This document shows positions 1 through 64,000 of a DNA stretch of 64,000 nt, one piece after another (within the stretch, counting starts at the first letter, position 1; the number at the start of each line of letters is the position of its first letter). The stretch comes from Galbibacter orientalis DSM 19592 (GTDB lineage: Bacteria > Bacteroidota > Bacteroidia > Flavobacteriales > Flavobacteriaceae): the NCBI RefSeq assembly GCF_000260115.1, contig NZ_JH651379.1, forward strand, positions 992,001-1,056,000, in the 5' to 3' direction. The translations under genes and the position numbers were made by a program. The notes beneath the pieces were generated by a model. The model was not told the DNA's origin, did not search any database, and was given only the letters and a program-made list of their open reading frames with translations.

Positions 1-2
1 CG

Positions 3-668
3 CTTCAAGGAGTAAAAGACAACATGACTTTTTTGCTTGGAGGGTTTGGACTTTGTGGAATTCCTGAAAATAGCATTAATAAATTGGTAGCGTTGAATGT
101 AAAAAATTTAACGTGTGTTTCTAATAATGCTGGGGTCGATGATTTTGGTCTCGGACTGTTACTTCAAAAAAGACAAATTAAGAAGATGATTTCTTCCTAT
201 GTTGGAGAAAATGATGAGTTTGAACGTCAAATGTTGAGTGGGGAGTTGGAAGTAGAGCTTATTCCGCAGGGAACTTTGGCAGAAAGATGTCGTGCTGCCC
301 AAGCTGGAATTCCTGCTTTTTATACTCCAGCAGGTTATGGTACCGAAGTAGGAGAGGGGAAAGAAAGCAGAGTTTTTAATGGGAAACCCCATATTTTGGA
401 ACATGCTTTTGAAGCTGATTTTTCTTTTGTTAAAGCGTGGAAAGGAGATGAAGCTGGAAATTTAATCTTTAAAGGAACCGCTCGCAATTTCAATCCTGTT
501 ATGTGTGGTGCTGCAAAAATTACCGTTGCTGAGGTTGAAGAGCTTTTGCCAGCAGGAAGTCTGAATCCTAATGAAATACATATCCCCGGAATTTTTGTAC
601 AACGTATTTTTAAAGGTGAAAAATATGAAAAACGGATTGAACAATTAACTGTTAGGAAGAAAGAATAA
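3..668 (+). CDS. scoA: 3-oxoacid CoA-transferase subunit A, 5' end cut by window
   Basis: Alpha subunit of a family I CoA-transferase (succinyl-CoA:3-ketoacid or acetoacetyl-CoA type), a cytosolic enzyme that moves CoA between succinate and acetoacetate. The frame is open from base 3, upstream of the ATG at 24, and the codons before that ATG read LQGVKDN, which fits the normal N-terminus. The true start is therefore outside the window and only about 10-15 residues are missing. The segment [13 protein letters not shown] is the family's glycine-rich loop. The catalytic glutamate lies in subunit B, encoded by scoB at 1085. An S23-type gene separates the two subunit genes, which are normally adjacent. 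The scoA/atoD distinction cannot be made from sequence alone. Confidence 0.9.
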
Positions 669-692
669 ATTTTATAATTTGAAAATTTGAAA

Positions 693-1046
693 ATGAGAAA
701 TGACAAAGAAAATTTTATAGTTAATCACTCATTCAAGTTTTCACTTGCTATTATTCAATTTTCTGAAGAACTAAGAGGATTGTATAAATATGAAATGGCA
801 TCCCAAATTTTTAGATCTGGTACATCTATAGGAGCAAATATTGCTGAAGCACAAAATGCAGAAGGTAAAGCCGATTTTATACATAAGTTTAAAATAGCAG
901 CTAAAGAAGCTGATGAGGTGAAATATTGGTTGAAATTATGTTTAGCGTCTCCTTATTATCCATGTCCAGATGGAATATTATTAGACGATTTGAAATCGAT
1001 AATATTAGTAATAAGTAAAATTATAGCTACGAGTAAAAACAAGTAA
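693..1046 (+). CDS. four-helix bundle protein, S23/IVS family (copy A)
   Basis: A 117-residue protein of the family first found as ORFs in 23S rRNA intervening sequences, which folds as a four-helix bundle and forms pentamers. Its cellular role is unknown; a relative (Avd) serves diversity-generating retroelements. The hallmark is the helix-2/3 segment SIGANIAEAQNAEGKADFI. I start at the ATG at 693; the frame also allows a TTG at 687, which is less likely. It lies between the CoA-transferase subunit genes in the same direction, so it is probably co-transcribed with them. Both flanks are AT-rich word spacers (AATTTGAAAATTTGAAAA before, TTTTCAAATTACC after). The protein is clearly divergent from copies B and C. 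Confidence 0.85.
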   Translation: MRNDKENFIVNHSFKFSLAIIQFSEELRGLYKYEMASQIFRSGTSIGANIAEAQNAEGKADFIHKFKIAAKEADEVKYWLKLCLASPYYPCPDGILLDDLKSIILVISKIIATSKNK

Positions 1047-1084
1047 TTTTCAAATTACCTCATTTACTAATTAACAAATTAATT

Positions 1085-1741
1085 ATGAGTTTAAATAAAG
1101 AACAAATAGCGCAGCGTATTGCCAAGGAAGTTAAAGACGGGTATTATGTAAATTTAGGAATCGGAATCCCTACTTTAGTTGCTAATTATGTACGGGATGA
1201 TATTTCGGTAGAATTTCAAAGTGAGAATGGCGTTTTAGGAATGGGACCATTTCCTTTTGAAGGAGAAGAAGATGCTGATATTATTAATGCAGGAAAGCAA
1301 ACCATTACTACGTTAAAAGGAGCTTCTTTTTTTGATTCTTCTTTAAGCTTTGGGATGATTCGTGGGCAACATGTAGATTTAACTATTCTTGGAGCAATGG
1401 AAGTGGCGGAGAATGGCGACATTGCCAACTGGAAAATTCCTGGAAAAATGGTAAAAGGAATGGGAGGAGCAATGGATTTGGTAGCTTCCGCAGAAAATAT
1501 AATTGTTGCTATGATGCATACCAATCGTGCTGGAGAGTCTAAGTTATTAAAAGAATGTTCGCTTCCGTTAACGGGGGTTAAATGTGTAAAAAAGATAGTA
1601 ACTAATCTTGCTGTTTTGGAGGTAACTAAAGATGGATTTCTATTGTTAGAACGAGCTCCTGGGGTTTCTGTTGATGAAATTAAAAATGCTACAGCTGGGA
1701 GGCTTATTGTTAATGAAAACACGCCAGAAATGGTTTTGTAA
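1085..1741 (+). CDS. scoB: 3-oxoacid CoA-transferase subunit B
   Basis: Beta subunit of the family I CoA-transferase whose alpha subunit is the partial gene at the window start. The motif SENGVLGMGPFP (about residues 47-58) holds the catalytic glutamate that carries the enzyme-CoA thioester intermediate. At 218 residues it is full length for the family. Start ATG at 1085 gives the expected MSLNKEQIAQRIAKEV. It follows the S23-type gene after a 38-base spacer and ends the transcription unit. With the alpha subunit it would let the cell use ketone bodies or branched-chain breakdown products. Confidence 0.93.
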   Translation: MSLNKEQIAQRIAKEVKDGYYVNLGIGIPTLVANYVRDDISVEFQSENGVLGMGPFPFEGEEDADIINAGKQTITTLKGASFFDSSLSFGMIRGQHVDLTILGAMEVAENGDIANWKIPGKMVKGMGGAMDLVASAENIIVAMMHTNRAGESKLLKECSLPLTGVKCVKKIVTNLAVLEVTKDGFLLLERAPGVSVDEIKNATAGRLIVNENTPEMVL

Positions 1742-2104
1742 ATCAATTATTAGGGTTTAACTCCTTGTAGTCTGTCTTATGTTTGCTTAAACTCTCTGTA
1801 TATAAATGAGTTAAATTTATTTTGTTTGAATGCCTACTGTCTGGGCTTACCAAGATAGTGTTAAGAACAGTTTTTTTAAAAGTGCATTTCATCGAATTTT
1901 TATATCTCTATATCCGATAATTCATTATTTATTTTAGATTTGCCACCGTCAAAAAGGGATTATTGTGCTAAAACATATAAAATTTTATTTTGACAACAAG
2001 ATTTGAGAGATTCACAACAAAAATGTGTTTTTCCCAAGGAAGTGTTATAGTTTCATGTTCCTAAAGTCATAAAAATATTACTAACCTACTTAATTATTAG
2101 AATA
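1742..2104. other. non-coding stretch with a TTCATCGA box
   Basis: No convincing gene is seen here. The stretch holds GGTTTAACTCCT near 1754 and TGCATTTCATCGAAT near 1884. Both sequences recur, in the opposite relative order, upstream of the subtilase gene (about 35910 and 35950), so they may be regulatory boxes or remains of an upstream region that lost its gene. Confidence 0.4.
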
Positions 2105-2242
2105 ATGACAGACCATGCTTTAACCTATGAAGACAACCAACAAAGTCAATCATTCTTTAATGTTTTAAGTGCAAATGTTAAAGGAACGATTACATTAATG
2201 AAAAGTTTAATGTTAATAGCCAAAAAACTTTTAATGTTCTAA
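2105..2242 (+). CDS. possible 45-residue small protein
   Basis: A short ATG-to-stop frame reading MTDHALTYEDNQQSQSFFNV and then a basic hydrophobic tail ending KSLMLIAKKLLMF. I do not recognise it. The C-terminal third could form an amphipathic helix. What makes it worth listing is a strong terminator about 45 bases after its stop, which shows that something ends transcription there although the nearest upstream gene ends at 1741. It could equally be a fortuitous frame inside a non-coding RNA or a decayed gene end. Confidence 0.25.
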   Translation: MTDHALTYEDNQQSQSFFNVLSANVKGTITLMKSLMLIAKKLLMF

Positions 2243-2285
2243 ATGCCCCAAAAAAGAACATTTCCCCCACTAGTTTTTGCTAATT

Positions 2286-2319
2286 AAAAAAGAGGTAACA
2301 GTTTTGTTGCCTCTTTTTA
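2286..2319 (+). terminator. rho-independent terminator
   Basis: AAAAGAGGTAACA and TGTTGCCTCTTTT pair with one G-T wobble around a GTTT loop, and the right arm runs into a T tract. It precedes the symporter operon and ends whatever is transcribed from the 1742-2242 stretch. Confidence 0.75.
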
Positions 2320-2429
2320 TATACAATTACCTGTTAAATTGTTAATTTGATAATATTTTAATCTTCAAGAAGTCAAATTTTTAATTTTTTAATAAAAAAA
2401 ATGTATTATTGTTTTTAAAATGATAATAT

Positions 2430-2684
2430 ATGAGTCAGCTTACTAAAGAAAGGTATTGGAAAGAGAATTTAAAATACCTTTTCATCTTACTTTCTATATG
2501 GTTTTTAGTCTCCTTCGGATTTGGAATTATTTTAGTAGACGAGTTGAATAAAATCAAGCTTGGTGGTTTTAAATTAGGCTTTTGGTTTGCTCAGCAAGGA
2601 TCTATTTATGTTTTTATTATTCTGATTTTAATATATGTCGTTTTAATGAATCGATTGGATAAAAAATACAACCTAAACGAATAA
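2430..2684 (+). CDS. DUF4212 protein, small subunit of Na+/solute symporter
   Basis: An 84-residue membrane protein with two predicted transmembrane segments (about residues 17-38 and 50-73). It matches the DUF4212 / TIGR03647 family, found almost always directly before a large sodium:solute symporter. The neighbour at 2692 is exactly that, 7 bases downstream, so the two are one operon and probably one transport complex in the inner membrane. The role of the small subunit is not known; it may aid assembly or stability. Start ATG at 2430 is the only sensible one. Confidence 0.9.
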   Translation: MSQLTKERYWKENLKYLFILLSIWFLVSFGFGIILVDELNKIKLGGFKLGFWFAQQGSIYVFIILILIYVVLMNRLDKKYNLNE

Positions 2685-2691
2685 ACTACCT

Positions 2692-4389
2692 ATGTCAGTT
2701 CAATTACTAACCTATCTACTTGTTGGAATTACCTTTGCGTTATATATTGGAATAGCTATTTGGAGTCGTGCAGGATCTACCAAAGACTTTTATGTTGCTG
2801 GAGGAGGGGTTTCTCCTTTAGCAAATGGAATGGCAACAGCCGCCGATTGGATGTCGGCTGCCTCTTTTATTTCCATGGCTGGAATTATTTCTTTTGCTGG
2901 TTATGATGGATCTGTTTTTTTAATGGGGTGGACAGGAGGTTATGTTTTATTGGCATTATTATTAGCTCCTTACCTCAGAAAATTTGGAAAATTCACTGTG
3001 CCAGATTTCATTGGCGACAGGTATTATTCTAAAACAGCACGTTTAGTAGCTGTGGTATGTGCTCTTTTTGTTTCTTTTACCTATGTAGCTGGTCAGATGC
3101 GGGGAGTGGGAGTGGTTTTTTCTAGGTTTTTGGAAGTAGATGTCAATACTGGGGTTTATATTGGAATGGCAATTGTTTTGTTTTATGCCGTCCTCGGTGG
3201 AATGAAAGGTATTACTTACACCCAAGTAGCTCAATATTGTATTTTAATATTTGCTTTTATGGTTCCTGCAATTTTCATTTCTATTCAAATGACGGGAAAT
3301 CCAATCCCACAATTAGGTTTAGGGGGGCAACTTGCAGATGGAACGTATTTATTAGACAAATTGGATGGACTTCAAGCAGAATTGGGATTTCATGAATATA
3401 CTTCAGGGTCAAAATCCAAAATTGATGTGTTTTTTATTACCGCTGCCTTAATGATGGGAACTGCGGGATTGCCACATGTAATAGTTCGCTTTTTTACAGT
3501 TCCAAAAGTAAAAGATGCTCGTAAATCAGGGCTTTATGCCCTTCTTTTTATAGGAATATTGTATACTACAGCGCCTGCAATTGCAGTTTTTGCTCGTACT
3601 AATTTAATTCAAACAGTGAGTAACCAACCTTATGGGAGTATGCCCGAATGGTTTTCTAAATGGGAAGCTACTGGTCTATTAACTTTTACTGATAAAAATA
3701 ATGATGGCACCATACAATATGTTGCAGATACAACTATTAATGAGCTTGAAATAGATAGAGATATTATGGTGCTCGCCAATCCAGAAATTGCAGACCTACC
3801 AAATTGGGTAATAGCATTATTAGCTGCTGGAGGTTTAGCAGCTGCATTATCTACTGCAGCCGGATTGTTATTGGTAATATCCTCTTCTGTATCGCACGAT
3901 TTACTTAAAAAGATGGTCATGCCCGATATTAATGAGAAACAAGAATTGTGGGCTGCTAGAGGCGCTGCATTAGTAGCCGTTTGTGTTGCAGGATATTTCG
4001 GGATTCATCCACCAGGCTATGTGGCTTCTGTTGTTGCTTTAGCTTTTGGTTTAGCGGCAGCTTCATTTTTTCCAGCTATTGTATTGGGTATTTTTTCTAA
4101 AAGAATGAACAAAGAAGGAGCAATAGCAGGAATGGTTGTAGGACTTGCTATTACCTTGTATTATATTGCTCGCTTCAGATTACATTGGATTGGAACGATT
4201 AATACTTCTGAAGAAAAAGATTGGTGGTTTGGAATTTCACCTGAAGGATTTGGTTCTATCGGAATGATTTTAAATTTTGTTACAGCAATTATAGTATCTA
4301 GATTTACCAAAGCTCCGCCTAAGGAGATAGTTGATATTGTTGAAGATATTCGTATTCCTAGTGGAGCTGGAGAAGCGGTCTCACATTAG
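2692..4389 (+). CDS. sodium:solute symporter (SSS family), VC_2705/TIGR03648-like large subunit
   Basis: A 565-residue inner-membrane transporter of the SSS family, in the branch related to acetate permease ActP. Many hydrophobic segments are visible. The N-terminal region has the family pattern YVAGGGVSPLANGMATAADW. A hydrophilic loop near residues 325-350 contains TDKNNDGTIQYV, which has the spacing of an EF-hand calcium loop. The partner is the DUF4212 gene just upstream. The substrate is inferred to be a small carboxylate such as acetate or pyruvate; this fits the nearby CoA-transferase but is not proven. A weak hairpin (AGCATAA/TTATGCT, 4396-4425) follows the stop and may end the operon. 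Confidence 0.9.
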   Translation: MSVQLLTYLLVGITFALYIGIAIWSRAGSTKDFYVAGGGVSPLANGMATAADWMSAASFISMAGIISFAGYDGSVFLMGWTGGYVLLALLLAPYLRKFGKFTVPDFIGDRYYSKTARLVAVVCALFVSFTYVAGQMRGVGVVFSRFLEVDVNTGVYIGMAIVLFYAVLGGMKGITYTQVAQYCILIFAFMVPAIFISIQMTGNPIPQLGLGGQLADGTYLLDKLDGLQAELGFHEYTSGSKSKIDVFFITAALMMGTAGLPHVIVRFFTVPKVKDARKSGLYALLFIGILYTTAPAIAVFARTNLIQTVSNQPYGSMPEWFSKWEATGLLTFTDKNNDGTIQYVADTTINELEIDRDIMVLANPEIADLPNWVIALLAAGGLAAALSTAAGLLLVISSSVSHDLLKKMVMPDINEKQELWAARGAALVAVCVAGYFGIHPPGYVASVVALAFGLAAASFFPAIVLGIFSKRMNKEGAIAGMVVGLAITLYYIARFRLHWIGTINTSEEKDWWFGISPEGFGSIGMILNFVTAIIVSRFTKAPPKEIVDIVEDIRIPSGAGEAVSH

Positions 4390-4465
4390 TCGCTCAGCAT
4401 AAGAGGTGTTTTTTATTTTTATGCTTTTGTTTAGTTGTGCTATCTTGCTTTAAAGTTTTTACCGA

Positions 4466-5140
4466 GTGAAAAGTAAGCGTATTACTACTAAAACTAAAAA
4501 ACCATGGCCAACAAAAGATGCTATGGAACAGATCTATACATTAAATCTTTGGGGAGGTAATAATGCTGATTATTATTCTGGGGAGGGCTCTCATCGTCCA
4601 GAAATAGTAAAACCTTATATTGAAACTATTCAAAATTTCTTAAAGTCTTTTGATTTTCCCCCTGTGGTATGCGATTTAGGGTGTGGCGATTTTAATGTAG
4701 GGAAATATTTAGTAAAGTACACTAAAAGGTATATTGGAGTAGATATAGTTGAAGGACTTATTAAACGGAATCAAGAAGTTTTTACTCAAGATAATTTAAC
4801 TTTTGAATGTTTGGATATTGCAACCGATAGTTTGCCTACTGCCGATATTGTTTTAATTAGGCAAGTGCTTCAGCATTTATCAAATAAAGAGGTTCAAAGT
4901 ATAATAAGTAAATTATCAGCTTATAAATATGTTATTCTAACAGAGCATCTACCTAACGGTAGTTTTGAGCCCAATAAAGATATTATTTCTGGACAGGGAA
5001 TTCGACTAAAAAAGCAGAGTGGTTTGAACTTATTGATACCTCCCTTCAATTTAAAAATAAAAAAAGAGAAACAATTACTATCAACTTCCTTAAAAGAAGG
5101 CAAAGAGGTTATTGTTACTACTTTATATGAAATGAGTTAA
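4466..5140 (+). CDS. class I SAM-dependent methyltransferase
   Basis: A 224-residue protein with the Rossmann-fold SAM site: motif I VVCDLGCGDFNVGKYL (about residues 68-83) and an acidic residue in YIGVDIVEG at the end of the second strand. The segment TADIVLIRQVLQHL corresponds to motif IV/post-motif. The start used is GTG at 4466, giving a basic N-terminus; an in-frame ATG lies 18 codons in (about 4520). The substrate cannot be told. It stands alone and is followed by a hairpin terminator. Confidence 0.8.
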   Translation: MKSKRITTKTKKPWPTKDAMEQIYTLNLWGGNNADYYSGEGSHRPEIVKPYIETIQNFLKSFDFPPVVCDLGCGDFNVGKYLVKYTKRYIGVDIVEGLIKRNQEVFTQDNLTFECLDIATDSLPTADIVLIRQVLQHLSNKEVQSIISKLSAYKYVILTEHLPNGSFEPNKDIISGQGIRLKKQSGLNLLIPPFNLKIKKEKQLLSTSLKEGKEVIVTTLYEMS

Positions 5141-5197
5141 ATATGTTTTCTTTGAATTTCCACCGAAGTAGTTGATTTTTACTTCCTAACTTTTTTT

Positions 5198-5220
5198 GCA
5201 AGCCGTAGTTGCTTGCTTTT
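5198..5220 (+). terminator. terminator after the methyltransferase gene
   Basis: GCAAGC and GCTTGC pair around a 7-base loop and are followed by TTTT. It abuts the stop codon of the convergent higA gene at 5219. Confidence 0.6.
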
Positions 5221-5521
5221 AAATAATGTTTTTATTTTCGAAATGTTTTATTTCGTTCAGCTCCAATTCTTTCGATTCTTTTTCTTCCTCAATATCAAAA
5301 TCGTCTTGAATTCCAAGCCAGAATTTTGCAGAATTTCCAAAATATTTGCTCAATCGTAAAGCTGTGTCCGCAGTAATTCTGCGATTTCCTTTAATGATTT
5401 CCGAAATTCGGGTTTGCGGAATTTTCAAGTCCTTGGAAAGGCGGTATGCGGTGATTTCCAATGGTTCAAGAAATTCGTAATTCAAGATTTCTCCAGGATG
5501 TACATTTGCTAACTTTCCCAT
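5219..5521 (-). CDS. higA: HigA-type antitoxin, XRE helix-turn-helix
   Basis: A 100-residue protein beginning with HPGEILNYEFLEPL, the usual N-terminus of HigA antitoxins, followed by an XRE helix-turn-helix (about residues 23-77, with ISEIIKGNRRITADTALRLS). It should bind and neutralise the HigB toxin encoded just upstream and repress the shared promoter. The toxin gene comes first, the order typical of higBA, with an 11-base gap. The C-terminal tail is acidic (IEEEKESKELELNEI), which may contact the toxin. Confidence 0.9.
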   Translation of the reverse strand: MGKLANVHPGEILNYEFLEPLEITAYRLSKDLKIPQTRISEIIKGNRRITADTALRLSKYFGNSAKFWLGIQDDFDIEEEKESKELELNEIKHFENKNII

Positions 5522-5532
5522 TTTTATATTTT

Positions 5533-5814
5533 TTAATGATAATCAATTATTGCAACTTCGCTTGCATTTCCTTTTTCCCATACGAATACAATTCGCCACT
5601 GTTTGTTAATCCGAATGCTATAAAATTCGTTTAATTTACCAGTTAGTTTTTCAAGTCGGTTTGACGGGGGAATTCGTAAATCTGTAATATCCTGCGAGTT
5701 ATTCAACATTCTCAATTTTCGACGTCCGAGACTTTGAATTTCAATCGGCATTTTTTTGACTCGCATTCCGTTCCAAATTTGTTCGGTTTCTTTAGAGCCA
5801 AAGGATATAATCAT
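5533..5814 (-). CDS. higB: HigB/RelE-superfamily mRNA interferase toxin
   Basis: A 93-residue toxin of the ParE/RelE superfamily, plasmid maintenance killer branch. The N-terminal MIISFGSKETEQIWNG and the C-terminal YSIRINKQWRIVFVWE are typical of HigB ribosome-dependent RNases. It is expected to cleave mRNA at the ribosome unless bound by HigA. Start ATG at 5814 leaves a short leader that contains a 13-bp palindrome. Frame, length and key basic residues look intact, so the system is probably active. Confidence 0.9.
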   Translation of the reverse strand: MIISFGSKETEQIWNGMRVKKMPIEIQSLGRRKLRMLNNSQDITDLRIPPSNRLEKLTGKLNEFYSIRINKQWRIVFVWEKGNASEVAIIDYH

Positions 5815-5825
5815 AGTTTTGTGTT

Positions 5826-5838
5826 ACGTTACTAACGT
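5826..5838 (-). promoter_or_regulatory. likely HigA operator
   Basis: A perfect 6-1-6 palindrome, ACGTTA C TAACGT, 11 bases before the higB start and just after a TACTTTTA box (complement of 5843-5850). HigA antitoxins bind such palindromes to repress their own operon; the link is inferred from position. Confidence 0.5.
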
Positions 5839-5900
5839 TAAAAGTAAGTATTAAATTTGATTTCTCCAAATGCTGCCTAACTCCTTAAAAAAGTTAATTA

Positions 5901-6047
5901 CTAAACTTTTTTAAGTTTCCCAATTATAAGAAGTCCAGCTCCAATTCCTGTACTTGCTCCAATCCAAAAACCTTCTATATTCATAAAAAAATAAGTTGCA
6001 AGACTTAGAAGAAGAATGATTAATCCTACTATTTGTACTTTAATCAT
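5901..6047 (-). CDS. 48-residue membrane protein
   Basis: A short frame with start ATG at 6047: a first hydrophobic helix (IVGLIILLLSLATYFFM), a turn (NIEGFW), and a second glycine-rich hydrophobic segment (IGASTGIGAGLLIIGKL), ending in basic residues. This two-helix hairpin pattern resembles small flavobacterial proteins often left unannotated. Its function is unknown. It lies between higBA and the repeat element at 6087, on the same strand as both neighbouring operons but probably independent of them. Confidence 0.55.
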   Translation of the reverse strand: MIKVQIVGLIILLLSLATYFFMNIEGFWIGASTGIGAGLLIIGKLKKV

Positions 6048-6086
6048 TTCAATTTATTTTTTTGAAGTAAAAATGTTTGAAACTAA

Positions 6087-6237
6087 AAAAGAGGTTTTTT
6101 GAAAAAGTAATATGTAGTTGTCGAACTGAGCTTGTCGAACTGAGCTTGTCGAAGTTTCACAACTAACCCCAAAAGAATCCCTCGACAAGCTCAGGATAAC
6201 ATTTAGGGTTTATATACTTTTTTAAAAAGCCTCTTTT
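6087..6237. repeat. MITE/REP-like element 1 with 23-bp terminal inverted repeats
   Basis: The ends AAAAGAGGTTTTTTGAAAAA plus GTA (6087-6109) and 6215-6237 are inverted copies with 21 of 23 positions matching. Inside are a 14-bp tandem duplication (CGAACTGAGCTTGT twice) and an inverted copy, TCGACAAGCTCAGG. The left end plus AATATGTAGTTGT recurs in the element at 10383. It lies just after sdhB and may also act as its terminator. Confidence 0.65.
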
Positions 6238-6279
6238 ATATTAATGTATTTAATGCTTTATGTGCTTAATCTGAGGAAT

Positions 6280-7026
6280 CTACTTTTTCATATTTGCTGA
6301 AAGATATTCTCTGTTCATTCGAGCTATGTTCTCAAGAGAAATTCCTTTTGGACATTCAATCTCACAAGCTCCAGTATTAGAACAGTTTCCAAAACCTTCC
6401 TCATCCATCTGTCTAACCATATTTAATACACGGTCGGTAGCTTCTATTTGCCCTTGTGGTAACAAAGCAAACTGAGATACTTTTGCTGATGTGAAAAGCA
6501 TAGCACTTGCATTTTTACAAGCTGCCACACAAGCTCCACAACCAATACAGGTAGCTGCATTAAAAGAATCGTCAGCGTCGTCTTTATTAACTGGAATTGC
6601 ATTTGCATCGATAGTATTTCCTGAAGTATTTACAGAAATAAAACCACCCGCTTGCTGAATTCTATCAAATGAAGAACGGTCTACAATTAAATCTTTAATT
6701 ACAGGAAAAGCAGTTGCTCTAAATGGTTCTATAGTAATAGTGTCTCCATCTTTAAACATACGCATATGAAGCTGACATGTAGTAACGCCTCTATCTGGCC
6801 CGTGTGGCTCTCCATTTATTTGAAGTGAACATGCACCACAAATCCCTTCTCTACAGTCGTGATCAAATTCTACAGGCTCTTCTCCTTTAGAAATTAATTC
6901 TTCATTTAAAACATCTAGCATTTCTAAGAAAGACATATCAGGTTCTACACCAGATATTGGGTAGTCTACCATCTTTCCTTTTGTGTTGGCATCTTTTTGA
7001 CGCCATATTTTTAATGTAAGATTCAT
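6280..7026 (-). CDS. sdhB: succinate dehydrogenase / fumarate reductase iron-sulfur subunit
   Basis: A 248-residue electron-transfer subunit of respiratory complex II, peripheral on the inner face of the inner membrane. Three cluster motifs are visible: the [2Fe-2S] site [13 protein letters not shown] (about residues 59-71) with a further Cys downstream, the ferredoxin motif [11 protein letters not shown] (about 160-170), and [12 protein letters not shown] (about 214-225). Electrons pass from the FAD in SdhA through these clusters to the heme b/quinone site in SdhC. It is the last gene of sdhC-sdhA-(S23)-sdhB. The length fits the type B enzymes of Bacteroidota and epsilonproteobacteria. Confidence 0.96.
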
Positions 7027-7058
7027 ATTATTATATGTTGAAAGTTAATGGTTAATAG

Positions 7059-7433
7059 TTAATTGGACTTTGCGTTACTTAAATAGTTAATGTAACCATT
7101 CAATATTTTAATACAATCAATTACCATCAACCTTGTATCTTCATAAGTTTTATTGTCAATATAATTTTCATCAAGCGCCGTAATTATTTGATCTAATATT
7201 CCATATAATGAGCCTCTTGATATCCTGCAAAATTGGGCATTTTCCTTAAAATGAAATCTGCCATAACCCTCTGCTATGTTATGAGTAACCGATCTAGAAG
7301 CCCTTCTCATTTGAGACATAAGTTCAAATTTTTCAAACTTGGGAAAGGTTTTTATAACAGAAGCTATTTTTCTTCTTAACTCTGTTCCTTTAACCCAACT
7401 GTTCAAATCTTCGAAAGTCTTAATATCACTCAT
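7059..7433 (-). CDS. four-helix bundle protein, S23/IVS family (copy B)
   Basis: A 124-residue relative of the 23S rRNA intervening-sequence proteins. Hallmarks are an N-terminal helix starting FEDLNSWVKGTELRRKI, then RRASRSVTHNIAEGYGRF, and a C-terminal helix ending ILNGYINYLS. It lies between sdhA and sdhB, same strand, with 44-base and 32-base spacers, so it must be carried on the sdh mRNA. The downstream spacer is a word repeat (AGTTAATGGTTAATAGTTAA). The protein is intact and its function is unknown. It differs strongly from copies A and C, which argues against local duplication. Confidence 0.87.
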   Translation of the reverse strand: MSDIKTFEDLNSWVKGTELRRKIASVIKTFPKFEKFELMSQMRRASRSVTHNIAEGYGRFHFKENAQFCRISRGSLYGILDQIITALDENYIDNKTYEDTRLMVIDCIKILNGYINYLSNAKSN

Positions 7434-7477
7434 TTTTCATAGAACAAAAATAAAAACGGTTAACAAATAGCAATTAA

Positions 7478-9481
7478 CTATTTATACGAGCGTGTTTTAA
7501 GCTCAATGTTTTTATATTCTAATTCTTCTTTGTGTAATACGGCATCGCTAGGAGCTCCTTTGTATTCCCAAGCGGCAACGTATTTAAAGTTCTCATCGTC
7601 TCTTTTTGCTTCTCCCTCTTCAGTTTGGTACTCCTCTCTAAAGTGTCCTCCACAAGATTCGTTTCGATGTAAAGCATCTTTAGCAAACAATTCTCCTAAT
7701 TCTAAGAAATCTGCTACTCTTAACGCTTTTTCTAATTCGCTATTTTTAGAGTCTGCAGAACCAGGAATTAATACATTTTTATGGAAATCTGCACGTAATT
7801 CCGCTATTTCTTTAATAGCCGACTCTAGGTCTTTGGCATTACGAGCCATTCCACATTTATTCCACATAATTTTCCCTAATTTTTTGTGGTAATGGTCTAC
7901 AGAATGCTTCCCTTTATTGTTAACAAGTTTTGCTATCTGATCTTTTACATTTTTTTCAGCTTCATCAAATTCTGGAGAATCTGTTGGGATTTTTCCAGTT
8001 CTAATATCATCAGCTAAATAGTTTCCAATAGTGTAAGGTAGCACAAAATAACCATCGGCTAAACCTTGCATTAAGGCAGAAGCTCCAAGTCTATTTGCTC
8101 CGTGGTCAGAGAAGTTAGCTTCTCCAGCAGCATAACACCCAGGAATGGTTGTCATTAAATTGTAGTCAACCCAAATACCTCCCATAGTATAATGTACCGC
8201 AGGGTAAATCATCATTGGAGTTTTATATGGGTTCTCATCAACAATTTTCTGATACATTTGGAAGAGGTTTCCGTATTTGTTTTCTACTACTTTCTCTCCT
8301 AATTCTCTTATTTCCTTTTCTGAAGGATTATGATTTCCATGGATAATAGCTTGTTCTTTTCCGTAACGCTCTATTGCAGATGCGAAATCTAGAAATACCG
8401 CTTCTCCAGTTTTGTTTACTCCAAAACCAGCATCACAACGTTCTTTTGCAGCTCTAGATGCAACGTCTCGTGGTACTAAGTTACCAAACGATGGATATCT
8501 TCTTTCTAAGTAATAATCTCTATCTTCTTCTGCTAATTCTGTAGGCTTTAATTTTCCTTGACGAATAGCTTCTGCATCTTCTTTTTTCTTCGGAACCCAA
8601 ATTCTTCCATCGTTACGAAGCGACTCAGACATCAATGTTAATTTTGACTGATGGTCTCCCGAAACAGGAATACATGTTGGGTGAATTTGTGTGTAACAAG
8701 GATTGGCAAAATAGGCTCCTTTTTTATGGATTTTCCATGAAGCTGTTACGTTACTTCCCATAGCATTTGTAGATAGGAAAAATACATTTCCATAGCCTCC
8801 AGAAGCAATTACTACCGCATGAGCCGAGTGGCGTTCTATTTCTCCAGTAACTAAGTTTCTCGCAATAATTCCACGAGCTTTTCCGTCTACAATTACTACG
8901 TCTAACATTTCGTGGCGATTAAAAGATTGGATCTTTCCACGGTTAATTTGACGATTCATAGCTGCATAAGCTCCCAATAAAAGCTGTTGCCCTGTTTGTC
9001 CTTTTGCGTAAAAAGTTCTAGAAACTAAAACCCCTCCAAAAGAACGATTGTCTAACATTCCACCATATTCACGAGCAAAAGGAACTCCTTGCGCCACACA
9101 CTGGTCGATTATGTTAGCCGAAACTTCTGCTAAACGATATACGTTTGCTTCACGAGAACGGTAATCTCCTCCTTTAACAGTGTCATAAAATAACCTGTAA
9201 GTAGAATCTCCATCTCCTTGATAGTTTTTTGCTGCGTTAATACCTCCTTGTGCTGCAATTGAGTGTGCACGACGAGGAGAATCTTGATAGCAAAAAGTTT
9301 TTACATTGTATCCAAGTTCTGCTAATGTTGCTGCTGCAGAACCTCCTGCTAAACCTGTTCCAACAACAATAACATCAATGTTACGCTTGTTAGCAGGGTT
9401 AACTAAGTTAATTTCATTTTTATAATTGACCCACTTATTGGCTAAATCGCCTTGTGGTATTTTAGAATCTAATGTTGCCAT
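7478..9481 (-). CDS. sdhA: succinate dehydrogenase / fumarate reductase flavoprotein subunit
   Basis: A 667-residue catalytic subunit of complex II that oxidises succinate to fumarate with covalent FAD. The N-terminal Rossmann motif [19 protein letters not shown] (about residues 40-58) binds FAD, and [17 protein letters not shown] carries the histidine that bonds FAD. The substrate and capping domain has [15 protein letters not shown], and [19 protein letters not shown] closes the fold. At 667 residues it belongs to the long Bacteroidota type B form. It starts 11 bases after sdhC and is followed by the S23-type gene instead of directly by sdhB. Confidence 0.97.
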
Positions 9482-9492
9482 AATACTTAAAT

Positions 9493-10152
9493 CTATTGAT
9501 TAAAATGATGGAAAAGTGCGATGAAAATAAACCCTAATGGAATGCAAATCGCAAAGAACTTTCCAAAAGTTTTAAGTGCTGGAGTGAACTTGTTGTTGAA
9601 TCCAACCGACTGGAATGCGGATTGAAAACCATGAAGCAAGTGTAATGCTAATAAAACAAAAGCAATTACATATGCACCAACACGAATTGGATTATGGAAT
9701 TTTTCTACTAACTCACCATAATATCTTGTTGGGTCTTCTGGAGCAAACTCGATATATTTATGATTTATCTCTGGAAACCAGAAATCAATAAAGTGAAGCA
9801 CTATAAAAGCTAAGATTACCAAACCACTATAAATCATGTTTCTAGAAACCCATGTAGTATTTGCACTTGCATTAAAGCTTTTGTAGCTAATGCTTCTAGC
9901 TTTTTTATTTTTTACTTCCAAAATAAAACCCATCACAAAATGAAATACAACCGCAAATATTAATATAGGTTGCATTAAAAATTGAACTAAAAAATTAGTC
10001 CCCATAAAATGGGAGAGTTCATTAAAAGTACTTTCGCTTATTACAGAGGTAAAATTGATTATAAAATGCTGTAAAAGGAAGATTAATAAGAATATAGCTG
10101 AAAGTGCCATGGCTACTTTTCTAGCTATTGTTGAATTTAACATTCCGCTCAT
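9493..10152 (-). CDS. sdhC: succinate dehydrogenase cytochrome b558 subunit
   Basis: A 219-residue inner-membrane anchor of complex II, of the type B class where one polypeptide with five helices holds two hemes b and the quinone site. Histidines that may bind heme are seen in helix contexts [32 protein letters not shown] and [11 protein letters not shown]. First gene of the sdh operon. The ATG at 10152 is used; a second ATG three codons in is possible. A good promoter lies 25-55 bases upstream. Confidence 0.93.
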
Positions 10153-10176
10153 TAGAAATTATTTATTTAATACGTA

Positions 10177-10207
10177 CAAAAGTACAGTACGAATAAGTTA
10201 TTAACAA
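10177..10207 (-). promoter_or_regulatory. sdh operon promoter (Bacteroidota type)
   Basis: Read on the minus strand, TTG (complement of 10205-10207) is followed after 20 bases by TACTTTTG (complement of 10177-10184). This matches the Bacteroidota sigma-70 consensus TTG-N17-23-TAnnTTTG, at a proper distance from the sdhC start. Confidence 0.65.
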
Positions 10208-10382
10208 ACTTTCGTTTCTGTTTTAATCGCAATTTAGAATGAATTTAAAGTAATTGTTGTAAAAATAATCCTTTTCTGACTACAACGTTATATTTACGTA
10301 TAATTACTTAGTTTTTTATTAAAAAAATTAATGATAAGTTTCTAATTAAAGGAGGGATTGTAGAATAGGAACAAAATGAATG

Positions 10383-10625
10383 TGGCTTTCTAAAAAGTAA
10401 TTTGTAGTTGTTAAGCTGATATTTATAGTTTAGATACTTTTTTATTAATGTCCGAGAAAAAATACAAGACGGTTTCGCTATAAGAAAAAAGAACAAAGAC
10501 TAAATATTAACTGTCATAAAATAAGTAGTTTAAAGAAGTAGCCTTACTGAAATCCTTTTTTTAGGTAGTGTCCAATAAATTTCGTTAACTTTTATCGAAC
10601 AATAGTAATACTTTTTAGAAAGCCA
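10383..10625. repeat. MITE-like element 2 with perfect 17-bp inverted ends
   Basis: TGGCTTTCTAAAAAGTA at 10383-10399 is repeated as an exact inverted copy at 10609-10625. The sequence after the left end (ATTTGTAGTTGTTAAGCTGA) resembles the left inside of element 1 at 6087, and TTTAGATACTTTTTTA near 10428 resembles the right inside of that element. No coding frame or target duplication is evident. It fills most of the nearly 500-base gap between sdhC and the lipoprotein gene; I see nothing else there. Confidence 0.6.
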
Positions 10626-10649
10626 TCATCATAATGTTGTAATGTAAGT

Positions 10650-11399
10650 CTATTTATATGAATAATTTACAGTAGCATTGCTTATTTCATCACTGTTTAC
10701 AATAACAGTTTTAGCAAGTATCGGGTATTTATCTTCATCATATGTGTATTTTACTTGTGATGTAAACGAAACAGTACCGGTACTAGCATCTTTAAAAATC
10801 ATTGAAGTAGGGTTGTTGTATGGAATTAATGCTTTTGCTTTAGTTAGAGCTTGGTTTGTAGGTACTAAAGAGAAATTAAGATCGACTCTATCTAATACTT
10901 CTAGAATTCCACCTGCTTCAAGTGTGTAAAAGAAAAAGTTCGGGTTGGAATCATAAGTTATTTCACCATCATAAAATATAGACTCTCCATTATCTTCGCC
11001 GTCATAAACTCTAATTTTAGTAGGATTTCCATTTTTATCATATTCTGTAACTTGTCCTATTTCAAACGCATTATAAGGGGCTTGATAAAACTCGCTTATT
11101 GAAATGTTATCATCAGTATCATTACCAGTAATTGTCTCTAACTTTCCAGAAGTTGAATATTTAAATACCACAGATCCATCTTCATCACTAACAGTATTTA
11201 GTTTTCCATCAGCATCATAACTAAAGGTTGTATTTATACCTTCATCAAGATTGCTATCGTCAATTACCTTAATACTAGTAAGGTATTTCTTTTTAACATC
11301 GTTACCGTTAGTTTCTTTAAACTCTTCTTCACTGTCTTTACTGCATGATGTAGCTAGAGTAATACATGCTAAGAACAGAAGGGTGTTAATTGTTTTCAT
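10650..11399 (-). CDS. secreted lipoprotein of unknown function
   Basis: A 249-residue protein with a lipobox signal peptide (MKTINTLLFLACITLATSCS), so it should be lipid-anchored, probably in the outer membrane. An upstream in-frame ATG at 11444 is rejected because it would bury the signal peptide. The body has repeated FSYDADGKLNTVSDEDG / EYDKNGNPTKIRVYDGED patterns like the YD-type or DUF4595-like lipoproteins of Bacteroidota, which form beta sheets. A TATATTTG box lies about 34 bases upstream (complement of 11433-11440). The substrate or partner is unknown. Confidence 0.75.
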   Translation of the reverse strand: MKTINTLLFLACITLATSCSKDSEEEFKETNGNDVKKKYLTSIKVIDDSNLDEGINTTFSYDADGKLNTVSDEDGSVVFKYSTSGKLETITGNDTDDNISISEFYQAPYNAFEIGQVTEYDKNGNPTKIRVYDGEDNGESIFYDGEITYDSNPNFFFYTLEAGGILEVLDRVDLNFSLVPTNQALTKAKALIPYNNPTSMIFKDASTGTVSFTSQVKYTYDEDKYPILAKTVIVNSDEISNATVNYSYK

Positions 11400-11507
11400 A
11401 ATTATTCTTTGTAAAGTTATATTTATTTTCTTCAAATATAACAAATAATCTATATGGTTGTATTAAAACTTTATACCTAGTTTAACACCAAAAGCATCTA
11501 TTCTTAT

Positions 11508-11515
11508 TATTTTTG
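11508..11515 (+). promoter_or_regulatory. -7 box for the aminopeptidase gene
   Basis: TATTTTTG, matching TAnnTTTG, 22 bases before the start codon at 11538. No clear -33 TTG is present. Confidence 0.45.
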
Positions 11516-11537
11516 GCAAAATTCAAAATAAACAGAG

Positions 11538-12830
11538 ATGAAGTACGATTTAATAGACAGCAATCTTTTTATAAAAAACCGTCAAAAATTTATGGCTCAG
11601 ATGAAGCCTAAAAGTATAGCGGTTTTTAATTCTAATGATATATATCCAATTGGTTCCGATAGTACAATGCCTTTTCAACAAGCTAGAGATTTGTTTTATT
11701 TAAGTGGTGTAGATCAGGAAGAAAGTATTTTGGTTTTATTTCCTGATGCGCATGAAGCTAAGCACAGAGAAATTTTATTTGTTAGGGAAACCAATGATCA
11801 TATTGCGGTTTGGGAAGGAGAAAAACTTACTAAAGAAAAAGCTTTGGAAGTTTCTGGAATTAAAACAACGTATTGGTTGAAAGATTTCGGGAAAGTTTTT
11901 TATGATATTATGACGGAAGCAGCTACTGTATATTTTAATACAAATGAGCATTATCGTCAATCTGTGGAAACAGAAACTCGTGAAGATCGTTTTATTGATT
12001 GGTGTAAAAATAAATTCCCAGCTCATAAATGGGAAAAGAGTAATCAAATATTGCAAGAGTTAAGAGGAACTAAAGAGCCTCAGGAAATAGAATTAATGCA
12101 ACAGGCTTGTAATATTACTGAGAAAGCATTTAAAAGGGTATTGAAGTTTACTAAACCGGGAGTTTGGGAATACGAAATAGAAGCGGAGTTTATTCATGAA
12201 TTTACTCGTAATAGATCTCGCGGTTTTGCATATACTCCTATTATAGCTTCTGGAAATAACGCAAACGTACTTCATTATATTGAAAATAAAATGCAATGTA
12301 AAGAAGGAGAGCTGTTGTTAATCGATGCTGGTGCAGAATACGCCAATTACGCTAGTGATATGACGCGTACCATTCCTGTAAGCGGTAGATTTTCTGAGCG
12401 CCAAAAACAAGTCTATAACGCTGTTTTAAAGGTAAAAAAAGAAGCTACTTCAATGTTAGTTCCAGGAACTATGTGGAAAGAGTATCATGAAGAGGTTGGG
12501 AAATTAATGACGAGCGAGCTTCTTGGTTTAGGATTATTAGACAAAGCAGCTATTCAGAATGAAGATCCTGAATGGCCAGCGTACAAAAAGTATTTTATGC
12601 ATGGAACTAGTCATCATATTGGATTAGATACGCATGATTATGGGCCACTTAAAAAACCGATGCAAGCTAATATGGTTTTCACTGTAGAGCCAGGAATTTA
12701 TTTGCCAGACGAAGGTTTTGGAATTCGTTTAGAAGACGATGTTGTTATTCAGGAGTCTGGAGAGCCTTTTAATTTAATGAGAAATATTCCATTGGAGGTT
12801 GAAGAGATTGAAGATTGGATGAATAAATAA
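11538..12830 (+). CDS. pepP: Xaa-Pro aminopeptidase (M24B)
   Basis: A 430-residue cytosolic metallopeptidase that removes N-terminal residues preceding proline. The N-terminal creatinase-like domain (about 1-165) is followed by the pita-bread domain. Metal ligands are visible: Asp in LLIDAGAEY and SDMTRT, His in GTSHHIGLDTHD, Glu in TVEPGIYLP and RLEDDVVI. Length and motif order are normal for aminopeptidase P. It is monocistronic, with its own -7 box and a hairpin terminator downstream. Confidence 0.93.
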   Translation: MKYDLIDSNLFIKNRQKFMAQMKPKSIAVFNSNDIYPIGSDSTMPFQQARDLFYLSGVDQEESILVLFPDAHEAKHREILFVRETNDHIAVWEGEKLTKEKALEVSGIKTTYWLKDFGKVFYDIMTEAATVYFNTNEHYRQSVETETREDRFIDWCKNKFPAHKWEKSNQILQELRGTKEPQEIELMQQACNITEKAFKRVLKFTKPGVWEYEIEAEFIHEFTRNRSRGFAYTPIIASGNNANVLHYIENKMQCKEGELLLIDAGAEYANYASDMTRTIPVSGRFSERQKQVYNAVLKVKKEATSMLVPGTMWKEYHEEVGKLMTSELLGLGLLDKAAIQNEDPEWPAYKKYFMHGTSHHIGLDTHDYGPLKKPMQANMVFTVEPGIYLPDEGFGIRLEDDVVIQESGEPFNLMRNIPLEVEEIEDWMNK

Positions 12831-12847
12831 AAGTAGTTTTTAACATA

Positions 12848-12867
12848 GAACTCGTTTAAACGAGTTC
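12848..12867. repeat. 20-bp perfect palindrome
   Basis: GAACTCGTTTAAACGAGTTC is self-complementary. It lies 18 bases after the pepP stop and before the terminator hairpin, so it may be part of a two-hairpin transcript end. Confidence 0.5.
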
Positions 12868-12886
12868 ATACTATAAAATTGTTACT

Positions 12887-12938
12887 TTGAGCGTAATCCA
12901 AATGTTTGTAGATTACGCTCAATCTAACAGATTTTTTT
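12887..12938 (+). terminator. hairpin terminator of pepP
   Basis: TTGAGCGTAATC and GATTACGCTCAA pair perfectly over 12 bp around a 12-base loop. A run of seven T follows 9 bases after the stem, which is a little far for a classic terminator. Confidence 0.5.
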
Positions 12939-12954
12939 ATAATAGTATTTGTAA

Positions 12955-13734
12955 ATGAGACTCAACTTTAAAGGAACGGATATTTTTTATGAAGATGCGG
13001 GAAAAGGCTCTGCTGTAGTACTACTTCATGGATTTTTGGAAAACGTTACAATTTGGAATTCTTTAAAAGAAGAGCTTTTAAGTCGCTATCGGGTTATAAC
13101 TATAGATTTATTAGGTCATGGAAAAACAGGCTGTTTGGGATATGTGCATACCATGGAAATGATGGCAGAAACTGTAAAAGCTGTTTTAGATGAGTTAATG
13201 GTTAGGCGTGTTTCTTTAATTGGACATTCTATGGGAGGCTATGTAGCTTTAGCTTTTGCAGAAGCACATCCAGACGATGTAAAAGCTTTGGTGCTAGTAA
13301 ATTCTACAACAAGTGCCGATTCTGAAGTTAAGAAAAAGAACAGGGATAGAGCTATAGATATGGTAAAGCACAACCATAAAAGCTTTGTTCGGATGGGAAT
13401 TGCTAATCTTTTTCGACCTAAAAACCGTAAAATTTTTGCTGAAGAAATAAAAGCTCTAAAAAAGGAAGCCCTAAAAACTCCAGTTCAAGGTATTGTGGCT
13501 GCTTTAGAAGGGATGAAAATTAGAAACGATAGAGAAATATTACTACACTTTACGCCCTTTCAAAAAATGATGATTATAGGGAGGAAAGATCCTGTGTTAA
13601 ACTATGAAGCTTTGATAGAACAAGTAGAAGAAGCGGAGGTGAAAGTAGTAGAATTTCCCGATGGACATATGAGTTTTATTGAAAACAAATCGCAATTCAT
13701 CGATAATATCAAGAAATTTTTGAAAAAAGTTTGA
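12955..13734 (+). CDS. alpha/beta hydrolase
   Basis: A 259-residue alpha/beta hydrolase. It shows the oxyanion-hole motif LLHGFLEN (about residues 24-31), the nucleophile elbow LIGHSMGGYV (Ser about residue 92), a late acidic residue in IIGRKDPV, and the catalytic histidine in FPDGHMSF near the C-terminus. There is no signal peptide, so it acts in the cytosol. The substrate cannot be told; relatives are annotated as esterases or MhpC/BioH-like. The full triad suggests an active enzyme. Confidence 0.88.
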   Translation: MRLNFKGTDIFYEDAGKGSAVVLLHGFLENVTIWNSLKEELLSRYRVITIDLLGHGKTGCLGYVHTMEMMAETVKAVLDELMVRRVSLIGHSMGGYVALAFAEAHPDDVKALVLVNSTTSADSEVKKKNRDRAIDMVKHNHKSFVRMGIANLFRPKNRKIFAEEIKALKKEALKTPVQGIVAALEGMKIRNDREILLHFTPFQKMMIIGRKDPVLNYEALIEQVEEAEVKVVEFPDGHMSFIENKSQFIDNIKKFLKKV

Positions 13735-13784
13735 TAATTAACAGAATTTGTATAAGTTAACACTGCCCAAAATACATAACCTAT

Positions 13785-14021
13785 ATGAAATCCTCTAAAA
13801 CTACAGTCAAAAAAGCACTCTGTTCCGTGTTCGGACATCGCTATGTGGTGTCGAAAAAAATCACTTCCCACATAGTTGAATATCAGTGCAAAACATGTAA
13901 GTGTGAACTTACAACAACCGAAACAGGTCATTTAGATATTTTAACTCCCGAGTGGAGGGAAATAAATGAAACGCTAGCGTATTTATATAAGAAAAGGCGC
14001 GAAGTTCATTCAGTAGTCTAA
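13785..14021 (+). CDS. small CxxC protein of unknown function
   Basis: A 78-residue protein with an early FGHRYV segment and a CKTCKCEL motif (about residues 36-43), which could form a small zinc-binding site with the nearby His. The C-terminal half is helical and charged (PEWREINETLAYLYKKRR). Similar short proteins occur across Flavobacteriaceae, some labelled phage-related, without known function. It follows the hydrolase by 50 bases and is convergent with thiL. Confidence 0.6.
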   Translation: MKSSKTTVKKALCSVFGHRYVVSKKITSHIVEYQCKTCKCELTTTETGHLDILTPEWREINETLAYLYKKRREVHSVV

Positions 14022-14036
14022 GGTTTACTTCGGTTC

Positions 14037-15095
14037 TTATTCTTTTTCGTTTTCCTCAAAAGAATTCCAGCCTCTAGCTTGGAGTGGTATTTTTGTATTG
14101 GCACGTGTTATTAAATGCATGCCCTCACTCTCTTGCGTCATATGTCCGATTATAGACAAATGCGGATTGGCTTTTATTTTTGGAAAATCTTCTTGAGCTA
14201 CGGTAAATAATAGTTCGTAATCTTCACCACCACTTAAAGCTACAGTTGTACTGCTCAGGTTAAATTCTTCAGAAGTAGATATTACTTGTGGATCTAGTGG
14301 AATTTTATCTTCATATAAATTACAACCTACTTTAGATTGCTTGCATAGATGGATAATTTCTGATGATAATCCGTCGCTAATATCTATCATAGCGGTTGGT
14401 TTTACCTCAAGTTTTTTCAATAACTCAGGAATATCTTTTCGAGCTTCTGGTTTAAGTTGGCGTTCAATAATGTAGGAATACATGTCTAAATCAGGTTGAT
14501 TTTGAGGATTCACCTTAAAAACTTCCTTCTCACGTTCTAGAATTTGAAGTCCGAGGTATGCGCCTCCTAAATCTCCAGAAACCACTAGCAAATCGTTAGA
14601 TTTTGCCGTATTTCGGTAAACAATATCTTCTTGGTTAGCTTCGCCTAATGCTGTAACGGTAATTAAAAGTCCTTTGTTAGAAGATGTTGTGTCGCCACCA
14701 ATTAAATCCACTTCGTATAAATCGCATGCGTGTTTAATGCCAGCATATAATTCTTCTAAAGCTTCTAGTGGAAAGCGATTAGAAACAGCAATAGAAACTG
14801 TAATTTGTGTTGCTTTGGCGTTCATAGCATACACATCGGAAAGATTTACCATTACCGATTTATAGCCTAAATGTTTAAGCGGCATATAACTAAGGTCGAA
14901 ATGTACATTTTCAACCAGTAAATCGGTTGTTACAATGGCTTTTTTATCTTTAAAATCGATTACAGCGGCATCATCACCAATCCCTTTTATGGTAGATGAA
15001 TGTTTTATTTCAAAATTTTTGGTTAGATGTTCTATCAAACCAAACTCTCCTAATTGAGAAATTGATGTGCGTTGTGGATTTTTATCTTCTATCAT
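14037..15095 (-). CDS. thiL: thiamine-monophosphate kinase
   Basis: A 352-residue ATP-dependent kinase making thiamine diphosphate, the active cofactor, from thiamine monophosphate. It has the PurM/AIR-synthase-like fold: the N-terminal GEFGLIEHLTKNF, the Mg/ATP site GIGDDAAVIDF (about residues 41-51), the second metal-binding segment LIGGDTTSS, and GGEDYELLFT towards the C-terminus. Length is normal. It stands apart from other thiamine genes and has the long word-repeat spacer upstream. Confidence 0.95.
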   Translation of the reverse strand: MIEDKNPQRTSISQLGEFGLIEHLTKNFEIKHSSTIKGIGDDAAVIDFKDKKAIVTTDLLVENVHFDLSYMPLKHLGYKSVMVNLSDVYAMNAKATQITVSIAVSNRFPLEALEELYAGIKHACDLYEVDLIGGDTTSSNKGLLITVTALGEANQEDIVYRNTAKSNDLLVVSGDLGGAYLGLQILEREKEVFKVNPQNQPDLDMYSYIIERQLKPEARKDIPELLKKLEVKPTAMIDISDGLSSEIIHLCKQSKVGCNLYEDKIPLDPQVISTSEEFNLSSTTVALSGGEDYELLFTVAQEDFPKIKANPHLSIIGHMTQESEGMHLITRANTKIPLQARGWNSFEENEKE

Positions 15096-15107
15096 GCTGC
15101 AAAGATA

Positions 15108-15830
15108 GTTAAAGTTGAAAGTTATGAAGTTTGTAAAGTGGAAAAGTTGAAAGTTTGTAAAGTAAAAAAGTTATGCTGTTATGGAGTTACGCTGTTACAA
15201 AGGAAAAAACTGCTTACTGAACACTTTTTTATTGAAAGATTGAAGGATTGAAGGATTGAAAAAGTCGGGAGTCCGAAGTCTGAAGCCGAAGTAAAAGTTA
15301 TGCTGTTATGTTGTTACGATGTTACAAAGGAAAAAGTTAAGAAGTTATCGAGTTATGTTGTTACGATGTTTTAGGAAAGTTTTTTACCTTCTGCATCCTG
15401 TCTCCCGACTTCGGACTTCCGTCTTCATTTCATTTCCACTTTACAAATTTATAACTTTGTCCCTCTGCATCTTTGAACCTTTGCCACTTTGAACCTTTGA
15501 AGGATTGAAAAAGTCGGGAGTTGGAAGACAGAATGCAGTGTTCAGTATGCGTACATTTTCAATCAAGAGTCAAGAATGTAAAAAAAATGTATTCTTATTC
15601 TTTTGAAAATCTTGTAAACTACAAACCATAAACAATAAACCAAAAACCTACTGCTTATTGAAAGATTGAAGCATTTCATTACTTTGCCTCTTTGCCTCTT
15701 TGCCTCTTTGTCTCTTTGTCCCTTTGAGTTAAAAAGTTAAGAAGTTATCGAGTTACGATGTTTCAGGAAAGTTTTTTTACCTTCTGCATCCTGTCTTCTG
15801 AACACTGCCTACTGCCTACTGCAAATTCAG
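15108..15830. repeat. word-repeat spacer between thiL and the suf genes
   Basis: This gap of nearly 900 bases carries no gene. It is built from reiterated short words: a long imperfect direct repeat at 15331-15403 and 15731-15796 (AAAAAGTTAAGAAGTTATCG onward to TTCTGCATCCTGTCT), two copies of GAAGGATTGAAAAAGTCGGG (about 15247 and 15495), and five to six 8-bp units of CTTTGCCT from 15682. The words TTTGAACCTTTG and GTTACGATGTTAC also appear in other gaps, some as reverse complements. Confidence 0.75.
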
Positions 15831-15947
15831 CTTTCAAAACGGGCTTTAAGAAAAGTTTGTAAGGAATTACAGAAAATCATAACAAATCTCTATGATTGGA
15901 TATAATATAATAATGCGAATAAGTATGGTAAATCGTGCCGAATATCT

Positions 15948-15955
15948 TATTTTTG
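15948..15955 (+). promoter_or_regulatory. -7 box of the suf genes
   Basis: TATTTTTG, 29 bases before the start of the A-type carrier gene. It fits TAnnTTTG; the -33 element is not clear. Confidence 0.45.
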
Positions 15956-15983
15956 TAAACTATTTTGAAAGAACAGTTTTATT

Positions 15984-16313
15984 ATGATAAAAGTTTCTGA
16001 AACAGCGAAAAAGAAAATATCAGAGTTAATGTCGGACGATGGTTTCGATGTGGCTCAGGATTATGTGCGCGTAGGAGTGAAGAGTGGTGGTTGTAGCGGA
16101 TTATCATACGACTTAAAATTTGATAAAAGTAAAGCCGAAGAAGATAAAATGTTTGAAGACAATGATGTAAAAATCATTGTAGACAAAAAAAGCTTTTTAT
16201 ACTTAATCGGAACCGTTTTGGAATATTCTGGCGGTTTAAACGGAAAAGGTTTTGTTTTTAACAATCCAAATGCACAAAGAACCTGCGGTTGTGGGGAGAG
16301 TTTTTCGTTGTAG
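15984..16313 (+). CDS. sufA: A-type Fe-S carrier (HesB/IscA/SufA family)
   Basis: A 109-residue scaffold/carrier that passes Fe-S clusters to target proteins. The three conserved cysteines are present: one in GGCSGLSYDL (about residue 37) and two in the C-terminal TCGCGESF. It opens the suf gene set, followed by an S23-type gene and then sufBCD. Because A-type carriers are hard to subdivide, the symbol (sufA versus iscA/erpA) rests on context. Confidence 0.92.
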   Translation: MIKVSETAKKKISELMSDDGFDVAQDYVRVGVKSGGCSGLSYDLKFDKSKAEEDKMFEDNDVKIIVDKKSFLYLIGTVLEYSGGLNGKGFVFNNPNAQRTCGCGESFSL

Positions 16314-16322
16314 AATAAGTTA

Positions 16323-16714
16323 ATGAGTGAAAGTAAAAAAATAGGAAATATAACTTTTGAAGATTTAGAAGTTTATAAACTAACTCTTGCATTTACCATT
16401 AAAATCTTTGACTTGCTAAACGAAAAACAATTTGAGAGGGAGTTTTCTTTCAAAGATCAATTAAAAAGAGCTACACTTTCAATTTCCAATAATATTGCAG
16501 AAGGATTTGAAAGAGAAACAGACAAAGAATATATACGTTTTCTATATTTCTCCAAAGGATCTGCGGGCGAAGTGAGAAATATTTTAAACATATTAAAAGA
16601 AACGAATTATATAAATGAAGATAAATGGTTACTATAAAGGGTGAAGTTACCATAATATCAAAACAGCTTTCAAATTACATTAGGTATATTAAAAAGCGAA
16701 GTGATGTTGTTTAA
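16323..16714 (+). pseudogene. four-helix bundle protein, S23/IVS family (copy C), frameshifted
   Basis: The frame from 16323 gives 104 residues with the family pattern ITFEDLEVYKLTLAF and ATLSISNNIAEGFERE but stops at TAA 16635-16637, too early. Reading on in another frame from 16637 gives KGEVTIISKQLSNYIRYIKK and a stop at 16714, exactly the missing last helix. A single-base loss or two-base gain near 16635 therefore broke the gene (or is a sequencing error). The intact protein would have about 130 residues. It sits in the suf operon between the A-type carrier gene and sufB, in the same direction. Confidence 0.75.
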
Positions 16715-16746
16715 CTCTTTAACTTTTATCTTACTTACTATAGAAT

Positions 16747-18192
16747 ATGGCATATACCGAAGAAGAATTAAAAAAAGAGCTCGAAACGAAAGAATATGAG
16801 TACGGGTTTTATACCGATATAGAATCGGATACATTGCCTGTTGGGTTAAACGAAGATATCGTTAGAGCAATTTCGTTAAAAAAGAATGAGCCAGCATGGA
16901 TGACAGAGTGGCGTTTAGAAGCTTATAGAGCTTGGACACAAATGGAAGAACCTGCATGGGCAAATGTGACTTATGAAAAACCAGATTTTCAAGCTATTTC
17001 CTATTATTCGGCACCTATGAAAAAGCCGAAATATGAAAGCTTGGATGAAGTGGATCCAGAGTTACTAGATACTTTTAAAAAATTAGGAATTTCTGTAGAC
17101 GAGCAGAAAAAACTAGCTGGAGTTGCAGTAGATATTGTAATGGATTCTGTTTCTGTAGCTACAACGTTTAAAAAGACGCTAGCTGAAAAAGGAATTATAT
17201 TTTGTTCCATTTCTGAAGCAATTCAAGAGCATCCAGAATTAGTTAAGAAATATATCGGAACAGTAGTTCCAGAGAGAGATAATTTCTATGCTGCATTAAA
17301 CTCAGCAGTATTTTCTGATGGTTCATTTTGTTACATTCCAAAAGGTGTTCGTTGCCCAATGGAATTGTCAACTTACTTCCGTATCAATCAAGCGGGAACT
17401 GGTCAGTTTGAAAGAACCTTAGTAATTGCAGATGAAGGAAGTTATGTAAGTTACTTAGAAGGATGTACAGCACCAACAAGAGATGAAAACCAATTGCATG
17501 CTGCGGTTGTAGAATTAATAGCATTGGATGATGCTGAAATAAAATATTCTACAGTACAAAACTGGTACCCAGGAAATAAAGAAGGTAAAGGAGGAGTTTT
17601 CAACTTTGTTACCAAAAGAGGCTTGTGTGAGAAAAATGCAAAAATTAGCTGGACACAAGTAGAAACTGGATCTGCAGTAACATGGAAATACCCTTCTTGT
17701 ATTTTAAAAGGAGATAATTCTGTTGGAGAGTTTTATTCTATTGCTGTAACTAATAATTATCAGCAGGCAGATACAGGTACGAAAATGATTCATCTTGGAA
17801 AAAACACAAAAAGTACCATTATTTCAAAAGGTATTTCTGCTGGGAAATCTCAAAATAGCTACCGTGGTTTAGTACAGGTAAATAGTAGAGCGGATAATGC
17901 TCGTAATTTCTCTCAGTGTGATTCCCTATTAATGGGGAACGAGTGTGGCGCACACACATTTCCGTACATAGAAACTAAAAATAAAACAGCTCAGATAGAG
18001 CACGAAGCCACTACAAGTAAAATTGGAGAAGACCAAATATTTTACTGTAACCAACGTGGTATAGATACCGAAAAGGCAATTGCACTTATTGTAAATGGTT
18101 TCAGTAAAGAGGTATTAAATAAGCTTCCTATGGAGTTTGCCGTAGAAGCACAAAAATTATTGGAAATTTCATTAGAAGGTTCCGTAGGATAA
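16747..18192 (+). CDS. sufB: Fe-S cluster assembly protein SufB
   Basis: A 481-residue core scaffold of the SufBCD complex, where new Fe-S clusters form in the cytosol. It has the beta-helix SufBD fold with conserved segments [29 protein letters not shown] and [19 protein letters not shown]; the last two carry conserved Cys residues. Length is standard. Start ATG at 16747 follows a 32-base spacer after the broken S23 gene. It works with the ATPase SufC and with SufD encoded next, and receives sulfur from SufS/SufE encoded 9 kb away. Confidence 0.97.
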
Positions 18193-18284
18193 ACAGTAGT
18201 TAAAGGTTGGTAGTTTATAGTTGTTCGTAGTTCTTTTTGAGACGCTGTAACAACACAACATCATAACAATATAACAAAAGACAA

Positions 18285-19037
18285 ATGTTAAAGATTGAAA
18301 ATTTACACGCTAGTATAGACGATAAAGAAATTTTGAGAGGGATCAACCTTGAAGTTAAACCAGGAGAAGTACATGCTATAATGGGGCCAAATGGTTCTGG
18401 TAAAAGTACATTATCGTCGGTGATTGCAGGGAATGAAGATTTTGAAGTAACCGATGGGAAAATTAGTTTTTTAGAAGAAGATATTGCTGAATTAGCACCA
18501 GAAGAAAGAGCCCATAAAGGCATTTTCTTATCATTTCAATATCCTGTTGAAATTCCAGGAGTTTCCGTTACTAACTTTATGAAAACGGCTATCAATGAAA
18601 GTCGCAGAGCACAAGGACTAGAAGATATGCCAGCAAATGAGATGCTGAAGAAAATTCGTGAGAAATCGGAATTATTAGAAATCGACCGTAAGTTTCTTTC
18701 TCGTTCTTTAAATCAAGGGTTTTCTGGAGGAGAGAAAAAGCGTAACGAAATTTTCCAAATGGCAATGCTAGAGCCTAAATTGGCTATTTTAGATGAAACC
18801 GATTCTGGATTAGATATCGATGCGTTGCGTATTGTTTCTGATGGGGTAAACAGATTAAAATCTAAAGACAATGCGGTAGTGGTAATTACACATTACCAAC
18901 GTTTGTTAGAGTATATTGTTCCAGATTATGTGCACGTATTATTAAACGGAAGAATTGTAAAATCTGGTGGCAAAGAATTGGCCTTAGAATTAGAAGAAAA
19001 AGGTTACGATTGGATTAAGCAGGAAGTGGCGGTTTAA
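18285..19037 (+). CDS. sufC: Fe-S assembly ATPase SufC
   Basis: A 250-residue ABC-type ATPase that drives conformational change in SufBCD. Walker A is GPNGSGKST (about residues 34-42), the signature is SGGEKKR and Walker B is LAILDETDSGLD, as in all SufC proteins. There are no membrane segments, as expected. A 92-base word-type spacer separates it from sufB, and a 194-base REP-containing spacer separates it from sufD, which is looser than usual for this operon. Confidence 0.97.
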   Translation: MLKIENLHASIDDKEILRGINLEVKPGEVHAIMGPNGSGKSTLSSVIAGNEDFEVTDGKISFLEEDIAELAPEERAHKGIFLSFQYPVEIPGVSVTNFMKTAINESRRAQGLEDMPANEMLKKIREKSELLEIDRKFLSRSLNQGFSGGEKKRNEIFQMAMLEPKLAILDETDSGLDIDALRIVSDGVNRLKSKDNAVVVITHYQRLLEYIVPDYVHVLLNGRIVKSGGKELALELEEKGYDWIKQEVAV

Positions 19038-19071
19038 AGCCATTTGTGCTTTTTATTCTCAAAAGAGCTCT

Positions 19072-19149
19072 CACCCTGAGCCCTGTCGAAGGGTATTTTA
19101 GATGACTCTTGTATTAATGAAAGTGCTTCGACAAGCTCAGCATGACAAG
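19072..19149. repeat. REP-like palindromic repeat between sufC and sufD
   Basis: CACCCTGAGCCCTGTCGAAG at 19072 and GTGCTTCGACAAGCTCAGCA at 19123 form an imperfect inverted pair. The core TTCGACAAGCTCAG is shared with the element at 6087, showing a dispersed family. On the suf mRNA it would fold into a long hairpin that could lower sufD expression or protect the upstream transcript. Confidence 0.65.
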
Positions 19150-19231
19150 AAAAATTAAATTATAGAACTGAGGTTTTTTTAGAGAATTTAGTGTTAATCT
19201 AACTCTCAAAACCCAGAAACCAGAATATAGA

Positions 19232-20548
19232 ATGGAATTAAAAGATAAATTAATATCATCGTTTATGGCTTTTGAAAATCGTGTGGATGTAGAACATCCA
19301 GTACACGATATTCGTACCGAAGCTATAAAGTTTTTCGAAGAAAAAGGATTTCCAACAAAGAAGGATGAAGCGTGGAAGTATACTTCACTTAAAACATTAT
19401 TGAAAAACGATTATAGTGTTTTCCCAAAGGAAGAATCTGCCTTAGAATTTAAAGATGTAAAAAAATATTTTATACACGATATTGATAGCTATAAAATAGT
19501 TTTTATTGATGGTATCTACAGTTCTCACTTGTCACAAACATCACACGAAGGATTAGATGTATGTTTAATGAGTTCTGCTCTTTCGAAACCTAAATATCAA
19601 TTGATTATTGAAAACTATTTCAATAAAATTGCTAAAACCGATGATAGTCTTACCTCTTTAAACACTGCTTTCTCTCGTGAAGGAGCTTTTATTAATATTC
19701 CGAAGGGAAAAGTGGTAGATAAGCCTATTCAAATCATTCATTTAGCAACAGGGAAAGAGTCTTCTATAATGTTGCAGCCAAGAAGTCTGGTGGTAGTAGG
19801 AGAAAATGCGCACGTTCAAATTATTGAGCGTCATCAAAGCCTTACCGATAACCCAGTACTTACAAATGCGGTTACAGAAATATTTACTCACAAACGAGGA
19901 ATCGTAGATTACTATAAAATTCAGAATGACAATCCGAATGCATCGTTGATAGATAATACATACATTTCTCAGCAACAAAATAGTCATGCATCCGTTCATA
20001 CATTCTCTTTTGGAGGGAAAATTACACGTAATAATCTTCAATTTGTTCATAAAGGAGAGCATATCAATTCTACTTTAAAGGGGATTACAATTACAGAAGA
20101 TAAGCAACATGTAGACCATAGTACTTTGGTGCATCATGCTACTCCAAATTGTGAGAGTCACCAAGACTATAAAGGAATTTATTCCGATAGTAGTACAGGA
20201 GTTTTTAACGGGCGTATTATTGTTGAAAAGGAGGCTCAAAAAACTAATGGCTTTCAGCAAAGTAATAATATTTTAATTGACGATAAAGCAACAATCAATG
20301 CTAAACCTCAGTTAGAAATTTTTGCTGATGATGTAAAATGTTCACATGGTTGTACTATCGGACAATTAGATGAAGAAGCGTTGTTTTACCTTCAGTCAAG
20401 AGGGATTCCAAAAAAGGAAGCGCGTGCATTATTAATGTATGCTTTTGCTAATAATGTTTTAGAAAGCGTTAAAATACCAGAAGTTAAAACACGTATTAAT
20501 AAATTAATAGCAATGAAATTGGGTGTTAAAGTCGGCTTCGATTTATAA
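19232..20548 (+). CDS. sufD: Fe-S cluster assembly protein SufD
   Basis: A 438-residue partner of SufB in the SufBC2D scaffold complex, needed for iron entry. It shares the beta-helix fold: the segment PKGKVVDKPIQIIH precedes repeated strands, and DVKCSHGCTIGQLDEEALFY carries the conserved Cys/His near the C-terminus. Length is standard. A clean terminator follows 22 bases after the stop, so this transcription unit ends here, before sufS. Confidence 0.96.
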   Translation: MELKDKLISSFMAFENRVDVEHPVHDIRTEAIKFFEEKGFPTKKDEAWKYTSLKTLLKNDYSVFPKEESALEFKDVKKYFIHDIDSYKIVFIDGIYSSHLSQTSHEGLDVCLMSSALSKPKYQLIIENYFNKIAKTDDSLTSLNTAFSREGAFINIPKGKVVDKPIQIIHLATGKESSIMLQPRSLVVVGENAHVQIIERHQSLTDNPVLTNAVTEIFTHKRGIVDYYKIQNDNPNASLIDNTYISQQQNSHASVHTFSFGGKITRNNLQFVHKGEHINSTLKGITITEDKQHVDHSTLVHHATPNCESHQDYKGIYSDSSTGVFNGRIIVEKEAQKTNGFQQSNNILIDDKATINAKPQLEIFADDVKCSHGCTIGQLDEEALFYLQSRGIPKKEARALLMYAFANNVLESVKIPEVKTRINKLIAMKLGVKVGFDL

Positions 20549-20570
20549 CAAGCAATTAACTATGTACAGG

Positions 20571-20603
20571 CCCGAATATTCTTTATGAGTATTCGGGTTT
20601 TTT
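20571..20603 (+). terminator. terminator of the first suf unit
   Basis: CCCGAATA and TATTCGGG pair over 8 bp around an 11-base loop, followed by six T. Confidence 0.85.
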
Positions 20604-20630
20604 GTTTTATGAAATCTATTTGTTGGCTAT

Positions 20631-21455
20631 TTACTCTTCAAAAATTTTCTTAAACCTTTCTGGTAAACCATCTTTTAAATAAAGTTTTTCTTTTGTAAAA
20701 GGATGAATAAATTTCAAAGAATATGCATGGAGGTACAAGCCTTTTCCGTTAAGAATTAAACCTTCTTTACCATATTCTTTATCTCCTAAAATTGGATTTC
20801 CAATACTTGCCAAATGGATCCTTAATTGATGCCTTCTTCCTGTTTTAGGACTTAATTTTACTAAATTGAGACTTCCAAATCGCTCTGACGGCACAGAATT
20901 GAGAACTTTATATTTCGATTTAGATTTTTTGCTATCTACACTAGAAATAACCTTCCCTTTAGTTTCCATTTTTCCTATGGTAATTGCATAATAGGTTTTA
21001 TGGATTTCTTTGTCTTCAAAAAGTTTATTTAATATTCTAATGCTGCTATTTGTTTTTCCAACAAGTAAGATTCCTGTTGTAGGATAATCTAATCGGTGAA
21101 CTGGCTGAGGAATAGAGGCGTCTGTAAGCGTACTCTTTTTTAGGTTTTGAGGTAAAGCATTTGCAATGGTTTTAAAGCTATTTCCGCTTACTAATATCCC
21201 TGCAGGTTTATGAATTACGGCAAGATATTCGTCCTCAAATAATACTTCTAAAGGAAATATAAGCTGCTTTTTAGGAGTTTTTGTTTCTTGAAAAGCGAGT
21301 TCAATGGTCTCTCCTCCCTTTATAAAAGTAGCTGTAGTTGCTACTGTTTTATCAACGGTAATAAGTTGTTTCTTTAGTGCCTTTTTTAAAGCAGATTTGG
21401 TTGGGATATTATTAAAAATACCAACACCATACTCTTGGAGTCGGGTAGGAGCCAA
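20631..21455 (-). CDS. RluA-family pseudouridine synthase
   Basis: A roughly 275-residue enzyme that converts uridine to pseudouridine in rRNA or tRNA. The catalytic motif PVHRLDYPTTGILLVGK (about residues 117-133) holds the essential Asp, and RRHQLRIHLASIGNPILGD matches the RluA family. No ATG fits the start: TTG at 21455 is given here, but the open frame continues to 21482 and reads ETHIVPKLLAPTRLQEYGVG, which looks like the real family N-terminus, so initiation at ATT 21470 or ATA 21482 is possible. The RNA target is not known. It is convergent with sufD. Confidence 0.85.
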   Translation of the reverse strand: MAPTRLQEYGVGIFNNIPTKSALKKALKKQLITVDKTVATTATFIKGGETIELAFQETKTPKKQLIFPLEVLFEDEYLAVIHKPAGILVSGNSFKTIANALPQNLKKSTLTDASIPQPVHRLDYPTTGILLVGKTNSSIRILNKLFEDKEIHKTYYAITIGKMETKGKVISSVDSKKSKSKYKVLNSVPSERFGSLNLVKLSPKTGRRHQLRIHLASIGNPILGDKEYGKEGLILNGKGLYLHAYSLKFIHPFTKEKLYLKDGLPERFKKIFEE

Positions 21456-21666
21456 TAGTTTAGGGACAATATGAGTTTCTATATTTTTTATTTAAGTAGT
21501 TATTATTTGTTTTTTCAAAGTTAATGATTACTTCCTCAGCTTCTATTAACTTATTTGTGGCATTCTAATAATACATCCTTGTGGAAAGTAACTTTTTTAG
21601 TCCTTAAGTTTATTATGTATCTTTTAAAAAGTATATTTAACCTTTTATTTTTAATCACCTAAGTAA

Positions 21667-24105
21667 ATGAAAAAATTAATCGCCACCCTCATCCTAGTTA
21701 TTATTTCTTATTGGACAGCTATTAGTCAAGAAAATGTTAGACAAGTAATAACATTAAAAAACGATTGGAAATTTATTAATAAAGATCTTCCAAATGCGCA
21801 AGATCCATCATTGTCTGTTAAAAATTGGGAGAGTGTAAGTGTACCTCACGACTGGGCAATTAAAGGACCTTTTGATAAAGAAGTAGATAAACAGGTGGTT
21901 GCCATTAAGCAAGACGGAGAGAAAATTCCAACAGAAAAAACAGGAAGAACAGGAGCTTTACCACATATAGGCGTGGGTTGGTATAGAAAGAATCTTGATG
22001 TTTCTGAGGTTAAATCTGATAGTAAAGTAATTTTACTTTTTGAAGGAGCCATGAGCGATGCTCAAGTTTTTATTAATGGTAAAAAAGTTGGAGGTTGGCC
22101 TTATGGATATAATTACTTCTATTTTGATATATCGTCATTTTTATCTTCTGATCAAGAAAATATCTTGGCAGTTCGATTGGAAAACTTACCGCAATCATCT
22201 CGTTGGTATCCAGGAGCAGGTTTATACCGAAAGGTACAGCTTATTGTAAAAGATAAAATAAGTTTTAATCAATGGGGGCAATACATAACTACTCCTTATG
22301 TGACTCCTGAATTAGCAAAAGTTAAAATTAGTTCTAAAGTTTCTTCAGAAAATACAAAGGTAGAAGCTGTAATTAAAGACGAAAATGGAGTTGTTGTAGC
22401 TAAGAAAACTATAGCCCAAGCCTATGGAAATGAGTTTGAATTAGAAATCCCTATTGAGAATCCTAAAATATGGGATATAGATACACCGCATCTGTATACT
22501 GCTAAAATGAATTTATACCAAGATGATGAACTAAAAGATAGTGAAGAAGTAAAATTTGGAATCCGAAGTATTGAATATAATGCTGATAAAGGCGGATTTT
22601 TATTGAACGGAGAAGTGACCAAATTTAAAGGGGTGTGTTTACACCATGATCTTGGGCCTTTGGGAGCAGCTGTAAATAAAGCCGCTTTAAGAAGACAACT
22701 TACTATTTTAAAGGATATGGGGTGTAATGCTATTAGATCGGCTCATAATATGCCATCTATTGAACAATTAGAACTTTGTGATGAAATGGGTTTTTTGTTT
22801 TTAGCTGAAAGTTTTGATGAATGGGAAAAACCAAAGGTTAAAAATGGCTACAATCGACTTTTTAAAGAATGGGCAGAAAAAGATATCGTTAATTTAGTGC
22901 ATGCCACAAGAAATCATCCGAGTATTGTAATGTGGAGTTCTGGCAATGAGGTTCCAGACCAATTTGGCTCTGATGGAGTAAAATTAGCTAAATGGCTTCA
23001 AGATATTTTTCATAGAGAAGACCCAACGCGACCAGTTACGGTAGGAATGGATAGAGTAAAGGAAGTTATGGAAAGTGGTTTTGGCGCAATTATAGATATT
23101 CCAGGACTAAATTATAGAACTCATCTTTATAAAGAGGCTTATGAAAAGTTTCCGCAGCGACTTTTATTAGGTTCGGAAACAGCTTCTACAATAAGTTCTA
23201 GAGGGATATATAAATTTCCAGTTGTTAAAACCATAGGAAAAGAATATGAAGACGGACAGACGTCTTCTTATGATCTCGGAATTACAAGTTGGTCTAATGT
23301 GCCAGAAGACGATTTTATTTTACAAGATGATAATCCGTGGGTTATTGGGCAGTTTGTTTGGACAGGTTTTGATTATTTAGGAGAACCAACGCCTTATAAT
23401 ACGTATTGGCCATCTAGAAGTTCTTACTTCGGAATGATAGATTTAGCAGGAATTCCGAAGGATAGATATTATTTATATAGAAGTATCTGGAATACGGAAG
23501 AAGAGACTTTACATATATTACCGCATTGGAATTGGGAAGGTAGAGAAGGGCAAGAAACACCAGTTTTTGTTTATACCAATTATGCTAGTGCCGAATTGTT
23601 TGTAAATGGAAAAAGTCAAGGGGTGCAAAAGAAAACAAAGAATGGTACAAAATTAGAGCGTTATAGATTGATGTGGATGGATGTAAAATATGAGCCTGGG
23701 GAACTAAAAGTAGTAGCCTTTGATGATAATGGAAATCCAGTTGCTGAAAATAAAATAGTTACGGCTGGAGCGCCACATCATTTAAAACTTGAAGCAGATA
23801 GAACTACTCTTAAAGCAAATGGTGAAGATTTAAGTTATATAACTGTTTCTGTAGTTGATAAAGATGGAAATATTTGTCCTACCGCTACCAACGAACTTTC
23901 TTGTAAGGTTAAAGGAGCTGGTGAGTTTAAAGTTATTTGTAATGGAGATGCTACTTCGCTTGATGTTTTTCATGAACCTGTAATGAAAACATTTTCAGGA
24001 AAGTTAGTTGTTACAGTACAGGCATCAAATAAGCCAGGAGATATAGTATTAGAGGTAAAAGGAAGGAAATTGCAAACTGCAAAAATGACTCTTACTACCG
24101 AATAA
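21667..24105 (+). CDS. secreted glycoside hydrolase family 2 (beta-galactosidase-like)
   Basis: An 812-residue GH2 enzyme with an N-terminal signal peptide (MKKLIATLILVIISYWTAIS), so periplasmic or exported. Domains in order: sugar-binding jelly roll with VPHDWAIKGPFD, immunoglobulin-like domain, TIM barrel, and C-terminal domains of the DUF4982/Ig type with VFVYTNYASAELFVNGKSQG. The acid/base is Glu428 in SSGNEVPDQ and the nucleophile Glu504 in LLGSETAST. It stands alone without a SusCD pair or other polysaccharide-use genes, so its substrate (a beta-galactoside or beta-glucuronide) is open. Confidence 0.92.
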   Translation: MKKLIATLILVIISYWTAISQENVRQVITLKNDWKFINKDLPNAQDPSLSVKNWESVSVPHDWAIKGPFDKEVDKQVVAIKQDGEKIPTEKTGRTGALPHIGVGWYRKNLDVSEVKSDSKVILLFEGAMSDAQVFINGKKVGGWPYGYNYFYFDISSFLSSDQENILAVRLENLPQSSRWYPGAGLYRKVQLIVKDKISFNQWGQYITTPYVTPELAKVKISSKVSSENTKVEAVIKDENGVVVAKKTIAQAYGNEFELEIPIENPKIWDIDTPHLYTAKMNLYQDDELKDSEEVKFGIRSIEYNADKGGFLLNGEVTKFKGVCLHHDLGPLGAAVNKAALRRQLTILKDMGCNAIRSAHNMPSIEQLELCDEMGFLFLAESFDEWEKPKVKNGYNRLFKEWAEKDIVNLVHATRNHPSIVMWSSGNEVPDQFGSDGVKLAKWLQDIFHREDPTRPVTVGMDRVKEVMESGFGAIIDIPGLNYRTHLYKEAYEKFPQRLLLGSETASTISSRGIYKFPVVKTIGKEYEDGQTSSYDLGITSWSNVPEDDFILQDDNPWVIGQFVWTGFDYLGEPTPYNTYWPSRSSYFGMIDLAGIPKDRYYLYRSIWNTEEETLHILPHWNWEGREGQETPVFVYTNYASAELFVNGKSQGVQKKTKNGTKLERYRLMWMDVKYEPGELKVVAFDDNGNPVAENKIVTAGAPHHLKLEADRTTLKANGEDLSYITVSVVDKDGNICPTATNELSCKVKGAGEFKVICNGDATSLDVFHEPVMKTFSGKLVVTVQASNKPGDIVLEVKGRKLQTAKMTLTTE

Positions 24106-24205
24106 AAAGCTTCTTTACTTCTTTTAGATCCCTCATTAGGGGCTTTATTCCCCAGAACCTGTTGTTCTGAGTATATCGAAGTGTTCTATGTCTAAATGGA
24201 TTAAA

Positions 24206-24751
24206 TTATTTTCCTTTGAATACCTCGTAGGCTTGCCTCGAGGTAGTTAATTTAAGGTTTTCATTTATCTGATAGAAATAAGCAAGTTGCCATTTTTGAG
24301 ATCGTTCTGCTTGCTTGTTTTGTGGATTATCCCAAGGAGGGTATACTCGAAAAGCTCTTTTGCCTTCTTTATTTTCAGTAGAAATAATTCCTTTTTGAAT
24401 TAAAACAGACTTTGGAAAAACAAATTGGCCTAGTTTGTTTGCTGTTTTTACAGTTACCACATAAAAATTAAAAGGATCATTTATACAATATGGAGCTATT
24501 GGTCCTTTTTCTGTGCGTTTCCAAAAAGTAACAAATTGTCCTGCTTTTTTAGGAGTAACTTTTGCCTCTCTGTAAATAATAGCAAATTCGTTTAGTCTAA
24601 AAGTACATGCAAAATATTCTTTACTTTCTATTTCTGTTTTGAAATTAGAAATCTCGAGTTTACATTCAGCATAAACGTTCGTAATGATATTACTTAAAGT
24701 AGGATTCATTTTATGAGCTAATGTTATTGTGTTACTCGCTTTTTTGCTCAT
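24206..24751 (-). CDS. mepB: MepB family protein
   Basis: A 181-residue MepB-type protein, a family named after a gene in the staphylococcal mepRAB operon and of unknown function. Conserved parts include CTFRLNEFAIIYREAKVTPKK, GQFVTFWKR and FRVYPPWDNPQNKQAERSQKWQ. The family normally ends soon after the last block; here about 15 extra residues (LTTSRQAYEVFKGK) are encoded by a REP palindrome at 24221-24245. Its start overlaps the end of the small basic gene upstream by 20 bases. Confidence 0.85.
   Translation of the reverse strand: MSKKASNTITLAHKMNPTLSNIITNVYAECKLEISNFKTEIESKEYFACTFRLNEFAIIYREAKVTPKKAGQFVTFWKRTEKGPIAPYCINDPFNFYVVTVKTANKLGQFVFPKSVLIQKGIISTENKEGKRAFRVYPPWDNPQNKQAERSQKWQLAYFYQINENLKLTTSRQAYEVFKGK
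24221..24245. repeat. REP-like palindrome inside the mepB 3' end
   Basis: TACCTCG and CGAGGTA flank TAGGCTTGCCT-like sequence. Related copies are CCTCGTGAGCTTGCTTC at 24999-25015 and, inverted, GAAGCAAGCTCTTCG at 58511. The mepB reading frame runs through it. Confidence 0.6.
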
Positions 24752-24887
24752 TTGCCTTTTGAATAATAGCTTTTAACCGTTCTTTATTCTGAACTTTCTG
24801 TTTCTTTTGTTTGTTGATTTTCTGATTCATCAACTTGGTATGTTTGGCTTTATTGACGGTGTTTTTTGCTTTTCCTTTTTTTGCCAT
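24732..24887 (-). CDS. 51-residue highly basic protein
   Basis: A short frame beginning MAKKGKAKNTVNKAKHTKLM, made mostly of Lys, Asn and Gln, with no hydrophobic core. It looks disordered and nucleic-acid binding, like small basic proteins annotated in other Flavobacteriaceae. The stop overlaps the mepB start by 20 bases, so the two are translationally coupled. Function unknown. Confidence 0.6.
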   Translation of the reverse strand: MAKKGKAKNTVNKAKHTKLMNQKINKQKKQKVQNKERLKAIIQKANEQKSE

Positions 24888-25030
24888 TTTTCTCTAATTT
24901 ATTACCTCAGATGGGTAAAAAAATATAAATTACTCAACAATCAAAATTTAAATGCTTTAAAACTTGTGCTGAAATATTTCTAGAATTTCCTTTTGACGCC
25001 TCGTGAGCTTGCTTCATTCTGTTAATAGAG

Positions 25031-26587
25031 TCACATTTTTGCAACCACAGCTTCAGCACAGCGTTCTCCGTCCATAGCGGCAGAAATTATACCTCCAGCA
25101 TAACCTCCACCTTCACCACAAGGAAATAAACCTTCAATTTGCGGATGTTCTAAATCTTCATTTCTTGGAATATTTACTGGAGACGAGGTTCTAGATTCAA
25201 CCCCTACAATATTAGCTTCATTAGTATAATATCCATGCATTTTTTCTCCGAATGCTGCAAACCCTTTTCGTAATCTACTGCCTATCAATTTAGGTAAAAG
25301 AGAATGTAAAGGAGCCGATTTTAACCCGGGCTGATAGGAAGTTTCATTTAAAGAAGGAGAAATTTTACCTTCAACAAAATCAGCTAAACGTTGAGCAGGA
25401 GCAACTTGACTCCTTCCACCTGCATTAAAAGCTAATTTTTCTAAGTCTTTTTGAAATTCTAATCCTTTTAAAGGACCAAATGGATCATATTTAGGGAGGT
25501 CTTTATCAATGTTTATTTCGACTACAATTCCAGAGTTAGCAAATTTATTATTTCGTTTGCTAGGAGACATCCCATTTACTACAACTTCCCCATTGCTAGT
25601 TGCTGCAGGAACAATAAATCCGCCAGGGCACATACAGAAAGAATAAACCCCACGCTCGTTTACTTGTTGTACCAAACTATAAGCTGCAGCAGGTAATAAT
25701 TCGTCTCTACTGTTTGAGCAATGATATTGAATAGAATCAATTATTTCCTGTGGGTGCTCCACACGAACCCCCATTGCAAAAGATTTTGCTTTTAAAGCAA
25801 TATTTTTTTGATGCAATAAATTATAGATATCTCTAGATGAATGTCCTGTTGCTAAAATTACTGCATTTATAGAAAGTTCTTTTCCATTTTGCAATTGTAC
25901 CGCTGTTAGCTTATTGTTTTTAATGATAAAATCTACTACGCGACTTTCAAAATGAACTTCTCCGCCATACTTTATAATATTCTCCCTGATGTTCTGAATA
26001 ATTTTAGGGAGCTTATTTGTTCCAATATGAGGATGCGCATCTATTAATATTTGTTCCGTAGCACCATGGAAAACTAAATTTTCAAAAATTCGTCTAACAT
26101 CACCACGTTTTAAACTTCTGGTATATAACTTTCCATCGGAATAGGTGCCAGCACCGCCTTCTCCAAAACAATAGTTAGAATCTTCATTTACAAAGTGGTC
26201 TTGATTAATAGCTTTTAAATCGCGTCTTCGCTCTTGCACATTTTTGCCACGTTCTAGAACAATAGGTTTATATCCTAGTTCTATACAGCGTAATGCGGCA
26301 TACATTCCTGCAGGACCGAAACCAATAATGTGTACTTCTTTGGCTTTGGAAACATCTTTATAGTCAAAAAAATAAGCTGGTTTTTCAGAGACTTTTTCAT
26401 TGATGTAAATAGCTACTTTGTAATTAAAAATAATTTCCTTTTTACGAGCATCAATAGATTTACGTAAAATTTTTATAGCTGAAATTTCATCTTTAGCAAC
26501 TCCTAATTGCTCGGATGCTTTTTGAAGTAAAGTAATACCTTGCTTTTCTTCGGTTAAACTTACACGGAGTTGAATCTCTTTTATCAT
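25031..26587 (-). CDS. NAD(P)/FAD-dependent oxidoreductase
   Basis: A 518-residue flavoprotein of the uncharacterised family annotated as FAD-dependent protein or NAD(FAD)-utilizing dehydrogenase. About 90 residues of a novel N-terminal domain precede the FAD-binding motif VHIIGFGPAGMYAALRCIELG. Other blocks are CFGEGGAGTYSDGKLYTR, ATGHSSRDIY, and the C-terminal GLFPCGEGGGYAGGIISAAMDG, which closes the FAD site. No signal peptide. The reaction is unknown for the family. It is divergent from the DNA methyltransferase gene. Confidence 0.88.
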   Translation of the reverse strand: MIKEIQLRVSLTEEKQGITLLQKASEQLGVAKDEISAIKILRKSIDARKKEIIFNYKVAIYINEKVSEKPAYFFDYKDVSKAKEVHIIGFGPAGMYAALRCIELGYKPIVLERGKNVQERRRDLKAINQDHFVNEDSNYCFGEGGAGTYSDGKLYTRSLKRGDVRRIFENLVFHGATEQILIDAHPHIGTNKLPKIIQNIRENIIKYGGEVHFESRVVDFIIKNNKLTAVQLQNGKELSINAVILATGHSSRDIYNLLHQKNIALKAKSFAMGVRVEHPQEIIDSIQYHCSNSRDELLPAAAYSLVQQVNERGVYSFCMCPGGFIVPAATSNGEVVVNGMSPSKRNNKFANSGIVVEINIDKDLPKYDPFGPLKGLEFQKDLEKLAFNAGGRSQVAPAQRLADFVEGKISPSLNETSYQPGLKSAPLHSLLPKLIGSRLRKGFAAFGEKMHGYYTNEANIVGVESRTSSPVNIPRNEDLEHPQIEGLFPCGEGGGYAGGIISAAMDGERCAEAVVAKM

Positions 26588-26638
26588 TCGGTAAAATTAC
26601 GCAAATGAAATTAGTTATTTTTATTTGATTTAATACTT

Positions 26639-26646
26639 TATATTTG
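26639..26646 (+). promoter_or_regulatory. -7 box of the DNA methyltransferase gene
   Basis: TATATTTG 25 bases before the start. An imperfect dyad (AACCAT at 26648, ATGGTT at 26672) spans the leader and start codon and could be an operator for the protein's own helix-turn-helix; this is weak. Confidence 0.4.
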
Positions 26647-26671
26647 TAACCATTGTATAAGGTTTTGTAAT

Positions 26672-27946
26672 ATGGTTATGAAAGAATATTTGTCGCTAGC
26701 TGAGACAGCAGAATTAATAGGGAAGAGTAAGGAAACTTTGAGAAGATGGGATAATGAAGGGATATTAAATGCGGTTAGAGAGCCAGTATCAAATTATAGA
26801 GTATATAGAAGAAAAGATATTGAGAAACTTTTAGGGAAACTCTTTGATGAGGTGGTGGAAGAAGAAGTGTCAAATTATGTTGAACCTGAAAAGGATTACA
26901 ATGTTTTAGAATTATTTGCAGGGGCTGGAGGGCTTGCTGTAGGAATGGAGAAAGCAGGGTTAAAGTGTGTGGCTTTAAATGAAATTGATAAATGGGCTTG
27001 TCAAACTTTAAGAAAAAACAGACCTAATTGGAATGTCTTAGAAGGAGACATTAAGAATTTTGATTTCTCTGAATATAAAAATTCTGTTGATGTTGTTACG
27101 GGTGGTTTTCCTTGTCAAGCGTTTAGTTATGCGGGAAAAAAACTAGGTTTAAATGATGCTAGAGGAACATTATTTTATGAGTTTGCTAGAGTTGTTAAGG
27201 AGGTAAATCCACTAATATGTATTGGAGAGAATGTTCGAGGTTTATTAAGTCATGAAAAAGGAAAAACACTTGAAGGAATGATTTCTATTCTTGATGAAAT
27301 AGGTTATAAAGTTGTTCCCGTTCAAGTATTAAAAGCAATTCATTATAAAGTACCTCAAAAAAGAGAACGGTTAATTTTAGTTGGAATTAGAAAAGATATT
27401 GATACTGTATATAAATATCCAGAGCCGTATAATAAAATTTATAACCTCTCAGATGCTCTTAAAAAAGGAGATTTATTTGATACTAATGTTCCTAAATCTG
27501 AAGGCTCTAAATATCCTAAACATAAAAAAGAAGTTTTAGATTTAGTTCCGCCAAAAGGTTATTGGAGAGATTTGCCAATTAATATTCAGAAAGAATATAT
27601 GGGTAAAAGTTTTTATTTGGGAGGAGGAAAAACAGGTATGGCTAGAAGAATAGGTTGGGATGAACCTAGCTTAACTTTAACCTGTAGTCCTGCTCAAAAG
27701 CAAACAGAGCGATGCCATCCAGATGAAACACGACCTTTTACAGTAAGAGAATATGCTCGGATTCAAACTTTTCCAGATGAGTGGCAATTTATGGGTTCTA
27801 TTTCTCAACAGTATAAGCAAATTGGAAATGCTGTTCCTTGTAATTTAGGAAAAGAAATAGGGTATTCAATTATAAATTTTTTAAATGAATATTATTTAAA
27901 GTCAAATAAATCTGAAGCTTCAATTTCTTTAGCCAAAGCTTTATAG
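26672..27946 (+). CDS. DNA (cytosine-5) methyltransferase with N-terminal MerR-like HTH
   Basis: A 424-residue C5 methyltransferase. Residues 1-50 form a MerR/excisionase-type winged helix (LAETAELIGKSKETLRRWDN) before the catalytic domain: motif I LELFAGAGGLAVGMEKAG, motif IV GGFPCQAFS with Cys148, motif VI ENVRG, motif VIII QKRERLILVG, motif X QIGNAVPCNLG. All key residues are present. No restriction endonuclease gene is visible next to it, so it is a solitary methylase or the survivor of a restriction-modification pair. The HTH could regulate its own promoter. Recognition site unknown. The C-terminal 18 residues overlap an antisense stub. Confidence 0.93.
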   Translation: MVMKEYLSLAETAELIGKSKETLRRWDNEGILNAVREPVSNYRVYRRKDIEKLLGKLFDEVVEEEVSNYVEPEKDYNVLELFAGAGGLAVGMEKAGLKCVALNEIDKWACQTLRKNRPNWNVLEGDIKNFDFSEYKNSVDVVTGGFPCQAFSYAGKKLGLNDARGTLFYEFARVVKEVNPLICIGENVRGLLSHEKGKTLEGMISILDEIGYKVVPVQVLKAIHYKVPQKRERLILVGIRKDIDTVYKYPEPYNKIYNLSDALKKGDLFDTNVPKSEGSKYPKHKKEVLDLVPPKGYWRDLPINIQKEYMGKSFYLGGGKTGMARRIGWDEPSLTLTCSPAQKQTERCHPDETRPFTVREYARIQTFPDEWQFMGSISQQYKQIGNAVPCNLGKEIGYSIINFLNEYYLKSNKSEASISLAKAL

Positions 27947-27999
27947 CCTTGTTCAAAGAAATATTCTGTAATGACTTCTAAAAGCTTGCTTTCTTCCAT
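27892..27999 (-). CDS. 35-residue frame, possible remnant of a convergent gene
   Basis: Reads MEESKLLEVITEYFFEQGYK then ALAKEIEASDLFDFK, a well-formed helical protein N-terminus with proper codon character, and overlaps the 3' end of the methyltransferase gene by 55 bases on the other strand. It may be a tiny gene, or the first 30 residues of a gene (perhaps the partner nuclease) cut off when the methyltransferase arrived. Not recognised. Confidence 0.4.
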   Translation of the reverse strand: MEESKLLEVITEYFFEQGYKALAKEIEASDLFDFK

Positions 28000-28070
28000 T
28001 TTTAAATATAACAATTAATTTATGCTGATTCTTATTGTTTTATAAATCAGCACTTTGTGGGTTAGGTAAT

Positions 28071-29423
28071 TTACTCAATCCCTTTAGAAATTCCACCTAG
28101 AAACCAATCAAAGTCGAACGCATCTCCAGAGGCTAATCCCATCCTAACAACTACTAAATCTTTAGAAGGAACTATGTAAACTCGTTGCCCTTGAAAACCA
28201 TCTGCGTAATAAGTATCCATTGGAGCGGAGGGCATTTTTTCTGGAGTATTTAGCCAAAAATGTCCTCCATACAAATCGTCAGAATTTGGTGCAGGAGTGG
28301 ATACGTATTCAACCCAATTCTTATCAAAGAGTTGATCTCCATCCCAATTTCCATTATGTAAATAAAGTAAGCCAAACTTTCCCCAATCGCGGGTTGTTGC
28401 CCATGCGTAGGAAGACCCTACAAAAGTTCCACTAGCATCTGTTTCTATAACCATACTTTTCATACCGATTCTATCGATAAGTTTTTGATAGGGAAAATTG
28501 AGATATTCGGGATACGATTTGAATTCTTTCCGAAGTAAACCAGATAATAAGTTAGTTGTTCCAGAAGAATAATTCCATTGTTTATTTGGGGTAGCCTCAG
28601 CCTCTTTTTCTGCTTGTACTTTTGCCATATCATCGGTTAAAAAAAGCATTTTAGTTACATCAGAAATGGTGGCGTAGTCTTCCTCCCAAGCTAGGCCACT
28701 ATTCATATGTAGTAAATTGTTATACGTAATATTTTTACGTTTGTCATGTTGCCATGCTTCAACTTTTGCGGGCTCATTTATATTCAGTTTTCCTTCATAT
28801 TGAAGTATTCCATAAAGAGTAGCCATTACACTTTTAGTCATAGACCAACCTAGCAGTTTAGAATCTTTATTTAGAGAATCGGCATATTTTTCAGCAATAA
28901 TTTGGTCTTTATATATAACCAAAACTGAGCGAGTTTTCTGAATTTCATTGTTATCAAAAGAAGCATTTACAATTTGATTGATTTGCTCATAATCTACATT
29001 TGGAAAAAAACTATCTTTTTGTTGTAAATCGCCATAAGGATACGGGCTATTATTAGCTTTAATATTTCGAACAGGAGATTCTGCATTTTTAATTTTATCT
29101 ATATCGGCATCCACAGGTAGAAGCACACATCCTAATCCTTTTCTGTAAAGAGCTGTACGAGATTTTAATCCGTAAACACTTGCAATAGCAGTATTGTTTT
29201 CTGTATTAATTTTATTTTTAGCTAGGTTAACAGGTGCAAAATTATTGTCGTTATTTCTTGTGAATTGTGGATTTCTTCCACCGTTAAAAACACAAGAACA
29301 CATGTTTTTTGCTGAAAACCCGCTAATGATGTTTAGTTTGGGGTAGTTATAATAAACAGTCGTAATAAATATTAGGCAAATAAGAACAATGGTAAAGAGC
29401 GCAAAGCGTTTAAAATTTTTCAC
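28071..29423 (-). CDS. membrane-anchored serine hydrolase (beta-lactamase class C fold)
   Basis: A 450-residue protein with an N-terminal membrane anchor (about residues 7-27), followed by a serine hydrolase domain of the S12/EstB kind. The nucleophile motif is SMTK in LGWSMTKSVMATLYG (about residue 196), the second motif YSS is in WNYSSGTTNLLSGLL, and the third region is DGFQGQRVYIVP. Such proteins act in the periplasm on peptides or esters and are rarely true beta-lactamases. It ends the cargo block between sufD and sufS. A second, different one lies at 39878. Confidence 0.85.
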   Translation of the reverse strand: MKNFKRFALFTIVLICLIFITTVYYNYPKLNIISGFSAKNMCSCVFNGGRNPQFTRNNDNNFAPVNLAKNKINTENNTAIASVYGLKSRTALYRKGLGCVLLPVDADIDKIKNAESPVRNIKANNSPYPYGDLQQKDSFFPNVDYEQINQIVNASFDNNEIQKTRSVLVIYKDQIIAEKYADSLNKDSKLLGWSMTKSVMATLYGILQYEGKLNINEPAKVEAWQHDKRKNITYNNLLHMNSGLAWEEDYATISDVTKMLFLTDDMAKVQAEKEAEATPNKQWNYSSGTTNLLSGLLRKEFKSYPEYLNFPYQKLIDRIGMKSMVIETDASGTFVGSSYAWATTRDWGKFGLLYLHNGNWDGDQLFDKNWVEYVSTPAPNSDDLYGGHFWLNTPEKMPSAPMDTYYADGFQGQRVYIVPSKDLVVVRMGLASGDAFDFDWFLGGISKGIE

Positions 29424-29585
29424 AGGTATATTATTGTGGTTATTGAGAATAAAGATACAGAGAAAATTAGTGACAATAATGCCAAAAAGTTAAAACTGAT
29501 AATGAGTTAAGAGGTAGATTCTAACTATTAATTTTCAGTCTACAACTTTAATAGGCTTTACCTTTATACTTTACAAACTGTTGCC

Positions 29586-29593
29586 TACTTTTG
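29586..29593 (+). promoter_or_regulatory. -7 box of the sufS unit
   Basis: TACTTTTG, 15 bases before the sufS start. It gives sufS its own promoter, needed because it is cut off from sufBCD. The -33 TTG is not obvious. Confidence 0.45.
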
Positions 29594-29608
29594 TAGCAAA
29601 GAATAGTT

Positions 29609-30823
29609 ATGATTGAGATACATAAAATCCGAGAAGATTTCCCGATTCTAAAAAGAAAGGTAAACGGATATCCTTTGGTTTATTTAGACAATGCGGCTAC
29701 CTCGCAAACACCACAACCGGTAATAGATTGTATTGTAGATTACTATTCTAATTACAATGCCAATATACATCGTGGGGTACATACATTATCTCAAGAGGCA
29801 ACAGATTTGTATGAGCAGGCTAGAATGAAAATTCAAGAACATTTTAATGCCAAAAAAGCGCATGAAATTATCTTTACCTCTGGAACTACCCATAGTATAA
29901 ATTTAGTAGCCAACGGCTTTTCAACGTTGTTAAATGAAGGAGACGAACTGATAGTTTCTGCTTTAGAGCATCATTCAAACATTGTGCCTTGGCAAATGCT
30001 TTGTGAGCGTACGGGAGCAATTCTTAAGGTAATTCCAATGAATGAAGAAGGAGAATTGAACTTGGAAGCGTATGCTAAATTACTTTCAGAAAAAACAAAA
30101 CTCGTTTTTTGTAATCATATTTCGAACGCACTTGGAGTTATAAATCCTATTGAAGAGATTATTGCCAAAGCGCATGAGGTTGGAGCAGCAGTTTTGATAG
30201 ATGGAGCACAAGCTTGCCCACATATAAAACCAGATGTACAGGCATTGGATGTAGATTTTTATGTGGCTTCTGCTCATAAAATGTGTGGACCAACAGGGGT
30301 TGGAATGCTTTATGGAAAAGAAGAGTGGTTAACCAAATTACCGCCATACCAAGGTGGAGGAGAAATGATTGCGGAGGTTACTTTTGAAAAAACTACCTAT
30401 GCCGATTTACCTCATAAGTTTGAAGCTGGAACTCCTAACATTTGTGGGGGAATTGCTTTTGGTGCTGCTATTGATTATATGAATAGTATTGGGTTTGACA
30501 ATATCCTGGCTTATGAAAATGAATTATTGGCTTATGGAACCGATAAGTTGAGTCAGATTTTAGGCTTAAAAATATATGGTAACTCTGATAAAAAAGCTTC
30601 GGTTATTTCTTTTAATATTGAAGGAATTCATCCGTATGATATTGGAACCATTGTGGATAAGTTGGGGATTGCAGTTAGAACCGGACATCATTGTGCGCAA
30701 CCAATTATGGATTTCTTTAAAATTCCAGGAACTGTACGTGCTAGTTTTGCATTTTATAATACTAAAGAAGAAGTTGATGCTTTGGTAGAAGCAGTGAAAA
30801 AGGCTAAAATGATGTTGTCTTAG
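29609..30823 (+). CDS. sufS: cysteine desulfurase SufS
   Basis: A 404-residue PLP enzyme (class II, SufS/CsdA type) that takes sulfur from cysteine for Fe-S assembly. The PLP lysine is in VASAHKMCGPTGVGMLYG (about residue 225) and the persulfide cysteine in VRTGHHCAQP (about residue 363). The N-terminal region has YLDNAATSQTP. It feeds SufE, encoded after a 259-base gap. It would normally follow sufD directly; here nine kilobases of other genes intervene. Confidence 0.96.
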   Translation: MIEIHKIREDFPILKRKVNGYPLVYLDNAATSQTPQPVIDCIVDYYSNYNANIHRGVHTLSQEATDLYEQARMKIQEHFNAKKAHEIIFTSGTTHSINLVANGFSTLLNEGDELIVSALEHHSNIVPWQMLCERTGAILKVIPMNEEGELNLEAYAKLLSEKTKLVFCNHISNALGVINPIEEIIAKAHEVGAAVLIDGAQACPHIKPDVQALDVDFYVASAHKMCGPTGVGMLYGKEEWLTKLPPYQGGGEMIAEVTFEKTTYADLPHKFEAGTPNICGGIAFGAAIDYMNSIGFDNILAYENELLAYGTDKLSQILGLKIYGNSDKKASVISFNIEGIHPYDIGTIVDKLGIAVRTGHHCAQPIMDFFKIPGTVRASFAFYNTKEEVDALVEAVKKAKMMLS

Positions 30824-31036
30824 AATTACTAATAATAGAAGAAGGGATAAATACTTTTTATTTCGTTTTTGTGTCAAGACAAAATGAAAGAAGTTTTAAG
30901 TATTAGAAAAGCATGTAGTTAAGTCTATTTTGTGTTTAGATTTATATCGAACTCACGTTAGTATATATCTTTTCGCCCCTATCCTAATAACAGAGCCCTC
31001 TATCAACATTCATTATACAACCATATAGAAAAACAG

Positions 31037-31067
31037 TTGAATAGCCGATTTTCTTGTTGTATTTTTG
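31037..31067 (+). promoter_or_regulatory. promoter of sufE
   Basis: TTG at 31037-31039, a 20-base spacer, then TATTTTTG at 31060-31067: a textbook Bacteroidota promoter. It overlaps the alternative TTG start at 31065 and so supports the ATG at 31083 as the sufE start. Confidence 0.65.
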
Positions 31068-31082
31068 TTGAAAATTAAGTTT

Positions 31083-31505
31083 ATGACAATTCAAGAAATT
31101 CAAAATGATATTGTTGATGAATTTTCTATGTTCGACGATTGGATGCAACGTTACGAATACATGATAGAACTTGGAAAATCGTTACCACTTATTGACGATA
31201 CTTATAAAACCGACGATAATATTATTAAAGGTTGCCAAAGTAAAGTGTGGGTTCATGCCGAGCTTGTAGACGATAAATTAGTGTTTACGGCAGACAGCGA
31301 TGCTATTATTACTAAAGGAATTATTGCTATTTTAGTAAGAGCTTTCTCTAATCAACGACCAAAAGATATTATGGAAGCTAATACCGATTTTATAGATGAA
31401 ATTGGTCTGAAAGAGCATTTATCGCCTACAAGAGCTAATGGTTTAGTAAGTATGATAAAGCAGTTAAAAATGTATGCAATTGCATACCAAACACAATTAA
31501 ATTAA
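31083..31505 (+). CDS. sufE: sulfur-transfer protein SufE
   Basis: A 140-residue SufE-family protein that accepts persulfide sulfur from SufS and stimulates it. The acceptor Cys is in NIIKGCQSKVWVHAEL (about residue 51). The start chosen is ATG 31083 (MTIQEIQNDIVDEF); a longer TTG-initiated version from 31065 would start inside the promoter. The stop is followed 6 bases later by the DUF59 gene, so sufE, DUF59 and DUF2480 form one unit. Confidence 0.94.
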   Translation: MTIQEIQNDIVDEFSMFDDWMQRYEYMIELGKSLPLIDDTYKTDDNIIKGCQSKVWVHAELVDDKLVFTADSDAIITKGIIAILVRAFSNQRPKDIMEANTDFIDEIGLKEHLSPTRANGLVSMIKQLKMYAIAYQTQLN

Positions 31506-31511
31506 AAGATT

Positions 31512-31835
31512 ATGAGCGATACTATAGATACAACTGCATTAGGGGAAAAAATAGTTACTGTTTTAAAAACTATTTACGACCCTGAAATTCCTGTTGATAT
31601 ATATGAACTTGGATTAATTTACGATGTTTTTGTAAATGAAGATTCTGAAGTTAAAATTTTAATGACTTTAACAACGCCTAATTGTCCTGTAGCAGAAACG
31701 CTTCCGGTTGAAGTAGAAGAAAAAATTAAAACAATTGACGATGTGAAGGATGCTGAGGTAGAAATAACCTTTGATCCACCTTGGAGTCAAGATTTGATGA
31801 GCGAAGAAGCCAAATTAGAATTAGGATTGCTTTAA
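31512..31835 (+). CDS. DUF59/MIP18-family Fe-S assembly protein (SufT-like)
   Basis: A 107-residue protein of the MIP18/PaaD family, which helps mature Fe-S proteins. It has the family core DPEIPVDIYELGLIYDVF (about residues 19-36), the Cys-containing LTTPNCPVAETLP, and FDPPWSQDLMSEEAKLELG at the end. Bacteroidota carry it in the suf operon. Immediately downstream of sufE. Confidence 0.93.
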   Translation: MSDTIDTTALGEKIVTVLKTIYDPEIPVDIYELGLIYDVFVNEDSEVKILMTLTTPNCPVAETLPVEVEEKIKTIDDVKDAEVEITFDPPWSQDLMSEEAKLELGLL

Positions 31836-31887
31836 GGAAACTTCAAAAGAGCTAAGAAGGTAGCTTTTAAAGCTAAAATTTTGAGTA

Positions 31888-32394
31888 ATGCAGGAAGAAA
31901 TAATAAATAGAGTAGCACAAAGTAAACTGGAAACTTTTAATCTTGAAGATTATTATCCAGCTGGACAGCGTGTACTTTTTGATATAAAAGATTGGCTATT
32001 AGAAGGTTTTATCCTGAAGGAAAAAGACTTTAGAGAATTAGCTAAAAATCATAATTGGGAGCAATATCAAGGCAGTTATGTGGCATTAACATGTTCTACA
32101 GATGCTATTGTTCCAGGGTGGGCTTATATGTTGCTTACAACATATTTATCGCCTTACGCCAATAAAATCCTTGTGGGTTCGTTAGAACAATTAGAAACTG
32201 TTATTTATCAAGATATTATTCAGAATTTAGAACTTTCAGAATACAAAGATAAACCAGTTATTATAAAAGGATGTTCAAAAAAACCAGTACCACAAAATGC
32301 TTATATAATGATTACGGAGAAGCTTTTGCCAATTGCAAAAAGTATAATGTATGGCGAGGCTTGCTCTTCTGTTCCATTATTTAAGAGAAAATAA
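31888..32394 (+). CDS. DUF2480 family protein
   Basis: A 168-residue protein of unknown function, restricted to Bacteroidota, recognised by its place after the DUF59 gene and by segments such as FNLEDYYPAGQRVLFDIKDW and CSTDAIVPGWAYMLL. It is soluble. A late CSKKPVPQNAYI contains one of three Cys residues (with CSTDAI and GEACSS). The constant link with suf genes suggests a role in Fe-S assembly or sulfur handling, but no experiment is known to me. Confidence 0.85.
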   Translation: MQEEIINRVAQSKLETFNLEDYYPAGQRVLFDIKDWLLEGFILKEKDFRELAKNHNWEQYQGSYVALTCSTDAIVPGWAYMLLTTYLSPYANKILVGSLEQLETVIYQDIIQNLELSEYKDKPVIIKGCSKKPVPQNAYIMITEKLLPIAKSIMYGEACSSVPLFKRK

Positions 32395-32429
32395 ATCATA
32401 TTTCACCCTAAACTATCTACAATAAGTAT

Positions 32430-32437
32430 TAATTTTG
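32430..32437 (+). promoter_or_regulatory. -7 box of the DUF3078 gene
   Basis: TAATTTTG 39 bases before the start codon, matching TAnnTTTG. Confidence 0.45.
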
Positions 32438-32476
32438 CACGAATTTTAAAAACTAGTTAACTTAAAATTAAAATCA

Positions 32477-33394
32477 ATGAGAAAACTATTAGTAATAGGG
32501 GCGCTAATATTTGGAATGTCTTTTACGTATGCTCAGGATGCTGATGCAGAAGAAACTCCAAAACAAGGGTGGACTAAAGGAGGAACTTTCACTTTTTTAA
32601 TCAATCAATCTGCTTTTAGTAATTGGGTTGCTGGAGGACAGAATAATATTTCTGGAACAGCGGGTATTAATTACGACTTTAATTATTTAAGAGGGGAATG
32701 GTCTTGGGATAATAAAGTAATAGCTTCTTATGGTCTTACAAATAACGATGACCAAGGAACACGTAAAACAGACGACCGTTTTGAGTACAACTCATTAGTG
32801 GGGAAAGAAGCTTTTGGAAATTGGAATTATTCTTTTTTCTTAAACTTTAGAACTCAATTTACAGACGGTTATGATTACGATAATGACGCTGATGGAGATT
32901 TTCGAACTTCAGGATTATTTAAACCAGCTTACTTAACTTTTGTTCCTGGTTTAGAATGGAAGAAAAACGAAAACCTTAAGTTTAATTTAGCACCAGCTAC
33001 TTCTAAAATGACCTTTATTAGTGATGATCTTTATATTTATGATGATGATATTGATGATTTCGTTGCACATTCTGGTCCATCAAATATTAATGCTTTACAA
33101 GCATACGGAATTGATCCAGGAGATACTTTTCGTTACGAGTTAGGTTTTTATGCTTCAGGGTATTACAAGTTTACAGCTATGGAAAATGTAACTATTGAAA
33201 ATACACTTAATATGTATTCTAATTATTTAGAAGATCCACAAAATGTAGATTTTGATTATACATTAAACGCCATATTAAAAATCAATGAATATCTTTCTAC
33301 AAATTTTACACTTCAATTAGTGTATGATGATAATGCTGTAACAGCATTACAGTTAAGAGAAGTATTTGGTTTAGGAGTAAACTTCGGATTCTAA
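32477..33394 (+). CDS. DUF3078 outer-membrane beta-barrel protein
   Basis: A 305-residue exported protein with a signal peptide (MRKLLVIGALIFGMSFTYAQ) and then alternating strands typical of an outer-membrane barrel, closing with LREVFGLGVNFGF, whose last residue is Phe as in many barrels. Opening WTKGGTFTFLINQSAFSNW is the DUF3078 signature. In Flavobacteriaceae it regularly follows the suf genes; its function is unknown. A strong terminator follows. Confidence 0.88.
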   Translation: MRKLLVIGALIFGMSFTYAQDADAEETPKQGWTKGGTFTFLINQSAFSNWVAGGQNNISGTAGINYDFNYLRGEWSWDNKVIASYGLTNNDDQGTRKTDDRFEYNSLVGKEAFGNWNYSFFLNFRTQFTDGYDYDNDADGDFRTSGLFKPAYLTFVPGLEWKKNENLKFNLAPATSKMTFISDDLYIYDDDIDDFVAHSGPSNINALQAYGIDPGDTFRYELGFYASGYYKFTAMENVTIENTLNMYSNYLEDPQNVDFDYTLNAILKINEYLSTNFTLQLVYDDNAVTALQLREVFGLGVNFGF

Positions 33395-33417
33395 GAAATA
33401 TTTAAACAAGTTTATAA

Positions 33418-33453
33418 AAAAATACCTCGACTATTTTGTCGAGGTATTTTTTT
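33418..33453 (+). terminator. strong terminator after DUF3078
   Basis: AATACCTCGAC pairs perfectly with GTCGAGGTATT around TATTTT, followed by T residues. It works for the plus strand; flanking A residues on the left suggest it may also serve hflX on the minus strand. Confidence 0.85.
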
Positions 33454-33516
33454 GCCTAAAGCCTAAAGCCTAAAGCCTAAAGCCTAAAGCCTAAAGCCTA
33501 AAGCCTAAAGCCTAAA
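33454..33516. repeat. nine perfect tandem copies of GCCTAAA
   Basis: A 7-bp unit repeated nine times without mismatch. The hflX stop codon (complement of 33512-33514) lies inside the last copy, so changes in copy number would not alter the protein. Confidence 0.95.
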
Positions 33517-34726
33517 GCCCTTCCTCATATTCAGGATACAAAAAGCTGTTATACGGAAAACGTGTTACGTGTATTTCCCTAACAGAGTCGTATACCTTCT
33601 TTCTAAATTCTTCTAGATTTTCTTTGTTTAAAGCTGAAATAAAGAGCACATCCTTACTATCTAATCTGCTCATCCAAGTTTGTTCCCATTCTTTTAAAGT
33701 GAAGTGTTTTGTAGTTTTCTCGGTAACTAAATCATCTTCATCAATGGTTTCATGCTCGTAATTGTCAATTTTATTGAAAACCATGATTGTTGGTTTGTCA
33801 GCACTTTTTATTTCATCTAAAATCTGATTAACAGAGGCTATATGTTCTTCAAAATTAGGATGAGAAATGTCTACTACATGTAGTAATAAATCAGCTTCAC
33901 GAACTTCGTCTAGCGTACTTTTAAAAGATTCCACCAATTGTGTTGGTAGTTTTCTAATAAATCCTACCGTATCACTCAATAAAAACGGAAGGTTCCCAAT
34001 AACAACCTTTCTAACAGTGGTATCTAGGGTTGCAAAAAGTTTATTCTCTGCAAAAACATCACTCTTACTAATAACATTCATCAAAGTAGATTTTCCAACA
34101 TTGGTGTAACCAATTAAAGCTACACGGACTAAAGCCCCACGATTACCGCGTTGCGTTTCCATTTGTTTATCTATCTTTTCGAGTTTCTTTTTTAGTAAGG
34201 CAATCCTATCTCTTACAATACGTCTATCCGTTTCAATTTCTGTTTCTCCAGGTCCACGCATTCCAATCCCCCCTCGTTGTCGTTCTAAGTGGGTCCATAA
34301 ACCTGTAAGTCGTGGTAATAAATATTGGTATTGAGCTAATTCTACCTGAGTTCTTGCATAACTAGTTTGTGCACGTTGTGCAAAAATATCTAGTATTAAA
34401 CTAGTTCGATCTAAAATCTTAGCTTTTAAGATTTTCTCAATATTTTTTTGTTGTGCAGGCGTTAATTCGTCATCAAAAATTACAGTTCCTATATCATTCT
34501 CGGATACATATTCTCTAATTTGTTCCATTTTCCCAGTTCCAATAAAGGTCTTTGGATTTGGAATGTCTACTTTTTGGGTGAATCTAGTAGCTACTTCCCC
34601 ACCGGCAGTATATGCCAAGAACTCTAATTCATCTAAATATTCTCTAGACTTTTCTTCATCCTGCTCTTGGTTAATAATACCAATGAGCACCACTTTCTCA
34701 TAATCTATTGTTTTCTTTTCCAGCAT
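33512..34726 (-). CDS. hflX: GTPase HflX
   Basis: A ribosome-associated GTPase of about 404 residues that splits or rescues stalled ribosomes, for example after heat shock. An N-terminal HflX domain with GGEVATRFTQKVDIPNP is followed by a coiled linker with LERQRGGIGMRGPGETEIE and the G domain: G1 ALIGYTNVGKSTLMN, G3 LSDTVGFIRKLP, G4 VFNKIDNYE. The frame extends to 34810, but the family start MLEKKTIDYEKVVLIG fits ATG 34726, with TACCTTTG (complement of 34745-34752) just upstream as -7 box. Confidence 0.95.
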   Translation of the reverse strand: MLEKKTIDYEKVVLIGIINQEQDEEKSREYLDELEFLAYTAGGEVATRFTQKVDIPNPKTFIGTGKMEQIREYVSENDIGTVIFDDELTPAQQKNIEKILKAKILDRTSLILDIFAQRAQTSYARTQVELAQYQYLLPRLTGLWTHLERQRGGIGMRGPGETEIETDRRIVRDRIALLKKKLEKIDKQMETQRGNRGALVRVALIGYTNVGKSTLMNVISKSDVFAENKLFATLDTTVRKVVIGNLPFLLSDTVGFIRKLPTQLVESFKSTLDEVREADLLLHVVDISHPNFEEHIASVNQILDEIKSADKPTIMVFNKIDNYEHETIDEDDLVTEKTTKHFTLKEWEQTWMSRLDSKDVLFISALNKENLEEFRKKVYDSVREIHVTRFPYNSFLYPEYEEGL

Positions 34727-34779
34727 AAATAATAGTGTAAAGTACAAAGGTACACAATTGATTTTTTTATTTTTACACC

Positions 34780-35730
34780 ATGAGCGATAACAATTTATAT
34801 ACGGTAGCATTTTATAATTTAGAAAACCTGTTTGATACCATTAACGACCCCAATATTTTAGATCAAGACTATACTGAAGATGGAAGGTTGCAGTGGGATG
34901 ATGACCGATATGAAAACAAAATTTATAAATTAAGTAAAGCAATTGCTCATATTGGTGCTAAAACGTTAAGCGCTCCTCCTACATTGTTAGGTGTTGCTGA
35001 AGTTGAAAATAAAAAGGTCCTCAACGATTTGATTGCTACTGAGGCTTTAGCTGATGCCAATTATAACTATATTCATTATAATTCTCCAGATGAACGTGGC
35101 ATCGATACTGCACTTTTGTATCAAGCAGCTACTTTTGAGGTTGTTCGGAGTAAGGCTATTCCTCTTTTAGTGTATAATGAAGAAGGAATCCGAGATTATA
35201 CTAGAGATATTTTACATGTTTTTGGAAAGTTATATGGCGAAGAAATTCATGTTTTTGTAAATCATTGGCCTTCTCGGAGACAAGGAGCTGGAGAGACAGA
35301 TTATAAGAGAATTGCGGCTGCAAAAACATTGCATACCGTTATTGACCAGATTAGAGTTCAAGAAGAGAATCCGAAGTTTATTATTATGGGAGATTTTAAC
35401 GATGATCCTCACTCTCCTAGTGTAAAAGAACATTTGGTAACGTCCAATTTCTATAACCCAATGGAAAAGTTGCTTATTCCAGATGAAAGAGGAAGTCTTA
35501 CGCATAATTTTAGTTGGAATGTTTTTGATCAAATCATTATTTCAACCAATTTCTTTGATGCATATCGCAGTAAACTTACTTTTTTGAATGCTGATATTTT
35601 AGATGAACATTTTTTAACTGAATGGGAGGAGAAATACAAAGGTTTTCCCTTTAGAACATATGTTGGCACAAAATATCTTGGCGGTTATAGTGATCATTTT
35701 CCTGTTTTTATTCAGCTAAAAAAATCTTAG
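34780..35730 (+). CDS. endonuclease/exonuclease/phosphatase family protein
   Basis: A 316-residue EEP-fold hydrolase. Motifs in order: VAFYNLENLFDT (metal-binding Asn/Glu), GVAEVENKKVL, FVNHWPSRR, FIIMGDFNDDP, and the terminal SDHFPVF with the catalytic Asp-His. There is no signal peptide. Members cleave DNA, RNA or phosphoesters; the exact substrate is unknown. It is divergent from hflX with only 53 bases between the starts. Confidence 0.88.
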   Translation: MSDNNLYTVAFYNLENLFDTINDPNILDQDYTEDGRLQWDDDRYENKIYKLSKAIAHIGAKTLSAPPTLLGVAEVENKKVLNDLIATEALADANYNYIHYNSPDERGIDTALLYQAATFEVVRSKAIPLLVYNEEGIRDYTRDILHVFGKLYGEEIHVFVNHWPSRRQGAGETDYKRIAAAKTLHTVIDQIRVQEENPKFIIMGDFNDDPHSPSVKEHLVTSNFYNPMEKLLIPDERGSLTHNFSWNVFDQIIISTNFFDAYRSKLTFLNADILDEHFLTEWEEKYKGFPFRTYVGTKYLGGYSDHFPVFIQLKKS

Positions 35731-35812
35731 GAATCTGTTTTCTTACTTGTATGCTGTTTTTGGATGATTTTTAGGCTCTAAAATATCAAAATACCTATTA
35801 AAGGTAAAAATA

Positions 35813-35964
35813 ATCGATGAAATACACTTTAGCATACAGAAAAATACTACACATAAATTATTTATAATCTTACATTTTTTGCTATTTCATGTAATTCATC
35901 GAAAACTACAATGCATTTCATCGAATAAATCGTGCAGTTTATCGATAAGGTTTGGTTTAACTCC
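35813..35964 (+). promoter_or_regulatory. cluster of TTCATCGA-type boxes upstream of the subtilase
   Basis: Four related boxes: ATCGATGAAATACACTT (reverse, 35813), TGTAATTCATCGAAA (near 35890), TGCATTTCATCGAAT (near 35912) and GTGCAGTTTATCGATAA (near 35932), then GGTTTGGTTTAACTCCT. This looks like an array of activator sites, perhaps for a LytTR-type or other response regulator. The same words occur at 1754-1898. Confidence 0.45.
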
Positions 35965-35993
35965 TACTTTAGTTATGCCAAATCACAAGAACT

Positions 35994-38981
35994 ATGAAAT
36001 CAATCCTACAAAAGACAGTTTTGTCTATCGCAATTACAGGAATTTTTCTTTTTAATGTCTCAGAAGTTGAAGCGCAACAGAAGTTTCAAAAAGCTACACA
36101 TGTTCAAGATTTTCAAAGTAAGAATCTAAAATCGATTTCAGCTAAATTTAGAAGTAAAGCTTTATTGAATAAAGAAAAAGCACATAGTTTAGCACGTTCT
36201 AAAGGTTGGGAAGTGTCTAAAAAGCTTCCAAATGGTGGCTATATGGAATTAGAAAAAGTTGGTCCAGATGGGGCGCCTATTTATTTTACAACATTTAATG
36301 ATAATGTGGTACACGCATCTAGATCAAATTCACTTTATAGAACTGGAGATTTGCATTTAGATGTAGATGGAATTGGCATGCATGTAGGAGTTTGGGATAG
36401 TGGAAATGCTTTAATGTCTCATCAAGAGTTTACAGGGAGAGTTAAGTCTGGAGATGATTCAAAAAGAACAAGTGGACACGCAACGCATGTTTTAGGAACA
36501 ATTATGGCAGCAGGGGTTGATAAAAAAGCAAAAGGTGTTGCTTTCAATGCAGAGGGAGTTACTTTTGATTGGACTAATGACGAGGCGGAAGTGGCAGAAG
36601 CAGCGGCAAACGGATTATTACTTTCAAATCATTCTTATGGAATTAGTGGAAAAACAATTCCAGATTGGTATTTCGGAGCATATATTTACCAAGCGCAAGA
36701 ATGGGACGAGATTATGTACAATGCTCCTTATTATTTAATGGTTACAGCTGCTGGAAATACACAGCAATATCAATATAATGAAACTCCAAATGTAGGAACT
36801 CCAGCAGATGCAAACGATCTTTTACTTGGGTATGCAGTGTCTAAGAATGGATTGACAGTAGCCGCGGCAGATAATGTGGTTTTAGATGAAAATGAAAACC
36901 TTATTAGTGCAGATATTGCTTCTTTTAGTAATTTCGGTCCTACAGATGATGGTAGAATTAAACCAGATATTACAGGCGAAGGGGTAGATGTATATTCGGC
37001 TTATAGTGATACAGAAACTAGCTATGTTAGTCAATCTGGAACCTCAATGGCGGCTCCTGGTGTTACGGGATCTTTATTGTTACTTCAGCAATATTACAGA
37101 GAAACACACGGAACTTTTATGAGAGCGGCAACGCTTAAAGGATTAACATTGCATACCGCAGATGAGGCAGGTGCTTTTCCAGGGCCAGATTATAAATTTG
37201 GATGGGGAATTATAAATGCTAGAAAGGCTGCAGAAACAATTTCAAAAGCGGGATTCGAATCGGAAATTATTGAAGAGACTTTAAATGAAGGACAAACATA
37301 TAGTTTTACTGTTGATGCGGAAGAAGGACAAACATTAATGGCTTCAATTTCTTGGACAGACCTTGCAAATGCATCAAAAAATGAAGGGAAGTTAAACGAT
37401 CCAACATCAGTTTTAGTAAACAACCTTGATATAATTATTACTAAAGAAGGAGAAGAGACTGCTTATTATCCTTGGAAACTTTCTGTTAGTAAAGGAAATA
37501 GTGCTGCGGAAAAAGGAATTAATAATGTGGATCCGTTTGAAAAAGTTGAAATTCCTAATGCTTCAGGTACCTATAAAATTACGGTTACTCACAAAGGGCA
37601 ATTAGCAACTTCTTCACAGGATTTTTCAATAGTTCTTACAGGAGTTAAAAAAAGCGCTTGTACATTGGACACTCCAAAAGAATTGTCTTCATCAGAAATT
37701 AAAGAAACAGAGGCAACACTAGAATGGGAAGTTGTGGCAGATGCAATTTATGAAGTTGCTTATAGAGTGCAAGGAAGTAATAAAAATACAAGTGGTTCTT
37801 GGAATACAGTTCTAGCTACTAAAAACAATAATAAATTAAGCTCATTATCGCAAAATACCATTTATGAGTGGAAAGTGAGAACTTTATGTTCTGAGTTAGC
37901 AGAATCTGAATATAGCGAGGTAAAAGTATTTAAAACTAAATTTATAGATACAGAAGCTCCAAATAGTGTTAAACATATTTCGGTTTCTGGTTTGTCTCAA
38001 ACTCAATTAGAGTTAAGTTGGGAACAGGCAACAGATAATGTTGCAACGGTTGCTTATGAAGTTTTTATGGACGGAATTAAAATAGATGAGCTTGCTGAAA
38101 ATAAATTAACAGTAACCGGATTACAGGCAAATACAGTGTATACTTTTACAATTGTAGCTAAAGACGAAGCTAAAAATACTTCTGAAATAAGCGATGCATA
38201 TTCAGTAAGAACATTATCTAAAGAAAGTCTAACTGATATAATTGCTTTCAATGATTTTGAAAATGGAATAGGAGAGTGGAGTGCATCAGGAATTTGGGGA
38301 GCAAGTAAAGGAAAATATACTTTGGATAACTCTATAGCTGCAAGTAGTAGAGAAACAGGTTTGGCTTCAATCTTAACGCCAAAAATGAATATATTACCAT
38401 ATGAAAAAATAGCGTTAGACTTCTATGTTTTAGCAACAGCTATTAAAAATAATGATAAAATATCTGTATCTGTAAATAATGGTAATGGTTGGGATTTATT
38501 AGAGACCTATGTTATAAATGATGAAGTAGCGAATGGATATTTCTATCAAGCTACATTAACTCTTACAAACAAAGAGCTTAAATTTTCTGAAAACACTCAA
38601 TTTAAAATAGAAACACAAATTTATAATGAAACTACTAGCATTTACATTGATAATGTTACTGTTAGAGGTTTTGCAAATAGTGCAAGTAAAGAAAGCTCTT
38701 TAGATAGATTGGCAGCAATGGATGTTAGTGAACTTCTAAAGACTCAAGATGATATAAAGAGAATAAGTGTATATCCAAATCCAACAGTAAATAATATTAC
38801 TATTAACGGACTTTCTGCTACTAACGATGCTTACCAAATTTATAATTCTGCAGGAAATATTGTAGCTGCAGGTAATGGTTACAATAAAAGTATTGATGTA
38901 TCTCGTTTTCCATCTGGACTTTATGTAGTTGCAGTTCAAGAAAATGGAAAAATGACTGGAGCCAAGTTTTTAAAGAATTAG
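35994..38981 (+). CDS. secreted subtilisin-like protease with Fn3 domains and T9SS sorting domain
   Basis: A 995-residue secreted S8 peptidase. The signal peptide ends about residue 27 (NVSEVEAQQ). The catalytic triad is Asp135 in GVWDSGN, His162 in SGHATHVLGTI and Ser about 350 in SGTSMAAPGVTGS. A proprotein-convertase-like beta domain (about 420-560) follows, then two fibronectin type III domains (DTPKELSSSEIKETEATLEW and DTEAPNSVKHISVSGLSQTQ), a carbohydrate-module-like region, and a C-terminal type A sorting domain (ISVYPNPTVNNITI to FLKN). It should be exported through the outer membrane by the type IX system and degrade external protein. Confidence 0.94.
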   Translation: MKSILQKTVLSIAITGIFLFNVSEVEAQQKFQKATHVQDFQSKNLKSISAKFRSKALLNKEKAHSLARSKGWEVSKKLPNGGYMELEKVGPDGAPIYFTTFNDNVVHASRSNSLYRTGDLHLDVDGIGMHVGVWDSGNALMSHQEFTGRVKSGDDSKRTSGHATHVLGTIMAAGVDKKAKGVAFNAEGVTFDWTNDEAEVAEAAANGLLLSNHSYGISGKTIPDWYFGAYIYQAQEWDEIMYNAPYYLMVTAAGNTQQYQYNETPNVGTPADANDLLLGYAVSKNGLTVAAADNVVLDENENLISADIASFSNFGPTDDGRIKPDITGEGVDVYSAYSDTETSYVSQSGTSMAAPGVTGSLLLLQQYYRETHGTFMRAATLKGLTLHTADEAGAFPGPDYKFGWGIINARKAAETISKAGFESEIIEETLNEGQTYSFTVDAEEGQTLMASISWTDLANASKNEGKLNDPTSVLVNNLDIIITKEGEETAYYPWKLSVSKGNSAAEKGINNVDPFEKVEIPNASGTYKITVTHKGQLATSSQDFSIVLTGVKKSACTLDTPKELSSSEIKETEATLEWEVVADAIYEVAYRVQGSNKNTSGSWNTVLATKNNNKLSSLSQNTIYEWKVRTLCSELAESEYSEVKVFKTKFIDTEAPNSVKHISVSGLSQTQLELSWEQATDNVATVAYEVFMDGIKIDELAENKLTVTGLQANTVYTFTIVAKDEAKNTSEISDAYSVRTLSKESLTDIIAFNDFENGIGEWSASGIWGASKGKYTLDNSIAASSRETGLASILTPKMNILPYEKIALDFYVLATAIKNNDKISVSVNNGNGWDLLETYVINDEVANGYFYQATLTLTNKELKFSENTQFKIETQIYNETTSIYIDNVTVRGFANSASKESSLDRLAAMDVSELLKTQDDIKRISVYPNPTVNNITINGLSATNDAYQIYNSAGNIVAAGNGYNKSIDVSRFPSGLYVVAVQENGKMTGAKFLKN

Positions 38982-38984
38982 AAC

Positions 38985-39172
38985 AGTGCCCAGTAGGCAG
39001 TCTGTAGTTGAGAGTTTAAGATTTATAGTTGATAATTGAAAAATCTTTCTCTTGATTCAAAGATTGAAAGTTTTTCGAATTGACTTCTCTATTTTATAGT
39101 CAAAAAACATCATAACAACGTAACTTCATAACTATTTAACTTTTTACTTTCAACCTTAAACTCTCAACTAAA
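38985..39172. repeat. word-type spacer between convergent genes
   Basis: No gene. Contains CAGTGCCCAGTAGGCAGTC, AGATTTATAGTTGATAATTG, CATCATAACAACGTAACTTC and ACTTTTTACTTTCAACCTTA, words also seen (often inverted) in the 15108-15830 and 18193-18284 spacers. Confidence 0.5.
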
Positions 39173-39174
39173 AA

Positions 39175-39888
39175 TCAGACATGTTTAATTTCTGAATCGT
39201 CTAAAATATCCTGTCCTCTTAAGCGAAGAAAAATTTGAGCTACGGCAATGACATCTTTTTCGCAATAAGTTACAATCTTATCAATATCTTTTTCAACGTA
39301 AAACACATGGCAAACCATACTTCCATCAATATCGTCTTTTGGCGATGGGATGTTTAAAATATTAGTAAGTAGCTTAAGAGAAGTATAATGCTTATAATCG
39401 CCAAACTTCCAGAGTTCCATGGTGTCTAAATGAGGGATTTCCCAAGGTTTTTTTCCAAATAAATTAAGTTTTGTAGGTAATCTTATTCCATGAATAATCA
39501 TTCTTCTTGCAATAAAAGGGAAGTCAAATTCCTTAGCATTATGTCCGCAAAGTAATTTATAAGGTTCGTTATAATGAGTCTCTAAAAGGTTTTTAAATTC
39601 GTTCAAAAGATCTTTTTCTTCTCCGTGAATTGAGGTAACTCTAAAGCTTCTTGTATTACCTTTAAAGGTAAAATATCCTACAGAGATACAAACAATCATT
39701 CCAAATTCCGCCCAAATACCAGCACGATCATAAAATTCTTCTGGTGAAAAATCTTCCTTTCGCTGATATTGTGTTTTATGTGCCCAGAGTTCTTTTTTTG
39801 TAGGGTCTAAAGCATCAAAATTATCATGCTCTGGAACTGTTTCAATATCGAGGAATAAAATATTTTCTAGACTAATTTTAGTTAGCAT
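39175..39888 (-). CDS. DnaQ-like 3'-5' exonuclease (PolB-exonuclease related)
   Basis: A 237-residue DEDD exonuclease related to the proofreading domain of family B polymerases but free-standing. ExoI motif LFLDIETVPEH (about residues 12-22), ExoII LLCGHNAKEFDFPFIARR, and ExoIII region VTYCEKDVIAVAQIFLR. It probably trims DNA or RNA ends; specific role unknown. Its start overlaps the end of the upstream serine hydrolase gene by 11 bases, so they are co-transcribed. Confidence 0.87.
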   Translation of the reverse strand: MLTKISLENILFLDIETVPEHDNFDALDPTKKELWAHKTQYQRKEDFSPEEFYDRAGIWAEFGMIVCISVGYFTFKGNTRSFRVTSIHGEEKDLLNEFKNLLETHYNEPYKLLCGHNAKEFDFPFIARRMIIHGIRLPTKLNLFGKKPWEIPHLDTMELWKFGDYKHYTSLKLLTNILNIPSPKDDIDGSMVCHVFYVEKDIDKIVTYCEKDVIAVAQIFLRLRGQDILDDSEIKHV

Positions 39889-41035
39889 CGTTTATTATTT
39901 TATAGGATTCATCAATATATTCATAAATGTCTTTACTGAAAGAATTTATTTGTTCTGATGAGGTCTGGTCTCCTAAGCGAACTATAATTAAGTTATCCTC
40001 TGGTTGAACAATTACATACTGACCTAAATGACCTCGGAGCATAAAAAAGTCTCTTCCATTGTAATTATTTAGTAACCATAAACCATAGCCATACATTTGT
40101 CCGTCTTTAAATCTAGGTTTTGTAGCTTTTTTAACAAAAATTGAATCCAAAAGCTGTACACCGTTCCATTTACCATTGTCTTTATAGAGCTTGCCAAAGC
40201 GAGCAAAATCTCTTGCAGTGGCAGCAATACAGCAATAAGCCTTTGCGAGTCCGGATTCTTTACTATCTAATTGCCAAAGTCCCATTTCTGTGGCGCCCAT
40301 GGGTTGCCAAAAACTAGCGGATAAATAATTTGCTAAACTTTGTTTAGTGCTTTTCTGGATAATCATTGCCAGTAATTGTGTATTACCACTTAGGTATTTA
40401 TAAGATTCTCCTGGGGTGTCAACTACTTTTAATCCGAGAATTATTTTTGTTAGGTCATCATCAAAGTAGGCACGGGTAGTGATGGAAAATGGACTGTAAT
40501 AAGCCTCATCCCAATTGAGACCACTGCCCATTGAAGCTAGATCTCCAACAGTCATTTTTCTACCAATTGGAGTATCAAATTCTTTATAAAAATCTGCTAC
40601 AGGTTGATCTAAACTCTTTATATACCCCTCTTGAATTGCCTTTTGTAATAGGGTTACAACTAGGGTTTTTGCCATTGAAAATGAGTTTGTACGACTCATC
40701 TCGTTGTATTCATTATAATATTTTTCTCTAAAAATAGAATCGTTTTTTATAATGAGAAAAGCAGCTGTTCCATATTTTTGATTGAGTTTGTCAAGATTTT
40801 CAGATACTATATTTTGATAGAATGGGGCTTTTGGCCATGGTTGAGGATTAACTCCTTTCTGAATAATTTCATTGTCGAAATACTTAAAATCATCTATAAA
40901 AGCAGTGGAATGCCCTGTTAAATAGGTTACACGAACGGCTTTTATCAAGTAATCATATCCGAAGATATATAGAGCAATCCATGTTATTCCTATAATAAAT
41001 AGGAAGGCTCTGAAAATTTTACGTATCATTTTCAT
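39878..41035 (-). CDS. membrane-anchored serine hydrolase (beta-lactamase fold)
   Basis: A 385-residue S12-type hydrolase with an N-terminal signal anchor (about residues 8-27, FRAFLFIIGITWIALYIFGY). Nucleophile motif SMAK in SFSMAKTLVVTLLQ, second motif YLS in KYLSGNTQLLAMI, and third motif HLG in MLRGHLGQYVIV. It is probably periplasmic with unknown substrate. It differs clearly from the 28071 hydrolase. It leads the pair with the exonuclease. Confidence 0.85.
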   Translation of the reverse strand: MKMIRKIFRAFLFIIGITWIALYIFGYDYLIKAVRVTYLTGHSTAFIDDFKYFDNEIIQKGVNPQPWPKAPFYQNIVSENLDKLNQKYGTAAFLIIKNDSIFREKYYNEYNEMSRTNSFSMAKTLVVTLLQKAIQEGYIKSLDQPVADFYKEFDTPIGRKMTVGDLASMGSGLNWDEAYYSPFSITTRAYFDDDLTKIILGLKVVDTPGESYKYLSGNTQLLAMIIQKSTKQSLANYLSASFWQPMGATEMGLWQLDSKESGLAKAYCCIAATARDFARFGKLYKDNGKWNGVQLLDSIFVKKATKPRFKDGQMYGYGLWLLNNYNGRDFFMLRGHLGQYVIVQPEDNLIIVRLGDQTSSEQINSFSKDIYEYIDESYKIINDAN

Positions 41036-41078
41036 AGAGAGTTTGATGAAATTAAACTAAATATAGGAATTAATCTGT

Positions 41079-41555
41079 TTAAAAAAGCTTTTGTTGAGGA
41101 GATGGACTTTCGTGTTCTAAAAGCCATTTTTTGCGCCATAAGCCACCTGCATAGCCTGTAAGAGAGCCATCGGTGCCAATAACACGGTGGCAGGGAACAA
41201 CAATCCAAAGTGGATTTTTACCATTGGCAGAGGCAACAGCTCTAATAGCTTTTACATCGCCTAATGTTTTTGATAGTTCTAAGTAAGAAGTTGTTTTTCC
41301 GAAGGGAATATTTAGTAATTCTTTCCAAACACGTTTTTGGAAATCTGTTCCTTGCGGGTTTATTTTGAAATTAAACTGTACTAGATTTCCTGTAAAATAT
41401 GCCTGCAGTTGTTGGGTTGCTTCTTTTAAATCATCAGGAATGTTTGTAGAAATAGTAGTTTCTTCATCTAAAACAGTAATAGAAGTAATTCCATTTTTAT
41501 CTCCAACAATTTTTGTACTTCCAAGGGGAGTTTTAATTACTACTTGTTCCATCAT
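41079..41555 (-). CDS. ogt: methylated-DNA--protein-cysteine methyltransferase
   Basis: A suicide DNA repair protein of about 158 residues that takes alkyl groups from O6-methylguanine. The acceptor Cys is in WIVVPCHRVIGTDGSLTGYAGG and the DNA-binding helix region is VRAVASANGKNP-like (KAIRAVASANGKNPLW). I use the ATG at 41555, which overlaps the end of the upstream CNNM gene by 23 bases; the longer frame to 41576 adds an unlikely MKSQLKR. It may be translationally coupled to that gene. Confidence 0.92.
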   Translation of the reverse strand: MMEQVVIKTPLGSTKIVGDKNGITSITVLDEETTISTNIPDDLKEATQQLQAYFTGNLVQFNFKINPQGTDFQKRVWKELLNIPFGKTTSYLELSKTLGDVKAIRAVASANGKNPLWIVVPCHRVIGTDGSLTGYAGGLWRKKWLLEHESPSPQQKLF

Positions 41556-42639
41556 TCTCTTCAATTGGCTTTTCAAAAATACCCATTCTTTCTGCTCTAA
41601 TTTGCCAATTTCTACGTGCTAATAATTGTAAATCTTCTACATTATCACTTTCATCAACAATTTCGAGTCCTAGCATGGTTTCTATAATATCTTCCATTGT
41701 TACGAGTCCGCTTATAGAACCGTATTCGTCAACAACCAAAGCAATATGATCTTGATTTCCTATAAATTTTTCAAAAAGTTCTGGTAGCGGAATACTTCGT
41801 TTAGAAATTAAAATATCTCTGCGGAGGGTACTTAATTTTTCATCACCTTCTCCATTAATCATAGCTTCCAGTACTTGATCTTTTAAAACAAAACCAGTAA
41901 TATTATCAACATTATTTTTATAAATAGGAATTCTGGAGAATCGAAGTTTCGGATTTCTATTAAAGAATTCTTGGATTGTTAAATCTTCCGAAGCTGTTTT
42001 CATAACGGTACGTGGAGTCATAATATCTTTTGCCCAAATCTGATCGAAACGCATTAGGTTTTTAATCATGGTCGACTCAGATTCTTGGAAAACCCCTTCT
42101 TCTTGAGCGATATCTGCCATAGCTGTAAAATCTTCTCTACTGAAAACAGACCCATGTGCACTTTTCCCACCGATAAGTTTTGTTGTTAATTTTAAAAGCC
42201 AGATAATTCCTGTCCATTTTAAGGGAAAAATCATTATAGTCAATGTCTTAGCAGTAAAATTTCCTAATCGTCTCCAATAGGTTGCTCCAATAGTTTTAGG
42301 GATAATTTCTGAAACAACAAGAATTAAAACGGTCATAATAGCCGATACAATTCCGACAATATTAAAACCTAAAATATCAATTTTATATGGTAATTTTTCA
42401 GCTTGAACCCCCACTAAAATTGCGCCAACCGTATGTGCAACGGTATTGATAGTTAAAATAGCAATAAGCGGAGCATCTACATTTTGCTTTAACTTTTCAA
42501 GGGTAAAGGCATATGTCTTTCCTTCTTGTTTCTTTACGTTTATAAATGTTGGTGTAACGCTCAAAAAAACAGCCTCGAGTACAGAACATAAAAACGAGAA
42601 GAAAATTGAAACGAGGGCAAATAAAATTAATAATCCCAT
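41533..42639 (-). CDS. CNNM/CorC-family membrane protein (DUF21 plus CBS pair)
   Basis: A 368-residue inner-membrane protein usually labelled hemolysin. An N-terminal DUF21 domain with four hydrophobic segments (about residues 1-160) is followed by tandem CBS domains (IMTPRTVMKTASEDLTIQEF and HIALVVDEYGSISGLVTMED). The C-terminal CorC/HlyC domain of longer relatives is absent. Such proteins are linked to Mg2+ or Co2+ export. It is followed by overlapping ogt. Confidence 0.88.
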   Translation of the reverse strand: MGLLILFALVSIFFSFLCSVLEAVFLSVTPTFINVKKQEGKTYAFTLEKLKQNVDAPLIAILTINTVAHTVGAILVGVQAEKLPYKIDILGFNIVGIVSAIMTVLILVVSEIIPKTIGATYWRRLGNFTAKTLTIMIFPLKWTGIIWLLKLTTKLIGGKSAHGSVFSREDFTAMADIAQEEGVFQESESTMIKNLMRFDQIWAKDIMTPRTVMKTASEDLTIQEFFNRNPKLRFSRIPIYKNNVDNITGFVLKDQVLEAMINGEGDEKLSTLRRDILISKRSIPLPELFEKFIGNQDHIALVVDEYGSISGLVTMEDIIETMLGLEIVDESDNVEDLQLLARRNWQIRAERMGIFEKPIEENDGTSSN

Positions 42640-42735
42640 ATAATTGATTTGTAGCTAAAATACGTATATAAATACTAAGAAGCAAAAGAAGGGTTTATCC
42701 CTAATGATTGTCTAAATGTAAGAATACTCTTAAAA

Positions 42736-43242
42736 TTACCATCCTACATATTTAGGAGGTTTGATATTGTTTAGATTTAAATAAACTATTAATTGTCCGC
42801 GGTGATGTGTTACATGGTCTTGTAATAAATTGAGGATTTGCAATTTGGTTTTTTTGCCTGCAAAGAAATCTACTTTATCTACAAGTGTTGAGTCTGGAGT
42901 TTTTATAACTGCATTTTTAACTGCATCAAAAGAAGTGGAAATTGATTTTAATAGGGCTTCTTTGTTACTGTTTTCTACTTTTTCATCCTTAATATCAGCC
43001 TCAAAATAAGTTTTACCGAGCCAATTCATGTTTTGTTGAATATGTAGGAGTTGTTCTTTAAAACTCATTTCGCGCTCGGTAGGCTTATAGTCGTACTTTT
43101 CTTCGGGCATTGATTGTGCTATTTGTAGTAAATAGCTTTTAGAGTTTTCCCATTTTTCGCTAAAGGTAGCAACCGAAAAATCTTGAGCAGATAACGTAGT
43201 TATTGTCAGGATAAAAATAATAGAGAATAGATTTTTCATCAA
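42736..43242 (-). CDS. exported DinB-family protein
   Basis: A 168-residue protein with a signal peptide (MMKNLFSIIFILTITTLSAQ) and a DinB/YfiT four-helix bundle. The three metal-binding histidines of the fold are suggested by QLLHIQQNMNW and DHVTHHRGQLIVYL. Function unknown; the family includes thiol-dependent transferases. It starts one base after the hemB stop, so it is co-transcribed with the heme genes. Confidence 0.82.
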   Translation of the reverse strand: MMKNLFSIIFILTITTLSAQDFSVATFSEKWENSKSYLLQIAQSMPEEKYDYKPTEREMSFKEQLLHIQQNMNWLGKTYFEADIKDEKVENSNKEALLKSISTSFDAVKNAVIKTPDSTLVDKVDFFAGKKTKLQILNLLQDHVTHHRGQLIVYLNLNNIKPPKYVGW

Positions 43243-43243
43243 T

Positions 43244-44233
43244 TTAAGAAATTAGTTTAACTACATCTTTTGCAAAATAGCTAGCAATAATATCGGCACC
43301 AGCTCTTTTAATTGCAAGAGTTTGTTCTAAAATAACTGCATCATGGTCGAGCCATCCTCTTTCAGAAGCGGCTTTTATCATTGCATATTCACCACTTACT
43401 TGATACACGGCTACTGGTACTTCAAAATTATTCTTAAGGTCTCGAACAATGTCTAAGTAGCAAAGTCCAGGTTTTACCATAACAATATCGGCACCTTCGT
43501 CTATATCCATTTGTGTTTCTTTTAAAGCTTCGGTACGGTTGGCAGGATCCATTTGGTAGGTTCTTTTATCCTTAGGAATATCTTTTGCATCTACAGGAGC
43601 AGAATCTAAGGCATCTCGAAAAGGACCATAAAAAGCAGAAGCATATTTGGCGCTATAACTCATTATTCCAGTATTTATAAAACCTTCGTTTTCTAATGTT
43701 TCACGCATTTTTAAAATTCTACCGTCCATCATATCACTTGGTGCTACAAAATTGGCTCCTGCTTGTGCGTGGGATAGAGCCATTTTGGCCAATACTTCTG
43801 CAGAAGGATCGTTTAATATTTGTCCGTTTTCTACAATTCCATCATGACCATAAGCCGAATATGGATCTAGCGCTACGTCGGTCATAACCAACATTTCTGG
43901 AACTGCATTTTTTACAGTTTTTATTGCACGTTGCATTAATCCATCTGGGTTGAGTGCTTCGGTACCTTTATTATCTTTTAAATTGTCTGGTACTTTTACA
44001 AAAAGTAAAACCGATTTTAATCCCATGCCCCATAATTCTTTTACTTCTTTTTCAAGTAGATCTAAACTGAAACGGAAGTAATTTGGCATGGAAGCAATTT
44101 CTTCTTTTATGTTTTTACCTTCTACTACAAATAAAGGAACCAAAAAATCGTTTGGAGTTATAATGGTTTCTTGTACCAAACTACGAATAGCTTCATTGGT
44201 TCTTAAGCGTCTGTTTCTTCTTAATGGATACAT
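43244..44233 (-). CDS. hemB: delta-aminolevulinic acid dehydratase (porphobilinogen synthase)
   Basis: A 329-residue cytosolic enzyme condensing two 5-aminolevulinates to porphobilinogen. The Schiff-base lysine lies in DIVMVKPGLCYLD (about residue 256). The metal loop reads DVALDPYSAYGHDGIV, with Asp in place of the Cys residues of zinc enzymes, so this is the Mg2+-using type. Last but one gene on the minus-strand heme unit, before the DinB gene. Confidence 0.96.
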   Translation of the reverse strand: MYPLRRNRRLRTNEAIRSLVQETIITPNDFLVPLFVVEGKNIKEEIASMPNYFRFSLDLLEKEVKELWGMGLKSVLLFVKVPDNLKDNKGTEALNPDGLMQRAIKTVKNAVPEMLVMTDVALDPYSAYGHDGIVENGQILNDPSAEVLAKMALSHAQAGANFVAPSDMMDGRILKMRETLENEGFINTGIMSYSAKYASAFYGPFRDALDSAPVDAKDIPKDKRTYQMDPANRTEALKETQMDIDEGADIVMVKPGLCYLDIVRDLKNNFEVPVAVYQVSGEYAMIKAASERGWLDHDAVILEQTLAIKRAGADIIASYFAKDVVKLIS

Positions 44234-44266
44234 ATTTTTGTTTTTTAATTTTATAATTCTGAATGC

Positions 44267-44361
44267 GGTTCAAAGGTTCAAAGGTTCAGAGGTTCAGAGG
44301 GGCAAAGGTTTTAATAGTATTTTCTTTACTTTTAAATTTCCTCATTTCCTCATTTCTTACT
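44267..44361. repeat. 8-bp tandem word repeats upstream of hemB
   Basis: Five 8-bp units of GGTTCAAA/GGTTCAGA from 44267 to 44306, then TTTCCTCA units near 44338-44356. The word CAAAGGTTCAAA is the reverse complement of TTTGAACCTTTG in the 15108-15830 spacer. Confidence 0.75.
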
Positions 44362-44371
44362 TTTACACGCT

Positions 44372-45349
44372 TCAATCTTCTTCAATCTTAAAAGTATCAT
44401 TTATTTTATCGGCGGTTTTGGTTAGTATTTTTGGTGCTTTAAATCGGTAGCCTATATAAATATCTATATAAGCAATATTGTCGTCTAATTGGATATGGTT
44501 ATGACCGTGGTATTTCAGTTTAGAAAAATCGGCATGAATCCCACCAAAATAGCGATTCAAATTAAATCCGAATACTCCATTTGCCGACATACTAAATAAG
44601 GTTGTAAAAATACCAGTACCCCCAAAATTATTATAATTAAGTCCTACACCTACAGAAGCACCTGCAGAAATAAACATATGGTCATTAATTACATAACTGT
44701 ATTGATACCCAGGAACTAATCCTATGTTTGCCGATTGCAAATTTTGGTCAAAACCGCTGGATTCCATCACAAAATTAGTATAATCGTATGCTATTTTCGG
44801 AATCAAACTTCCAGCGCTTTTTGCTTGCCATTCCCGTTGTCCTACTGTTGCCCGATATGAAAACTTATCATTTAAAGAAAATGCAGTGGAGCCTTGTATT
44901 TTATTAGTTTCTAAGAGCGGAGCATCAAAATTTTCAGCACTACTTTTTACCTCAAACCCCCGTTGATGATAAAAACTTAAAGTTTGAATCAATCCTTTAT
45001 AAATCCCTCTAAAATTTAGATTGTAAATATCAGAATCGGTGTCATCGCCGTTGTTTCCTGGTAAGAAAGAAGGTGAAAATCCGAATCCAAATTCAATAAA
45101 TCTATATTGGAAACCTAAAGCTAGGCGCTGTTTTTTATTGGGGATGATATCATACGTAGTTTTATTTTCACCTTGATAATAATCAAAACTATTAGAAACA
45201 TCTATAAAAGAAAACCGGAGTCCTATTAAACTATTGAATCTTTTAATATAGCCATCATCAGATACGGTGTCTTTTTTAACCGTTTGTTCCTGAGAAAAAC
45301 AGTTAAAAGAGAGAAAGAATAAAGATATATATATACTTATCCGACCCAT
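44372..45349 (-). CDS. probable outer-membrane protein in the heme cluster
   Basis: A 325-residue protein with a signal peptide (MGRISIYISLFFLSFNCFSQ) and a strand-rich body with repeated aromatic and glycine residues (LALGFQYRFIEFGFGFSP, ISAGASVGVGLNYNNFGG), typical of outer-membrane barrels such as DUF4421-like proteins of Bacteroidota. Its start overlaps the hemF end by 13 bases, so it belongs to the heme operon. Not assigned to a function; heme or porphyrin handling is only a guess from place. Confidence 0.7.
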   Translation of the reverse strand: MGRISIYISLFFLSFNCFSQEQTVKKDTVSDDGYIKRFNSLIGLRFSFIDVSNSFDYYQGENKTTYDIIPNKKQRLALGFQYRFIEFGFGFSPSFLPGNNGDDTDSDIYNLNFRGIYKGLIQTLSFYHQRGFEVKSSAENFDAPLLETNKIQGSTAFSLNDKFSYRATVGQREWQAKSAGSLIPKIAYDYTNFVMESSGFDQNLQSANIGLVPGYQYSYVINDHMFISAGASVGVGLNYNNFGGTGIFTTLFSMSANGVFGFNLNRYFGGIHADFSKLKYHGHNHIQLDDNIAYIDIYIGYRFKAPKILTKTADKINDTFKIEED

Positions 45350-46242
45350 TCTTTTGGAGTTTCCAATACTTTGATTAATTTTTCTTCTTCGCTTCCTTGT
45401 TCAGGATGGTGGTTGTAAACCCATTGTACATGCGGCGGCAAACTCATTAAAATACTTTCAATACGACCATTAGTTTTTAGTCCGAAGAGAGTACCTTTAT
45501 CGTGCACCAAATTAAATTCTACATAGCGTCCACGACGGATTTCCTGCCAATTTCTATTTGCTTTGGAATAAGGAAGTTTTTTTCTTTTTTCCACAATTGG
45601 GACATAAGCCTCTAAAAAGCTATTTCCAACTTCAGTAACAAAATTATACCAATCTTCCATGCTTTTTTCTTCGGAAGCTTTACAGTAGTCAAAAAAGAGA
45701 CCACCTATACCACGAGCTTCATTTCGGTGTGCATTCCAAAAATACTCGTCGCATTTCTTTTTAAAATCAGGATAGAAATTAGCATCATGTTTATTGCAAG
45801 CTGTTTTGCAGGTTTGATGAAAATGTTTGGCATCTTCTTCAAATAAATAATAAGGCGTTAAATCTTGACCACCCCCAAACCAACTATCTATAATTTCTCC
45901 TTGCTTATTGTACATTTCAAAATAGCGCCAATTTGCATGTACGGTGGGAACCATTGGGTTTTTAGGATGTAGTACCAAGCTTAATCCACAAGCAAAAAAA
46001 TTGCAATCTTCTACTTTAAAATATGCCTGCATGGTTGGAGGTAAAGGCCCATGAACTGCCGAAATATTTACGCCTCCTTTTTCAAAAACATCTCCGTTTT
46101 CTATTACTCGTGTGCGTCCACCACCGCCTTCTGGGCGTTCCCATAAATCTTGTTGAAATGTTGCCTTCCCATCTATTTCTTCTAATTTAGAAGTAATGGT
46201 ATCTTGAAGCTGTTGTATATATTGGTAGAATTTATTTTTCAT
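45337..46242 (-). CDS. hemF: oxygen-dependent coproporphyrinogen III oxidase
   Basis: A 301-residue enzyme turning coproporphyrinogen III into protoporphyrinogen IX with O2. Signature segments WFGGGQDLTPYYLFEEDAKH (about residues 121-140), GIGGLFFDY and RRGRYVEFNLVHDKGTLFGL are all present. Its use of oxygen fits an aerobic lifestyle; no oxygen-independent HemN is seen here. Confidence 0.96.
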   Translation of the reverse strand: MKNKFYQYIQQLQDTITSKLEEIDGKATFQQDLWERPEGGGGRTRVIENGDVFEKGGVNISAVHGPLPPTMQAYFKVEDCNFFACGLSLVLHPKNPMVPTVHANWRYFEMYNKQGEIIDSWFGGGQDLTPYYLFEEDAKHFHQTCKTACNKHDANFYPDFKKKCDEYFWNAHRNEARGIGGLFFDYCKASEEKSMEDWYNFVTEVGNSFLEAYVPIVEKRKKLPYSKANRNWQEIRRGRYVEFNLVHDKGTLFGLKTNGRIESILMSLPPHVQWVYNHHPEQGSEEEKLIKVLETPKEWVG

Positions 46243-46246
46243 CTGT

Positions 46247-46870
46247 TTACTTTCCTTTATATGAAATTAATTTTCCTTCTATTATTGCGAGTATGCTGTA
46301 ATATAAAATACCTAAGCATAAACCAGTTTGCGGAGCATCTAAAAATAAGCCGCCCGAACCTCCTAAGTTGTTTTTTAATTTATTGTAGCCTGATAAGTTT
46401 AGGAACTCATTGGTAAGTCCAAAAGGGGGAAGTATTTCCGAGCTAAAAGCTACTACAAAAATTAATATAAAATAAACAATAAGAGCTATAATAGAAAAAA
46501 GAATGGTTCGATCTTTAAATTTTTTATCGACATTAAAAAAGGCAAAACGCATTCTGTTTAAAACTACAAACATATACGTAATTAAAATTACGTTGTTGGG
46601 CATTGACTTGTTGAAGGCATAAGCAAAGAGTCCATAAAAAGGAACAAAGATGATGAGCGACCATTTTTTGGGCATTAATGCCATAAAAACACCAGAATGT
46701 ACCAAAACAAATTCAAAAGCCATTAAGGATGACATTGAATAAATTTTTTCTGCTTGTGTTGGTTGCGGAAACACCCACAATTGTAATAATTGATAAACAA
46801 TAAACACATTCATTAAAATGCCTGCATACTCAAATTGTCGGTCGTATTTTTCAATAATGCTGATGGACAT
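46247..46870 (-). CDS. polytopic membrane protein of unknown function
   Basis: A 207-residue protein with about six hydrophobic segments (near 15-34, 46-66, 70-86, 93-109, 124-146, 178-198). The loop before the last one has NKLKNNLGGSGGLFLDAPQT. I do not recognise the family with confidence (DUF6498-like at best). It is 4 bases from hemF and 5 from the protein upstream, so it is co-transcribed with the heme genes. Confidence 0.65.
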   Translation of the reverse strand: MSISIIEKYDRQFEYAGILMNVFIVYQLLQLWVFPQPTQAEKIYSMSSLMAFEFVLVHSGVFMALMPKKWSLIIFVPFYGLFAYAFNKSMPNNVILITYMFVVLNRMRFAFFNVDKKFKDRTILFSIIALIVYFILIFVVAFSSEILPPFGLTNEFLNLSGYNKLKNNLGGSGGLFLDAPQTGLCLGILYYSILAIIEGKLISYKGK

Positions 46871-46875
46871 GTTTT

Positions 46876-48423
46876 TTATGGTCTTGAAGATGTTTTTCGT
46901 TCAATTGTTTTTGCATGCCTGAATTTTAAATCATCCGTAAGAATGGCGAAAGTCACTTTTGAAGCATTTTTTACAATGAATTTCATGGTGTACAAAATAT
47001 CCCTTTTGCCGGGCACTTGCTCAATAAATTTTTGAGTGAATGCTTCGCCGTTTGTAGCTAAGTTTTCGTTCATGTTATTAATGATCCATTTGGCATCCAA
47101 TTCTTTTCCATCTTTATCAAAAAACCGGAATGATTGATAATCAATGTTCATGTACTTTTTGAAGTTCAAGCTTACCGTACTGTCGGCAATTTTAAGATCG
47201 TAATCGGTGTTGCTCATGTTGGAATTTAGCGCTACTGTTTTTCTTTTGGTGGGTTTAAATGTAGTAATGTCTATTTCGACCTTTTCTATTTTTGGGACGG
47301 GTTGATATAAACCGGAATGATAAGGACCAAAATACATCGGGGTATAGTACGGAACATTCTTGTCGGGTTTTAAGTTGATGGTTTTTCCATTTTTATCATA
47401 AAATTGAATGCTGTTCACCTTTGAATAGGCGCCGGCCAAAAGGGAGTCCATAACACTTTCGCTGTTGTTGAGGTAACCACTTAGATAGTACGAATTTTCC
47501 CGCCCAGGATAGGTATCGATTACAAGGCTGTCCAAGCTTTGTGCTATTGTTTTTTCAAGCTTTTCCCTGTCTGTTATTAATGGGGGCTTTTGGTATTCGT
47601 ATTCAATTGATGAGTTATCAGAGCTGCTGTATTTCATATAGCTGCTGTAGTACAGGTCGGGTTCTATTGTCATAAACTCTTCAAACATATCTGGGGCATG
47701 ATAATTTTTTACCCTGTTTATCATAAAAACGCTGACATCATCATTTTCATGAGATACAAATTTGGTGTAAAGCGGTATTCCGGTTTTTTTGTCCAAAACA
47801 TATTTCACCGCAATATTTGTGGTATCGTATTCTTTTTCCATAACACTCTTTCCGTAAAGGATCACTTCTTTTCTTGTGATGTTTTTTACCGTATAATCAT
47901 ATGTTACGACTTGGCTCTTGACATTAAGGAATTCACTGGAGATGGAATCGGTAACGCTCCAAGAGTATCCTTTTTTTAATACAATGCCTTCGTATAATTT
48001 ATTGTTGCTAGGGTTGTGATACTTGCCAAATTCTTTTAAGGCTTCTTGTATCTTGTCAAAATCGTCGATGCCTGTATGGCTTACCAATTTTAAGGTTCCT
48101 TCTTCCGGTATAAAAATGAAAGGCTTGGAAATGATCTCCCTTACCTTTGTACTGTCTTGTCCCAAGCTTTCTGGGTTGTCGCTGTCCACCGTAAATATAG
48201 GAGACTTTACCTGAAACCGATCCACCTTCATGCGATACCCTTTGTTTTTTAAGAAAGTGGTCCCAATGATTGTTTTAAGGGCAAGGTCAATGCGTGAGGT
48301 GTTGAAAACAACCAATTCGGTCTCAAAAGGATACTGGTGATCTTTTTTTGGGTTGAATTCTAGTTTTTGACCAAAACCTTTAACTACGGCTAAGAATATT
48401 ATATAAAAGATGAGTTTTTGCAT
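46876..48423 (-). CDS. exported protein of unknown function in the heme cluster
   Basis: A 515-residue protein with signal peptide MQKLIFYIIFLAVVKGFGQ and no later membrane segments. No catalytic motif is evident. Recurring patterns such as FKPTKRKTVALNSNMSNTDY and SVSLNFKKYMNIDYQSFRFF suggest beta-rich domains. It is separated by 5 bases from the membrane protein 46247, and the two may act together. Not recognised. Confidence 0.65.
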   Translation of the reverse strand: MQKLIFYIIFLAVVKGFGQKLEFNPKKDHQYPFETELVVFNTSRIDLALKTIIGTTFLKNKGYRMKVDRFQVKSPIFTVDSDNPESLGQDSTKVREIISKPFIFIPEEGTLKLVSHTGIDDFDKIQEALKEFGKYHNPSNNKLYEGIVLKKGYSWSVTDSISSEFLNVKSQVVTYDYTVKNITRKEVILYGKSVMEKEYDTTNIAVKYVLDKKTGIPLYTKFVSHENDDVSVFMINRVKNYHAPDMFEEFMTIEPDLYYSSYMKYSSSDNSSIEYEYQKPPLITDREKLEKTIAQSLDSLVIDTYPGRENSYYLSGYLNNSESVMDSLLAGAYSKVNSIQFYDKNGKTINLKPDKNVPYYTPMYFGPYHSGLYQPVPKIEKVEIDITTFKPTKRKTVALNSNMSNTDYDLKIADSTVSLNFKKYMNIDYQSFRFFDKDGKELDAKWIINNMNENLATNGEAFTQKFIEQVPGKRDILYTMKFIVKNASKVTFAILTDDLKFRHAKTIERKTSSRP

Positions 48424-48444
48424 ACTGAAATAAATCTTGATGAA

Positions 48445-48822
48445 TTAGTCTTTTGGAAATCGTTTTTTTACTTCTTCGTTGTAATCCTCCACAAATTTTT
48501 CAAACCATTCGGTAGATTGTTTTTGTAGTTTTCTCATTATTTCAACATAATCAACAAAAGAGTCTTTATGAATTCCGCCTTCACAGGCTGTAGCATGTTT
48601 AATATTTGGAAATATAGGGTCTGGAGTTATTTCTATTGTTTTTAAACGAATATTATGTTTTACATTTTTTTCTTTGAAGAGGATCTCATCGGGTTGTTCA
48701 GTAACGATTTGTGCAAGACTAACAACGTCATTTTCAAAAAGCGGATCTGCAAATTCCGATAATGGAATAAATCCGTCCTTATCCATCTTAAACTTATAAT
48801 TTTCAAAATTGAATAAACTCAT
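48445..48822 (-). CDS. hypothetical protein, 125 residues
   Basis: A soluble protein without known motif: an N-terminal half with FIPLSEFADPLFENDVVSLAQ, a central ACEGGIHKDSFVDYV, and a charged helical C-terminus (STEWFEKFVEDYNEEVKKRF). It starts 58 bases downstream of the next gene upstream and continues the heme-cluster transcription direction. Function unknown. Confidence 0.55.
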   Translation of the reverse strand: MSLFNFENYKFKMDKDGFIPLSEFADPLFENDVVSLAQIVTEQPDEILFKEKNVKHNIRLKTIEITPDPIFPNIKHATACEGGIHKDSFVDYVEIMRKLQKQSTEWFEKFVEDYNEEVKKRFPKD

Positions 48823-48880
48823 TTTTTAAATTTAGTGTTAACTTAAATCCCTCATGGAGGGTTTTATTTCTCTTGAATAG

Positions 48881-49279
48881 TTATAACCTGTAGGATTGCG
48901 CTTTTTGTATTTTCTGAATTAAATCAAAAGAAAAAGTTTTACTTTCCAATTGAGCGTATTCATAAATAGCGATTGTTTTTTCTGCTAGGTTTGATTGATT
49001 TTCTTTGGATTCAACTTCAATAATTTTCAATAGTAAATCTCCTAATTGTTCGTAATTTTCAAAGGATAAATTTTGAGTATGAAGCTTTTCTAACAATATA
49101 TCAACATTGGTTTCTATAATAAATTTTATAGATAATAAGTAAGCAGTTTCTAATTGTTTATCTACTTCTTGCCTTTGTTCTTTTTCCCATAAATCTGGAA
49201 CAAATTCAATGTTTAATAAACTTTCTAAAATGCGACTTAATCGTTCGTTTTCTTCATCTTTTAACCCTTTGCTTAGCAT
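48881..49279 (-). CDS. hypothetical helical protein, 132 residues
   Basis: An acidic, fully helical protein rich in Glu, Leu and Gln (LEKLHTQNLSFENYEQLGDL, IEVESKENQSNLAEKTIAIY) that may form a helical repeat like TPR. No motif recognised. It follows the DUF6973-type gene by about 24 bases and is in the same direction as hemE. Confidence 0.6.
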   Translation of the reverse strand: MLSKGLKDEENERLSRILESLLNIEFVPDLWEKEQRQEVDKQLETAYLLSIKFIIETNVDILLEKLHTQNLSFENYEQLGDLLLKIIEVESKENQSNLAEKTIAIYEYAQLESKTFSFDLIQKIQKAQSYRL

Positions 49280-49303
49280 GATGTTCAGCGTTTATATTTT
49301 TGT

Positions 49304-49798
49304 CTATGTATCAATAAAAACAAGCTTGTTGTTTGCTAATTTTATTTCATCTAAATTTGTTATTTGAATTGCTTCATTCGTGTTGTCTAACAAACTAGTA
49401 ATAGATATTTCAAGATTTTTATTAGACGAATATTGTTTTTCAGCAAAACAAATTCCAACAGTATTATTATGAATATCCATAGCCCTTTCAAGCGGATTGT
49501 TTATAAAAGTATCTTCGTGCCAATCGGTTATAAATTTTGCCCATGAGGTGCTTTTTTTAATATTTTTCCCCGCTTTTAAACTAAAGTTAATAATTAAAAA
49601 AGTCCATAGTGCATGCCTGAAGGCATTAGCAATATTATTTTTATGGTGTGTATTTCCAAAGTGTGTTGTGGTAATAGAAATACATTTTTTAGTTGCTTTT
49701 ATAAAACAATAAAACAAAATTGGGCGAGAAATAGCAATGCCTAAAAGTCGGATTAACTGACTCCAAGAAAGCGATTTTATAATTCGCCCAACATTCAT
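49304..49798 (-). CDS. DUF6973-like protein
   Basis: About 164 residues from ATG 49798, directly after the hemE stop; earlier in-frame ATGs at 49813 and 49852 overlap hemE. Characteristic pattern: NAFRHALWTFLI followed by TDWHEDTF and MDIHNNTVG, with His, Glu, Asp and Asn placed as in a metal or hydrolase site of the DUF6973 family. Function unknown. Its place after hemE suggests co-transcription. Confidence 0.65.
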   Translation of the reverse strand: MNVGRIIKSLSWSQLIRLLGIAISRPILFYCFIKATKKCISITTTHFGNTHHKNNIANAFRHALWTFLIINFSLKAGKNIKKSTSWAKFITDWHEDTFINNPLERAMDIHNNTVGICFAEKQYSSNKNLEISITSLLDNTNEAIQITNLDEIKLANNKLVFIDT

Positions 49799-49799
49799 T

Positions 49800-50828
49800 T
49801 TATTTATGCTCATATTCTTTAACCGCCTCAATAAATGCTTTGGCGTGGTCAACAGGGATATGTGGTAAAATACCGTGCCCTAAATTGACAACATATTTAT
49901 CTTTTCCAAACTCATCAATCATTTCATGAACCATTTTTTTGATGGTAGGGATAGGAGATAGCAATCTTGACGGGTCGAAATTACCTTGTAAAGTAATATT
50001 TCCGCCAGTTAAATAGCGTGCATTTTTAGGAGAACATGTCCAATCTACTCCTAAGGCAGAAGCTTTACTTTTGGCCATATCTCCAAGTGCAAACCAACAT
50101 CCTTTTCCAAAAACAATTACTTCGGTTTCGTCTGCCAAGGCTTCTACAATCTGATTAATGTATTTCCAAGAAAACTCTTGATAATCTTTAGGAGAAAGCA
50201 TTCCACCCCAAGAATCAAAAATCTGTACTGCATTGACACCATTTTTAACTTTTTCTTTTAGGTAAAGAATGGTAGTATCTGTTATTTTTTGAAGTAAAGC
50301 ATGTGCAGCTTCTGGTTGTGAAAAGCAGAAACCTTTGGCTTTGTCAAAACTTTTAGAGCCCTGACCTTCTACAGCATAGCATAAAATAGTCCATGGAGAA
50401 CCAGCAAAACCTATTAGCGGAACTTCATTGTTCAACATTTCTTTGGTAAGCTTAATAGCATCCATAACATAGCCTAATTCTTCATTAATGTCTGGAACAA
50501 TAACTTGCTCTACATCTTTAGCAGAACGAATAGGGTTTGGAAGCCATGGGCCAACACCAGGTTTCATTTCTACCTCAATATTCATTGCCTGTGGAATAAC
50601 CAAAATGTCGGAAAAAAGAATAGCAGCATCTGGTTTTACAATACGAATTGGTTGTACAGTAATTTCTGCTGCTAACTCTGGTGTACGGCAACGGGTAAAG
50701 AAATCGTATTTTTCTTTGAGTGCCATAAATTCTGGCAAATACCTTCCAGCTTGACGCATCATCCATACTGGTGGTCTGCTTACAGATTCTCCTTTGAGGG
50801 CTTTTAAAAATAAATCGTTTTTTATCAT
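49800..50828 (-). CDS. hemE: uroporphyrinogen decarboxylase
   Basis: A 342-residue enzyme that removes four carboxyls from uroporphyrinogen III to give coproporphyrinogen III. The signature [13 protein letters not shown] (about residues 23-35) and the [13 protein letters not shown] segment with the catalytic Asp are intact. The start ATG 50828 ([14 protein letters not shown]) fits the family better than ATG 50846. Confidence 0.96.
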
Positions 50829-50919
50829 GTCTTTTTTATAATCCAATTATGCGCTAAGCATTTTTTTTTCGATAACCGAGATTTGAATGCTCCAATATTT
50901 AGCGTTAAATTTTTTTAGT

Positions 50920-51564
50920 TTACTTATAATGTTTTATAACCTGAATAATAACGTTCTCAATAGTACTTCTATTTGCTGTTATAATGTTATTGGTGTGTTT
51001 TCTAGCTTCAGCCTCGGTGGTTTTACCGATGCAAAAAACTGTGGTTTCTTCAAATAAATTTCGTTGCGCAAAACTTTCTACTGCACTGGGGCTAAAAAAG
51101 AGGACACCATCATAAGTACGAATCATATTTTTTGAAGTTAAGGCTGTTTTATAAACTTCAATTTCTGATAGTTTTATCTGATTCTTTTTTAACAATTTTG
51201 GCAATTCTTCTCTACGGATGTTTCCACAGAATAGGGTAAATTCTTTTTCTGAATGCTTTCTTACAATCTGCTCTGCCAATGCCTGTGCTTGATATGATTT
51301 TTCTGTTACAGAAAAGCCTTTTTTCTTTAAGTAGGCCTCCGTTTTATCTCCTACACAGAAACAATTTTTTATTGTAATTTCACGATCAAGAATTGATTTA
51401 ACTGCATTTTTGCTTGCAAAAATTGCATTTTCTATAACAGTCGGACTTTCAAATTCTATGGGTGATATTTTAATGAAATCTTCATCAAAGCAATTTATAT
51501 TTTCTTTTAATAATAGTTCTTTTTGAGGGTTGGTTAATTTTTTGGTGCTCAATATTTCTATCAT
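50920..51564 (-). CDS. hemD: uroporphyrinogen-III synthase
   Basis: A 214-residue protein with the weakly conserved two-domain HemD fold; recognised by IEVYKTALTSK, VLFFSPSAVESFA and FCIGKTTEAEARK, which carry the conserved Ser and Thr. It cyclises hydroxymethylbilane to uroporphyrinogen III. It lies 11 bases downstream of trkA, an unusual neighbour, and 91 bases upstream of hemE. Confidence 0.85.
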   Translation of the reverse strand: MIEILSTKKLTNPQKELLLKENINCFDEDFIKISPIEFESPTVIENAIFASKNAVKSILDREITIKNCFCVGDKTEAYLKKKGFSVTEKSYQAQALAEQIVRKHSEKEFTLFCGNIRREELPKLLKKNQIKLSEIEVYKTALTSKNMIRTYDGVLFFSPSAVESFAQRNLFEETTVFCIGKTTEAEARKHTNNIITANRSTIENVIIQVIKHYK

Positions 51565-51575
51565 ATATCAAAAAA

Positions 51576-52268
51576 TTAGTTAGTCATTGCGTCTCCAAAG
51601 GTTGCAATATCTTCATTCCTACCAAAAACAATTAGCAGGTCGTCCTTTTTTATTTTAGTATCATTAGCAGGAAGTCCAATTACTTCTTTTTTCTTTAACT
51701 GATTTCCTAAAAAGTTCTTTTTATTGCAAGGGCGAATAATGGTAACAACATTTAAATTATACTGTTTTCTAAAATCTAAATCTTGAAGCGATTTATCCTG
51801 AAAAGAGTCATTTACCTTTACTTCAGAAATCGAATATTCATCATCTAAATTAAAATTATCGAGTACATTTCTTAAGTTTATTTTTCCTGTAAGATTTGCA
51901 GCAGCTTCTTGCTCTGGGTGGATAATATGCTCAATTCCCATAGCTTTAAGTACGGTGTCATGCACAGGAGATAGGGACCTACTGATAATTTTAGCTGAAA
52001 ATTTTTCTTTTAAAATTGCAGTGGTAATAATAGCAGCTCCTTCATGTTCTCCAATAGCAACTACTGCAATATGTGTGTCTTTTAACGGAAGAGAATCGTA
52101 TGCCAATTCGTTGGTTGCATCTAAGCAAATGGTGTGGGCAATTTTATCTTTTAATAGATTTACCTTCTCCATTTTTAGATCTACTCCAATTACTTCATTT
52201 CCCGATTCGGTAAGCTTTAAAGCTAAAGAACTTCCAAAATTTCCTAAACCAAAGATGATAATCTTCAC
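51576..52268 (-). CDS. trkA: K+ uptake regulatory subunit (TrkA/KtrA family)
   Basis: A 230-residue RCK-type protein: Rossmann NAD(H) or ATP-binding domain with IIFGLGNFGSSLALKL (residues 3-18) and acidic VDLKMEKVN, followed by a TrkA-C domain (about 140-225). It gates the TrkH channel encoded upstream. One RCK domain makes it KtrA-like. The pair sits between hemC and hemD, splitting the heme genes. Confidence 0.9.
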   Translation of the reverse strand: MKIIIFGLGNFGSSLALKLTESGNEVIGVDLKMEKVNLLKDKIAHTICLDATNELAYDSLPLKDTHIAVVAIGEHEGAAIITTAILKEKFSAKIISRSLSPVHDTVLKAMGIEHIIHPEQEAAANLTGKINLRNVLDNFNLDDEYSISEVKVNDSFQDKSLQDLDFRKQYNLNVVTIIRPCNKKNFLGNQLKKKEVIGLPANDTKIKKDDLLIVFGRNEDIATFGDAMTN

Positions 52269-52395
52269 GCTAATAAATTTAAGTTAAACATTCAATTTTC
52301 AATACTTTCAATAATTATGCAAGCAATTTCTACTTTTTAAAATGCTTTTAGCACAGGTCTTGGTTATACTTAATCCCTTTGTGGGGAGGTCATAA

Positions 52396-54138
52396 TTAGT
52401 TAATTAATATATTTTCCTTTGGATATTCATAAAACTGATTATTCATCTGTCTTAAAAATCCAATAAGAATATTAAGCATTCCTATACGCCCTATAAACAT
52501 TACAACAATAATAACCGTTTTGCTTGGATAGCTTAAATAAGGCGTTAGATTTAAGCTTAGTCCAACTGTACTGTATGCAGAAAACGATTCAAAAGCAACA
52601 GAAATCAAATCTCTTTCTGGTTCAAAAAACAGTAACAATAAAATAGCAATACCAATAGTTATTAACGAAATAGAAACAATAGCAAAAGCTCTGTTCAACG
52701 TGGCATTGCTAATACATCTGGTTCCAATTTCTATTCTTTTTTTATTTCTAGCAATGGCAAAAATATTTAAAGTTGCTAATGCAAAGGTAGTAGTTTTAAT
52801 ACCTCCTGCAGTAGATGCTGGCGAACCTCCAATCCACATTAATAATATTACAAATAGTAATGATGGCATTGTTAAATGAGAATAATCTATGGTGTTAAAG
52901 CCCGCAGTTCTCGGGGTTACAGCTTGAAATGCCGTAGCTGTTATTTTTCCAAAAGCAGTATGGTGTTCTCCAAGTGTATTGGTTCCTTCAGAAAAATAGA
53001 AAAAAGTAAACCCAGCTAAAAGCAACAGTAGCGTTGTAGCCATTACTATTTTAGAATTTAGTGTAAGGAGTCTTACTAAATATTTTTTGTGCTCTTTGGT
53101 AAAGAGATTTAAGATATATAGTTTGATGTAATTATAAAAATTGAAAACAATATTGTAGCCTAAACCTCCAAATATAATGAGGAACATAATTACCCATTGG
53201 AATGGATAATCAAAACGTAAATTTTCATTAAATAGTCCATCTGGGGCATTAGAAAATCCTGCGTTACAAAATGCTGAGATAGAATGAAAGATGCTAAAAA
53301 ATATAGGATGTTCTAATTTTGATAAATCATCAATAGAAAAATATATAAAAATAGCTCCAATCCCTTCTAAGGAAAAAGTAAAAAGCACAATATTCATTGC
53401 AAATTTTAAAGTGTCTTTTAGCGTTTCCGAAGCTACGTAGTCTTTTACATACAGCGTTTCTTTAAAAGAAGATCCTCCTTTAAAAAAGTAAGCAAAAAAG
53501 GAAGTGAAAGTTAAGATTCCTAATCCGCCTAATTGAATTAAAAATAGGATAACTCCCTGTCCAAAAAGTGTAAAATCTGTTGAGGTATCCATAACTGCCA
53601 ATCCTGTTACACAAACGGCACTTGTGGAGGTGAAAAAGGCATCAATAAAGTTAATTTCTCCAACTGTAGTTGCTTTTGGGAGCATTAATAAAAACGCTCC
53701 TAACAAATCAAATATAAAAAAGCTACCTACAAATAAGATAGCTGGGTTGAAATATACACTGTATAAATACCTGATTAAAATGGTAAGTCTTAATACTAAA
53801 TAAAGTAGTAAAGCACCTTCTAAAAAGGGTTTTATTTTATATAAATAATGTTCTAAAACATGGTGAGAAGCAAAAATATATACAAAAATGCTAAGTAACA
53901 CAACAGAAGCAAAGATACTTACGTACGTAAGGCTTATGAGCTTTCTGGTTTTGTCTTTTTGAATAAAATAACGATATATATTAGTGCCTAAAAGAATTAA
54001 AATTAAAGCACTTATAATAATAAGTTTATGTGTTCTAAATTTTTCGTACACAAAGAAGCCAAAATCGAAAATTAGAAAGCTAATCACGATAAAGTCAATT
54101 ATTAAGAAAAACAGTCTTTGTGGACTTAATTTTTTCAC
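52396..54138 (-). CDS. trkH: K+ uptake channel subunit (TrkH/KtrB family)
   Basis: A 580-residue inner-membrane K+ transporter with four pore repeats; the first filter is TSTSAVCVTGLAVMDTS and others read ISAFCNAGFSNAPDG, TPRTAGFNTI and FSAYSTVGLSLNLTPY, the Gly residues of the selectivity filter. An N-terminal extension with four more hydrophobic segments is typical in Bacteroidota. Partner of TrkA just downstream. Confidence 0.93.
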   Translation of the reverse strand: MKKLSPQRLFFLIIDFIVISFLIFDFGFFVYEKFRTHKLIIISALILILLGTNIYRYFIQKDKTRKLISLTYVSIFASVVLLSIFVYIFASHHVLEHYLYKIKPFLEGALLLYLVLRLTILIRYLYSVYFNPAILFVGSFFIFDLLGAFLLMLPKATTVGEINFIDAFFTSTSAVCVTGLAVMDTSTDFTLFGQGVILFLIQLGGLGILTFTSFFAYFFKGGSSFKETLYVKDYVASETLKDTLKFAMNIVLFTFSLEGIGAIFIYFSIDDLSKLEHPIFFSIFHSISAFCNAGFSNAPDGLFNENLRFDYPFQWVIMFLIIFGGLGYNIVFNFYNYIKLYILNLFTKEHKKYLVRLLTLNSKIVMATTLLLLLAGFTFFYFSEGTNTLGEHHTAFGKITATAFQAVTPRTAGFNTIDYSHLTMPSLLFVILLMWIGGSPASTAGGIKTTTFALATLNIFAIARNKKRIEIGTRCISNATLNRAFAIVSISLITIGIAILLLLFFEPERDLISVAFESFSAYSTVGLSLNLTPYLSYPSKTVIIVVMFIGRIGMLNILIGFLRQMNNQFYEYPKENILIN

Positions 54139-54265
54139 ACGAGTAAATTTAATTTTTTATATAATTAAGTAAAGAATCATTATCTATACAATCCCTTCGC
54201 TTTATTCAACTCCTCTTCTAAAGGCAACTATACTTTGACTCAGCTCAGTACGGAGCTTGGTTGTT

Positions 54266-54290
54266 ATAAAACCTTCTGTGAGGGTTTTAT
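54266..54290 (-). terminator. possible terminator hairpin at the hemC end
   Basis: ATAAAACCTTC and GAGGGTTTTAT pair with one mismatch around TGT, straddling the hemC stop. Similar CCCTC...GAGGG hairpins occur near 24128, 48845 and 52373. Confidence 0.35.
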
Positions 54291-55204
54291 AAGCTTAATT
54301 CTTTTTTAAGTTTTATCATAATTTCTTCACCACCTTCTTTAAGGATTTCTTGAGCGCATAAGGCACCAAGGCCTTCGCAATTCTCTATGAGAATCCTTTT
54401 TTCTACGGTTACTTTATGTTTTCCATCTAAAGAGAACAAACCACCAATAAAAGTTACATAATCAATATCTATTACTGCAAGCGCCCCAATTGGTGCCGTG
54501 CAGCCACCCTCTAAAGTACTTAAAAATTCTCTCTCTATAGTGGTGCAGATGTCAGTTTCGTAATCGTTTAATGTTTCTATAGCCTTGCGTGTGGATTTAT
54601 CGTTTTCCATGGCCACCACTAGCATTGCTCCTTGTGCCGGAGCAGGAATCATCCAATCTAGTACCGTATGATTTTGTGGTTTTAAATTAATTCTTTCCAA
54701 TCCTGCGGCTGCAAATATGGCTCCACTCCAGTCGTTGTTTTGTAGTTTCTCTAATCGGGTATTTACATTCCCACGTAAATCTACAATAGTGTGCTTTGGG
54801 TATCTATTAAGCCATTGCGCTTTTCTACGTAAACTTCCTGTTGCAATTGTAGCATGTTTGGCAAACTCTTTTGGTTTGTCTTTATGTAATAATATGTCAA
54901 AAGTATTTGCTCTAGGCAACACAGCTGCTTTTACAATGTTTTTAGGGAGTTTTGTAGGAACATCTTTCATACTATGAACGGCTATATCTACAGTCCCATT
55001 TAACATAGCTACGTCTAATGTTTTTGTAAAAACCCCTGTAATTCCTAATTCGTGTAATGGTTTATCTAAAATAAGATCTCCATCGGATTTTACAGGAACA
55101 ATAACAGACTCAAATCCGTTTTTTGCTAATAAATCTTTTACATGGTTAGCCTGCCATAGTGCTAATTCACTATCGCGAGTTCCAATTCTAATTACGTTAT
55201 TCAT
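54287..55204 (-). CDS. hemC: hydroxymethylbilane synthase
   Basis: A 305-residue porphobilinogen deaminase that joins four porphobilinogens. The dipyrromethane cofactor Cys is in STLEGGCTAPIGAL (about residue 236). N-terminal IRIGTRDSELALWQANHV and VHSMKDVPTKLP with the catalytic Asp are present. Its start overlaps the hemA stop by 4 bases, so hemA and hemC are coupled. Confidence 0.96.
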   Translation of the reverse strand: MNNVIRIGTRDSELALWQANHVKDLLAKNGFESVIVPVKSDGDLILDKPLHELGITGVFTKTLDVAMLNGTVDIAVHSMKDVPTKLPKNIVKAAVLPRANTFDILLHKDKPKEFAKHATIATGSLRRKAQWLNRYPKHTIVDLRGNVNTRLEKLQNNDWSGAIFAAAGLERINLKPQNHTVLDWMIPAPAQGAMLVVAMENDKSTRKAIETLNDYETDICTTIEREFLSTLEGGCTAPIGALAVIDIDYVTFIGGLFSLDGKHKVTVEKRILIENCEGLGALCAQEILKEGGEEIMIKLKKELSL

Positions 55205-56454
55205 TTTGAAGTCTCTAATTGAAACACTTTTTTAATTAGTTCAATACTTTCGTCGGAGGTGTTCGAACTGTCTTTTAAATGGTTGGCGAAGTGTGTTGTA
55301 ATTTTCTGAATAATTCGATTGCTGATAATTTCTGCCTGTTCATCATTAAAATCGTTGATTTTTTTACGTTGAAAGTCAATTTCAGCATCTTTCATTGTTT
55401 TTAACTTCTTCTTTAAAGCTTTAATTGTGGGGGCAAATTTTCTTGTTTCTAACCAATGTTTAAAATCAGTTTCTACCTCTTCAATAATACTTTCTGCTTT
55501 TGGAATAAATTGCTCTCTTCTTTTTAGCGTATCATCTGTAATTTTTGATAACTGATCCAAATGTACCAAAGTAATATTTTCTAACTCTTCTACATTTGTA
55601 TCTACATTTTGGGGGATAGACAAGTCCAAAATTAATAAATCTTTTGAAGTATGTATAAGTTCTTTTGCAATGGTAGGCTTCTGTGCTCCCGTTGCCACAA
55701 TAAGGACATCACTTTTTCTTATTTCTTCCTGTAAATCGCTGTATTCTTTTACAATAAGATTAAACTTCCCAGCAATTTTTTCGGCTTTATTTTTTGTTCT
55801 ATTAATTAAAACAATATGATCGTTCTTGGTGTGCTTTACTAAATTCTCACAGGTATTGCGACCTATTTTTCCCGTTCCGAATAATAAAATATTCTTTTCT
55901 GAAATGTTTGGAATTTTGGCCAAAATATATTGTACCGAAGCAAAAGCCACAGAGGTAGCCCCCGAAGAAATTTCTGTTTCATTTTTAATACGTTTACTTG
56001 CTTGAATTACACAATTACACAAACGTTCTAAAAAATGATTGGTAAGGTTCCGTGCTTTTGAAGCAATAAAACTTTGTTTAATCTGACTGATAATTTCAAA
56101 ATCTCCCAGAATCTGACTATCAAGTCCTGTTCCAACTCTAAACAAATGCGAAATAGCTTCGTTGTTTTTATACACATAACCTATTTGCTGAAATTCATCT
56201 ACAGTTCCGTTAGAATTTCCGCACAACAATTGTATTAATTGAAAAGGATGTTGAGCAAATCCGTAAATTTCGGTTCGATTGCAAGTAGACGTTACCAAAA
56301 TACCATCTATACCAGCAGATTGAGCTTGATCCAAAAGCGCATTCTTTGCAGTTTCGTCCAAACTAAATTTTCCTCTCAATCCGGCATCAGCTTTTTTGTA
56401 GCTAATTCCGATAATGTAAAAAGATCTATGTTTTGAAATATTATAAGCTTCCAT
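55201..56454 (-). CDS. hemA: glutamyl-tRNA reductase
   Basis: A 417-residue NADPH enzyme making glutamate-1-semialdehyde, the first step of C5 tetrapyrrole synthesis. The catalytic Cys is in LVTSTCNRTEIYGF (about residue 58), LFRVGTGLDSQILGDFEI follows, and the NADPH site is ILLFGTGKIGRNTCENL. It is the leading gene of the minus-strand heme unit, with TAATTTTG (complement of 56477-56484) as -7 box. Confidence 0.96.
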   Translation of the reverse strand: MEAYNISKHRSFYIIGISYKKADAGLRGKFSLDETAKNALLDQAQSAGIDGILVTSTCNRTEIYGFAQHPFQLIQLLCGNSNGTVDEFQQIGYVYKNNEAISHLFRVGTGLDSQILGDFEIISQIKQSFIASKARNLTNHFLERLCNCVIQASKRIKNETEISSGATSVAFASVQYILAKIPNISEKNILLFGTGKIGRNTCENLVKHTKNDHIVLINRTKNKAEKIAGKFNLIVKEYSDLQEEIRKSDVLIVATGAQKPTIAKELIHTSKDLLILDLSIPQNVDTNVEELENITLVHLDQLSKITDDTLKRREQFIPKAESIIEEVETDFKHWLETRKFAPTIKALKKKLKTMKDAEIDFQRKKINDFNDEQAEIISNRIIQKITTHFANHLKDSSNTSDESIELIKKVFQLETSK

Positions 56455-56476
56455 TCAGTTTTTTCTGAAGTCGGAG

Positions 56477-56484
56477 CAAAATTA
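56477..56484 (-). promoter_or_regulatory. -7 box of hemA
   Basis: CAAAATTA on the plus strand reads TAATTTTG for hemA, 22 bases before its start codon. Confidence 0.45.
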
Positions 56485-56500
56485 TATTTTAAAGATTTAT

Positions 56501-56682
56501 AAAAATAACGCTAGAAGAACTTTTTATGTCGCTTTAGGAAAAACACTCGCCTTTTGATTTGATATACCGCAAAATACCGTATTTTTGAAGTGAATTAAGT
56601 GATTGACGAATTATTTGTTTAGAACAATTCTAAATAATATGATTTGTTTTTACTACAAATGTAAGTTTAAAAAATAACGCTA
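56501..56682. promoter_or_regulatory. divergent control region: 13-bp direct repeat around a palindrome
   Basis: AAAAATAACGCTA occurs at 56501-56513 (47 bases from the hemA start) and again at 56670-56682 (8 bases from the AraC gene start). Between them lies the palindrome TTTAGAA CAA TTCTAAA at 56618-56634. AraC proteins often bind direct repeats; the palindrome resembles Fur/PerR-type 7-1-7 sites. Both roles are inference. Confidence 0.5.
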
Positions 56683-56690
56683 TAAGTGCT

Positions 56691-57548
56691 ATGGAGGAAA
56701 TTATAATTGAAGATGGATTTACATTATTGAAGCTTCAAAATGAAGCTCATGATATTCAGCATATTACTAAGCAAATAGATAGTAGTTTTATTCAATTTCA
56801 CTTCTGCTTAAAAGGGAGTGCTATCTTTCATTTTAATCAAGGAAATTATGCCTTGGACTTAAAAGAGGAGGAAGCATTGATACTTTATAATCCGCAACGG
56901 GATTTACCAATTAATCTAGAATTAAATTCTAAAACTTGGTTAATCTCAATATTGATTCCCATAAAAAAGTTTCATTCTTTGTTTTCTTCTGAAGCAAATT
57001 ATATTCATTTTCTGGATGATGACAATATTGATAAAAAGTATTACAACACCTCTCCAATTACACCTGTAATGTCTGTGGTATTGAGTCAGATGATGAATTA
57101 TAACCTCCATCAGTCTATAAAAAGTTTGTATTTAAAAGGGAAAGTATACGAGTTGTTAGGTCTTTATTTTAACAAGCCTGAAGATGCAGATATAGAACAG
57201 TGCCCTTTTTTAATAGACGAAGATAACGTACGCCGTATTAGAAAAGCAAAAGATATAGTTATTGCCCGAATGGCAGAACCGCCTTCATTACAAGAGCTAT
57301 CGGATGAGATAGGACTTAATTTAAAACGATTAAAAGAAGGTTTTAAACAAGTTTATGGAGATTCTGTTTATAGTTTTTTATTTGATTATAAAATGGAATA
57401 TGCTCGTAAGATGCTTGAAACAGGCGACTCTAATGTAAATGAAGTAGGTTTAAAAGTAGGATATAGTACGGCTAGTCATTTTATTGCTGCTTTTAAAAAG
57501 AAGTATGGAACTACGCCTAAAAAATATATTATGGCATTAAATCAATAA
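56691..57548 (+). CDS. AraC-family transcriptional regulator
   Basis: A 285-residue regulator: an N-terminal cupin-like ligand domain (about 1-170, with FIQFHFCLKGSAIFHFNQGN) and a C-terminal AraC double HTH (LQELSDEIGLNLKRLKEGFK and EVGLKVGYSTASHFIAAFKK). It is divergent from hemA and upstream of hemH, so it probably governs heme genes. The ligand is unknown. Such an AraC gene beside hemA/hemH is common in Flavobacteriaceae. Confidence 0.9.
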   Translation: MEEIIIEDGFTLLKLQNEAHDIQHITKQIDSSFIQFHFCLKGSAIFHFNQGNYALDLKEEEALILYNPQRDLPINLELNSKTWLISILIPIKKFHSLFSSEANYIHFLDDDNIDKKYYNTSPITPVMSVVLSQMMNYNLHQSIKSLYLKGKVYELLGLYFNKPEDADIEQCPFLIDEDNVRRIRKAKDIVIARMAEPPSLQELSDEIGLNLKRLKEGFKQVYGDSVYSFLFDYKMEYARKMLETGDSNVNEVGLKVGYSTASHFIAAFKKKYGTTPKKYIMALNQ

Positions 57549-57574
57549 ATTAGAACACAAAACCAACACCAAGA

Positions 57575-58351
57575 ATGAAACATTTATTATTCAGTTTCAT
57601 CCTACTTATTTTTATAGGATGTAAAGAAAATTCATCAGCAAATAATAAAAGTGAAACTGATTTTGCAATTCAAAAAGAAGAAGTTGCTTCAGAAGAGCAT
57701 GTTTTAGTATTTACAAAAACAGCAGGTTTTAGACATAAATCTATTGAAGCAGGAGTAGCGTTAATTAAAAAATTAGGAAAAGAAAATCATTTTTATGTAG
57801 ACCATACCGAAGACTCATTGCAGTTTTCTACAGAGAATTTAAAAAAATATGATATGGTCATGTTTTTGTCTACAACTTTAGATGTTTTAGGCGATGCAGA
57901 ACAAGATGCTTTTAAAAAATATATTCAACAGGGAGGAAGTTTTATGGGGATTCATGCGGCTTCTGACACCGAATATACCTGGCCTTGGTATGGTAAACTA
58001 GTAGGCGCTTACTTTGAAAACCATCCAAGTGGTACGCCAGAGGCAACAATCAAGGTTTTAGATAGAAATCATATCTCCACAAAAATGCTTCCCGAGTCTT
58101 GGGTTAGAAAAGATGAATGGTATAATTTTAAAAATATCAATCCAGCTATTCATGTGTTGATGAATTTAGAGGAATCTTCTTATAAAGGAGGAACCAATGG
58201 AGAAAACCATCCAATTGCTTGGTACCATGAGTTTGATGGAGGACGCTCTTTTTATACTGGTGGCGGACATTCCATCGAATCTTTTTCTGAGCCATTATTT
58301 GTGGAGCACGTATTAGGTGGGATTTTTTATTGTTTAAATAGGAAAAGCTAA
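57575..58351 (+). CDS. ThuA-domain lipoprotein
   Basis: A 258-residue protein with a lipobox (FILLIFIGCKENSS, Cys about residue 16), so membrane-anchored in the periplasm. The rest is a ThuA/trehalose-utilisation domain of the class I glutamine amidotransferase fold: VFTKTAGFRHKSIEAGVALI, GGSFMGIHAASDTEYTWPWY, and EWYNFKNINPAIHVL. It lies 26 bases after the AraC gene and separates it from hemH, an odd companion for heme genes. The substrate is probably a sugar derivative; unproven. Confidence 0.88.
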   Translation: MKHLLFSFILLIFIGCKENSSANNKSETDFAIQKEEVASEEHVLVFTKTAGFRHKSIEAGVALIKKLGKENHFYVDHTEDSLQFSTENLKKYDMVMFLSTTLDVLGDAEQDAFKKYIQQGGSFMGIHAASDTEYTWPWYGKLVGAYFENHPSGTPEATIKVLDRNHISTKMLPESWVRKDEWYNFKNINPAIHVLMNLEESSYKGGTNGENHPIAWYHEFDGGRSFYTGGGHSIESFSEPLFVEHVLGGIFYCLNRKS

Positions 58352-58441
58352 GACGAATTTCGTAAAATATGAATTGATAATTTCTATGATACTATAAAAA
58401 TCTAAACGGGGAAACAGGCATTATAAAAACATCAAAAAGAG

Positions 58442-58449
58442 TACTTTTG
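58442..58449 (+). promoter_or_regulatory. -7 box of the hemH unit
   Basis: TACTTTTG, giving an unusually long leader of about 140 bases before hemH. The leader holds a hairpin (TACCTCG at 58460 with CGAGGTA at 58478) and a REP-like piece at 58511. Confidence 0.45.
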
Positions 58450-58593
58450 CAAAGTAAATTACCTCGGAATAAGTTGACGAGGTATCAAAAGGAAAAATTA
58501 AAAAACATTCCGAAGCAAGCTCTTCGTTAAACTAAGGGCAGACTTTGGAGCATTCAAATCTCGATTATCGGGTAAATATAGATAGTAGCATTC

Positions 58594-59622
58594 ATGAAGG
58601 GAGTTTTATTAGTGAATTTGGGTTCTCCAGATTCTACAGATCCAAAAGATGTAAAGAAATATTTAGAAGAATTTCTAATGGACGAACGCGTAATAGATAT
58701 GCCTTTATGGTTACGTACGTTTATTGTAAAAGGCATTATTTTAAATACGCGACCGAAAAAATCGGCTGCTGCATACCAAAAGATTTGGTGGGAAGAAGGT
58801 TCGCCATTAATTGTGCTTTCCGAACGCTTACAAAATAAAGTAGATGCGCTTACGAGTGTGCCGGTAGCTTTGGCTATGCGTTACGGAAACCCTTCTATAC
58901 ATAGTGGTTTGGAGGCTTTAAAAAATGAAGGAGTAGATGAGGTGTTGCTAATTCCTCTCTATCCGCAGTTTGCTATGGCTACTACGGAAACTATTTTGGT
59001 GTTGGCAGAAGAAATTCGTCAAAAGCATTTCCCAGAAATGCAGTTTACCAATGTGCCTGCTTTTTATAATCATCCAGATTATATCCGTGTATTGGCAGAG
59101 TCTATTCAGGAGAACTTACAAGATAAAGATTGGGAACATGTGTTGTTTTCATACCATGGAGTTCCAGAGCGACACATAAAAAAATCGGATATTACAAAAT
59201 CTCATTGTAAAATAGATGGACAATGTTGTCAAACGGCATCACCTGCACATCAATTTTGTTATCGTCATCAATGTTACGAAACTACAAGACAAGTTGCCGA
59301 ATATTTAGAATTAAAAGAAGGAAGTTATACCACTTCTTTTCAATCGCGTTTAGGAATCGATCCTTGGTTACAACCTTTTACAGATAAAACTATTAATAGT
59401 TTTCCTGAAAAAGGAATTAAAAAACTTGCTGTAATTACCCCTGCTTTTGTTTCTGATTGTTTAGAAACATTAGAAGAAATTGGAATGGAAGCACGTCATG
59501 AATTTAAAGAAAATGGGGGAGAGGAGTTCCATCTAGTTCCTTGTTTAAATGATGATGAGGCATGGATAAAAGTGCTTTCTCGTTGGATTGATGAGTGGGC
59601 GCACAATACGGTAACCGCATAG
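58594..59622 (+). CDS. hemH: ferrochelatase with cysteine-rich insert
   Basis: A 342-residue enzyme that inserts Fe2+ into protoporphyrin IX. N-terminal MKGVLLVNLGSPDSTDPKDV and the catalytic His in VLFSYHGVPERHI are as expected. A segment near residues 207-230 (HCKIDGQCC, then HQFCYRHQCYET) holds five cysteines, the pattern of bacterial ferrochelatases that carry an internal [2Fe-2S] cluster. Next to hemJ, separated by a MATE transporter gene. Confidence 0.96.
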   Translation: MKGVLLVNLGSPDSTDPKDVKKYLEEFLMDERVIDMPLWLRTFIVKGIILNTRPKKSAAAYQKIWWEEGSPLIVLSERLQNKVDALTSVPVALAMRYGNPSIHSGLEALKNEGVDEVLLIPLYPQFAMATTETILVLAEEIRQKHFPEMQFTNVPAFYNHPDYIRVLAESIQENLQDKDWEHVLFSYHGVPERHIKKSDITKSHCKIDGQCCQTASPAHQFCYRHQCYETTRQVAEYLELKEGSYTTSFQSRLGIDPWLQPFTDKTINSFPEKGIKKLAVITPAFVSDCLETLEEIGMEARHEFKENGGEEFHLVPCLNDDEAWIKVLSRWIDEWAHNTVTA

Positions 59623-59628
59623 CATAAA

Positions 59629-60990
59629 ATGGCAAAAACAACATCTAAAGAATTAGGGACAGATTCCATTGGAAGGCTGTTGGTAAAACAGGCTGTTCCA
59701 GCGTCTATAGGGATTCTGGTAATGTCTCTAAATATATTAGTTGATACTATTTTTGTAGGAAATTGGATTGGCTCTGTGGCCATAGCCGCCATCAATGTAG
59801 TGTTGCCTGTTTCTTTTTTTATTGCCGCTTTAGGAATGGCTATTGGAATTGGGGGTTCGTCTATTATTTCAAGGGCATTAGGAGCAGAAGACAGCTCAAA
59901 AGCTTTGAAAACCTTTGGGAATCAAATTACATTAACGCTTTTGCTTACCAGTATTTTTGTTGTGGGAGGCTTATATTTTATTGATGGTATTATTCCAAGT
60001 TTTGGAGGAAAGGGAGCTATTTTTGAGCCTGCTAAAATCTATTATAAAATTGTATTGTATGGGGTTCCATTTTTAGCACTTTCCATGCTTGGTAATAATG
60101 TAATTAGAGCTGAAGGAAAGCCTAAGTTTGCTATGGTGGCAATGATTATTCCATCCTTAGGAAATTTAATTTTTGATTACCTTTTTATCAATGTTTTGGA
60201 TTACGGAATGGAAGGGGCTGCATGGGCTACTTCGGGGTCGTATATTTGTTGTTTTGTATATATTTTGTGGTTCTTTTTATCGAAAAATTCAGAACTGAAA
60301 ATTAAATTTACTCACTTCGGATTGAATAAAAATATTGTTACTGAAATAGCTTCTTTGGGAGGCGTTACGCTTGCACGACAAGCAGTGGTAAGTGTTACAT
60401 ATCTGTTTTTGAATAATATTTTATTTGAACTTGGCGGCGCTTCTTCGGTTACCGTTTATGCCATTATTGGACGGATGCTTATGTTTGCATTATTTCCAGT
60501 TTTAGGAATTACGCAAGGTTTCTTACCAATTGCAGGGTTTAATTATGGAGCCGAAAAATACCAACGCGTTCGAGAATCTATAAATACAGCCATTAAATAC
60601 GCTATGATTTTGGGGTTTTTAATTTTTATTTTGATAATGATTTTTCCTGAAACCATTACCAGTATTTTCACCAATGACGGAGAGGTTCTTTCAAAAGCAC
60701 CAGGAGCAATGCGATGGGTTTTTATGGCTACACCAATTGTGGTTATTCAGCTAATAGGTTCTGCATATTTTCAGGCTATTGGAAAAGCAACTCCAGCCTT
60801 GTTGCTTACGTTAACAAGACAGGGTTTTTTCTTTATTCCGCTTATATTAATTTTACCAAATTTTTATGGAGAATTAGGAGTTTGGATTTCATTTCCTATT
60901 GCAGATACATTGGCTACTATTGTAACAGGGTATTTTTTAAATAGAGAAATTAAACGGACTTTAAAGGTTACTCCAACCGTAGAGGCTTAG
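59629..60990 (+). CDS. MATE-family efflux transporter
   Basis: A 453-residue inner-membrane antiporter with 12 hydrophobic segments in two homologous halves; N-terminal LLVKQAVPASIGILVMSLNI and IGIGGSSIISRALGAED are typical for the DinF/MepA-like branch. The substrate is unknown. It lies 6 bases after hemH and 39 before hemJ, so it shares their transcript; a link with porphyrin or heme export is only a guess. Confidence 0.9.
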   Translation: MAKTTSKELGTDSIGRLLVKQAVPASIGILVMSLNILVDTIFVGNWIGSVAIAAINVVLPVSFFIAALGMAIGIGGSSIISRALGAEDSSKALKTFGNQITLTLLLTSIFVVGGLYFIDGIIPSFGGKGAIFEPAKIYYKIVLYGVPFLALSMLGNNVIRAEGKPKFAMVAMIIPSLGNLIFDYLFINVLDYGMEGAAWATSGSYICCFVYILWFFLSKNSELKIKFTHFGLNKNIVTEIASLGGVTLARQAVVSVTYLFLNNILFELGGASSVTVYAIIGRMLMFALFPVLGITQGFLPIAGFNYGAEKYQRVRESINTAIKYAMILGFLIFILIMIFPETITSIFTNDGEVLSKAPGAMRWVFMATPIVVIQLIGSAYFQAIGKATPALLLTLTRQGFFFIPLILILPNFYGELGVWISFPIADTLATIVTGYFLNREIKRTLKVTPTVEA

Positions 60991-61029
60991 TTATTTGTTA
61001 GTACATTTGTTTATAGAAAAGGATATAAA

Positions 61030-61581
61030 ATGGTAGATTATTACAATTACATAAAATCTTTACATTTAATTTTTGTAATCACTTGGTTTGCTGGACTATT
61101 TTATATTCCACGTCTTTTTGTATATCAAATAGAAGCTTTTTATAAGCCTTCACCAGAGAAAGAAATTCTAGGAAAGCAACTTAAGTTAATGGCAAAACGT
61201 TTGTGGTTTATTATTACTTGGCCTTCTGCTATTCTCGCAGTAATTTTTGCTATTTGGTTGCTTATTTTAGCTCCAGCATTTCTACAGCAAAGCTGGATGC
61301 ATGTAAAACTACTGTTTGTTTTTTTACTGATTTTATATCATCTAAAAACACATCAAATATTTAAACAACTGCAAGTGGATAATGTAAAATACACTTCTCG
61401 TTTTATGCGTATTTGGAATGAAGGTGCAACAATTATCCTTTTTTCAGTAGTTTTTTTAGTGATTCTTAAAAATAGTATTAATTGGATTTTTGGGGTAATA
61501 GGAATCTTTTTATTAGCTATATTATTGATGCTTGGGATTAAACTTTACAAAAGAATTCAAGATAAAAATCCGGAGGCATAA
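61030..61581 (+). CDS. hemJ: protoporphyrinogen oxidase HemJ
   Basis: A 183-residue inner-membrane protein of the HemJ (UPF0093) family, often labelled CopD-like. The conserved start YIKSLHLIFVITWFAGLFYI has the His that binds heme b, and WMHVKLLFVFLLILYH has the conserved Lys. Four to five membrane helices are seen. It turns protoporphyrinogen IX into protoporphyrin IX, filling the step between hemF and hemH, and neither hemG nor hemY is seen here. Confidence 0.88.
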   Translation: MVDYYNYIKSLHLIFVITWFAGLFYIPRLFVYQIEAFYKPSPEKEILGKQLKLMAKRLWFIITWPSAILAVIFAIWLLILAPAFLQQSWMHVKLLFVFLLILYHLKTHQIFKQLQVDNVKYTSRFMRIWNEGATIILFSVVFLVILKNSINWIFGVIGIFLLAILLMLGIKLYKRIQDKNPEA

Positions 61582-61598
61582 TAATTTTATAAGGAGTG

Positions 61599-63257
61599 TT
61601 ATTGTTCTACAGAAACATCTTCAATAGTATTTTCTCCTTCTACATCGTCAACATGAAGTAGCGCCCGCAACATTGGATCGCTATCTTTTAAGATTTGTTG
61701 TTGAGCATTTTCTCCGTATAATTGCTCGGCTAAGGTAGCTTTTATATGCAGTTTTAAATTCTCTCGATATGGGTTTAGATCTATTTGTAGACCTCTATCT
61801 TCAGCGTAATAAAGAAAAGCATCTACAGTTTCTTCATCTATGTTTACATTATTTATAAAATCTTCTTCAGAAGTTTCTGCATAAATATCTCGGTTTCTAT
61901 CAAGGTATTCGAAAACGTAAAACGACATAAATCCAGAATCGAGCATGGTATTAACCCAAGCCTCTTCCTGACTCCCTTCTATTGGCACAAAAACATCAGG
62001 AATAATTCCACCACCCCCGTATACAATTTTTCCTTTAGGAGTTTTAAAAATAAGAGAATCTGCTACTTTAATGCTGTCTGCTGAACGAAGTTCTCCATTT
62101 TCGTACCTTTTATAAAACTGTTGGTAGTAATCTTTAGTTCCGTTTTCATAAGAGCGTTGAATAGATCTTCCAGTAGGAGTGTAATAGCGAGAAACAGTAA
62201 GGCGGACAGACGAACCGTCTCCTAGTCCCATTTCTCGTTGTACGAGTCCCTTTCCAAAAGAACGGCGACCAATAATTGTTCCGCGGTCGTTATCCTGAAT
62301 CGCTCCAGCAACAATTTCACTAGCAGAAGCAGATTTTTCATTTATCAAAATATATATATCGCCTTCTTCAAAGTCTCCTTTTTTTGAAGCATATGCTTTT
62401 TGAATTGCACCACTTTTATTTTTGGTGAATAAAATTAATTTATCGTCCTCCAAAAACTCATCTGCAATTTGCTCTGCAATGCCTAGATAGCCTCCAGGGT
62501 TATTTCTTAAATCTAAGGCTAGTTTATCAATCCCTTTTTCTTGAAGTGAATTGAGTGCTTCTTTAAATTCTTTGTAGGTGCTTTCTGCAAAACGATTAAT
62601 TTTTATGTATCCAAAATTCTCGTTAATCATGTAAAAAGCATCCACACTTTTTAAAGGAACTTCAGACCTTTTTATAGTTAGCGTTACTATTTTATCTTCT
62701 GAGGGTCTGTAAATAGTAAGTTTTACATTGGTTTTATTATCCCCTTTTAAAGTGTTTACAATTTCTTGACTGCTAAGTTTTTTTCCATACAAGGTATCGG
62801 TATCTGCTACTAAAATTCTATCGCCTGCTTTTACACCTGCTTTTATGCTTGGACCATTTTTTATTGGTTTAATAACGGCTAGCGTGTCTTTGTACATATA
62901 AAAGCTTATTCCAACACCAACAAAATCCCCTTTCATACTTTCGGCCACTTTTTCAACTTGTGCCTTTGGGATATATACGGAATGTGGGTCTAGTTTATCC
63001 AGAATATTATTAACGGTAACATCTACAATGCTATCGGTATTAACATCGTCTACATATTCGTAGTCAATGTAATCTATTAGTCGATTTAGTTTGTCTTTTT
63101 TGGAATTTGTAGAGAAAAGTCTTTCAGGACTATCGTTAAAGTTTAATTTTCCGCCAATAAAAATACCTGCTGCCAAGGCTGCACATATAAATAGTGGCAA
63201 TAAATAGCTTTTGTTTTTTAACATATGCTCACTCAGTGAGGGTTTATGTTCGAACAC
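61599..63257 (-). CDS. S41 C-terminal processing peptidase
   Basis: A 552-residue exported protease with a signal anchor (about residues 17-35, YLLPLFICAALAAGIFIGG). A PDZ domain (about 85-170, DFVGVGISFYMYKDTLAVIK) precedes the catalytic domain, with nucleophile motif EKSASASEIVAGAIQ and the Lys in GRRSFGKGLVQREMG. It acts in the periplasm on C-termini of proteins. In Flavobacteriaceae it typically follows the dCMP deaminase gene, as here (65-base gap). Confidence 0.93.
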   Translation of the reverse strand: MFEHKPSLSEHMLKNKSYLLPLFICAALAAGIFIGGKLNFNDSPERLFSTNSKKDKLNRLIDYIDYEYVDDVNTDSIVDVTVNNILDKLDPHSVYIPKAQVEKVAESMKGDFVGVGISFYMYKDTLAVIKPIKNGPSIKAGVKAGDRILVADTDTLYGKKLSSQEIVNTLKGDNKTNVKLTIYRPSEDKIVTLTIKRSEVPLKSVDAFYMINENFGYIKINRFAESTYKEFKEALNSLQEKGIDKLALDLRNNPGGYLGIAEQIADEFLEDDKLILFTKNKSGAIQKAYASKKGDFEEGDIYILINEKSASASEIVAGAIQDNDRGTIIGRRSFGKGLVQREMGLGDGSSVRLTVSRYYTPTGRSIQRSYENGTKDYYQQFYKRYENGELRSADSIKVADSLIFKTPKGKIVYGGGGIIPDVFVPIEGSQEEAWVNTMLDSGFMSFYVFEYLDRNRDIYAETSEEDFINNVNIDEETVDAFLYYAEDRGLQIDLNPYRENLKLHIKATLAEQLYGENAQQQILKDSDPMLRALLHVDDVEGENTIEDVSVEQ

Positions 63258-63322
63258 ATGCCTAATGTTATGAGCAGGTGCGAACGAATTTTATTAATAA
63301 TTAAAAGGCTTTTAATAAAAAC

Positions 63323-63757
63323 TTATTCTTCTTCTAAATTTTCAAGATGAACCAATTCTACTCCTGCTCTTTCTAAAAATAACAAGCCTTCATCATCTTT
63401 ATAAGCACGAGTATAAACTACCCTTTTAATTCCAGCTTGATGCACTAATTTGCTACATTCTTTACAAGGAGAAAGTGTTATATATAACGTAGCTCCTTTG
63501 CAAGATTGTGTAGACGAGGCTACTTTTAAAATAGCATTGGCTTCTGCATGTAAAACGTACCATTTTGTAAAATGTTCTTCATTTTCGCATTCATTTTCAA
63601 ATCCTGTTGGTGTTCCGTTATAGCCATCAGAAATTATCATTCTATCCTTTACAATAATTGCGCCAACTTGTTTTCGTTTACAATGAGATAGTTTTCCCCA
63701 TTCTTGAGCCATTCTTAAGTAGGCACGGTCATATCTTGCTTGCTTTTTTTGAGCCAT
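63323..63757 (-). CDS. deoxycytidylate deaminase (ComEB-type)
   Basis: A 144-residue zinc enzyme converting dCMP to dUMP for thymidylate synthesis. Zinc ligands His70 and the catalytic Glu72 are in VLHAEANAIL, Cys98 and Cys101 in LSPCKECSKLV. Length is standard. It leads the pair with the S41 protease. Nothing recognisable is coded between its start and the window end except a hairpin at 63921-63951. Confidence 0.93.
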   Translation of the reverse strand: MAQKKQARYDRAYLRMAQEWGKLSHCKRKQVGAIIVKDRMIISDGYNGTPTGFENECENEEHFTKWYVLHAEANAILKVASSTQSCKGATLYITLSPCKECSKLVHQAGIKRVVYTRAYKDDEGLLFLERAGVELVHLENLEEE

Positions 63758-63920
63758 TCTTTTGCAGTCATTACCTCTATTTTAAGAGGGATAAATAATT
63801 CAAGATTAAGGTATATACATAGTGCCAACCATTATGAGCAACTTAATGTATTAATATAGTACATTTCTATTAAATTAAGCGCTAATAGTTATGAGTTAAT
63901 AGGAAACTACTTTTTTATAT

Positions 63921-63951
63921 AGCCTTTTATTTCGAAACGAAGATAAAGGCT
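63921..63951 (+). terminator. hairpin near the window end
   Basis: AGCCTTTTAT and ATAAAGGCT pair around a TTTCGAAACGAAG loop and are followed by TTTGTTGTTT. No plus-strand gene precedes it, so its role is unclear. Confidence 0.35.
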
Positions 63952-64000
63952 TTGTTGTTTAATTACAATAACAAAGAAGTTAATTTTATCCTATAAAATA

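Follow-up and report, generated by a model that had tools for sequence, protein, structure and literature searches.

Why should genes of one small protein family lie, again and again, inside operons of core metabolism? The question is raised by a 64,000-nt stretch of the Galbibacter orientalis DSM 19592 genome (NZ_JH651379.1, positions 992,001 to 1,056,000; hereafter, the window), in which an initial annotation had noticed three S23 genes, here named copies A, B and C. S23/IVP proteins have been known from intervening sequences (IVS) of rRNA since 1993 (cited in PMC3936711); IVS with S23 are described as having complementary ends and as being cut by RNase III, and the S23 protein as being without known function (PMC4990558). 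Heptamer repeats pose another old puzzle, and their role "remains to be elucidated" (PMC4692102; also PMC4679880). In a full-text literature search, the titles and abstract openings among the matches listed contained neither a link between S23 and heptamer repeats nor a case of S23 genes lodged in metabolic operons.

S23 Genes Between Operon Genes

The three S23 genes that had been placed between scoA and scoB, sdhA and sdhB, and a sufA-like gene and sufB are indeed present (Table 1): all exceed the curated cut-offs of PF05635 (33.8 bits) and TIGR02436 (24), their neighbours are confirmed by Pfam, and each is co-directional with its host operon and contains the NIAEA or NIAEG motif, as had been stated. 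In each of the three host gaps, S23 is the sole gene, and no transposase was found there. The end at 16714 that had been assigned to copy C holds for the last helix, which reaches approximately this position in a different frame (frames and relatives compared), but the ORF itself is broken, with a stop at 16637.

Table 1. S23 copies, word arms, host genes and free-standing word arrays, in window positions.
Feature	Position	Strand	Evidence or remark
scoA-like CoA transferase subunit, 5' host gene of copy A	24..668	+	PF01144, 219.6 bits
Copy A 5' word arm ATAATTTGAAAAT	674..686	+	11 bp complementarity to 3' arm
Copy A, S23 gene	693..1046	+	PF05635 76 bits; TIGR02436 85.3
Copy A 3' word arm TTTTCAAATTAC	1047..1058	+	
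scoB-like CoA transferase subunit, 3' host gene of copy A	1085..1741	+	PF01144, 169.4 bits
sdhB, downstream host of copy B	6280..7026	-	PF13085 and 4Fe-4S models
Copy B 3' word array, gene strand CAATTAACTATTAACCATTAAC..., overlaps S23 stop	7035..7068	-	16/21 matches at distance 7
Copy B, S23 gene	7059..7433	-	PF05635 100.4 bits; TIGR02436 93.1
Copy B 5' word arm AGTTAATTG, overlaps sdhA stop codon	7471..7479	-	9-nt inverted match to 3' arm
sdhA, upstream host of copy B	7478..9481	-	PF00890, PF02910
Clustered word arrays of many kinds, no S23 gene among them	15096..15983	.	Sequence
SufA-like Fe-S assembly gene (Fe-S_biosyn), upstream host of copy C	15984..16313	+	PF01521
Copy C, S23 gene, frame-broken	16323..16637	+	PF05635 96.3 bits; TIGR02436 86.6
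Copy C 3' words TTTAACTCTTTAACTT	16710..16725	+	Copy C 5' arm nearly lost
sufB, downstream host of copy C	16747..18192	+	PF01458
(GCCTAAA)n array standing alone, with convergent ORFs on either side	33448..33528	.	

The observation made in the window is correct, and it is part of a larger pattern. The window genome encodes ten S23/PF05635 genes, two of which are frame-broken, and all ten lie between co-directional operon genes, compared to 33 of 57 window ORFs with both neighbours co-directional; the operon setting of S23 is therefore not a matter of chance. Among relatives, S23 is co-directional with both neighbours in 154 of the 159 copies having both neighbours seen, and the repeated, directional lodging in operons is thus real and general. 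The host sites are varied, comprising 57 unrelated neighbour pairs among the 154 copies, and include cas loci, in which S23 lies between cas6 and cas4 and between cmr2 and cmr3. Co-directional lodging is weaker beyond Bacteroidota (18/32 in Chloroflexota), 13 copies in other groups are antisense to the operon, and one copy is located inside a CRISPR array, with ragged ends. A promoter match, based on a crude consensus, is present in only 1 of 136 5' gaps. Neighbour genes were predicted by a simple longest-ORF caller (at least 80 aa; start positions approximate), and the sample is biased to high-scoring matches, with 60 of 100 further listed family loci fetched; the sdh group was enlarged through a search with copy B as query, in the set named Bacteroidota, the rows L151 and L153 belong to other groups, and L150 and L013 are each counted as two ORF pieces.

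Inverted Arms of Tandem Words

As read from the sequences, the spacers around S23 genes are inverted arms built from words of 7 nt, or in fewer cases 8 nt, repeated in tandem, a feature that is new here. Word-type spacers had been seen in the initial annotation at copies A and B and are present, but the inverted pairing of the word arrays had been missed: the spacers of copy A form the inverted pair AATTTGAAAAT/ATTTTCAAATT, those of copy B the pair AGTTAATTG/CAATTAACT. The arms are G-rich 5' and C-rich 3' of the S23 gene. In the 122 of 161 copies with an ORF of 100 aa or longer, two co-directional neighbours and flanks of 15-300 nt, own arms pair at -22.8 kcal/mol, compared to -11.6 kcal/mol for mis-paired arms. 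Own arms pair better than all 60 mis-pairings in 28 of these copies and rank within the best 5% in 64. A dinucleotide-shuffle z below -2 is reached by 64% of own arms vs 11% of mis-paired arms. A second set with flanks from 20 nt up yields pairing in 81% of 118 S23 copies vs 20% of 66 other genes. Within one site, own pairing is among the best 10% in 14 of 60 cases, and at the sdh site own and foreign arms are alike (-14.9 vs -14.5), which is also compatible with conserved words.

The periodicity of the arms is expressed in a lag-7 identity of 0.458/0.479, as opposed to 0.338 in 118 other gaps; of 118 copies, 76 fit a 7-nt period best and 25 an 8-nt period. The polarity is tied to the S23 gene (117/122 copies vs 29/66 controls) and is retained in 11 of the 13 antisense-lodged copies. 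The same anatomy recurs in Nitrospirota, Chloroflexota, one Ignavibacteriales genome and cyanobacterial plasmids; by sequence comparison, matched inverted word arms are found in five bacterial groups. Copies A, B and C themselves are weakly armed: in the mis-pairing test, the arms of copy A are within the best 5% and those of copy B (internal start used) are outside it, while in copy C 6 bp of pairing are left. Two further measures were rejected as evidence. The loop-out geometry (15 nt outside the stem vs 20 in shuffles) is hardly tighter than expected, and the closer spacing of 13 nt in the 55 best-paired copies is partly due to method. The match of about four words per arm to a pentamer does not discriminate, since the run measure is found in 40 of 56 controls.

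A Conserved, Basic Four-Helix Protein

Comparison of 155 pairs (median dN/dS 0.126) indicates that the S23 protein is under purifying selection. For copy B, AlphaFold2 predicts a four-helix bundle (pLDDT 95.8) with matches to 2gsc (E 5.3e-7) and 2rld (E 7e-4); the predicted fold is like that of XCC0516 and Avd, the latter a protein of diversity-generating retroelements (4dwl, TMq 0.75; 8ub7, the DGR RNP, TMq 0.76). Homology of Avd to PF05635 has been noted before (PMC10053308). However, the Avd family model scores copy B at 15.2 bits, far from its cut-off of 80. S23 proteins have a median pI of 8.9, and neither profile matches nor the predicted structure contain a catalytic domain.

A Proposed IVS-Like Passenger of Operon mRNA

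We lean, if only slightly, towards the reading that the S23 gene and its own two word arms together form an element that resides in operon gaps as an IVS-like passenger of the mRNA. Read-through of the host operon would transcribe S23, and pairing of the arms in the mRNA would place the S23 frame in a loop, which RNase III would probably excise, by analogy with the IVS of 23S rRNA; looping out and probable excision would leave the host operon almost unharmed by the insertion. The protein, which is basic and resembles Avd, probably recognises its own word as RNA (or as DNA), and this binding could serve the upkeep of the element and perhaps the expression of S23 itself. After loss of the gene, a hairpin scar may persist. 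Of 30 empty gaps with a length of 40-260 nt, 16 contain hairpins, compared to about 6% of 17 window gaps; none of the 16 is among the three such gaps of the S23-free genome G002. Two empty gaps hold S23 remnants. Taken together, the pattern points to a class of genetic passenger that is common in bacterial operons and has escaped notice.

Residence at Sites and the Possibility of a Host Regulator

Alternatively, S23 might be a host regulator that binds the arms in operon mRNA, tunes translation or stability of the neighbours and autoregulates, which we consider unlikely, albeit with a real chance. S23 clades remain with their operon: in a tree with few columns and many weak forks, 30 changes of site are needed, compared to a possible minimum of 21 and a shuffled mean of 78.6, and movement must therefore be slow. 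Together with the purifying selection on the protein, this residence would suit a regulator, as would the sdhA/sdhB site, where S23 partly follows SdhA/SdhB (r 0.62, with 0.80 between the hosts as control; n=15) and the arms are interchangeable between genera. At fadB/fadA, however, S23 does not follow its hosts (0.06 vs 0.44, n=19); a cruder earlier run gave 0.29 for sdh (73/999 permutations as high) and 0.02 for fadB/fadA. Presence is patchy as well, with 23 of 70 genome-site combinations filled in the genus and sites empty in some congeners, and the slots rfbB/rfbA, fadB/fadA and trpD/trpC each contain more than one S23 lineage. The variety of host pairs, the 13 antisense copies and the copy within a CRISPR array likewise speak against a regulator of particular operons.

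The same observations bear on one of the two proposals in the initial annotation, that S23 is a selfish or mobile family. Patchy sites and several lineages per slot sustain it, but fast movement does not agree with clades that track their site. Congruent vertical inheritance, which had been named as the refuting outcome, was observed in part and at sdh only. Sequence comparisons show that S23 clades stay with their site across genera and that close relatives elsewhere carry similar words (0.159, above 4999/4999 permutations, 14 site pairs); over all site pairs, the trend between word and protein is not significant (119/999).

Word Arrays Without S23 Genes

A further alternative would regard the arrays as ordinary intergenic repeats of these genomes that accumulate in permissive gaps, which S23 merely happens to share. 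Heptad periods are present in 17 of 56 control flanks, arrays without S23 occur in the window genome (Table 1) and some slots are occupied by other repeats. Yet generic repeats would hardly account for a polarity tied to the S23 gene, in other groups too, for own-arm pairing that far exceeds the values of other genes, or for a word similarity that follows S23 similarity in the closest site pairs, and we regard this explanation as improbable. The word of the (GCCTAAA)n array also occurs in the 3' arm of the cysD/cysN copy, and many mixed word clusters were observed in G000. An amplification of words in trans, within genomes that carry the matching S23, was also considered. The word GATTGAARGATTGAA has 115 matches in G000 and 0, 0, 0, 1, 1 and 0 in G001 to G006; GCCTAAAGCCTAAA has 38 in G000, 29 in G001 and 0 in the other five genomes, and the arm of the cysD/cysN copy of G003 holds only part of it. 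These two words fitted, but a third, expected in G004 to G006, has 25 matches in G000, 1 each in G003 and G006 and none in G001, G002, G004 and G005, and the claim was therefore dropped.

Least probable of all is a unit resembling a DNA transposon, in which S23 would bind the arrays as the ends of the unit and act as accessory factor, while an enzyme encoded elsewhere moves it: inverted terminal arrays, presence and absence at sites and the similar words of close relatives at different sites would fit, but S23 has no catalytic domain, movement is slow, neither a clean target duplication nor an exact insertion boundary was found (congener gaps are too diverged, the CRISPR-array copy is ragged), and reverse transcriptase is rejected as mover, since RVT_1 does not track S23 across the genus (no match in S23-bearing G001, G003 and G005, two in S23-free G002).

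Comparison With Known Systems

The passenger reading borrows most from the S23-bearing IVS of 23S rRNA, e.g., in helix 45 of Coxiella, a unit of ~430 nt with complementary ends and a protein of the same family (PMC4990558). Complementary ends around the ORF were found family-wide here, although they are weak in the window copies and nearly absent from copy C. In contrast to IVS, which lie in rRNA, S23 is located here between protein-coding genes, or within transcripts of another kind; no rRNA was found in the 40 S23 loci of other groups that were scanned. Moreover, the arms are tandem heptads, unlike those of IVS, and the ORF is under purifying selection, whereas the Coxiella IVS ORF is described as decaying (PMC4990558). 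Avd systems include a reverse transcriptase, whereas no RVT_1 match was found in the three S23-bearing congeners named above.

Heptamer repeats, reported as TAACTGA (PMC4679880) and as GGGAATC or GGGGA(C/T)T (PMC4692102), are likewise 7-nt tandem intergenic arrays, and TAACTGA-type words occur in the arms of L330 and L331. The 7-nt intergenic period of such repeats (STRR, TAACTGA or GGGAATC type) is shared by the arms, although 25 of 118 in the Bacteroidota set favour 8 nt. Both reports describe direct repeats without a known reader; the text of PMC4679880 does not mention S23 or a four helix, nor that of PMC4692102 a four helix. The link to S23 is drawn here for S23-flanking arrays only. Finally, 18 23S_rRNA_IVP genes have been reported in cas loci, e.g., between cmr3 and cmr2, and were read there as having a CRISPR-Cas-associated function (PMC3936711).

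Implications

A bolder reading, which we offer tentatively and hold to be possible though somewhat doubtful, is that S23 proteins are phylum-spanning nucleic-acid-binding pentamers, each with a private word of 7 or 8 nt, and that gene and arms form a self-maintaining element in the transcripts of others; the heptamer repeats that have long lacked an explanation in cyanobacteria, Beggiatoaceae, Xanthomonas and Bacteroidota would then be its arms, scars and free-standing targets. The two old puzzles, the function of S23 and the heptamer repeats, may thus be one. For each S23 protein, the word array that flanks its gene becomes a candidate ligand, which makes the function of the family testable with purified protein and a few oligonucleotides. 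The S23 genes in cas loci become a case of general operon lodging, and a caution follows for the reading of operons: a small gene kept within an operon need not belong to the pathway.

S23 Genes Within Operons

The initial annotation had placed three S23 (PF05635) genes in the window, copies A, B and C at scoA–scoB, sdhA–sdhB and sufA-like–sufB, and both their existence and their positions were borne out. The entire genome has ten such genes, each (10/10) flanked by members of an operon-like series of genes on the same strand as S23. The remaining slots are cysD–cysN, rfbB–rfbA, argB–argE, thiolase–acyl-CoA dehydrogenase, fadB–thiolase, trpD–trpC and folE–cysS, where host genes outside the window were named from translated ORFs and not from a search. 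Copies C and J (the latter at folE–cysS) are frame-broken.

PF05635 matches occur in 6/7 genomes of the genus (own counted; 0 to 11 copies each), in 94/119 genomes of the family and in 116/148 of the phylum, as well as in 40/80 and 45/121 genomes of the phyla of a Nitrospira MAG and a Chloroflexota MAG, respectively. Among 161 S23 ORFs, 159 had both neighbours in view, and 154 of these are co-directional with both, compared to 33/57 ORFs of the window. Co-directionality was also found at 22 of 29 further loci from the phylum search, 21/29 in the Nitrospirota set, 18/32 in Chloroflexota, 13/14 in an Ignavibacteriales genome and 9/12 on cyanobacterial plasmids. The 154 co-directional copies occupy 57 neighbour pairs, most commonly fadB–fadA (27), sdhA–sdhB (19, a count inflated because copy B served as query for enlarging this group) and thiolase–acyl-CoA dehydrogenase (10). 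The slot of copy C recurs in a Riemerella plasmid record, where S23 lies between an Fe-S assembly gene and an apparent sufB start. On cyanobacterial plasmids, S23 sits in cas6–cas4 (two genera) and cmr2–cmr3, and in one Nitrospirota-set locus, L300, S23 and its word arms lie inside the end of a CRISPR array (see table).

Positions of S23-free word arrays and of neighbouring or CRISPR-associated features
Feature	Sequence record	Position	Remark
Two small ORFs resembling a HigB/HigA-type toxin-antitoxin pair	window	5219-5814 (-)	RelE-like + HTH; read from translations
Mixed word cluster	window	15096-15983	S23-free
(GCCTAAA)n array	window	33448-33528	S23-free
Mixed cluster, GATTGAAR + GACTTCS words	own genome, C1	331216-331516	example
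CRISPR array end with S23 and arms	L300	36-1923	
19 exact CRISPR repeats	L300	36-1393	
S23	L300	~1486-1842	
3-mismatch repeat	L300	1887-1923	

Inverted Arms of Tandem Words

The spacers around S23 form an inverted pair of arms, which at trpD–trpC is a perfect 23-nt pair, GATTGAAGAATTGAAAGATTGAA. Over 122 copies, the mean flank duplex is -22.8 kcal/mol for own and -11.6 kcal/mol for mis-paired flanks; own pairing ranks in the best 5% in 64 copies and exceeds all 60 mis-pairings in 28. The dinucleotide-shuffle z of own arms has a median of -2.6, with 64% below -2 (11% when mis-paired), and the mononucleotide-shuffle z is below -2 for 81% of 118 S23 genes vs. 20% of 66 other co-directional genes. 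Within one site, own arms pair better on average than foreign arms (-19.9 and -14.3), except at sdh, where one can replace the other (-14.9, -14.5), as though words were constant at that site.

Tandem words make up the arms: at distance 7, base identity reaches 0.458 in 5' arms (n=143) and 0.479 in 3' arms (n=123), against about 0.31 expected and 0.338 in 118 other gaps, and amounts to 0.42 and 0.44 at distance 14 and 0.39 and 0.41 at 21. The best period is 7 nt in 76/118 copies and 8 nt in 25/118; control flanks are also periodic in 17/56 cases, 13 of them with 7 nt. Moreover, the arms are polar: in 117/122 copies, G is abundant and C scarce in the 5' arm and the opposite holds in the 3' arm, compared to 29/66 control genes.

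The Nitrospirota set (31 copies), Chloroflexota (32), the Ignavibacteriales genome (15) and cyanobacterial plasmids (12) show these marks as well: lag-7 identity there is 0.38 to 0.49 vs. 0.26 to 0.29 at other lags. In the same order, z is below -2 in 55, 47, 40 and 75% of own arms (mis-paired: 6, 3, 0 and 25%), and polarity is present in 29/31, 27/32, 11/15 and 10/12. Where S23 is antisense to both neighbours, polarity relative to S23 is retained in 11/13 copies; the arms are therefore part of the S23 unit and not of the host operon. On a Nostoc plasmid, an S23 gene opposes its two flanking ribonucleotide reductase genes and is framed by arrays of AGTAGGG and CCCTACT, pairing over ~35 nt. Two Chloroflexota copies have TAACTGA-type arm words; PMC4679880 describes the TAACTGA heptamer in Beggiatoaceae, in cyanobacteria and in five Bacteroidetes.

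Filled and Empty Sites

Of the 70 combinations of ten own sites with the genus's seven genomes, 23 contain S23, intact or broken (filled genomes: sco 2, sdh 1, suf 4, cys 3, rfb 2, arg 1, thiolase–acd 3, fadB–fadA 4, trp 2, folE 1). Two empty gaps of congeners hold S23 remnants, suf of G006 (E 6e-5) and fadB–fadA of G003 (E 3e-4); a third is doubtful (E 0.003). Folding with z<-2 is seen in 16/30 empty gaps of 40-260 nt, compared to ~6% of 17 co-directional window gaps; other repeats account for some of these hairpins. In the congener G002, which lacks S23, all ten sites have gaps of 14 to 74 nt, and none of its three gaps of 40-260 nt shows a z<-2 fold. Other repeats occupy some empty congener slots, e.g., around GAGCGCAGTCGAGA or TCATCCTGAACTCGTTTCAGGATC (L040, L054, L055). 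In a Salinimicrobium MAG, the sdhA–sdhB S23 gene is divided between two ORFs, another decaying copy.

In the own genome, words also occur in S23-free arrays, and mixed GATTGAAR/GACTTCS clusters are scattered genome-wide and almost missing from congeners. Single hits aside, two words are limited to genomes holding the matching S23 copy; a third, predicted for G004 to G006, is instead abundant in the own genome. We therefore make no claim that the protein propagates its word in trans.

Constraint and Movement

The S23 protein is constrained, with a median dN/dS of 0.126 (Nei-Gojobori; 155 same-site pairs, >60% identical, dS < 2.5). On a tree of 144 S23 proteins, site changes counted over 111 rows and 22 sites number 30, against a possible minimum of 21 and 40 shuffles (mean 78.6, lowest 74); copies therefore keep their site over genera, are often missing and rarely move. 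More than one S23 lineage is found in each of rfbB–rfbA, fadB–fadA and trpD–trpC. For the closest S23 proteins (<40% different; 14 different-site pairs), words go with protein, their similarity of 0.159 lying above all 4999 permutations; when all 1257 site pairs are taken together, the trend lacks significance (119/999).

S23 and host proteins correlate with r 0.62 at sdh (SdhA-SdhB control 0.80) and 0.06 at fadB–fadA (control 0.44); a cruder earlier run gave 0.29 and 0.02. Less probably, S23 may act as a regulator of its host operon, above all at sdh.

A Probable Operon Counterpart of rRNA Intervening Sequences

The AlphaFold2 model of copy B is a four-helix bundle (pLDDT 95.8), whose best solved relatives are, in order, XCC0516 (2gsc), BT_0352 (2rld), Avd (4dwl) and a DGR ribonucleoprotein (8ub7); the XCC0516 paper names five four-helix bundles in its title. 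From these relatives, a median pI of 8.9 and the anatomy of the element, we infer that S23 binds nucleic acid.

S23 genes show little sign of a promoter of their own, with a match to a crude consensus in 1/136 5' gaps, and the flanking arms, once transcribed, would pair into a stem. S23-bearing rRNA intervening sequences, as described in PMC4990558, have complementary ends and are excised by RNase III, and thus share with the units studied here complementary borders around the gene. Given few promoter signs and arms predicted to form a stem on the same plan, we conclude that S23 units are probably operon counterparts of rRNA intervening sequences and mainly passengers: the stem of the arms may keep the insertion quiet, and the S23 protein probably recognises its word.
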